From NCBI GenBank assembly GCA_937125225.1, contig CAKZLE010000009.1, forward strand, positions 1 to 32,848: a stretch of 32,848 nucleotides of DNA, read 5' to 3'. Below are positions 1-32,848 of the stretch, piece after piece (within the stretch, counting starts at the first letter, position 1; each line of letters starts with the position of its first letter). Below the pieces are notes generated by a model, which did not search any database, was not told the DNA's origin, and saw only the letters and a list, made by a program, of their open reading frames with translations. Origin of the DNA: an uncultured Spirochaetia bacterium. Lineage in GTDB: Bacteria > Spirochaetota > Spirochaetia > CAKZLE01. The translations under genes and the position numbers were made by a program.

Positions 1-53
1 CTCACGCCGATGGTACTACGATTTAGTCGTGGGAGAGTAGGTAATTGCCAGGC
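1..53 (+). rRNA. rrf: 5S rRNA, 3' end (partial)
   Basis: The first 53 bases match the 3' part of bacterial 5S rRNA: CCGATGGTA, then a short variable hairpin, then GAGAGTAGG and the closing TGCCAGGC, as in E. coli 5S. The 5' half lies outside the window. A run of eight T follows at once (54-61), as expected at the end of an rRNA operon. The strand is set by the order of these conserved blocks. Confidence 0.88.
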
Positions 54-130
54 TTTTTTTTGTCTTTTTTTTATCCTGTGAACCGCTGTCTCTTCAGACA
101 GCTGCATTGACCTCTACTTCGGTAGAGGTC
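54..130 (+). terminator. rRNA operon end: T-run and two tandem hairpins
   Basis: After the 5S end come a T-run (54-61) and then two perfect hairpins. The first is GCTGTCT (85-91), loop CTTC, AGACAGC (96-102). The second is GACCTCTAC (109-117), loop TTCG, GTAGAGGTC (122-130). The second has the very stable UUCG tetraloop, but only a weak T-run (TTGTTG) follows it. They may be back-up terminators or processing structures of the rRNA transcript. Confidence 0.6.
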
Positions 131-218
131 TTGTTGCGTCTAGGATAAAAATATAAATTAGTAGAGATATCACTGAAAAGAGGATACTATCAGAGAGGCG
201 ATATATTGGAGAAGAAAG

Positions 219-1190
219 ATGAGTAAGACAAAAACATTGGTATTGATTCCAATGTCAAATACTGATAAGCAGATCATAACTCAGTTCAGTGATCATCTAG
301 ATATCATATTCAAGGATATGAATGAGGTGACTATCACAAGAGAAGATATCGATGAAGCAGAGATCATCATCGGGTATCCGCCACGTAAGTATCTGAAAAT
401 GGCAAGCAAATTGAGATGGCTTCAGACGATCACTGCAGGAGTAGAGACGTACCTTACTGACAACATTCTCTCAGATGATATCATCCTCACCAATGCTAGT
501 GGTTCCTATGGGGAGTCACAGTCTGAATTCATGTTTTCCATGCTAATCTCGCTTATGAAGAAACTCCATATTTACCGTGATAATCAACAGGATTCTAGAT
601 GGCTAGATGAGGGTGATGTAATGATGCTAAGGGGTTCTACAGCAATCGTCATCGGTCTAGGTGATATCGGAAGTGAATTCGCAAGACTACTGAAAGCTTT
701 CGGGGTCTATGTGATCGGTGTAAGAAGGGATTCGACAAAGAATTGTGTGTATGCAGATGAAATCTATTCTTTCACAGATCTAGATAGACACATTCACAGG
801 GCTGATATTCTCGGGATGGTGATTCCTGCTACACCGGAAACTGTGCATCTTATGGATGCCAATCGAATCGCAATGATGAAAGAGGGGTCGATCTTGGTGA
901 ATACGGGAAGAGGGACTACCGTTGATAATGAGGCTCTTTGTGATGAACTTGAAAGCGGCAGGCTTGCAGGAGCGGCATTAGATGTATTTGAGCCGGAACC
1001 TATTCCGGTAAACCATAGAGCTTGGAAGATAAAGAATCTACTCATAACACCACATGCAGCCGGACAAGATTTTATGCCACATAACTGGCAGAAGACACTC
1101 CAACTCATCGAAGACAATCTTAGAGCGTACAATGAGGGAAAAGAGTTGAGAAATATAGTAGATAGGAGTATCTATGAATTTAAATCCTAG
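219..1190 (+). CDS. D-isomer-specific 2-hydroxyacid dehydrogenase
   Basis: Predicted cytoplasmic NAD(P)-dependent dehydrogenase interconverting a 2-hydroxyacid and a 2-oxoacid; 323 aa, usual length for the family. The Rossmann glycine motif GLGDIG is at residues 146-151. The catalytic triad of the family is present: Arg231 (NTGRG), Glu260 (DVFEPEP) and His279 (TPHAAG). The ATG at 219 has GGAG seven bases upstream. The sequence resembles the GhrA/phosphoglycerate dehydrogenase-like branch, but the substrate cannot be told. It stands alone between the rRNA operon and a convergent gene that ends 40 bases after it. A role with the hydroxyacid genes further right is possible but not shown. Confidence 0.9.
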   Translation: MSKTKTLVLIPMSNTDKQIITQFSDHLDIIFKDMNEVTITREDIDEAEIIIGYPPRKYLKMASKLRWLQTITAGVETYLTDNILSDDIILTNASGSYGESQSEFMFSMLISLMKKLHIYRDNQQDSRWLDEGDVMMLRGSTAIVIGLGDIGSEFARLLKAFGVYVIGVRRDSTKNCVYADEIYSFTDLDRHIHRADILGMVIPATPETVHLMDANRIAMMKEGSILVNTGRGTTVDNEALCDELESGRLAGAALDVFEPEPIPVNHRAWKIKNLLITPHAAGQDFMPHNWQKTLQLIEDNLRAYNEGKELRNIVDRSIYEFKS

Positions 1191-1230
1191 ATTCTGTAGT
1201 AATAGTTTTTCTGGATTATCAAACTAAATT

Positions 1231-2436
1231 CTAAACCTTGAAAAAGGTTCTGATAAACTCAGTACCGACCATTCTTCCAAGAGAACCTTTCTGAACTGAT
1301 TGCTCATCATATGAACAGATTCCGTCACCTTTGAACTTCGGATTATAGATCATCACCGGTACCGCATCATGAACATGAGTCTTGAGAGCGCAAGGAGTGG
1401 GATGATCAGGTAGGATAGCTAAAGCTACTGATTCATCAAGACCTTTGAGAGCTTCTACGATTGGTGCTACGGTTCGAGAATCGAGATATTCAATAGTTCT
1501 GGTCTTCAATTCTGCATTACCCTCATGACCAGCCTCATCACTTGCCTCTATATGGAGAAATACAAAGTCATTCTCCTTTAGTGCTTCGATCGCAGCCTGA
1601 GCTTTTCCCTCATAGTTCGTATCATATAGTCCTGTTGCCCCTGTTACATGTATAGGCTTCAGTCCTGCATATACACCTATCCCGAATATAAGGTCCACAG
1701 CTGAGATTACCGCTCCAGTCTTGTTATATAGTTCAGCAAAAGTCTGCATTTTCGGTCTGTAGCCTTGAGACCAGAACCAAACAGAGTTTGCGGGGTCTTT
1801 CCCCTCAGAGACTCTTTTCTTGTTTATCGGGTGGGCAGAAAGTACTTTCTGGGATTCTCGGATGATGTAGTTCAGCTTCGTTGTTGTTTCATTCCCGGAA
1901 GGGATTTTTGACTCTACCATAACCTCTTCAAACAAAGTCCCTGGAACATCATGAGGTGGTGTGCATTTTATCTGATCTGATCCCCCTGGAAGGACGAACA
2001 GATGACGATAACTCACCCCTGGATGGAAAGTGAACTCCTCATCTTTAAATCGTTCATTGATCGATTCGATCAGTTTATGAGATTCTTCTGTGGAGATATG
2101 GCCTGCAGAGTGGTTCTTGATCTTCCCCTCTTCGATACAGATGAGGTTACACCTCATAGCAAGTTCATCTTCTTTGATATCGATACCCATACTTGCGGCC
2201 TCTAGGACTCCACGTCCCTGATACACCTCTTTCACATCATACCCCATGACGGAGAGGTTCGCGACCTCACTTCCTGGTGGCATATCAGCTGGGACTGTCT
2301 CTAAAAGACCAAGACAGCTCTTTGCGCACAGGTTATCTATATTTGGAGTCTTGGCAGCCTGTAGAGGAGTTAATCCCCCCAATGATTCTATGGGATAATC
2401 TGCTGCACCATCTGCAAGAATTATGAGATACTTCAT
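1231..2436 (-). CDS. apgM: Cofactor-independent phosphoglycerate mutase, archaeal type (ApgM family)
   Basis: 401 aa member of the alkaline-phosphatase superfamily, ApgM branch. It would interconvert 3- and 2-phosphoglycerate in glycolysis; some bacterial members of this branch have been proposed to be homoserine kinases, so that alternative stays open. Metal and catalytic motifs are visible: LADGAADYP at residues 7-15 (Asp9), PPGSEVANLS ending at Ser62 (likely phosphorylated nucleophile), SDEAGHEGN, DHPTPC and the late THVHDAVP. The frame stays open upstream to 2550, but the ATG at 2436 has GGAGG seven bases before it and begins exactly at the family start (MKYLIILADG), so I chose it. It is convergent with the dehydrogenase and divergent from the SnoaL-like gene. 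Confidence 0.85.
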   Translation of the reverse strand: MKYLIILADGAADYPIESLGGLTPLQAAKTPNIDNLCAKSCLGLLETVPADMPPGSEVANLSVMGYDVKEVYQGRGVLEAASMGIDIKEDELAMRCNLICIEEGKIKNHSAGHISTEESHKLIESINERFKDEEFTFHPGVSYRHLFVLPGGSDQIKCTPPHDVPGTLFEEVMVESKIPSGNETTTKLNYIIRESQKVLSAHPINKKRVSEGKDPANSVWFWSQGYRPKMQTFAELYNKTGAVISAVDLIFGIGVYAGLKPIHVTGATGLYDTNYEGKAQAAIEALKENDFVFLHIEASDEAGHEGNAELKTRTIEYLDSRTVAPIVEALKGLDESVALAILPDHPTPCALKTHVHDAVPVMIYNPKFKGDGICSYDEQSVQKGSLGRMVGTEFIRTFFKV

Positions 2437-2616
2437 GTATATGCCTCCACGATATAGTGCTTTGTATGATTGATAGTTTACCAAAAACAAGACATTCCGG
2501 CAATCTATGACATTAGTAAGAAATGCGTTTGATACTAAAATCCTTTTCATTAGTTTTTATCAGATATCTCAGTTATACTGATTGGACGGTTAGGGATTAA
2601 ATGGGAGGTGTCCAAC

Positions 2617-3663
2617 ATGCAGGACAAAAGAAAACATAATAAACAACTCTACTATGAGTTTGCAAGGAGTCTCAGAACCATCAATGAAGATAATCTCAAA
2701 GAGATCATATCGAAATATACCCATGATAATATCAATTGGAATGGCCCCTATCCACTCGAGATACAGGATGGACTGGAAGATCACCTCAAGGAATTTTGGG
2801 AACCTTTCATCCATGCCTTTCCTGATATAGAGAAAAATCCCTATGTCATGATAGCTGGGACCGATGAAGATGGAAAAGAGTGGGTCTCTGCTACAGGCTA
2901 CTATCGTGCGACCTTTGTCAATGACTGGTTAGGGATACCTCATACTGGACGACCAATATTCATTAGATTTGGGGAATGGTGTGAGATTGTTGATGATAAG
3001 ATTATCAGTTCCTTCACTATTCTGGATGTTCTGGATGTGATGAGGATAGCTGGTATAGATCTAGGCTTCCCCGTGTGGGGGTCTCAAGAACTTGCATTGG
3101 GGCCTGCTGCTCAAGATGGTCTTTGGATCACAGAAGATGACAGGGCTGCGCAAAAGACGATCCAAGTGATTCATGACATGATAGGAGGAATGCGGGATTT
3201 CGATGGTGTAGAGCTTGATACTATGCATCAGTGGGATTTCTGGGATGCAGATCGGATGATCTGGGCCGGTCCTGCAGGAATCGGCCAATCAAGGGGCTTG
3301 GCAGGGTATCAGAGTTACCATCAGATGCCATGGCTCAAAGCCTTTCCTGATAGGCAGACGCATGGAGAGGTACGATTCGTTCCCTTCTTCGCTGAGAATC
3401 AGTATGTCTGTGGGGGCTGCTGGAGTGATGGAGAAGCACTCTATGCGACACATACGGGGGGAGATCTCATGGGACTTGCTGCAACAGGGAAGGGTATCAA
3501 GATCAGGGATTATGATTGGTGGCGTATTGAGGACGGTAAAATCATAGAGAATTGGTGTATGATCGATAATGCTCACCTACTCAAACAGTTAGGTATCGAT
3601 ATCTTTGCTCGTATGGAGAAGATAATTACAAAGAGTAACTTCAATAGGTGTCTATTACCCTAA
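2617..3663 (+). CDS. SnoaL/NTF2-like protein with two tandem domains (copy 1)
   Basis: 348 aa protein with two NTF2-like (SnoaL polyketide-cyclase type) domains, roughly residues 10-150 and 185-330. Such cone-shaped folds bind small hydrophobic or cyclic ligands; no reaction can be assigned. Each half has the DKI or GKI turn near its end (VDDKIISSF, EDGKIIENW) typical of SnoaL-like proteins. There is no signal peptide, so it should be cytoplasmic. A GTG at 2608 is in frame, but the ATG at 2617 has GGGAGG eight bases upstream, and I use that. A divergent paralogue lies at 14059-15075; both share AGPAGIG-type and ENW..ID motifs. It has its own promoter region, divergent from the apgM-like gene. 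Confidence 0.72.
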   Translation: MQDKRKHNKQLYYEFARSLRTINEDNLKEIISKYTHDNINWNGPYPLEIQDGLEDHLKEFWEPFIHAFPDIEKNPYVMIAGTDEDGKEWVSATGYYRATFVNDWLGIPHTGRPIFIRFGEWCEIVDDKIISSFTILDVLDVMRIAGIDLGFPVWGSQELALGPAAQDGLWITEDDRAAQKTIQVIHDMIGGMRDFDGVELDTMHQWDFWDADRMIWAGPAGIGQSRGLAGYQSYHQMPWLKAFPDRQTHGEVRFVPFFAENQYVCGGCWSDGEALYATHTGGDLMGLAATGKGIKIRDYDWWRIEDGKIIENWCMIDNAHLLKQLGIDIFARMEKIITKSNFNRCLLP

Positions 3664-3694
3664 TGTGGTAATGTTCTCCTACATGACAATAAAA

Positions 3695-3720
3695 AACAGG
3701 AGCTGATTACAGCTCCTGTT
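3695..3720. terminator. Bidirectional terminator between convergent genes
   Basis: Perfect 11-bp stem AACAGGAGCTG (3695-3705), loop ATTA, CAGCTCCTGTT (3710-3720). On the minus strand it is followed by a T-run (A-run at 3691-3696 on the plus strand), so it best serves the 5'-nucleotidase gene. It can also stop the plus-strand SnoaL-like gene. Confidence 0.8.
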
Positions 3721-3742
3721 ATATAAGATTCCTATAATGGAA

Positions 3743-5356
3743 TTATTTAACCATCATTCTACCATCAATCATTGGTGTGATAGTTCCACCCATATCGATG
3801 ACATAATCAATAAAAGCATCTCTTTGCATTAATGATGTATCGTAATATTCAATAGCATTCTTGAAGATCTTATATCCATCTCCACCAGCTGCAAGATATG
3901 AGTTTGTAGCAATTCGGTATTCTGCGTTTGGATCAACGGGTTTTCCGTTGATAAGCAGGTCTTCTACCATGTTGTTAGCTACATCGATTGTGAAAGAGAC
4001 CTCTTTTGAAACCTGAGGCATAGCCCCATGAGTGACATTAGCAGGTGTCAGAGCGAAGAGTTCAATAACATCTGATCCCATCAGGGTCGAGATAGCTACA
4101 GAGTTATCAAAGGGGAGAACTTCATAGATTGTTCTTTTCTGAATATCTCCGTCAGCGATATCTGTTCTGATTCCACCACCATTCTGGAAAGCGAAATCAG
4201 CATTAAGATTCTGAGAATTGGCATACCAGAGCATTGAGTCTGCGACCATATCTCCGATTGCTGTCTCCATCTTTCTGGTATCTCCATTGAAGAAAGGCGC
4301 TGTTGCTGTTCCAATGACCTCATTGAGTACGGCATCTACCTTATCAACATAAGGTGTAAGCATCTTCAGAAGTTCTTTATCATCTTCATAACCTTTTCCG
4401 ACAAAATTATAGACGCTTGATCCATCATCGAGTTTGGTTCGTGATTTGACATTGACAGGAAGCAGTTCGTAATCGAAGCCTGTGACTTCACCATTCATGA
4501 AACTGATGGTTGATTTAGTCATATAGAGACCCCAGTGTTTAGCCTGTACGATAGGCACATCCAGACCTGTCTGTGCATTCTTGACCATGACAGCCTCTTC
4601 GACTTTGGTGTGAGTGTGTCCATCGACTACAAGTGCCAGTCCAGGTACATCTCTTGCGATTCTCTTTGAGCCCTTATCTTCACTATCGTAGAGTCCGACA
4701 TGAACGAGAGCGATGACGATATCTGCCTGTTCTTTGAGCATTGGGACCAATTCATTAGCAACCTCAACCTCATCTCTGAATACATATCCTTCGATATTCT
4801 CAGGATTTCCGGTATCCTCTGTACTTGTTCCCATAAGACCCAAGATAGCAACTTTGAAATTCTTATAATCTTTGATGATATAGGGTTCTACATTCTCAAT
4901 ATAGTCTCCGTTAGCATCCACGACATTCGCACATAACCAAGGGAAGTTAGAATCAGCGATCTGTTTCTGCATATCCTCAGCACTTGGATCGAACTCATGG
5001 TTACCCATACCGAGTGCATCGTATCGGATATAGTTCATTCCAATGATGTCTGGTTCAGCTTTGAAGAAGTTTGATTCAGGTCGTCCGGTGTTGAAGTCTC
5101 CAGCACTCAGAACCATGACATAGTCATTTTCTGCTCGAACCTCTTTTACCAAAGTCGCCTGAGCTGGTAATCCACCCTGTCCTGCTGCCGGATAGTCATA
5201 GAACGCAACGGGATGCCCATGATGGTCGTTCGTGCTCATAACTGTGATCGTGTGTTCAACATCTGGTGTGGTGATTGGTGAAGTAGTTGTTGCACAAGAC
5301 ACGAGCAACATGACCATTAATACGCCTGTAAGAATAATGCGTATACTCTTTTTCAT
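3743..5356 (-). CDS. 5'-nucleotidase / UshA-like metallophosphoesterase lipoprotein
   Basis: 537 aa exported enzyme that should remove phosphate from nucleotides outside the cytoplasmic membrane. The N-terminus is a lipoprotein signal with lipobox LVSC (Cys21). The calcineurin-like metal site is complete: DHH at 44-46, GDFN (Asp87), GNHEFD (from 118) and GHTH. The C-terminal substrate domain has NGGGIRTDI, LPFDNSV and AAGGDGYKIF. The length is usual for the UshA family. The ATG at 5356 has AAGGAG just upstream. The gene ends at a strong terminator and lies divergently to the sensor operon at 5787. Nucleoside or phosphate scavenging is the likely role. Confidence 0.9.
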   Translation of the reverse strand: MKKSIRIILTGVLMVMLLVSCATTTSPITTPDVEHTITVMSTNDHHGHPVAFYDYPAAGQGGLPAQATLVKEVRAENDYVMVLSAGDFNTGRPESNFFKAEPDIIGMNYIRYDALGMGNHEFDPSAEDMQKQIADSNFPWLCANVVDANGDYIENVEPYIIKDYKNFKVAILGLMGTSTEDTGNPENIEGYVFRDEVEVANELVPMLKEQADIVIALVHVGLYDSEDKGSKRIARDVPGLALVVDGHTHTKVEEAVMVKNAQTGLDVPIVQAKHWGLYMTKSTISFMNGEVTGFDYELLPVNVKSRTKLDDGSSVYNFVGKGYEDDKELLKMLTPYVDKVDAVLNEVIGTATAPFFNGDTRKMETAIGDMVADSMLWYANSQNLNADFAFQNGGGIRTDIADGDIQKRTIYEVLPFDNSVAISTLMGSDVIELFALTPANVTHGAMPQVSKEVSFTIDVANNMVEDLLINGKPVDPNAEYRIATNSYLAAGGDGYKIFKNAIEYYDTSLMQRDAFIDYVIDMGGTITPMIDGRMMVK

Positions 5357-5786
5357 TCTTTTCTCCTTGGAATAATGTTTTTATTTGATTATCGGGAACC
5401 GAATAATCCGACTCCTGATAATAGCTACATGATAATAGGTGATCAGTAAAGGTAATAGTAGGATACTGTTGAACGTTTGTGAAAAGAATCTGTTTGGGTA
5501 TCGTTTTGCAAAGAGTACAGAGATAATGCAAATTAAAAGAAAGATACTGCACTGTGGTATAGAGAAAATCGACCCTCTTTTCATTTCAAACCTACTTCCT
5601 GTGCTTTGTAGTATAACATATTTCAGAATGAATATAAGGATTATCATCAGAAAAATATATGAGATTCACATAGTAGGGATTCGGTATCTTCAAAATGATT
5701 TATCACATTAGATATCGATTTTTTAATTGCAATTCAGGAGAATATCGATGAATATATAGAGATAGTGATGAGAAAAAAGGTGACCC
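5357..5786. other. Divergent intergenic region, possible small membrane protein
   Basis: This 430-base AT-rich gap must hold promoters for the 5'-nucleotidase (-) and the sensor operon (+). On the minus strand, 5584 to 5381 could encode about 67 aa starting MKRGSIFSIP with two hydrophobic segments. AGGAAG and AGG lie upstream of its ATG, and it ends 24 bases before the nucleotidase start. A plus-strand frame overlaps the same DNA and looks like a shadow. I cannot recognise the small protein and consider it only possible. A short palindrome AATTGCAATT is at 5725-5734; no clear promoter was identified. Confidence 0.3.
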
Positions 5787-7382
5787 ATGGAAAATGTCTA
5801 TAGAATGATCCTTGTTGATGATGAGGATGATGTAAGAGGACGGATCAACTCAAAGATTGCACAGGACAGTGGCTTTGTCGTGGTGGGTTCTGCCGGGAAC
5901 GGTTATGATGCGTTGGAGTTGATAGAACAGCATGCTCCTCATATCGTATTGACCGATATCAAGATGCCCTATATAGATGGGATAGAACTTGCAAGGACTA
6001 TCAAACGAGATCATCCTACGGTGAGAATCGCCTTCATTACCGGTTATGACGAGTTCGAGTATGCTAGGGAGGCAGTAGACCTTCATATATCGAGCTACCT
6101 GACGAAACCGGTATCTCAGGAGGATATTTCCAGATTCCTAACAAAACTCAAAGAGGAACTCGACCATGAGTTAGCTGAACAGTATAACTATGAGAATCTT
6201 CGAAACAAGTATGAACAGAGCATCCCGATGATCATTGAGAATTTCTTAAGTTCAGTCTTGATAACCAAGGGAAATATCAGGGCTCAAGGATATGAGACCT
6301 TCCATGAGTATGGGGTCAGGCTCGATGACAGTAGATACCTTCTTGCCTATGTCAAACTTGACCAGTATGAGGGTAATAACTTCGAGGCCTCAGAGGAGAA
6401 GAAGATATCAGTACGAACTACTATCCAGACTACGTTAGATCGATACCAATATGAATACTATAGTTTCCTCTTCCTAGATGGGATCGTGTTCCTGATCAAG
6501 GAGAGGGGAGATGATTTCGCACATAGGATCGACCAGGCCTTCTTCGAGATGGTCAAGATCTCAGAGAAGTTTCTCTCAGTATCCATCAATATCGGAGTAA
6601 GTAACTTTCATAGGGAGTTCGTGCAATTGCCGGCAGCCTATCAGGAGGCGGAGACGGCCTTAGGTTACAGTAATTTCTTGAAGACTGGTCGAATTGTCTA
6701 TATCGATCAATTAGAACGTGATACCTCTACGAAACTTCAATTATCTGAGCAAGAGGTCAATGATCTCGAGTATAGTGCGAAATATGGTGATGCGAAGACT
6801 GTCAGAAAAGCTATCGAATCTCTGAAACTTCAGGTTATGGGGAATAATCAGATAGTGACTAACTATCGGATCTATTCGATCCGTCTCGTAGATATTGTCG
6901 TTCGATTCGCCGATTCCATCAAAGTAGACCTTCATCGTGTCGTAAGTGGTGATCTGCTTGAGATCATGATGGGCTTCACCTCTATCGACCAACTCTTTCA
7001 ATGGACTGAACAGACTATTCTGAAGTTGCAGAGTTATAATGATGAGACAAAACAGAGTAGTTCTCAAAGATTCCTCGATAGTGCTGTAGGGTATATCCAA
7101 CAACACTTCACTGATTCTAATATCTCAATGGAGCAGATCTGTGATGAGCAGGGGATCAGTGTCTCCTACTTGAGCCTATTGTTCAAGAAACATATGAATA
7201 CCACCTTTGTCAAATTCTTAACGAAGACTCGGATGGAGAAGGCTCATGAGTTATTGAAATTCACTGGGGACAGGATCATTGAGATCGCATTGCAGTGCGG
7301 GTATAAAGACGTCTACTATTTTAGCCACAGTTTTAAGAAATTCTATGGGGTGTCACCGAGAAAATACCGTGAAACGATTTAA
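5787..7382 (+). CDS. Response regulator, YesN type (receiver + AraC-family DNA-binding domain)
   Basis: 531 aa transcription regulator of a two-component system. The N-terminal receiver covers about residues 5-120, with acidic residues DDEDD (11-15), phospho-acceptor Asp57 (LTDIKMP) and Lys107 (YLTKPVS). A long linker region of about 300 residues follows. The last 100 residues form a double helix-turn-helix AraC domain ending in CGYKDVYYFSHSFKKFYGVSPRKYR. The ATG at 5787 has AAAGG about seven bases upstream. It overlaps the following kinase gene by 14 bases, so the two are surely co-expressed. The likely target is the mgl operon just downstream. Confidence 0.93.
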   Translation: MENVYRMILVDDEDDVRGRINSKIAQDSGFVVVGSAGNGYDALELIEQHAPHIVLTDIKMPYIDGIELARTIKRDHPTVRIAFITGYDEFEYAREAVDLHISSYLTKPVSQEDISRFLTKLKEELDHELAEQYNYENLRNKYEQSIPMIIENFLSSVLITKGNIRAQGYETFHEYGVRLDDSRYLLAYVKLDQYEGNNFEASEEKKISVRTTIQTTLDRYQYEYYSFLFLDGIVFLIKERGDDFAHRIDQAFFEMVKISEKFLSVSINIGVSNFHREFVQLPAAYQEAETALGYSNFLKTGRIVYIDQLERDTSTKLQLSEQEVNDLEYSAKYGDAKTVRKAIESLKLQVMGNNQIVTNYRIYSIRLVDIVVRFADSIKVDLHRVVSGDLLEIMMGFTSIDQLFQWTEQTILKLQSYNDETKQSSSQRFLDSAVGYIQQHFTDSNISMEQICDEQGISVSYLSLLFKKHMNTTFVKFLTKTRMEKAHELLKFTGDRIIEIALQCGYKDVYYFSHSFKKFYGVSPRKYRETI

Positions 7383-9108
7383 AGCGAACTTCTCAATAGG
7401 TCAGAATATCCTCTTTGCTATCATCGGTATCGTACTCGTCATACTTATCGTTACCGGGAGTATATTCTATACCTCATTTTCCTTCAGGACTGACGATCTG
7501 ATCGAGGCGCAGTCGAGAGAGATAAATAGCCAGATCGTCTATAACTTCGAGAACTATATCAACAGCATCATAGAGACAGCAAGTTATATCCAGTATATCT
7601 CCTCTTTATATGATGTTGAGGACTCATATGAGTTTCTCCAGGATAAATATCTTGTTAACACTGAAATAAAGAAGGACGTCGCTGCAGTCTTTCTCTTCAA
7701 TACAGAAGGGAAAAAGATCTTGGGGAATGAGCTTTCCTCCAGCACTAGGTCCTCGATCAAGACGAGCTCCTGGTTTATGAATGCCCTCAATGAGGATCTG
7801 ATCTACCATTTTCAGGCAAAGGGGGAGAAGAGTCTCTCCGCAGACAGTAATGAGGAGGTCATAATAATCTCCCGGGCTGCGGAGTATTATGAGAATGGAC
7901 AAGAGAAGTTGGGAGTGATTCGAATAGAACTCAACTCTCAAGCAATCATTGAGCTCGCAGAGAAGACGAATCTGGGATCTTCCGGGCATATCCTCTTTTT
8001 AGACGATGATGATGAACTCATCTATGCTCTTGGATCTTATACCCCAAATCAGTTGAAGATGAGTATGGAGACGGCAATCGATAATCATTATGGTAGTTTT
8101 TCGACCCGAATCGATAGTAAGGCCATGTATATGAATATCACCCCATTGAGCAGGACTCGATGGCGAATCGTCATCGTTCATGATGTTGATGAGACTGCCC
8201 AAGCGAAGAAGCGGATGTTGATCATTCTCATCCTGATATTCCTAGGGAGTATCATCATAGCGGTAACGGTCTCTGTGATCATATCTAGGAGAATCTCACA
8301 CCCCATCTATCATCTTAGAGAGAAGATGGCCAGTGTGGAGCAGGGGGACTTCCATGCGAAGGTGCATGTCTCAGGTCAAAAAGAGGTCGTTCAACTCTCT
8401 CATACCTTCAATAGTATGATCGATAGGATTCGATACTTGATGGACAGTGTCGTGAATGAACAGCGTGAGAAACGTAAGACAGAACTCAGAGCATTACAGA
8501 ATCAGATCAACCCTCATTTTCTTTATAACACACTGGATTCGATCATCTGGTTAGCTGAACACGACCGTTCAGAGGATGTAATCACAACGGTGAGTGCTCT
8601 TGCCCGATTCTTCCGGATCAGTATCTCCGGAGGGGAAAGTTTCATCACTGTCAACGATGAGATCTCCCATGTCAGTAACTATCTAACGATACAGAAGATC
8701 AGGTATCAGAAAAAGTTCGAGTATCTTTTTGAGATAGACCCAGAGATATACGAGGATAAGGTGATGAAACTGATTCTTCAACCACTTGTGGAGAATGCGA
8801 TCAATTATGGTATCGGTGATGAGCAGGAGACCATAACCATTCGCGGTTACCGGTTTGGAGAAGGTGTCGCTTTCGAAGTTGAGAATACCGGTTATGGAAT
8901 CACTCACGAACAGATATCCCATATATATGAGATAATGCATGGAACTATAAAGGCTTCCAGTGTAGGTCTGAGAAATGTTTATCTGAGATTGAAACTCTAT
9001 TATGGGGCCACTGCTGATATCCTCATATCAAGTGAACTCGATGCCTCGACGACTTTCAAGATCATCATCCCATCAGAATTACTTCAAAAACAAGAGGTAA
9101 GGCCATGA
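7369..9108 (+). CDS. Sensor histidine kinase, YesM/LytS type
   Basis: 579 aa membrane kinase, partner of the preceding response regulator. Order: TM1 about residues 13-37; an extracytoplasmic sensor region of about 240 residues (Cache-like); TM2 about 283-306; HAMP about 308-360; His-kinase core with phospho-accepting His383 in NPHFLYNTL; and an ATPase domain with VEN (474-476) and the GLRNVYLRL box. The frame is open further upstream, but that would lie deep inside the regulator gene. The GTG at 7369 gives the normal short cytoplasmic N-terminus, with GAG eight bases before it; an ATG at 7345 is the alternative. Its stop overlaps the start of the next gene (ATGA at 9105), which suggests that the binding protein works with this kinase. 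Confidence 0.9.
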   Translation: MKRFKANFSIGQNILFAIIGIVLVILIVTGSIFYTSFSFRTDDLIEAQSREINSQIVYNFENYINSIIETASYIQYISSLYDVEDSYEFLQDKYLVNTEIKKDVAAVFLFNTEGKKILGNELSSSTRSSIKTSSWFMNALNEDLIYHFQAKGEKSLSADSNEEVIIISRAAEYYENGQEKLGVIRIELNSQAIIELAEKTNLGSSGHILFLDDDDELIYALGSYTPNQLKMSMETAIDNHYGSFSTRIDSKAMYMNITPLSRTRWRIVIVHDVDETAQAKKRMLIILILIFLGSIIIAVTVSVIISRRISHPIYHLREKMASVEQGDFHAKVHVSGQKEVVQLSHTFNSMIDRIRYLMDSVVNEQREKRKTELRALQNQINPHFLYNTLDSIIWLAEHDRSEDVITTVSALARFFRISISGGESFITVNDEISHVSNYLTIQKIRYQKKFEYLFEIDPEIYEDKVMKLILQPLVENAINYGIGDEQETITIRGYRFGEGVAFEVENTGYGITHEQISHIYEIMHGTIKASSVGLRNVYLRLKLYYGATADILISSELDASTTFKIIIPSELLQKQEVRP

Positions 9109-10124
9109 AAAACAGAAGGAACTTCATCTTCGTCTGCCTTTGTATATTCCTACTCACAAGTTGCGTTGATCAACAGGATCATGCTGGTCTCATACTCTAT
9201 AAATCTACTGATCCTTTCATCTATAACTTTGCACGTCAGATAGAGACGTATGCTGATGGAACCCTCGAGTTAGAGGTCTTTGACTCCAAGAATTCTCAGA
9301 TCCTACAGAATGAACAGATCTTGGAGGCTCAACTAGGAGAGGTTACTGATCTTATGATCATCAATCCTGTTGATAGATTGTCATCATATGCGATCATAAA
9401 TAAGCAAAGGGAACTTGAGATACCAGTGATCTTCTTCAATAGAGAACCTCTACAGAAGGATCTCGCATTGTGGGAGGATGCCTACTATGTTGGGGCAAAA
9501 GCCGAACAATCGGGGCAGTTGCAGGCCGAACTCATCATGGAACTATTTGGAAGTAATCCCTATGAACTGAATGAACATGATAGGAACGGTGACGGGGTCA
9601 TACAGGCCCTCATCCTCAAGGGGGAACCGGGACATCAGGATGCTGAAATCCGTTCTGAGGAGGTCGTGAAGGTCTTTAACAAACAAGGGTATACAATTGA
9701 TACATTAGTAGAGGTGGCGAACTGGGAGAGAGGCCAAGCTTATGAGAATATGGATGATATCCTACAGGATTATGGAAATCAGATCGAGGTGATTCTCTCG
9801 AATAATGATGCTATGGCAATCGGAGCAATACAGAGAATGAGAGAATCTGGTTTTTTTACCGATACGAATGGGAATGGGCAGATCGATCCTTCAGATGAGA
9901 ATTGGATCCCGGTGGTAGGGATCGATGGGATAGCTGAGGCTGTTGGTTTGATCAAAGAGGGGTTCTTGTATGGGACTGTTATCAATGATTCTGATGTCCA
10001 AGCTCAGGCTATCATCGAACTCTCAGAATTCATTCTTGGAAAGAGGTCGTCTGCTGACTTTTCGTTCGAATTGGTAGCTGATTCCTATATATGGGTCGAT
10101 TATAAAGTATTCACACTGGAATAA
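9105..10124 (+). CDS. Lipoprotein sugar-binding protein, probable sensor subunit (MglB-like)
   Basis: 339 aa periplasmic-binding-protein fold of the LacI/MglB type, anchored as a lipoprotein by lipobox LTSC (Cys20). It keeps the MglB calcium loop (DRNGDGVIQ, from residue 159) and the following KGEPGHQDAE block, also present in the transport protein MglB next door. A second EF-hand-like loop, DTNGNGQID at 253-261, is extra. The start overlaps the kinase stop by four bases (ATGA). With no permease or ATPase of its own, and fused by overlap to a kinase and regulator, it is best read as the ligand-sensing partner of the kinase, comparable to XylFII-LytS-YesN systems. The sugar is probably galactose, glucose or similar. 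Confidence 0.85.
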   Translation: MKNRRNFIFVCLCIFLLTSCVDQQDHAGLILYKSTDPFIYNFARQIETYADGTLELEVFDSKNSQILQNEQILEAQLGEVTDLMIINPVDRLSSYAIINKQRELEIPVIFFNREPLQKDLALWEDAYYVGAKAEQSGQLQAELIMELFGSNPYELNEHDRNGDGVIQALILKGEPGHQDAEIRSEEVVKVFNKQGYTIDTLVEVANWERGQAYENMDDILQDYGNQIEVILSNNDAMAIGAIQRMRESGFFTDTNGNGQIDPSDENWIPVVGIDGIAEAVGLIKEGFLYGTVINDSDVQAQAIIELSEFILGKRSSADFSFELVADSYIWVDYKVFTLE

Positions 10125-10245
10125 ATTACCAATTAGTAGAAAATCTTATAAGTTTTGTAGAGAATATTACATTGTTGGATCTCATATCGATGTTACCCTG
10201 TATGAGTAATCGCTGATAAAGCGAAAAAAATAAAAGAGGTAACAA

Positions 10246-11256
10246 ATGAAAAAGGTATTACTTACAGCACTTATCATCATGATGGCACTGCCATTATTCG
10301 CTGGTGGACAGCAGGAAGATGGAGCAATCGAAGTTGGATCTAACATCTACAGCTTCCAGGATAACTTCATGAATGGAGTCATTAAACCAGAACTAGAAAG
10401 CTATTCAGAAGAACTCGGATTAGATCTATCTATCGTTGACTCAGAAGGCCAGCAGGCAAAACTGAATGACCAAGTAGACGTTTTTATCACCAAGGGTGTA
10501 GACGTTCTGGCTATCAACCTCGTTGACCCTGCATCAGCTGGATCGATCATTGAAAAAGCAAAAAAAGCAGATATCCCTCTGATCCTCTTCAATAAAGAGG
10601 CTACAGAAGCTGGAATCATGGGAACCTATGACAAAGTATGGTATGTAGGAACAAACTCAGCTGAATCAGGAATCATTCAGGGAGAGATGATGGTAGCAGA
10701 CTGGAACGCTAATCCAGACTGGGACAAGAACGGAGATGGAACTGTACAGTATGTATTACTTAAAGGTGAACCAGGACATCCAGATGCAGAAGCAAGAACA
10801 ACTTATTCAGTAAAAGCTTTCACAGACGCAGGAATCGGTGTAGAACAGCTTGCACTTGAAGCAGACCCTAACTGGTCAACAACACATGGTAACGACAAGA
10901 CTGCAGCATGGTTAACATCAAGCTTCGGTAATGATATCGAGATCATCATCTGTAACAATGATGGTATGGCTTTTGGTGCTATTAACGCTCTTAAAGCAGC
11001 TAACGTTGTACTTCCTGTATACGGTGTAGATGCACTCACACAGGCTCTTCAGCACATCGCCGATGGTGAGATGAATGGTACCGTACTTAACGATGGTGTG
11101 AACCAGGCTCGAGCTACATTGGACCTTGCAAAGAATGCTGCAATGGGTTCAGATGCAGTTGCAGGAACAGATTGGGTTCTTGATACTGACGGAACAAAAG
11201 CAGTTAGAGTACCTTACGTAGCAGTAACTCCAGAAAACTACAAAGACTTCTTCTAA
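10246..11256 (+). CDS. mglB: Galactose/methyl-galactoside-type ABC transporter, binding protein
   Basis: 336 aa exported sugar-binding protein of a CUT2 importer. The signal peptide ends LFAGGQQE (about residues 17-24) with no lipobox Cys. The MglB calcium site is visible (DKNGDGTVQ, 160-168), followed by KGEPGHPDAEAR and the NNDGMAFGA hinge region typical of the family. The ATG at 10246 has AGAGGT five bases upstream. It is the first gene of mglBAC. A 121-base gap separates it from the sensor operon, where a regulated promoter would lie; I could not place one with confidence. A hairpin follows the stop codon. The substrate (galactose, glucose or another hexose) is inferred from family only. 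Confidence 0.9.
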   Translation: MKKVLLTALIIMMALPLFAGGQQEDGAIEVGSNIYSFQDNFMNGVIKPELESYSEELGLDLSIVDSEGQQAKLNDQVDVFITKGVDVLAINLVDPASAGSIIEKAKKADIPLILFNKEATEAGIMGTYDKVWYVGTNSAESGIIQGEMMVADWNANPDWDKNGDGTVQYVLLKGEPGHPDAEARTTYSVKAFTDAGIGVEQLALEADPNWSTTHGNDKTAAWLTSSFGNDIEIIICNNDGMAFGAINALKAANVVLPVYGVDALTQALQHIADGEMNGTVLNDGVNQARATLDLAKNAAMGSDAVAGTDWVLDTDGTKAVRVPYVAVTPENYKDFF

Positions 11257-11276
11257 GAATCATTAGGAATATAAAA

Positions 11277-11316
11277 GATCAGAGTAGTCGGTCAAACGGC
11301 TTCTCTGGTCATTTTT
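11277..11316 (+). terminator. Intercistronic hairpin between mglB and mglA
   Basis: Arms GATCAGAG (11277-11284) and CTCTGGTC (11303-11310) pair with one G-T wobble around an 18-base loop, followed by five T. As it lies inside an operon it probably acts as a partial terminator or protects the upstream mglB message, giving more binding protein than transporter. Confidence 0.55.
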
Positions 11317-11370
11317 CGTATATATGACCTAGTCATATATTCAAACGTATAAAGGATTGAGAGGTGCGAA

Positions 11371-12894
11371 GTGCAAAACGAGTTTGTGCTACAAATCAAA
11401 GATGTCTGTAAATCATTCTCCGGTGTCACAGTACTCCAGAATGTCAGTCTTAATATCAGACCAGGAACCGTCCATTCCCTCATGGGAGAGAACGGAGCAG
11501 GAAAATCAACTTTGATGAAGTGTCTTTTCGGGATCTATCGCCAGGATGCTGGCGAGTTCCATTTGCAGGGACAGCAGTATAATTTCACCGACCCCAAACA
11601 TGCCCTTGAAAATGGTGTATCGATGGTTCACCAAGAGTTGAACCAGGTCACGAAGAGAACTATCATAGACAATATCTGGTTAGGAAGATATCCAACCAAG
11701 CGTGGATTCGTTGATGAGAAGAAGATGTTCAAAGATACGAATGAGTTGTTTCAAAGATTGAATATTCATCTGGATCCCAGAACACGATTAGATAAACTCT
11801 CTGTTTCCCAGAGGCAGATGGTAGAGATTGCAAAGGCAGTCTCATATGATGCGAAAGTCATAGTACTAGATGAGCCAACCTCTTCATTAACCGAGAATGA
11901 GGTTAATCTCCTTTTTGATATTATCAAAGTACTGAAATCTGCTGGTGTAGGTGTCATCTATATCTCCCATAAGATGGATGAGATCTTTGAGATCTCAGAT
12001 GAGGTGACAATCCTGAGAGATGGTCAATATATCGGGACTGAACATATCGATAACCTGACAATGGATAAGATCGTCAATATGATGGTTGGTAGGGATCTCG
12101 AAGAACGATTCCCTCCTAGGGTCAATATCCCGGGTGATGTCCATATGTCGATCAAGAACCTCACCACAAAGTTCCCCCCAGTAGTCCATAATGTGAACTT
12201 CGATCTCCGAAGAGGAGAGATCCTCGGTGTAGCAGGTTTGGTTGGAGCGGGTAGGACTGAGATGCTGGAAGCCATATTCGGAACCAGAACCAAATTATCA
12301 GGTGAAGTCTATATTGATGGGAGCCTGATCGATAATAGTACCCCACATAAAGCGATCAATAATCACTTTGCATTACTGACAGAGGAGAGACGAGAGACCG
12401 GTATCTATCCAGTAGCCGATATCACTTTCAACTCCACTATCGCTAATGTAGAAGCTTATAAGAATAGAGTTCATTGGCTCAGTGATTCAAAGATGAAACA
12501 TGATACTGATACACAGATCAAGAATATGAGGATCAAGACTCCTCATAGACGAGAGAAGATCAGAGCTTTGAGTGGTGGTAACCAGCAAAAAGTCATTATC
12601 GGAAGATGGCTGCTTACAAACCCTGATATTCTGCTTCTTGACGAACCGACTCGAGGTATCGATGTTGGTGCGAAGTTTGAGATCTATCAGTTGATCATCA
12701 ATCTTGCAAAAAGCGGTAAGTCAGTGATCATGGTATCCTCTGAGATGCCGGAGCTTCTTGGGGTAACCAACAGAATCCTTGTTATGAGTAATGGTTATAT
12801 GTCAGGTATTGTTGATACTGAAAAGACCACTCAAGCAGAGATATTCACCTTAGCAACTAAATATTTAAATAATAACAAAGAGGTAGAAGTATGA
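11371..12894 (+). CDS. mglA: Galactose-type sugar ABC transporter, double ATPase
   Basis: 507 aa ATPase with two fused nucleotide-binding domains, as in all CUT2 importers (MglA/RbsA). Domain 1 has Walker [10 protein letters not shown] (39-47), signature LSVSQRQ and Walker [11 protein letters not shown]. Domain 2 has the degenerate Walker [10 protein letters not shown], signature LSGGNQQK and Walker [13 protein letters not shown]; this degeneracy is normal for the family. The start is GTG at 11371, with GAGG six bases upstream. The stop overlaps the mglC start (ATGA at 12891), so the two are translationally coupled. Confidence 0.93.
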
Positions 12895-13919
12895 TCAAAC
12901 CCCTTACACAAAAATTCATGAATATGTCACGGGAAGAGTGGAAGGATACATTGATAAACAATGCTATCTATATTGTAATCTTCTTGATTATAGCATCTAT
13001 CATCATTTATGAACCAAAGTTCGTATCGATGGCTGTATTTAAGAATATCCTGACCCAGTCATCCGTTCGCCTAATCCTGGCATTCGGAGTAGCCGGTATT
13101 ATCATCCTACAGGGAACAGACCTCTCCTTAGGTCGTTCCGTCGGATTCGCAGCAGTAATCGCGGCATCTATGCTGCAAAGATCTGATTATGCAGCAAGAT
13201 TCTATCCCGAGATGGCTGAACTGCCTGTGCTGTTACCCATGCTGGCATCGATCATTGTTTGTGCATTCTTCAGTGCGATTAACGGTTGGGTAGTGGCGAA
13301 GTTCAAGATACACCCATTCCTGGCTACAATGGGAATGATGATCTCTCTGTATGGAATACTGTCTATCTATTTTGCATCTGGTGCACCTGGCCCTCAGCCT
13401 ATCGGTGGATTCGATGTACGATATACTGAACTGGTGATCGGTTCGACATTCGGGATACCAAATCTTGTTCTGTTTGCAGCAGGTGCTAGTGTGGTAGTTT
13501 GGATTCTTTGGAACAAGACAGTGTTCGGAAAGAACATGTATGCGGTGGGAGGAAATCCTGAAGCAGCTAATGTCTCTGGTGTAAACGTCATGAAGACAAC
13601 CATTCTTGTCTATGTTATGGCAGGAGTCCTTTACGGTATCGGTGGTTACCTTGAGGCGGCTCGAATCGGATCTGCAAACAATGGTACAGGATTCGGATAC
13701 GAACTTGATGCTATCGCAGCTTGTGTAGTTGGAGGAATATCTTTCAGCGGTGGAGTTGGAAAGGTCTCAGGAGCTATCGTCGGAGTCTTGATGTTCACGA
13801 TCATCAGTTATGGTATGACATTCGTAGGATTGGATATGAACTACCAGTACATTCTTAAAGGTATCATCATCGTAGCAGCAGTAGCACTCGATACAAAGAA
13901 ATATTTGATAAAATCATAA
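12891..13919 (+). CDS. mglC: Galactose-type sugar ABC transporter, permease
   Basis: 342 aa integral membrane protein of the CUT2 permease family (MglC/RbsC), forming the sugar channel with MglA. Family motifs are visible: GTDLSLG (after the third membrane segment), [19 protein letters not shown], and the late [14 protein letters not shown] and [12 protein letters not shown]. Many hydrophobic segments of about 20 residues are seen. The start is fixed by the four-base overlap with mglA. A strong terminator begins 24 bases after the stop, closing the mgl operon. Confidence 0.93.
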
Positions 13920-13943
13920 TATACTCCCTTTTATACATTGCTT

Positions 13944-13973
13944 GAAGGCTCCATGAATATTCATGGAGCCTTC
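13944..13973 (+). terminator. Terminator of the mgl operon
   Basis: Perfect 13-bp stem GAAGGCTCCATGA (13944-13956), loop ATAT, TCATGGAGCCTTC (13961-13973), followed by TTAT. The T-run is short, but the stem is long and placed directly after mglC. Confidence 0.8.
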
Positions 13974-14011
13974 TTATAGATAAGAATTTTTGATTAACTA
14001 AAAACAGATAA

Positions 14012-14040
14012 AAAGGGCTTGATAGTATATCAAACCCTTT
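14012..14040 (-). terminator. Terminator of the second SnoaL-like gene
   Basis: Stem AAAGGG-C-TTGATA (14012-14024) with TATCAA-A-CCCTTT (14028-14040) and one internal mismatch. On the minus strand it is followed by a T-run, so it ends the gene at 14059-15075. Confidence 0.7.
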
Positions 14041-14058
14041 CCTAGACAGATGTGTTTC

Positions 14059-15075
14059 CTAAAATTTTGGATTACAGATGCTGCTTGTTCTCTCGAAGAT
14101 ATCGAGCCCTTGCTGTTTGAGCCACCAAGGGATATCAATAAGAACCCAGTTCTCAACGAGTTTGTCATTTTTACGATAGTAGACGTCGACTACCTGCATA
14201 TCAGCAGAGATATCCCCACCTCCAGGAAGTCCTAGAAATCCTCCTAGTGGTTTGTTAGTCAAGTTTGGCCACCCGAAGAAACATGCGAAGTTACCCTCTG
14301 CGAATCGACAGACATGGCCATTGAACTTCTTTCCATCAAGATTATTCCTGAAAGGCAGTTGATGTTGTAATTGATAGCGTGGGATAGTATAACTCGCACC
14401 AATACCAGCAGGACCATACCAGATCATATCTTCAGCCCAAGATTTAGCAAGGACCTCCGGAGGACAACCCATAGCTCCACTGTCATTAAGTTCAGAAAGG
14501 TCCTGAACCATCTTATTGACAAGTTCAAGAGTTTTTACTCCTTCCTCTTGAGGTGCATCTTCAGTAAGTATCCCATTGTGGTCTCGAGGGCCGGGGTAGA
14601 TAAAATAGCTACCGGTAGATTGTGGTAGTGGATAGACCCCTGCCTGATCCATGAAACCGATCAGGTCTAAAAAGAGTCCCGTCTCAGATATTTTCCCATC
14701 TTCAACTTTACTGAACTCAGCATATCGAATATTGATCATCTTACCAGTTGGTCTAACACCCAACCATTCCTGATCAAAGAGCCCCATGAAGTGCCCCATA
14801 CTCAAGACCCAGATACCATCGGTTATCTCGTTATCGCCCCCGATGAATATATCCTGGCGCCTCTGTAGATGTGTAATACTTGTTAGTAAGGGCTTCCAGA
14901 AAGCGTTGCAAACCTCTTTGACACTCTTCTGGACTCGAAAAGGATAGACTCCTCTCCACTGATACTCTTCTGTGGTATGTTCCTTTATGATCTGCGCAAC
15001 TGTAGCAGGTGTTGCATAGTCCATTGCATCAAAATATGACTGAACGATCTTCTTAGCATGCTGAAACCTTCCCAT
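14059..15075 (-). CDS. SnoaL/NTF2-like protein with two tandem domains (copy 2)
   Basis: 338 aa, clearly but distantly related to the protein at 2617-3663. Both have the same length, two NTF2-like domains, the motif DMIWYGPAGIG (RMIWAGPAGIG in copy 1) and the ending ENW..ID...LKQ.G.DIF. Function unknown; binding or turnover of a small ligand is an inference from the fold. There is no signal peptide. The ATG at 15075 has GGAG eight bases upstream. It is transcribed alone, convergent with mglC and divergent from the ABC operon at 15515. The two copies bracket the nucleotidase, sensor and mgl block. Confidence 0.72.
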   Translation of the reverse strand: MGRFQHAKKIVQSYFDAMDYATPATVAQIIKEHTTEEYQWRGVYPFRVQKSVKEVCNAFWKPLLTSITHLQRRQDIFIGGDNEITDGIWVLSMGHFMGLFDQEWLGVRPTGKMINIRYAEFSKVEDGKISETGLFLDLIGFMDQAGVYPLPQSTGSYFIYPGPRDHNGILTEDAPQEEGVKTLELVNKMVQDLSELNDSGAMGCPPEVLAKSWAEDMIWYGPAGIGASYTIPRYQLQHQLPFRNNLDGKKFNGHVCRFAEGNFACFFGWPNLTNKPLGGFLGLPGGGDISADMQVVDVYYRKNDKLVENWVLIDIPWWLKQQGLDIFERTSSICNPKF

Positions 15076-15440
15076 CAGATTCTCTCCTCTATCTTATTGG
15101 TGATGTGATATTACTATAAGATACATTTTTAAAAAGCACAAATGATATTTAAAAAAAACTTACGGTAAGCCTTACAGTATATGACTGTGTAAGGTGAAAA
15201 AGTGACGATTTGGTAGGAAATCCAAAGAAAAACTACCCAAAAATGTAGGAATTCAAGTGTTATATTTCGTTGTCAATAAGTAAAAAACATTCTAAATATA
15301 ATATATAAAAGAAATTAATATAATTGGCATGAGGATTGCATTATGAATATCAATATGAATAATCTATACCTCCTGTTAGGAAAGATAGATTACAAAGATG
15401 CAGATTATTCTGTTTCTTTGAAAAATATAACATTTTTTAT

Positions 15441-15469
15441 TTGACGGCAGCTTACGTCCGTGGTATTAT
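15441..15469 (+). promoter_or_regulatory. Sigma-70-type promoter of the first CUT1 ABC operon
   Basis: -35 TTGACG (15441-15446), 17-base spacer, -10 TATTAT (15464-15469). Transcription should start near 15476, inside the TACGTA operator. The -35 and its flank (TTGACGGCAG) resemble the TRAP promoter (TTGACAGCAG). Confidence 0.75.
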
Positions 15470-15471
15470 CC

Positions 15472-15483
15472 AAATACGTAATG
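15472..15483 (+). promoter_or_regulatory. Putative AraR-like operator (ABC operon)
   Basis: AAATACGTAATG, with the core TACGTA (15475-15480) five bases after the -10 box. It matches 9 of 12 positions of the site seen at 31434. A half-site GACTACG follows at 15483-15489. A bound repressor would cover the transcription start. Confidence 0.5.
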
Positions 15484-15514
15484 ACTACGCTGTCAGTTCC
15501 AATAAGGGGGAAAC

Positions 15515-16825
15515 ATGAACAAACGAATCGTAACTTTGATGATTATGGTATGTCTATTAGTACCAATGGCTCTATTCGCAGGTGGCCAGCAGGAAGCTGC
15601 TGTAGAGGAAGCAGGCGCTATCACCGCACCAGCAGAAGCAACTAGTGTTGATATGATCGGTTGGAGATATCCAATCACAGAATTCTATGCAGGGGAACTT
15701 GAAAAAAGTAATTCAGTAAAGAACCTTACAGTAAATACACAGATGTTTGATTCAGGATCTGCAAAAGATCAGGTGAGATTGGCATTATCAGGATCTGGTG
15801 TATCTCCTTATGAAATCATTCATGGAGATGATGGTTTCGTATTAGAGATGGCTGCAGAAGGGTGGTTGATGCCACTAGATGATCTTATTGCTCAGTACTC
15901 TGACAAATATGATCTTACAGATATCTCAGATGCACTTTATAGTCTTGGTTCATTTGAAGGAAAGACTTATGGTATCCCAATAGTATCAAACTCAATGAAC
16001 TATTTCTACAATATGGAATTATTCGAGAAATATAATCTTGAAGTTCCTGATACCTATGATGATGTTATCGCGACTGCAAAAGTCCTACAAGCAGAAGAGA
16101 GCATTGACCTTCCTTTTACCATTAACCTTCATGCAGGATGGGCTTGGAGAATCGAATTCCATAACTTCCTCATAGGATATGGTGGAAAATGGTTGAATGA
16201 TGATAACACTCCTGCTTTTAACAATGAACTTGGTGTAAAAGCTGTAGAAAAGATGTTAGAAGTTTATCGAGCTACAATGGGCGAAAAAGGCCTAACATGG
16301 AGTATCGATGATTCAGAGATCGGAATGGAAACTGGAACACTCGCAAGTGCAATGACATGGACAAGCCGTGCAGCAAACATGGATGATCCTTCAAAATCAA
16401 TGTATGTTGGAAAGATCGGTTTCGCACCAGCTCCAAGAGTTGTTGAGGGTGGACCTCATGCAGGACCTGCAGCAGCAGACTTCTACTGTATCCCTGCAAA
16501 TATCGATGTTGATCCAGAATTGATCTTCCAGGTTATCATGGAAGCAGCAGACTTAGAAAGCCAGATGTTAGCAGCTGAAGAGGGAATGGTAACTCGAGGC
16601 GCTGTCGCAGAAGCAGGAGCAGGTGGACGATACCTTGCTGCAGCTCAGGCTACAGTAGCTAATGGTTCAGGAAACTATGGTTCAAACCCAGCAGTTAGAC
16701 TTGCTACAGCAGCGATTGATAATCTTCTTTCTAAAGTTGCTAGTGGTGACATGACCGTGAAAGAGGTTCTTGATGAAGCAGCTGCTCTCTATACAGAAGA
16801 GGCAAAAGCTCAAGGCTACCTATAG
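15515..16825 (+). CDS. CUT1-type ABC transporter, extracellular solute-binding protein
   Basis: 436 aa secreted binding protein of the large (family 1, MalE-like) class. The signal peptide ends ALFAGGQQE without a lipobox Cys. The mature protein has family features such as YGIPIVSNSMNYFYNMELFEKY and the late TRGAV segment. The ATG at 15515 has AAGGGGG four bases upstream. First gene of an operon with two permeases; no ATPase is encoded, so a shared MsmX-like ATPase elsewhere is expected. It is driven by a good promoter with a TACGTA operator, probably controlled by the regulator at 18916. The ligand is unknown; family and context suggest a sugar, sugar acid or glycoside. Confidence 0.88.
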   Translation: MNKRIVTLMIMVCLLVPMALFAGGQQEAAVEEAGAITAPAEATSVDMIGWRYPITEFYAGELEKSNSVKNLTVNTQMFDSGSAKDQVRLALSGSGVSPYEIIHGDDGFVLEMAAEGWLMPLDDLIAQYSDKYDLTDISDALYSLGSFEGKTYGIPIVSNSMNYFYNMELFEKYNLEVPDTYDDVIATAKVLQAEESIDLPFTINLHAGWAWRIEFHNFLIGYGGKWLNDDNTPAFNNELGVKAVEKMLEVYRATMGEKGLTWSIDDSEIGMETGTLASAMTWTSRAANMDDPSKSMYVGKIGFAPAPRVVEGGPHAGPAAADFYCIPANIDVDPELIFQVIMEAADLESQMLAAEEGMVTRGAVAEAGAGGRYLAAAQATVANGSGNYGSNPAVRLATAAIDNLLSKVASGDMTVKEVLDEAAALYTEEAKAQGYL

Positions 16826-16857
16826 AACTAGAGAACCAGTTTAACAAGAATTAATAC

Positions 16858-16892
16858 AAGAGCCTGGTTCTATATGATTGAATCAGGCTCTT
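16858..16892 (+). terminator. Intercistronic hairpin, attenuator-like
   Basis: AAGAGCCTG (16858-16866) pairs with CAGGCTCTT (16884-16892), followed by ATTTT. A competing pairing exists: AGAACCAG (16832-16839) with CTGGTTCT (16864-16871), sharing three bases with the first arm. The region between the binding protein and permease genes can therefore fold two ways and probably lowers permease expression. Confidence 0.6.
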
Positions 16893-16918
16893 ATTTTAAG
16901 CGAATAAGGTGAAATTTC

Positions 16919-17779
16919 ATGAATGATAAAACATTTTTTACATTCGTTAGTCCTTCTGTAATTATTATGGTATTGCTCATGGTCATACCGTTGATAACTG
17001 CAATTGTGTTAGGATTTAACTTTGTAACATATTCAAATTTAGAGGAACCGCAATTTGTCGGATTGAGTAATTATATTGATATGCTTACTGATCCTGGTTT
17101 CTGGAGCTCTTTCAGCTTTACATTTATCTACATTGTTACGGTTGTTCCCTGCTCCTTACTGTTAGGTTTCGGCATAGCCATGTTACTTGATCAGGTTCGA
17201 GTCTTTAGAGGATTCTTCATTGCAACTGCTTTGATTCCTCATATCATCACACCCGTCGTAGGTGCATTGATGTATCGTACCATGTTTGACAGGAGTGGTC
17301 TGTATTGGTACCTCCTGAGAGCTGTCTTCGATTACGACTTTGTGATGACAACGACTTCCGTACGATTCTTGATCATTACTCAAGGAATCTGGCAGGTGAC
17401 TCCCTTTGCGATGATCACACTATTTGCTGGACTTCAGACACTGCCTAAGCAGTTGATGGAAGCAGCGACTGTTGACGGAGCTACTGCAGTTCAGAAATTA
17501 TGGCATATCATACTGCCGCACCTGAAATCTCTGTTCCTGTTCATTACACTCATGGGAATCATGGATGCCTACAGAGTCCTCGACCAGGTGCTTGTAATGA
17601 CTAAGCAGAACCCATTATTCAATGCAGATACTCTTATGTATTATAATTATCGTGTTGCAACGATGTTCGGTCGTCTTGGAAAGGCAAATGCTATGTCTAT
17701 CTTGACTGTCCTAGGTATCTTCGTGGTATTGATCCCATTCTTACGGGTTACCTATAAGCAACAAATGGAGAGCAGATAA
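16919..17779 (+). CDS. CUT1-type ABC transporter, permease 1 (MalF-like)
   Basis: 286 aa membrane protein with about six hydrophobic segments; one of two subunits of the channel. The EAA loop that contacts the ATPase is visible: LMEAATVDGATAVQKLWHI. The ATG at 16919 has AAGGTGA six bases upstream. The stop (TAA, 17777-17779) overlaps the next start by one base, so the two permeases are coupled. It is separated from the binding protein gene by a 93-base gap with a hairpin. Confidence 0.9.
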   Translation: MNDKTFFTFVSPSVIIMVLLMVIPLITAIVLGFNFVTYSNLEEPQFVGLSNYIDMLTDPGFWSSFSFTFIYIVTVVPCSLLLGFGIAMLLDQVRVFRGFFIATALIPHIITPVVGALMYRTMFDRSGLYWYLLRAVFDYDFVMTTTSVRFLIITQGIWQVTPFAMITLFAGLQTLPKQLMEAATVDGATAVQKLWHIILPHLKSLFLFITLMGIMDAYRVLDQVLVMTKQNPLFNADTLMYYNYRVATMFGRLGKANAMSILTVLGIFVVLIPFLRVTYKQQMESR

Positions 17780-18789
17780 TGGAAAAAGTAAAAAATCCTA
17801 TTGGTAGAGCTCTGATCTTTTTAGCGCTCGTACTATTAGTCGTATATAGTATCATGCCTTTTGCATGGAGTCTGATAACCTCACTGAAATATCCTGTTGA
17901 GGCAAACAATCCAACTCCTAAGTTGTGGGGTTTTAAAGCTAATCTTGATAACTATGCGGATCTTTGGCTTTATATGAAAGGATCTGAATTCGTACCATAT
18001 GCTATTGGTATTCTTGTGATCATGGTAGCTATCGTTGCATTTGCTATCCTATCGACCAAATTCGAATGGATGTCAAAACCAAAGACTAATATGATTGCGG
18101 TCGCTGGGTTGCTATTAGTATTCTTATTACTCCCTAAATTTGCGAGTATGTCAAAATTCTATGGATACTTCATCAATAGTGTCATCGTTACCGTTGGTAC
18201 TCTTGTCATATCGATATCAATCGGTTGTGTCGGTGGATACGCTCTTGCAAGATACAATAAGATATGGGGTGTTATCATTTTGATTGCTGCCCTTGGTTTT
18301 AGAGCGCTTCCTAGAATGGCCTTCGTATTACCTTACTACTATATTGGGCAATTCACACACTTGTATGATACAAGAATCTTGTTGATTATAACCATGGTGG
18401 CTATTAATCAGCCATTCACTATCTGGATGCTGAGATCTTTCTTTATGGATATCCCAAAAGAGATAGAAGAGGCTGCTATGATTGATGGTGCAGGAAGGCT
18501 TGAGTCATTCTTTAAAGTGATCATACCGATTGCATGGCCTGGAATCATTACTACAAGTCTGTTTACCTTATTGCTGGCTTACAATGAGTTCTTGATGCCT
18601 AAGATCTTGACTCAGACCAACTGGACACTCCCAGTTGCTATCGCATCATATACCAGTGGAGAGGATGCTGCCTATCGAGCAATTGCAGCAGCAGCATCTG
18701 TATCGATTACGATTCCAATCATTATCGTAATCATATTCTTCCAGAAATATTTAGTTAAGGGTTTGGCTTTTGGAGCCGTTAAGGGATAA
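17779..18789 (+). CDS. CUT1-type ABC transporter, permease 2 (MalG-like) with extra membrane segment
   Basis: 336 aa, about 60 longer than usual MalG-type permeases (about 275). The EAA loop EEAAMIDGAGRLESFF is at about 230-245, and the C-terminus (VKGLAFGAVKG) is typical. The extra length lies at about residues 67-127, between the conserved NYADLW (58-63) and YFINSVIV (130-137). It contains two hydrophobic stretches (about 73-91 and 104-120). This suggests eight rather than six membrane helices, with an added hairpin in what is normally the first external loop. The start is set by the one-base overlap with permease 1. Confidence 0.9.
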   Translation: MEKVKNPIGRALIFLALVLLVVYSIMPFAWSLITSLKYPVEANNPTPKLWGFKANLDNYADLWLYMKGSEFVPYAIGILVIMVAIVAFAILSTKFEWMSKPKTNMIAVAGLLLVFLLLPKFASMSKFYGYFINSVIVTVGTLVISISIGCVGGYALARYNKIWGVIILIAALGFRALPRMAFVLPYYYIGQFTHLYDTRILLIITMVAINQPFTIWMLRSFFMDIPKEIEEAAMIDGAGRLESFFKVIIPIAWPGIITTSLFTLLLAYNEFLMPKILTQTNWTLPVAIASYTSGEDAAYRAIAAAASVSITIPIIIVIIFFQKYLVKGLAFGAVKG

Positions 18790-18810
18790 CTTATACAGGT
18801 TATAAACACC

Positions 18811-18840
18811 ATGCCAAGGGTTGTCCAAAACCCTTGGCAT
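18811..18840 (+). terminator. Terminator of the first CUT1 operon
   Basis: Perfect 12-bp stem ATGCCAAGGGTT (18811-18822), loop GTCCAA, AACCCTTGGCAT (18829-18840), followed by TCTTGATT. It begins 22 bases after the permease stop. Confidence 0.78.
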
Positions 18841-18915
18841 TCTTGATTAAATAGCACTATTGACTAAATGTCTTCAATAAAACAATTGATGTAAACATCC
18901 GTAAGGGGTTTGTAT

Positions 18916-20013
18916 ATGAATGGTCTTGAAAAAAGATCAAAACTGACATTGCAACAACAGATCGCTGATAAACTTGAATACAAGATTCTGCATGATGAGA
19001 TTCATATAGGTGATAGACTCCCCTCTATGAGAGAACTTGGCAGGATGTTCGAGGTCAGTCATGAGACTGGAAAAGGTGCGATAACCATCCTTCAAGAGAA
19101 AGGGCTTGTTGAGATCATCCCTAGCAAAGGCGCTTTTGTTATTGAGAACATAAAGAGTGAGAATGTCCCACATGGCTTGATCGGAGTCGTTATTGATAAT
19201 GGGGAGGGGACTACCCCCAAAGACCAGCTTCATACATTATTCGGAAATATCCTAACGGCTGTACATGATCAAGCGGATGATTTCAATTGGCATCCGGTAT
19301 CAAGGTATGTCTGCTACTATGATTTACAGAGCAGGAACCAATATCTAGAAATGCTTAAAAAGGTCGATGGGCTTATCATAGTCAATCTGATTGATACTGA
19401 ATTGATCCGTCTTGCACAAACCAGAAATATACCTGTAGTAGCACTATTGCCAGCATCTTTGGATGATGAGGTAGATGTGGTAGGTATCGACTATGCTCGA
19501 ACCTATTATCTTGCTACAAAATTTCTTCTCGATAAGGGACATAAGAAGTTTACCTATATGGAGAATACAAAACCTTTTGATGCATCTATCAAGAGATGGC
19601 AAGGTATCAAGAAAGCAATCAAACAGAGTGAAAGCGCAGATGCCACTTTAGATCGGATAGACGTGCACTCATGGACCATGGCTAAATACCAAGAGGCTGT
19701 AGCTGAGTGGTTAACTGCAGGAAATACGAGCGATATCATCATATGTGCTAATGACAATATGGGTGTTGCCGCTATAAATGAGATTCAACGAGCTGGACTC
19801 AGGGTCCCTGAAGACATCATGGTGTTGGGAAGCAGGAACACATCTGTTTGTGATATGACTCATCCGACTCAGGCAAGTATCGATTTCAACTATGAGAAGT
19901 TAGTAGAGATCTCCTTGAAGAGAGTGAATGAACGATTGCAGAAACGTGATGATGTTTATATGAAGATCAATATGAATGGTCATCTTGTAGAACGAGATTC
20001 AATCAAAAGATAA
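18916..20013 (+). CDS. GntR-family regulator with LacI-like sensor domain (AraR architecture)
   Basis: 365 aa. Residues about 10-78 form a GntR winged helix-turn-helix (GDRLPSMRELGRMFEVS, then ILQEKGLVEIIPSKGAFV). Residues about 83-365 form a periplasmic-binding-protein-like effector domain as in LacI/GalR (GLIGVVIDN, CANDNMGVAAINEIQRAG, VPEDIMVLGS). This fusion is the layout of Bacillus AraR. A TTG at 18910 is in frame, but the ATG at 18916 has AAGGGG at the right distance. It lies between the ABC operon and the larA-like gene and is the only local regulator that fits the TACGTA operators at four nearby promoters. The effector is likely the locus substrate or an intermediate. Confidence 0.9.
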   Translation: MNGLEKRSKLTLQQQIADKLEYKILHDEIHIGDRLPSMRELGRMFEVSHETGKGAITILQEKGLVEIIPSKGAFVIENIKSENVPHGLIGVVIDNGEGTTPKDQLHTLFGNILTAVHDQADDFNWHPVSRYVCYYDLQSRNQYLEMLKKVDGLIIVNLIDTELIRLAQTRNIPVVALLPASLDDEVDVVGIDYARTYYLATKFLLDKGHKKFTYMENTKPFDASIKRWQGIKKAIKQSESADATLDRIDVHSWTMAKYQEAVAEWLTAGNTSDIIICANDNMGVAAINEIQRAGLRVPEDIMVLGSRNTSVCDMTHPTQASIDFNYEKLVEISLKRVNERLQKRDDVYMKINMNGHLVERDSIKR

Positions 20014-20141
20014 TATTACCCACAATATGTATATGAATCTCAATGAAGCAAAATGACTCTTCAAGGGTAACGGTGTCAAAGGCTATTGACTTGGTGAGAA
20101 TTCAGTTTAACAATGACTGTTATAAAAATAGGAGCAAAATA

Positions 20142-21380
20142 GTGAAACAGATTATTCCATATGGATCAGGCACTGTAGAGATAGATATCCCTGATAATGC
20201 GATGATCATTGAGCCTCAAGATGTCCCGGATTTTGATGAACAAGTAGTATTGGCAGATGCTATGGCCAATCCTGTTGGAGCAGATAGTATAGAGAAATTT
20301 CTAGCCGGTGGAGAGAAGGTACTCGTAATTGTCAATGATGGCACACGACCGACACCGACTGGAGCTGTGATGGAGACGTTATTACCATTACTTGAAGGTA
20401 AGCATGTTACTGTCATGGTCGCTACCGGTGTTCATAGAGGTGCCACTGATGCGGAAATGCGCAGGATCCTGGGACCTACTTATGATGCATTAAAAAATAC
20501 CGTAGTATCTCATGATGCGAGAAAAGATGACGACATGGTCTATCTAGGAGTTAGTGGTAACGGTACTGAGTTGTCAGTTAACAAAGCTGTTGTGGAATCT
20601 GATAGAATCATTGCAATTGGTTCTGTGGAACCTCATTATTTTGCTGGTTATACCGGTGGGAGAAAGGCTATCATGCCAGGAGTGGCCTCATATCGTTCGA
20701 TAGAGATGAATCATAAGATGGCACTCGATCCTAGAGCAAAAGCGTTAGCTTTAGAGGGGAATCCCGTACATGAGGATATGATCGATGTGTTGAACCTCTT
20801 AGAGGATAAGCCCATATATGCGATCATGACTGTCATGAACAAATATCATAAAGTCTATGCCGCTACTACTGGAGATATCACAGGTTCCTTCTATGCCGCT
20901 ATAGATAAGGCGAATGAGGTCTTCTCTGTTAAACTAGAAGCGAAAGCAGATATTGTTTTGACTGTAGCAAAGCCCCCAATGGATATAGATCTTTATCAGT
21001 CACAAAAAGCGATAGATAATGGAAAACTCGCCTTGAAAGAGGGTGGTATCATGATACTAGTCTCTTCCTGTCGTGATGGAGTAGGAGAAGAATCCTTCTA
21101 TAATATGCTTTCCTCCTCTGATACCCCTGAAGAGGTACTTGAACGTATCAAAGGGGAATACAAGCTTGGATATCATAAGGCCGGAAAGATGGCTGAAGTC
21201 AGTAGTTGGGCAGATATCTGGGTGATCAGTGACCTGTCTGATAAGAAGTGGAAAGATATCTTCATCCGACAGTTCAAGACTGTTCAGGAGGCTGTTGATG
21301 AGGCAGTCAAAGCAAAAGGTAATGCAGCTTCCATGGTATTCATGCCAGATGGTTGTGTCACAGTTCCTCGATTGAACTAA
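20142..21380 (+). CDS. larA: LarA-family nickel-dependent hydroxyacid racemase/epimerase
   Basis: 412 aa member of the LarA (lactate racemase) superfamily, which uses a nickel-pincer nucleotide cofactor to invert the alpha carbon of 2-hydroxyacids. Residues known from LarA are present: DGTRPTP (66-72), GVHRG (His98), EPHYFAGYTGG (His165), GGRK (Lys175, equivalent to the cofactor-tethering Lys), MNHK (His191) and YQSQKA. Members act on lactate, malate, gluconate and related acids, so the symbol marks the family and not proven lactate activity. The frame is open back to 20043, but the GTG at 20142 has GGAG seven bases upstream and matches the family start. It follows the regulator with a 128-base gap. 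The cofactor genes larB, larC and larE are not in the window. Confidence 0.88.
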   Translation: MKQIIPYGSGTVEIDIPDNAMIIEPQDVPDFDEQVVLADAMANPVGADSIEKFLAGGEKVLVIVNDGTRPTPTGAVMETLLPLLEGKHVTVMVATGVHRGATDAEMRRILGPTYDALKNTVVSHDARKDDDMVYLGVSGNGTELSVNKAVVESDRIIAIGSVEPHYFAGYTGGRKAIMPGVASYRSIEMNHKMALDPRAKALALEGNPVHEDMIDVLNLLEDKPIYAIMTVMNKYHKVYAATTGDITGSFYAAIDKANEVFSVKLEAKADIVLTVAKPPMDIDLYQSQKAIDNGKLALKEGGIMILVSSCRDGVGEESFYNMLSSSDTPEEVLERIKGEYKLGYHKAGKMAEVSSWADIWVISDLSDKKWKDIFIRQFKTVQEAVDEAVKAKGNAASMVFMPDGCVTVPRLN

Positions 21381-21386
21381 TAAAAG

Positions 21387-21415
21387 CTCCTGATTTTTTT
21401 AGTCAGGAGTTTTTT
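21387..21415 (+). terminator. Terminator of the larA-like gene
   Basis: Stem CTCCTGA (21387-21393), loop of nine bases, TCAGGAG (21403-21409), then six T (21410-21415). It starts just after the stop codon. Confidence 0.85.
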
Positions 21416-21542
21416 AAAGTAAAAATAAATTGCTTAGAGTAAAAGTACGGTAAAAGTTAATAGTGACATCTAAAAATGAAGAAACCCTAAAAATACAACA
21501 TAGTGCAACAAAATTAATTGAGATTTAAATCTAAAATTGTTG

Positions 21543-21571
21543 TTGACAGCAGAAAATAGTAAGGGTAATAT
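21543..21571 (+). promoter_or_regulatory. Sigma-70-type promoter of the TRAP operon
   Basis: Consensus -35 TTGACA (21543-21548), 17-base spacer, -10 TAATAT (21566-21571). TATTAT at 21569 is an alternative -10 with longer spacing. The first operator lies 18 bases downstream. Confidence 0.72.
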
Positions 21572-21586
21572 TATCTAAATTATGAC

Positions 21587-21598
21587 GAATACGTAGTC
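21587..21598 (+). promoter_or_regulatory. Putative AraR-like operator 1 (TRAP operon)
   Basis: GAATACGTAGTC, one mismatch from the site at 21733. TGAC lies just before and GTCA at the end, widening the palindrome. It is positioned at the start of the transcript. Confidence 0.55.
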
Positions 21599-21732
21599 AA
21601 TTGTAGCCTGAATTGAATTAAATCAATCACCAATTCTGCTCAATAATAAGATATTACTTGTTTAATCACCAAAATCAATGATTTACTAGTTGGAAGACTG
21701 TATTAAATCAAAGCTGAGTTCGATATCTAAAA

Positions 21733-21744
21733 GATTACGTAGTC
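21733..21744 (+). promoter_or_regulatory. Putative AraR-like operator 2 (TRAP operon)
   Basis: GATTACGTAGTC, the exact reverse complement of the site at 31434-31445. It lies in the leader, 146 bases centre to centre from operator 1, close to fourteen helical turns. Confidence 0.55.
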
Positions 21745-21830
21745 ATTATTGTAAGAGAGTTAGATATATCATTTACCTATGAAATATTTAACCAAACAAA
21801 GGGATAACACATAACCAAAGGGAGGAAGAT

Positions 21831-22841
21831 GTGAAAAAGACTGTATTATTGATCGCTGTGATTTGTATGTTAATGGTAACTGCAACTGTATTCGCTGGTG
21901 GACAGCAGGAAGATGGGGTAAAGACTATCAGAGCTGGACATGGACAACCTATAGGAACTGGATTACACCAGGGTTTTGTATATTTTAAAGAAGCTTTAGA
22001 GGCTAATTCAAATGGAAAGATGGTTGTTGAGATCTTTGACAGTGGTCAGCTTGGTGGAGACAGAGAACTTACAGAAGGTGTTCAGCTTGGTAATGTGACT
22101 ATGACAGCTGTATCTGCAGCAAACCTTGGTACTTTTGCAAAAGAATTCTATGTTCTTGATACCTATTTCATGTTCAGAGATCGAGAACATGTCTATAACG
22201 TTCTTGACGGTGCTGCTGGGGCGATGATGCTTGATGGTCTTACAGTGAAAGACATGAAAGGTCTTGGATTCTGGGAAAATGGATTCAGACACCTGACTAA
22301 CAGTAAAAGAGCCGTCACAGAGACTGCAGATATGAAAGGATTAAAGATCAGAGTTCCTGACAACCCAGTTCAGATCGCGGCTTGGAACTCAGTTGGAGCA
22401 GGTCCTGCACCAATGGCTTGGGGTGAACTCTTTACAGCACTTCAGCAGAAAGCACTTGATTCACAGGAATCAACACTTGAATCTATCCAGACTATGAAAT
22501 TCTATGAAGTACAGCCGTACCTCACTCTTAGTGGTCATAAATACAGCCCCTATGTCATTCTGATGGGAAATGCTTTCTATAATGAGCTGACAGCAGAAGA
22601 GAAAGGTTGGGTCGATGCAGCTATTTTAGAATCAATCGATAAACAGAGAGTGTTTGCCGCTGCAAATGAGAAGAAAGCTATAGATGCTATCGCAGCTTCA
22701 GGTAAGACTGAAATCGGTGAACTGACTGATGATGCAAAGATGGAATTCCGAGGAAAGATGTCTTCTATCTATGAGATGGTAGAGGAAAAGAGCGGTAAAG
22801 AGATGTTTGATCTCTTTGTATCAGAAGTAGATAAATACTAG
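21831..22841 (+). CDS. dctP: TRAP transporter, substrate-binding protein (DctP family)
   Basis: 336 aa secreted binding protein of a TRAP carboxylate transporter. The signal peptide ends TVFAGGQQEDG, without a lipobox. The family core is visible: GLKIRVPDNPV, with the Arg that usually binds the substrate carboxylate, then PMAWGELFTALQQKALDSQES. The start is GTG at 21831, with GGGAGGA about five bases upstream. It binds an organic acid, in line with the neighbouring hydroxyacid enzymes. First gene of dctPQM; a hairpin follows it. Confidence 0.92.
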   Translation: MKKTVLLIAVICMLMVTATVFAGGQQEDGVKTIRAGHGQPIGTGLHQGFVYFKEALEANSNGKMVVEIFDSGQLGGDRELTEGVQLGNVTMTAVSAANLGTFAKEFYVLDTYFMFRDREHVYNVLDGAAGAMMLDGLTVKDMKGLGFWENGFRHLTNSKRAVTETADMKGLKIRVPDNPVQIAAWNSVGAGPAPMAWGELFTALQQKALDSQESTLESIQTMKFYEVQPYLTLSGHKYSPYVILMGNAFYNELTAEEKGWVDAAILESIDKQRVFAAANEKKAIDAIAASGKTEIGELTDDAKMEFRGKMSSIYEMVEEKSGKEMFDLFVSEVDKY

Positions 22842-22861
22842 AGATAGAATTCTCTATATGT

Positions 22862-22887
22862 AAGCTGCCTCTTTATAGGGGCAGCTT
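22862..22887 (+). terminator. Intercistronic hairpin between dctP and dctQ
   Basis: AAGCTGCC (22862-22869) pairs with GGCAGCTT (22880-22887); the stem can extend by two pairs including a G-T. TCTTG follows. It has the same position as the hairpins after the two plus-strand ABC binding protein genes. Confidence 0.6.
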
Positions 22888-22908
22888 TCTTGAATAAGGT
22901 TGTGAATT

Positions 22909-23451
22909 ATGAAAATTTTACGATGGTTGGATGATTACTTTGAAGCTATCTTCTTAGTCGCTACGCTCTTCAGTATGAGTATCATCATAGCAGTACAGGT
23001 ATTCTTCCGTTATGTGCTGCTCAATTCAATCTCCTGGTCAGAAGAGATCGCTCGATATCTCTTTATCTATATGGTTTATTTTGGTATTTCCTATGCGGTA
23101 AGAACTAATAGACATATCAGGATCGAAGTTCTATTGAACACTCTTCCTGATAAAGCAAAAAAGATCATGACGATAAGCGCTGATATCCTGTTTATGATCT
23201 TTGCAACTGTGGTAACGGTCAAATCAGGTGTAGTAGTTGCAACAATCAGTCGACTTGGACAGATTGCTGGTATAACAGGTATTCCTATGTCGATCATCTA
23301 TTGCGGTGTACCAATTGGGTATGGGATGGTCGTTGTTCGATTATTACAGAATCTCTATCATAAGATAACTCATTTCAGTGCCCCCTATGCTGAGTTCATT
23401 CATAGACGAAATCCAGGTGAAGATCTGGAACCTGCAAAGCAGGAAGGGTAA
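22909..23451 (+). CDS. dctQ: TRAP transporter, small permease (DctQ family)
   Basis: 180 aa membrane protein with four hydrophobic segments, usual size for the small TRAP subunit. The family motif SWSEEIARYLFIYMVYFG follows the first membrane segment. The ATG at 22909 has AAGGT eight bases upstream. It pairs with DctM (11 bases downstream) to form the sodium-coupled membrane part. Confidence 0.92.
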   Translation: MKILRWLDDYFEAIFLVATLFSMSIIIAVQVFFRYVLLNSISWSEEIARYLFIYMVYFGISYAVRTNRHIRIEVLLNTLPDKAKKIMTISADILFMIFATVVTVKSGVVVATISRLGQIAGITGIPMSIIYCGVPIGYGMVVVRLLQNLYHKITHFSAPYAEFIHRRNPGEDLEPAKQEG

Positions 23452-23462
23452 GGGGGATAAAG

Positions 23463-24746
23463 ATGGCAACAGCACTATTATTTGGTGGATTTATATTTTT
23501 CGCTGCGGTAAGTGTTCCAATTGGTATTTCTCTTGGTATGGCAGTCATGCTCGTTATTATTGCAACGGGTACGGTTGATTTGACTTTTATGGCACAGGGG
23601 TTAACCACCTCTATGAACTCATTCCCGTTGATGGCAGCACCGTTTTTCATCTTAGCTGGTGAAGTTATGGGTCGTGGTGGGATTTCTCGTCGATTACTCA
23701 AACTTGCTGATATAGCCTTCGGTAGATTTACCGGTGGTCTTGGTCTCGTTACGGTCGTAGCCTGCATGTTGTTTGCAGCAATCTCTGGAACTGGTTCTGC
23801 TACTGTAGCTGCGATCGGTTCCATCATGGTTCCTGAAATGCTCAAAAAGGGTTATAATAAAGGCTTTGCTGGTGGCTTGGTTGCATCTTCTGGTGCTATC
23901 GGGGCAATGATTCCTCCTAGTATCACCATGGTTATCTATTGTGTGACTGCAGGAGTATCAATAACGGCTCTATTCAGTGCCGGAATTGTTCCAGGTATAG
24001 TTATTGGTTTATCGTTGATGATCTACACACTTATCTACTCTAAAAAGAATGGATATAAAGGATCCTCTCAACGGTATACGACTAAAGAGGTCCTAGCGGT
24101 TATAAAAGATGGAATTCCAGCAATATTGATGCCAGTGATCATACTTGGTGGAATCTATGGTGGGGTCTTTACTCCTACAGAAGCTGCTGCAGTAGCGGTC
24201 GTCTATGGTTTTATCGTAGCACTCTTTGTGTATAAGGAGATCTCCTTCAAAGATGTTGGCGAAATCGTTTTAAAGTCAGCACTGATGACATCAGTTATCT
24301 TAGTTATCATCGGTACTTCAGCGGGCTTCGGTCGTATCCTCGCTTTAGAGAGAATCCCACAATTAATCGCGAATGCGATCGTAGGGTTCTCTTCAAGTAA
24401 GATCGTAATACTTCTTCTATTGAATCTATTATTATTATTTGTCGGAACTTTCATGGAAACATTGGCAGCTGTGATCATTCTTACCCCAATACTCTTACCA
24501 ATCGTAACGAGCTTTGGAATGAGCCCTGTACATTTTGGTGTGATGATGGTCATCAACTTAGCGATTGGGTTTGTGACTCCACCTCTTGGAGCGAATCTCT
24601 TCGTAACGACACAGATCATGGATATATCGTTTGAAGAGGTATCAAGAGCTATCATACCGTTTATTATCACCATGGTTATAGCACTGCTCTTCATTACTTT
24701 CGTACCAATAATTTCCTTGGGATTACCAACCTTATTGGGATTTTAA
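23463..24746 (+). CDS. dctM: TRAP transporter, large permease (DctM family)
   Basis: 427 aa, about 11-12 membrane segments, the usual size of DctM. Family features seen include PLMAAPFFILAGEVMGRGGIS near residue 55, AAISGTGSATVAAIGSIM, GAIGAMIPPSI and the late GFVTPPLGANLFV. It moves the organic acid delivered by DctP, driven by a sodium or proton gradient. A GGGGG-rich ribosome site lies upstream of the ATG. A strong terminator begins 25 bases after the stop. Confidence 0.94.
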   Translation: MATALLFGGFIFFAAVSVPIGISLGMAVMLVIIATGTVDLTFMAQGLTTSMNSFPLMAAPFFILAGEVMGRGGISRRLLKLADIAFGRFTGGLGLVTVVACMLFAAISGTGSATVAAIGSIMVPEMLKKGYNKGFAGGLVASSGAIGAMIPPSITMVIYCVTAGVSITALFSAGIVPGIVIGLSLMIYTLIYSKKNGYKGSSQRYTTKEVLAVIKDGIPAILMPVIILGGIYGGVFTPTEAAAVAVVYGFIVALFVYKEISFKDVGEIVLKSALMTSVILVIIGTSAGFGRILALERIPQLIANAIVGFSSSKIVILLLLNLLLLFVGTFMETLAAVIILTPILLPIVTSFGMSPVHFGVMMVINLAIGFVTPPLGANLFVTTQIMDISFEEVSRAIIPFIITMVIALLFITFVPIISLGLPTLLGF

Positions 24747-24771
24747 AACTCCTTACATAAGTTATCCAATT

Positions 24772-24798
24772 CACCACCCGAAAGGGTGGTGTTTTTTT
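24772..24798 (+). terminator. Strong terminator of the TRAP operon
   Basis: CACCACCC (24772-24779), GNRA loop GAAA, GGGTGGTG (24784-24791), then seven T (24792-24798). A textbook intrinsic terminator. Confidence 0.93.
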
Positions 24799-24800
24799 GG

Positions 24801-24856
24801 GTGCGCCGAGTATAGTGCTTATCTTGGAGGTGAAAGTCCTCTATGGGGGGTGTAGT
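24801..24856 (+). mobile_element. Possible 5' fragment of a class C group II intron
   Basis: Right after the terminator T-run the sequence reads GTGCGCCGAGTATAGTGC and then GAGGTGAAAGTCCTC (24827-24841). This is the pattern at the 5' end of class C group II introns (GTGYGCC, then GTGC, then a GGTGARAGTCC hairpin), which are known to insert just after terminator hairpins. Only about 56 bases remain before the IS66 end. No intron-encoded protein and no domain V was seen in the window. A remnant, identified by eye. Confidence 0.5.
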
Positions 24857-24923
24857 GTAAGCGTCAAATCAACGGGTCGATAAGAATGAATCGAACCTCA
24901 ATCTACTGGGGGCGGAGGTTTTC

Positions 24924-25267
24924 ATGAGAAAGACAAACAACTATACCATCAAAGAACGTCAAGAACAGGTGAAAGCGTGTTATGAATGGACTCGGCAGGG
25001 GAATACCATTATCTCATACTGTAAAGAGCATGGAGTATCAAAATCAGCGATTGAGTACTAGTCAAGAATATATGGAATACTTATGAGACAGAACACCATA
25101 AACCTCACAAATTATTGGTACCCATAAGGTTTAAGATCCTCACACCATCAGAAGAACCCATCTGTGCATTAACGGTGCATGTGGGATCATTATCCGTCGA
25201 CCTACCGGTCGGGAATCGGGGAACAGATCTGAAGCGGGTACCGCTCCCGCTGAGGGAGGTTCTCTGA
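24924..25267 (+). pseudogene. tnpA: IS66 tnpA (orf1), broken
   Basis: The ATG at 24924 opens a TnpA-like sequence (helix-turn-helix: KERQEQVKACYEWTRQGNT, then SKSAIEY). A TAG at 25059-25061 stands where Trp (TGG) is expected. About 30 bases later the reading frame shifts; the rest (HHKPHKLLVPIRFKILTPSE to REVL) continues in another frame to TGA at 25265. Two independent lesions make it non-functional. The final TGA overlaps the ATG of tnpB. Confidence 0.75.
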
Positions 25268-25617
25268 TGCCGCTTGAATGGGACTCGTATGACTACTACA
25301 TCCAACTAGGAAGGACGGACATGAGAAAGAAAGCCTATACCCTCTCCCTACTGGTAGAGAACGAGATGGAACTCAGCCCGTTCGATCGAAGTGTCTTTCT
25401 GTTCTGTAGCAGGACAAAGCGGATCCTGAAGATTATCGTATGGGGTGGTAATGGATTCTGGGAGATGACCAAAAGATTGGAGGGTAAGGGCACCTTTGCC
25501 TGGCCTGGCAGTACGGAGGACGCGCTAAAGACCAGCCTAGATGACATCAAGCTGCTGCTCAAAGGGGCAGATCCCTGGCGAAGACTGACGGTGTTGCACC
25601 TTCAGAAAGTAAGCTAA
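25267..25617 (+). CDS. tnpB: IS66 TnpB (orf2), apparently intact
   Basis: 116 aa, normal length for the IS66 Orf2 protein. Family features are present: DMRKKAYTLSLLVENEMEL, DRSVFLFCSRTKRILKII and the W-rich GGNGFWEMTKRLEGKGTFAWP. Its start overlaps the tnpA stop (TGATG), the usual coupling in IS66. Its exact role in transposition is unknown. It is the only undamaged gene of the element. Confidence 0.85.
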   Translation: MPLEWDSYDYYIQLGRTDMRKKAYTLSLLVENEMELSPFDRSVFLFCSRTKRILKIIVWGGNGFWEMTKRLEGKGTFAWPGSTEDALKTSLDDIKLLLKGADPWRRLTVLHLQKVS

Positions 25618-25689
25618 GATTATGCAGTAGTATGAGTTATGAACGTTCTTAAGGATTGACACTTATCTTGTTTATAGTAAAGTTTTAGC

Positions 25690-26984
25690 ATGAGTAAACA
25701 CCTGATCGAACAGCTTGAGAGTATGGATAGAGACGCCCTTTTAGCGGAGCTTTCCCGTGCTCACGAGCAGATACAGGTGGCTTCCAGAAAAGATCAGGAA
25801 ACACAACAGCGTCTCACCGATACACGACAAGAGCTTGCTCAAGTAACATCTGAACTTGCAGAGATGATCCAAGAGAATGAAATGCTCAAAGAACTTCTCT
25901 TACTAAGAAGTAAACTCCCATTCACCCCTTCAACTGAATAGATGGGACTACTCTTTGATGAGAGTGAGATCCTATCGGTATCTCTCGAGGAAGAGACTGA
26001 GGAAAAGATCACGGTCTCTACTCATCAACGCAGCAGGAAAGCTCACGATCTCACGAAGCTTCCTGCCAATACTCCCGTAGTACACATCTGATGAACTCCT
26101 CTCTGATCAACCAGGATGAGACACCGGTACAGGCGCTGAATCTTCCTGAACCTGCTACCTCGAAGTCAACGTTTATGTTTGTCCAGGTCGGTACCTCAGA
26201 GGATGGGCATCGGGTAGTACGGTATTCATATATCCCGGACCGAAAGAAGGATAGATTCCTCTCTTTCACTGATGGGTATGAAGGGTATGTGATGACCGAT
26301 GGACTGATAGGGTATAATTCACTCTCGAAGCATCTGAACTGCTGGGTTCATGCCCAGCGGAACTTCAAGAAGATCCTTAAGGTGAATAAGAAAGCTTCAG
26401 GAGCATTGAAGTTCATCGGCATCATTAATAAGCTCTACGAGATAGAGAAGAAGACCCGTAAACAATACCAGGACCGGGATGAGTTTCTCAAGATGAGGAA
26501 GGAGCGATGTGCGACAGTGTTCTTTCAGTTGAAGGATACGATGGATGAGAGGAGATCACAGTATACTCCGAAGAGTCCGATGGGAGTAGCGATCGCATAC
26601 CTGTATACCTATTGGGAATCTTTGATTCGGTATGTCGAATGCTATGAAGCGACCCCAGATAACAATATTGCAGAGAATGCTATTCGCCCATTTGTGGTAG
26701 GTCGGAAGAACTGGTTATTCACGAATACTGAGACAGGAGCTAAGAGCTCTGCTGGGTACTACTCTCTCATCGAGACTGCGAAGGCTAACGGAGTGAATGT
26801 CTCTGATTACCTCTGGCATTGCCTTTCTGAAGCTTCAAAGTGCAAAACAGATGAAGATTGGGATAGGTTGCTGCCATGGGCCATGGATGTAGATCTGGTG
26901 TCTGAGATAAAACAGGTAAAAGCCTCTGTTAAACTTAATCCTTTAAGAAAGACTCCATACCTTTTCAGAGAGCCTAGTAAATAG
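25690..26984 (+). pseudogene. tnpC: IS66 tnpC transposase, broken with internal deletion
   Basis: Three pieces of the DDE transposase are seen. Part 1 (25690-25941) is the N-terminal coiled coil, ended by TAG where a Gln codon is expected (STE-stop-MGLLFDES). Part 2 (25942-26092) continues in the same frame to HI-stop. Part 3 (26091-26984, 297 aa) holds the catalytic domain from NQDETPVQALNLP to the C-terminus, with DNNIAENAIRPFVVGRKNW and SLIETAKANGVNVSDYL. Between parts 2 and 3 roughly 100-150 residues are missing (zinc-binding part) and the frame changes. Total remaining is about 430 residues against usually more than 500. Confidence 0.85.
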
Positions 26985-27171
26985 AGTTCATTGAGAACCT
27001 CTGATTTAGTACTTAAGCTGGCACCTAGAGTATATCCAGTTAGAGCTTGTTCATTTAAGTATGATTTTGGCTATTATATATTCTCTCAGTAGTCATGGGT
27101 TCATTAGATCATAATAGTAAGTTAGTTAAAAGGAAATATAGAATTGATTTGATGTGTTGAAGGAAGGAAAT

Positions 27172-27215
27172 AGAAGGAGAGATAATTAGGTTTTCTCTAA
27201 TCATCTCTTCCTTCT
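27172..27215. terminator. Long hairpin after the second CUT1 operon
   Basis: AGAAGGAGAGATAATTAG (27172-27189) pairs with CTAAT-C-ATCTC-T-TCCTTCT (27197-27215) with small bulges. It lies just past the end of the minus-strand binding protein gene, so it probably terminates that operon. The T-run on the minus strand is weak (CTATTT). It also separates it from the IS66 remnant. Confidence 0.6.
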
Positions 27216-27236
27216 ATAGAATGCTATTGTTTAGTT

Positions 27237-28616
27237 CTATTTATAATAGCCTGCTCGTACCATGATTTCTGTAACTTCTTTTTCTGCTTTAGCTAGAGCC
27301 TCTTCGACTTCTGATTCGCCTGAAGCAACGTTATTTAGAGCTAGAACTACTTTCTCTGCAGCCTGAACCCATTCTGGGAAGCTTGGTTGTGTTCTAGCTG
27401 TCTCAAGAATAGTTGCTGCAACATTATGAAGTCCATTGTTAAGTTCATTGACTTTTGGATCTCTCAGAGTTGCGAACTGTGCTGCTACTGAGGTGAGCAT
27501 CTTAGGATCACTCTTGTCGGTAACGGCTCTCAAGTCCATCTTTGCACTGTTCGCCCATTTTACAAATTCCCATGAAGCATCTTTCACGTCTGAGAAAGAG
27601 GTCACTGATAATGGCATGGACATTGCGTATGATACCTGATTACCGTCAACTCCGGGTACATTACAGAATCCTATCTGATCTACTGTGAGTTCACTTGAGT
27701 CAGGATTCTGGAAATTCCCATAAGCCCACCAGAATGCATAGACCATAGCTGCTTCGCCAGTAGTGAAAGAAAGGTTTGCATCATATTCTGAATAGGATAC
27801 ACTACCTGGTGCTGCAGAATTATCTTCCAAGATAGGTTTCATATAATCTTTAGTAGCTTCAATTCCCTTGGGAGTATTGAATGCAGGTCTCCAGTCAGCA
27901 TCAAACATCTCTGCACCGTTTGCCCAGAGGTAGGTTAGCCATGGATAGACGACCTGTTCAGCTGTCTTCCCATACTGAAGGGCTGTTCCATACATATCTT
28001 CATTCTCTGTTATTACTTTTGCATTATGCTGGAATTCTTCAAATGTAGCAGGTTCCTGAAGGTCATATTTCTCATAGAGATCTTTTCTGTAGAATAACAT
28101 CATTGGATGTGTTCTTAGAGGAAGACCGTATACTTCACCATCAAATGAACATGATTCGATATATGCATCTGACCATCTGGTTAGATCGATTCCATCATTC
28201 TCGATTCTATTGTTCAGTGGTTCTAGGTAATTGCTTAGCGCAGGTACCCAAGTATAATGGCTGATGAATACATCATAATCTGAAGTTCCTGATACCGCTT
28301 CAATAGTAAACTTTTGATAGAGGTCACCATAAGGGATGGTCTCAATCTCAACTTCTATACCTGTCATTTCCGTAAACTCTGTCAGGTATTTCTTTATAAG
28401 ATTGTTCTGTCCACTAGGGTGAAGTAACGCTTGAACCTTCGCGCCGGAAAATGGCATACCTGGGGTCAGATCCCAAGATTTGATCTCTTCTACTGAATAT
28501 TTTGATTGTACTGCTGGTGCTGCCGTCTCTTTCTCTTGCTGGCCACCTGCGAATACCATCCCAACACTGATTGTCATGATGAGTACTAAAGCTATTGCTA
28601 AGATTCTCTTTTTCAT
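27237..28616 (-). CDS. Second CUT1-type ABC transporter, extracellular solute-binding protein
   Basis: 459 aa secreted family 1 binding protein. The signal peptide ends MVFAGGQQEKE, the same boundary motif as in the three other binding proteins here. Internal features include YDVFISHYTWVPALSNYLEPLN and YGLPLRTHPMMLFYRKDLYEKY, typical of sugar-binding members. The ATG at 28616 has GGAGG five bases upstream. It is the last gene of its operon (permease-permease-binding protein), the reverse of the order in the first CUT1 operon. No ATPase is present. Ligand unknown. Confidence 0.88.
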   Translation of the reverse strand: MKKRILAIALVLIMTISVGMVFAGGQQEKETAAPAVQSKYSVEEIKSWDLTPGMPFSGAKVQALLHPSGQNNLIKKYLTEFTEMTGIEVEIETIPYGDLYQKFTIEAVSGTSDYDVFISHYTWVPALSNYLEPLNNRIENDGIDLTRWSDAYIESCSFDGEVYGLPLRTHPMMLFYRKDLYEKYDLQEPATFEEFQHNAKVITENEDMYGTALQYGKTAEQVVYPWLTYLWANGAEMFDADWRPAFNTPKGIEATKDYMKPILEDNSAAPGSVSYSEYDANLSFTTGEAAMVYAFWWAYGNFQNPDSSELTVDQIGFCNVPGVDGNQVSYAMSMPLSVTSFSDVKDASWEFVKWANSAKMDLRAVTDKSDPKMLTSVAAQFATLRDPKVNELNNGLHNVAATILETARTQPSFPEWVQAAEKVVLALNNVASGESEVEEALAKAEKEVTEIMVRAGYYK

Positions 28617-28661
28617 GAACGCCTCCTTTTAATATATATCATCCCTATACTGGGAAGAACA

Positions 28662-29486
28662 CTATTTGACTGCCCCAAGAGTGAGACCTTGAGTAAAATG
28701 CTTACGAACTAAGAATGAGAAGATGAAGATAGGGATCATAATAATAATCCCCGCTGCTGACATTTGTTCCCAGATAACACCTCTATCAGTGACAAGACTA
28801 TTAAGACCTACGGTCATCGTGATTGCATCTTTTCTTGTGAGGATGAGTGCAAAGAGGTATTCATTCCAAGATTGAATCAGGGTAAAGATAGCTGTGGTGA
28901 TAATCCCCGGCATCGCTAGGGGGATGGTGATCTTTGTGATGACCTGCATAAAAGAACACCCTTCGACAAAGGCAGCCTCTTCTAGTGTGATTGATAAACC
29001 ATCTACAAACCCCTTGATCATCCATGTTGCGAAGGGCAGTACGAAACTGAGATTCATAAGTACCAAAGCTATACGGGTGTCCATCAAGTGCAGGGTTCTA
29101 AATAGCACGAAGTATGGGATCACAATTACCACAGGAGGTATGAACTGAGTCGAGAGTAACCAGATGAGTAATAGATTCTTCACCCGGTAATGGAATCTTG
29201 ATAAAGCATATGCAGCAAGTGTCGCCACAGGTATCGCTATGAGAATCGTTAACAGAGCAACAATTACGCTATTAGTAAGCAGTTGACTGAAGGTGTTCGG
29301 TTCAGAGAATATATCGATATAGTTCTGGAACGTTGGTTTGAAGAATAGGCTTGTAGAATAGGCATCCTTTGCTTTTTTGAAGGCAGTGAGTGATAGCCAG
29401 ATAATTGGGAGGAAAACGAAAATCGTTGTCACAAGTAGCCCAAATGCACTTACGAGTTTACTCAGAAGTTTCTTGATTATATTCAT
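28662..29486 (-). CDS. Second CUT1-type ABC transporter, permease 2 (MalG-like)
   Basis: 274 aa, the usual MalG length, with six hydrophobic segments. The EAA loop LEEAAFVEGCSFMQVITKI and C-terminal FTQGLTLGAVK are typical. The ATG at 29486 overlaps the stop of the preceding permease (ATGA), so they are coupled. It is a useful comparison for the longer paralogue at 17779-18789, which has an insert this one lacks. Confidence 0.92.
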   Translation of the reverse strand: MNIIKKLLSKLVSAFGLLVTTIFVFLPIIWLSLTAFKKAKDAYSTSLFFKPTFQNYIDIFSEPNTFSQLLTNSVIVALLTILIAIPVATLAAYALSRFHYRVKNLLLIWLLSTQFIPPVVIVIPYFVLFRTLHLMDTRIALVLMNLSFVLPFATWMIKGFVDGLSITLEEAAFVEGCSFMQVITKITIPLAMPGIITTAIFTLIQSWNEYLFALILTRKDAITMTVGLNSLVTDRGVIWEQMSAAGIIIMIPIFIFSFLVRKHFTQGLTLGAVK

Positions 29487-30373
29487 GCGTTTGAGTCTCC
29501 CTTCATAACGGTCTTGATATAAACCCCAGCAAATACGATCATGAATAGGATGAGAAGTACTGATTGGGCTGAGGCATACCCCATCTCAAAGAATTTGAAT
29601 CCATTCTTATAGATAAAGAAGTTTATAGCCTCCGTCGATTGTCCGGGCCCCCCGTTTGTAAGGGTGAGAATCTGATCAAACACCTTAACGGAGAAAATTG
29701 TCTTTAACAGCGTGACCATCAATAATACCGGAAGGATCAATGGTATCTTTACAAATCGCAACATCTGATACTTATTAACTCCATCGATCTTTGCAGCAGC
29801 AAAGACATCCGGATGGATCATATCAAGAGCACCAATGAAGACTAAAGCGATAAAGGGTGCCCATCCCCAGATCTCTGTATAGGCCAACCAGAATAAGGCC
29901 CCTGACTTGGTACCTAATAACACTACATCTTGTAGTGAGGGTATGAGTGTTCCAAGAATTTTATCGATTATCCCATAATGAGGATTCAGCATGAATCTCC
30001 ACGTATACCCTTTTAAAGCAGGGCTGATGGCATAAGGAAAGATCAAACAGGCCTTTAATATCGTTCTGTAGATCCCCTTTGGATATAACTGTAGAGCAAT
30101 CGCTATAGCGATGATAATAGAAAGCGATACAGACATTATGGTGAAAATGAGAGTCACACCTACAGAATTCCAGAAATCAGGGTCTTGGAATGCTCTTGTA
30201 TAGTTATCAAATCCAATTAACCCGCTTGGCTCTGGTGATTTCAGAAGATTCCAATCCTGGAAACTGACTATTAACACATTAAAGATCGGATAGATAGTCA
30301 TAGCAACCAAAATGATCAGAGCTGGCGCCAAGATGATCCATTTTTTTGGACCTCGATAGATTACACTGTTCAA
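29483..30373 (-). CDS. Second CUT1-type ABC transporter, permease 1 (MalF-like)
   Basis: 296 aa membrane protein with about six hydrophobic segments and the EAA-type loop DVFAAAKIDGVNKYQMLRFVKIP. The typical MalF/UgpA motif TLTNGGPGQSTEAINFFIY is present near the C-terminus. The start is likely TTG at 30373, with GGAGG nine bases upstream; the frame continues to an ATG at 30424, but without a good ribosome site and with an unusual N-terminus. First gene of the second CUT1 operon. Confidence 0.88.
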   Translation of the reverse strand: MNSVIYRGPKKWIILAPALIILVAMTIYPIFNVLIVSFQDWNLLKSPEPSGLIGFDNYTRAFQDPDFWNSVGVTLIFTIMSVSLSIIIAIAIALQLYPKGIYRTILKACLIFPYAISPALKGYTWRFMLNPHYGIIDKILGTLIPSLQDVVLLGTKSGALFWLAYTEIWGWAPFIALVFIGALDMIHPDVFAAAKIDGVNKYQMLRFVKIPLILPVLLMVTLLKTIFSVKVFDQILTLTNGGPGQSTEAINFFIYKNGFKFFEMGYASAQSVLLILFMIVFAGVYIKTVMKGDSNA

Positions 30374-30391
30374 AGTAGAAACACCTCCAAT

Positions 30392-30403
30392 GGTTACGTA
30401 TTC
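30392..30403 (-). promoter_or_regulatory. Weak AraR-like operator candidate (second CUT1 operon)
   Basis: GGTTACGTATTC matches 10 of 12 positions of GATTACGTAGTC. It lies just before the ribosome site of the permease gene, far from the best promoter candidate (30560-30588), so its role is less clear than the other sites. Confidence 0.3.
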
Positions 30404-30486
30404 ATACAAGCTGAAAAACCACATATTCCAGTTGATACTATTAGATGCATAAAATGGTCTGTTGAATTATTAGATGTATGAAGATC

Positions 30487-30502
30487 AAGAACGTTTGTTC
30501 TT
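30487..30502. promoter_or_regulatory. Inverted repeat in the leader of the second CUT1 operon
   Basis: AAGAAC (30487-30492), GTTT, GTTCTT (30497-30502). It could be an operator for another regulator or a small mRNA hairpin. It lies between the candidate promoter and the first gene. Confidence 0.4.
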
Positions 30503-30559
30503 CTCTAATGATATCATGATATTCAGATGACGCAAGAAGAATAATTAGCTTTATCGACG

Positions 30560-30588
30560 TATTTAAGCGTATACACCCTGAAAATCAA
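30560..30588 (-). promoter_or_regulatory. Candidate promoter of the second CUT1 operon
   Basis: On the minus strand: -35 TTGATT (30588-30583), 17-base spacer, -10 TAAATA (30565-30560). ACGTCG follows the -10 directly, a partial likeness to the operator core. It would give a leader of about 180 bases. Confidence 0.45.
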
Positions 30589-30599
30589 CTAGGTAGTAA

Positions 30600-31400
30600 A
30601 AATAATATAAAAATATGAAGACAATAATTTTTTGTAGAAATGGTTTTTTTAGTGGCGACTCAAAGGGATAAGCAAATTCTTTTTGATACAGAAAATAGAT
30701 AATCGATTTATGTTAATCAATAAGGTTTATAACTAGTTATGTATAATATACATTTGTAAATGTTTTAAGTAAAACTAACAGATAGAATAAAAAAGCAAAT
30801 CTTCACCAGCCTTTATAATAAAATGACTACAACCATATTCCTGAAAGTTAAAGTGGGATGCTGTCTTCTATTGAGAAGTTTCTTTTACTACGAGTCTTCG
30901 GTAGGTTACCTATAGTTTTGTCCTCAGATACTGATTAAAATGTTTGATGAACTGATGATACATAAGTTGAGAGTCTCCTATCTGCTGTTATTGTTCGCTT
31001 ATGATAACGAAGTTATCCTTTTTCTGAGAGCAATATCATCCCAGGTGTGTTACCTGTTAAGTTGGGGCCTTAGGTGTAGTTTAGGAACTATGAGCTCCAT
31101 TGATCCTGTAACAAATCAAAGCAGTATCTCAGCTGTATGAGTCGAAACTCCTTGTAGAGAATTATTCCTGAGAGATTAACTATGAATAAACGATTCATAA
31201 GTTCATCGTTTTTCAATTATGCACCAGGATCCTCTCGAGTGGCTGATCATGCATCCATAGTAGTATTACTAAGTATTGGCTAGGGGTTTATAAACTATTG
31301 TAATGAAATAAGATAAATAAGAAAGAGTCATTTTTTAATGACTCTTTAGGGTGCTTGGATGTACTTGTCAAAAATACTTCATAAAAAATCAGAAGAAAGT
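30600..31400. other. AT-rich gap without a credible gene
   Basis: About 0.8 kb between the divergent second ABC operon and the dehydrogenase gene. Only short frames occur, such as 66 codons at 30940-31140, with no recognisable product and no good ribosome site. It holds AACGAT/ATCGTT (31189-31210, then TTT) and a perfect terminator-like hairpin (31322-31347). These suggest a lost or decayed gene, or an unrecognised small RNA. Confidence 0.5.
31322..31347. terminator. Orphan terminator-like hairpin
   Basis: Perfect 11-bp stem AAAGAGTCATT (31322-31332), loop TTTT, AATGACTCTTT (31337-31347). No gene ends just before it on either strand. Confidence 0.6.
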
Positions 31401-31402
31401 CA

Positions 31403-31431
31403 TAGACAATTTTGAAGTGTGATTGTATACT
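31403..31431 (+). promoter_or_regulatory. Sigma-70-type promoter of the dehydrogenase operon
   Basis: -35 TAGACA (31403-31408), 17-base spacer, -10 TATACT (31426-31431). The TACGTA core begins five bases after the -10, exactly as in the ABC promoter at 15441. Confidence 0.72.
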
Positions 31432-31433
31432 AA

Positions 31434-31445
31434 GACTACGTAATC
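31434..31445 (+). promoter_or_regulatory. Putative AraR-like operator (dehydrogenase operon)
   Basis: GACTACGTAATC, the exact reverse complement of the site at 21733-21744. It overlaps the expected transcription start, consistent with repression by the regulator at 18916. Confidence 0.6.
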
Positions 31446-31491
31446 ATTTTGTGTCAGGATTTATTCAGACATGATCAATATAGGGGAGAGT

Positions 31492-32559
31492 ATGGAACAA
31501 CCTACCGTATCGTATAAAGACCTTCAGACCTATCTGAGTGCACTCTATGCAGCTGCTGGGGTACCAGAAGAATCAGCCGCTATCTGTGCTGATTGTACTG
31601 TAAAGACAAATCTTTGGGGAGTTGATTCTCATGGAGTTCTGAGAACACCAGTATACATAGAAAGACTGCTTAAGAAGGCTATCAATCCTACACCGGATAT
31701 TAAGTTCATTGCAAAGAAAGATGGTCCATTCTCTTTGATGGATGGAGATGCTGGTATCGGGTATGTCGTTGGGACTAAAGCGATGGAAGCTGCTATAGAG
31801 AAGGCTGAGAAGTTCGGTATAGGTATTGTACTCGTAAAAAACAGCAATCACTTCGGGGCTGCATCACTGTTTACTAGAATGGCAACAGATAAGGGGATGT
31901 TGGGATTAGCTACAACGAATGTGAAACCGAACATCGGAATGCCTGGTGGGCAAGCTCCTGTCACTGGTAATAATCCATTGGCACTAGCCGCTCCGATCGG
32001 CCAACCTTATCCTTTCTCATTGGATATTTCCATGAGTGCGGTATCAGGTGGTAAGATACTTCTCGCACAGAAAAAGGGTGATAAGATCCCTACGAACTGG
32101 GCAGTTGATAAGGATGGTAATCCTACAGATGATCCTTTTGCAGGATTTGCAGGAATACTTCTACCTACTGGGATGCACAAAGGTCTTGGAATGTCGTTCT
32201 TTATCGATATCATCACAGGTGTCATGAGTGGAGGACCTTTCCTTCAGGATCTTAAGAGTATGTATAAGCATGCTGATGATCCTTCACTGACCTCCCATCT
32301 AGTCTGTGCGATCGATCCTACCATGTTCCAATCAAGAGAAGAGTTCGAAGGACGGATGAATACATGGGTAGATATGATCAAAGCGACACCAATGGCAGAT
32401 CCTGAAACGAAACAGATCATTCCTGGAGAGATCGAGTATCTCCTTGAGAACAAGCGAAAATCAGAAGGGATTCCAGTTCCTCCTGAACTTATAAAGGATC
32501 TTACAGCACTTGATGAGAGACTAGGGCTTTCTGATGGTTTGAAGGTCTCAAACGTTTAA
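31492..32559 (+). CDS. Type-2 malate/L-lactate dehydrogenase family oxidoreductase (Ldh2/YlbC-like)
   Basis: 355 aa NAD(P)-dependent dehydrogenase of the family containing malate, ureidoglycolate, sulfolactate and 2,3-diketogulonate dehydrogenases; not related to classical MDH. Family motifs: WGVDSHGVLRTPVY (His47), VKNSNHFGAAS (His120), PGGQAPVTGNNPLA, and the SLDIS then GKILLAQKKGDKIPTNWAVDKDGNPTDDP block. Two starts are possible: ATG 31471 or ATG 31492. I prefer 31492 because GGGGAG lies just before it and family members start near this point. With the LarA-like epimerase in the same putative regulon, it could oxidise the epimerised hydroxyacid. It is followed 29 bases later by the creatininase-like gene. 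Confidence 0.88.
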   Translation: MEQPTVSYKDLQTYLSALYAAAGVPEESAAICADCTVKTNLWGVDSHGVLRTPVYIERLLKKAINPTPDIKFIAKKDGPFSLMDGDAGIGYVVGTKAMEAAIEKAEKFGIGIVLVKNSNHFGAASLFTRMATDKGMLGLATTNVKPNIGMPGGQAPVTGNNPLALAAPIGQPYPFSLDISMSAVSGGKILLAQKKGDKIPTNWAVDKDGNPTDDPFAGFAGILLPTGMHKGLGMSFFIDIITGVMSGGPFLQDLKSMYKHADDPSLTSHLVCAIDPTMFQSREEFEGRMNTWVDMIKATPMADPETKQIIPGEIEYLLENKRKSEGIPVPPELIKDLTALDERLGLSDGLKVSNV

Positions 32560-32588
32560 CACAATTACAATTTTTAAGAGGTATAGAG

Positions 32589-32848
32589 ATGAAAAAACAG
32601 ACAGAGTTCAAATTGAACAAAAGAGATTCAGTATGGTTTCAGGAAAACAGCGCTCACGTAGTATGCAACTACGCTAAAGAGGTTTGTGATGTTGCGATTC
32701 TTCCAATCGGAGCTATCGAACAGCATGCGGCACATGCTCCTACAGGTATGGACACCTACAATGCGATCGGTATCGCAGAGAAGGTCGGTGCAGCAACAGG
32801 TGCTATGGTTCTTCCTTGTCCTATGTATGGTTCACACCCTCACCACCA
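32589..32848 (+). CDS. Creatininase-family amidohydrolase, N-terminal part
   Basis: The first 86 codons are present; the gene runs off the window. It begins at an ATG with AGAGG seven bases upstream. LPIGAIEQHAAHAPTGMD carries the metal ligands of the creatininase family: Glu44, His46 and Asp55, with the same spacing as Glu34, His36 and Asp45 in creatininase. PMYGSHPHH follows. The family opens cyclic amides or related bonds with zinc or manganese. It is probably co-transcribed with the dehydrogenase. Members near sugar transporters have no settled substrate. Confidence 0.85.
   Translation, partial: MKKQTEFKLNKRDSVWFQENSAHVVCNYAKEVCDVAILPIGAIEQHAAHAPTGMDTYNAIGIAEKVGAATGAMVLPCPMYGSHPHH

Follow-up and report, generated by a model that had tools for sequence, protein, structure and literature searches.

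LacI-family sugar regulons, as set out by Ravcheev et al. 2014 (PMC4052901), combine a regulator made of a LacI helix-turn-helix (HTH) and a sugar-type sensor, an operator that is an even palindrome with a central CG, sites lying close 5' of catabolic genes, and a regulator gene within its own operon. Each of these features recurs in the regulon proposed here, whose predicted regulator we call LacI-B. A second system for comparison is AraR of Bacillus subtilis, which has the same domain layout as a regulator encoded in our window (PMC4218819 for AraR). The AraR box, At(T/A)tGTaCGTAcaa(A/T)T, has a TACGTA core in common with the window sites, but the flanks differ (G-TACGTA-C in the box, Y-TACGTA-R in the window).

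The window is the whole 32,848-nucleotide stretch that was analysed, on contig C9 of genome G000; G001 is the family relative used for comparison. Its features are collected in Table 1. Two sites, upstream of dctP and of the Ldh_2-family gene, fit the 14-bp dyad TGAYTACGTARTCA, an even palindrome centred on CG. An earlier sequence-only reading had quoted four related sequences, all of which are found where it placed them. Two of these, GATTACGTAGTC (21733-21744) and GACTACGTAATC (31434-31445), are exact reverse complements as claimed, and TACGTA does start five bases past the -10 element at both the ABC and Ldh_2 promoters. Its ABC site at 15472 is also present, but the closest match to the shared dyad at that promoter is instead TGACTACGCTGTCA (15482-15495). 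GAATACGTAGTC (21587) and similar sites are intermediate between two consensus types. The evidence supports a predicted operator common to the TRAP and Ldh_2 promoters, which at Ldh_2 would lie over the likely transcription start.

Table 1. Positions of promoters, candidate operators and genes (window coordinates unless a contig is given)
Feature	Position	Strand	Basis
ABC-operon promoter, TTGACG-17-TATTAT	15441..15469	+	sequence
CGGCAGCTTACG, between -35 and -10; matched in G001 by the perfect dyad CGTAAGCTTACG	15445..15456	.	
AAATACGTAATG, ABC site of the sequence-only reading; right part alone conserved in G001	15472..15483	+	
TGACTACGCTGTCA, weak shared-operator match (2 mismatches), identical in G001	15482..15495	+	
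ABC transporter genes, SBP_bac_1 and two permeases; 87, 86, 84% identity to G001	15515..18789	+	
AraR-like regulator, GntR HTH and LacI-type sensor; 71% ortholog in G001 adjoins the same ABC operon	18916..20013	+	
LarA-family (nickel-dependent hydroxyacid racemase) gene	20043..21380	+	
TRAP promoter, TTGACA-17-TAATAT	21543..21571	+	sequence
Candidate operator CGAATACGTAGTCA, 1 mismatch to WGAHTACGTARTCA	21586..21599	+	sequence
Candidate operator AGATTACGTAGTCA upstream of dctP; TGATTACGTAGTCA upstream of G001 ortholog	21732..21745	+	
TRAP transporter genes dctP, dctQ, dctM; 79, 72, 87% identity to G001 C78	21831..24746	+	
Ldh_2 promoter, TAGACA-17-TATACT	31403..31431	+	sequence
Candidate operator AGACTACGTAATCA; same letters upstream of G001 ortholog	31433..31446	+	
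Ldh_2-family dehydrogenase, operon B; 79% identity to G001 C78	31492..32559	+	
Creatininase-family gene, 5' part, cut by contig end	32589..32848	+	
LacI-B, LacI-HTH repressor gene	G000 C3:114438-115457	-	

Our main reading, to which we give a probability of roughly 85%, is that TGAYTACGTARTCA is the operator of the LacI-family repressor LacI-B, whose gene would be found towards the distal end of the Ldh_2-led operon (operon B). LacI-B consists of an N-terminal LacI HTH (PF00356 match at C3:115293-115427) and a periplasmic-binding-like sensor, with NCBIfam LacI-type matches covering residues 6 to 336. Its gene belongs to a run on C3 encoding FucI, HpcH, GAPDH, PGK, a racemase, LacI and SGL. We infer that operon B continues from the contig end of the window onto C3, taking in LacI-B. 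The C3 FucI and HpcH are 84% identical to those of the G001 operon that is led by the site and Ldh_2, versus 63-64% for the paralogous operon; for the window Ldh_2 the corresponding identities are 79% and 59%. In both G000 and G001 this linkage is one of synteny only, because the LacI-B gene and the presumed operon promoter are on different contigs. In G049, a single contig carries a perfect site followed by Ldh_2, creatininase, SDR, FucI, HpcH, racemase and LacI-B, the same gene order as operon B except that the places of GAPDH and PGK contain no long frame. A predicted operator at the promoter of LacI-B's own operon is seen directly in G049 and by synteny in G000 and G001. In G086, a LarA-family homologue (52%) adjoins LacI-B.

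The site and LacI-B also occur together across genomes. Among genomes with a LacI-B relative of at least 48% identity and an Ldh_2 promoter within the sequence covered, Ldh_2 is preceded by a site, allowing one mismatch and either orientation, in 6 of 6 (G000, G001, G049, G066, G067, and G072); the last four all have a sequence within 1 mismatch of WGAHTACGTARTCA. Where the LacI-B ortholog reaches 56% identity, 3 of 6 genomes contain the perfect 14-mer, versus 11 of 291 others (p = 0.0015); the count is 3 of 9 when all genomes with a LacI-B match at E <= 1e-60 are counted; orthologs were scored among at most 7 candidates per genome, and both the 56% and the 48% cut were chosen after the list was seen. 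The full dyad is found at three places in G001 and also in G049 and G072, while G000 has no perfect 14-mer. The Ldh_2 proteins of G067 and G072 resemble the A-type reference more closely (60 and 62%), the G067 LacI reaches just 48-49% identity, and in G072 LacI-B and the Ldh_2 site are on separate contigs.

The sequence-only reading had assigned the shared sites to the AraR-like GntR-LacI protein, with the ABC, TRAP and Ldh_2 operons as its regulon. The gene has the architecture claimed for it, a GntR domain (PF00392) joined to LacI-type sensor domains (PF13377, PF00532). It is located between the sites, the core is that of the AraR box, and TACGTAATGACTACGCTGTCA at the ABC promoter is conserved in both genera. 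The idea of one regulon over several operons survives, but the AraR-like protein is most likely not its regulator, and we judge this assignment very unlikely. G049, which belongs to another family, has the site, the Ldh_2 operon and a LacI-HTH repressor on one contig, yet no AraR-like ortholog was found there (best match at E = 1.3e-13, with 26% across the sensor region); of the four further genomes with a site before Ldh_2, this search covered G049. In G001 the linkage to TRAP is lost: the AraR-like gene is with the ABC operon, whereas the TRAP and Ldh_2 genes with their sites are on another contig. Nor is the GntR domain close to that of AraR, since the solved B. subtilis domain matches at E = 0.32, rank 30 of 37 matches, and AraR is absent from the best 60 of 103 matches in a full-length search of solved structures. 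Scanned against the genome contigs, the AraR-like protein gave just two matches, at 21-23% identity. The ara box WTTGTACGTACAAW, allowing up to 3 mismatches, is not found at these promoters; its two window matches, each with 3 mismatches (1120 and 10642), are away from them. Finally, a different dyad, CGTAAGYTTACG, has its sole two exact G001 places at the promoters of the AraR-like gene itself and of the ABC operon. At the ABC promoter, which has just a weak copy of the shared site, CGTAAGYTTACG is the better candidate target for the AraR-like protein. We propose that CGGCAGCTTACG is the operator of this regulator, which would control the ABC operon locally, from between -35 and -10. No arabinose gene is named in the Pfam results for 25 ORFs of the window.

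Another TACGTA-core regulator might instead bind the shared sites; candidates include a LacI-HTH protein encoded at C32:3944, close to AGAATACGTATTCT sites, and any whose HTH was not parsed. Several LacI-HTH regulators in the lineage accompany TACGTA-core dyads, and the intermediate character of GAATACGTAGTC-like sites would fit such a regulator. However, LacI-B is singled out by operon company and co-occurrence, and a separate set of paired perfect sites lies upstream in the neighbourhood of the C32 regulator; we judge this alternative highly improbable. The 105 regulator loci comprise 54 GntR-HTH and 51 LacI-HTH matches; at the 60 scanned, sites with 0 or 1 mismatch precede none of the other GntR/LacI genes, and 2-mismatch sites occur at six (L141, L143, L151, L175, L179, and L184), those of L175 and L184 being AGAATACGTATTCT pairs. 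The HTH code was parsed for 29 distinct LacI proteins, at least 22 of the 51 rows being left out (20 with no regular-expression match, one without a locus, and one duplicate neighbour). The code Q[AS]R was dropped as an indicator of a TACGTA core, with Q in 7 of these 29, and the idea that Ser or Ala sets the flank was rejected because LacI-B of G072 carries QAR.

LacI-A, a paralog of LacI-B (41%), accompanies TGTATACGTATACA in G000, G001, and G075, and TGTATACGTATACA stands before the operon paralogous to operon B; in G030, the LacI relative accompanying TGTATACGTATACA is closer to LacI-A than to LacI-B. LacI-A and TGTATACGTATACA are a predicted sister regulator and sister operator with the same core. 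We suggest tentatively, at somewhat less than even odds, that the sister regulators run duplicated sugar-acid operons through operators that share TACGTA and differ in the flanks alone, and that both kinds are present at one promoter or more (C4 DctQM, L072:8225-8348). Operon B has its own archaeal-type GAPDH and its own PGK, a hint that the multi-operon LacI regulon would govern a sugar-acid route not yet described.

Counts by themselves do not distinguish the sites from background. In the window, TACGTA occurs 6 times versus 3.39 +/- 1.92 in shuffles, and GAYTACGTARTC, when as many as 2 mismatches are allowed, 6 times versus 3.50 +/- 1.98, no excess over chance; genome-wide, the 10-mer TACGTARTCA is not more frequent than its reversed control. 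Placement does distinguish them: G000 and G001 together have 16 TACGTARTCA sites, of which 12 are intergenic, versus 1 of 30 checked reversed-pattern controls (Fisher p = 5e-7). Between these two genomes the site is also retained at orthologous promoters, those of the TRAP, Ldh_2, URO-D-like and cupin operons. The evidence against chance is promoter placement together with conservation at orthologous promoters, which extends across families, and a merely fortuitous likeness with no common regulator is scarcely credible despite the unremarkable counts. Two other ideas were dropped. Asymmetric sites in G000 and G001 have a uniform orientation to the downstream gene (10 of 10), suggesting a one-sided element, but the G066 and G067 sites are inverted. 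An ACCGTAC...GTACGGT dyad upstream of the cupin operon was first read as a local operator; it may equally be a terminator.

If LacI-B is the regulator, it would bind as a dimer immediately 3' of the -10 element, covering the start point and blocking initiation at the Ldh_2 operon and so repressing its own gene. It would also repress the TRAP transporter and, as unlinked targets, the URO-D-like and cupin-hydrolase-aldolase operons; a 2-hydroxyacid dehydrogenase and another TRAP operon are probable additions. The matches with up to 2 mismatches listed for G000 and G001 are a lower bound, and further targets are possible. Release would come from an intermediate of the pathway, possibly a keto-sugar acid. 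This reading corrects an assignment by proximity: the shared sites are probably bound by something other than the regulator encoded next to them. It would, if correct, name the operator, regulator and operons of a regulon for an uncharacterised sugar-acid pathway, and provide a natural duplicated-regulator pair for the study of how operator specificity splits.

Compared with known systems, the domain similarity to AraR is weak, and the evidence favours LacI-B for the shared sites. The best NCBIfam matches of LacI-B, within the RbsR/PurR/CcpA group, are two RbsR models (208.8 and 177.5 bits) and, at 162 bits, PurR; these scores are far under the cut-offs (382, 531, and 501 bits), and the gene company differs. 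A literature search returned nothing on LacI regulons of TRAP transporters in spirochaetes or on TACGTA LacI operators, and one on GntR/LacI regulators in Sphaerochaeta matched solely rumen metagenome work. The word 'spirochaet' is absent from the available text of PMC4052901, and it is our guess that TACGTA-core operators form a spirochaete class. Unlike the LacI-family sugar regulons described there, the present one has a TACGTA core and a paralogous A/B operon pair.

The four TACGTA-core sites that the sequence-only reading had placed in the window are all present, and the spacing of -10 box and site at the two promoters it named matches the sequence. Counts within the window prove nothing: there are 6 copies of TACGTA (3.39 +/- 1.92 in shuffles) and 6 matches to the 12-mer with at most 2 mismatches (3.50 +/- 1.98). 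The whole 3.43 Mb genome (G000, whose contig C9 is the window) carries TACGTARTCA 9 times, and its family relative G001 has it in 7 distinct positions; the reversed pattern is more frequent in both (24 and 16). However, 12 of these 16 sites are intergenic, compared with 1 of 30 control places (Fisher p = 5e-7; intergenic calls by one automatic ORF rule; controls are the 30 with loci out of 40 places). One intergenic site, on C7 of G000, is without an assigned gene; the four of the 16 that are not intergenic lie at the 5' edge of ORFs that seem overlong or spurious (two) or in coding DNA (two). The full dyad, TGAYTACGTARTCA, makes up 3 of the G001 sites and is found in 14 of 297 class genomes.

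Conservation upholds the sites. Both genomes keep the shared site upstream of the orthologous TRAP (DctP 79% identical), Ldh_2 (79%), URO-D-like (86%) and cupin-hydrolase-HpcH (cupin 84%) operons. The promoter of a 2-hydroxyacid dehydrogenase (85%) carries AGAATACGTAGTCA in G001 and a degenerate TGACTAGGTAGTCA at the equivalent position in G000. The ABC promoter has TGACTACGCTGTCA, with 2 mismatches to the shared dyad, in both. An IS66 transposase gene is inserted just past the start of the G001 cupin gene, interrupting that operon, and IS66-type genes (TnpB and a transposase part) also lie in the window between the TRAP and reversed ABC genes.

The idea of one regulon is right for TRAP and Ldh_2, but the regulator named for it, the AraR-like protein (GntR HTH plus LacI-type sensor), is most likely wrong. 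Its 71% identical ortholog in G001 lies with the ABC operon on C63, while TRAP and Ldh_2 are together, with their sites, on C78. Of G049, G066, G067, G072 and G086, the search covered G049, which has a perfect dyad, and found no ortholog there (best match E = 1.3e-13). As a candidate operator, the dyad CGTAAGYTTACG suits the AraR-like protein better; its exact matches in G001 are only at that gene's own promoter and in the ABC promoter spacer, with one 1-mismatch place elsewhere. Its weakness is poor conservation in G000, where the ABC promoter has CGGCAGCTTACG as counterpart and the ABC/AraR-like locus has no match with up to one mismatch. In both genera, the terminal part of an M19 peptidase gene that directly follows a paralogous GntR-LacI regulator contains TGACTACGAAGTTA (G000) or TGACTACGAAGTCA (G001).

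Other TACGTA-core dyads in the two genomes accompany LacI-HTH regulators. TGTATACGTATACA goes with LacI-A, the repressor tied to operon A (C4 in G000, C31 in G001), and at C32 and C79 a LacI gene has AGAATACGTATTCT in its vicinity. In both genera, AGAATACGTATTCT-type sites are paired about 53 bp apart; the G000 pair precedes genes that look SnoaL-like by eye, and the window has two SnoaL-domain genes.

Locations of sites and genes
Feature	Location	Remark
LacI-B	G000 C3:114438-115457; G001 C22	70% identical between them
Type II (archaeal-type) GAPDH	G000 C3:117551-118570 (L206:3552-4571, minus strand)	NCBIfam 414.6 vs 185-bit cut-off
Creatininase starts	G000 C9:32589-32846; G000 C4:173125-173382	
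DctQM promoter	L072:8225-8348	
G001 C93 promoter	L106:7820-7867	
Paired AGAATACGTATTCT-type sites	L175:193-259; L184:2864-2931	
TGACTACGAAGTTA / TGACTACGAAGTCA	G000 C18:122579-122592 / G001 C63:38143-38156	
IS66-type genes	window 25267-26984	
SnoaL-domain genes	window 2608-3663; 14059-15075	

The proposed binder of the shared site is the LacI-A paralog LacI-B, which most likely belongs to the operon headed by the 31433 site (operon B), because gene order and identity agree. LacI-B lies in the run FucI-HpcH-GAPDH-PGK-racemase-LacI-SGL, cut upstream by the edge of C3, whose final bases resemble an SDR gene end by eye. The creatininase gene next after Ldh_2 is cut off by the window's end after 86 codons, and in G001 the order site-Ldh_2-creatininase-SDR-FucI-HpcH runs along C78 almost to the contig's end. 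FucI and HpcH of C3 are 84% identical to the C78 copies, but only 63-64% to those of the paralogous operon A (C31). Contig ends cut both creatininase starts after the same residue; the copy that closes C4 may account for the assembly break, which probably fell in a duplicated operon.

Other families are consistent with this assignment. With at most 7 initial candidates per genome scored, six of the 297 class genomes have a LacI-B ortholog of at least 56% identity (G000, G001, G049, G066, G072 and G086). The perfect dyad is in 3 of these 6 and in 11 of the other 291 (p = 0.0015); the 56% cut was picked after the list was seen, and all 9 matching genomes give 3 of 9. A single G049 contig holds the perfect dyad, Ldh_2, the intervening operon genes and LacI-B, with no long reading frame in the GAPDH and PGK places. 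The site precedes Ldh_2, several times directly behind a -10 box, in 6 of 6 genomes that have a LacI-B relative of at least 48% and an available Ldh_2 promoter sequence (G086, whose contig ends inside FucI, is left out); the weaker cases are G067 (LacI 48-49% identical) and G072 (two loci on separate contigs), with Ldh_2 nearer A in both. The LacI proteins of G030 and G075 resemble LacI-A more closely (44 and 87%), and these genomes instead have repeated TGTATACGTATACA at operon A.

Three promoters, those of Ldh_2, the URO-D-like operon and G001 C93, have the shared site 0-8 bases downstream of a good -10. A dimer sitting there would keep transcription from starting; the presumed effect is repression. 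The two putative sites 146 bp apart before dctP could permit looping. At the C4 DctQM promoter, two LacI-A type dyads (TGCATACGTATACA, TGAATACGTATACA) flank one shared-type site, TACGTAGTCA, and the presence of both types makes cross-control possible. The C93 promoter also has a perfect ACTGAACATGTTCAGT dyad in its spacer; nearby are a divergent TetR gene and a 492-aa gene without a Pfam match.

Operon B, encoding Ldh_2, creatininase, SDR, FucI-like, HpcH/HpaI aldolase, GAPDH, PGK, racemase and SGL-family proteins, is likely a sugar-acid route. The G086 LacI-B run includes a LarA 52% identical to that of the window. The type II GAPDH gene adjoins PGK within the operon, an arrangement kept in G066 and G086, and the aldolase is closest to GarL models, below their cut-off.
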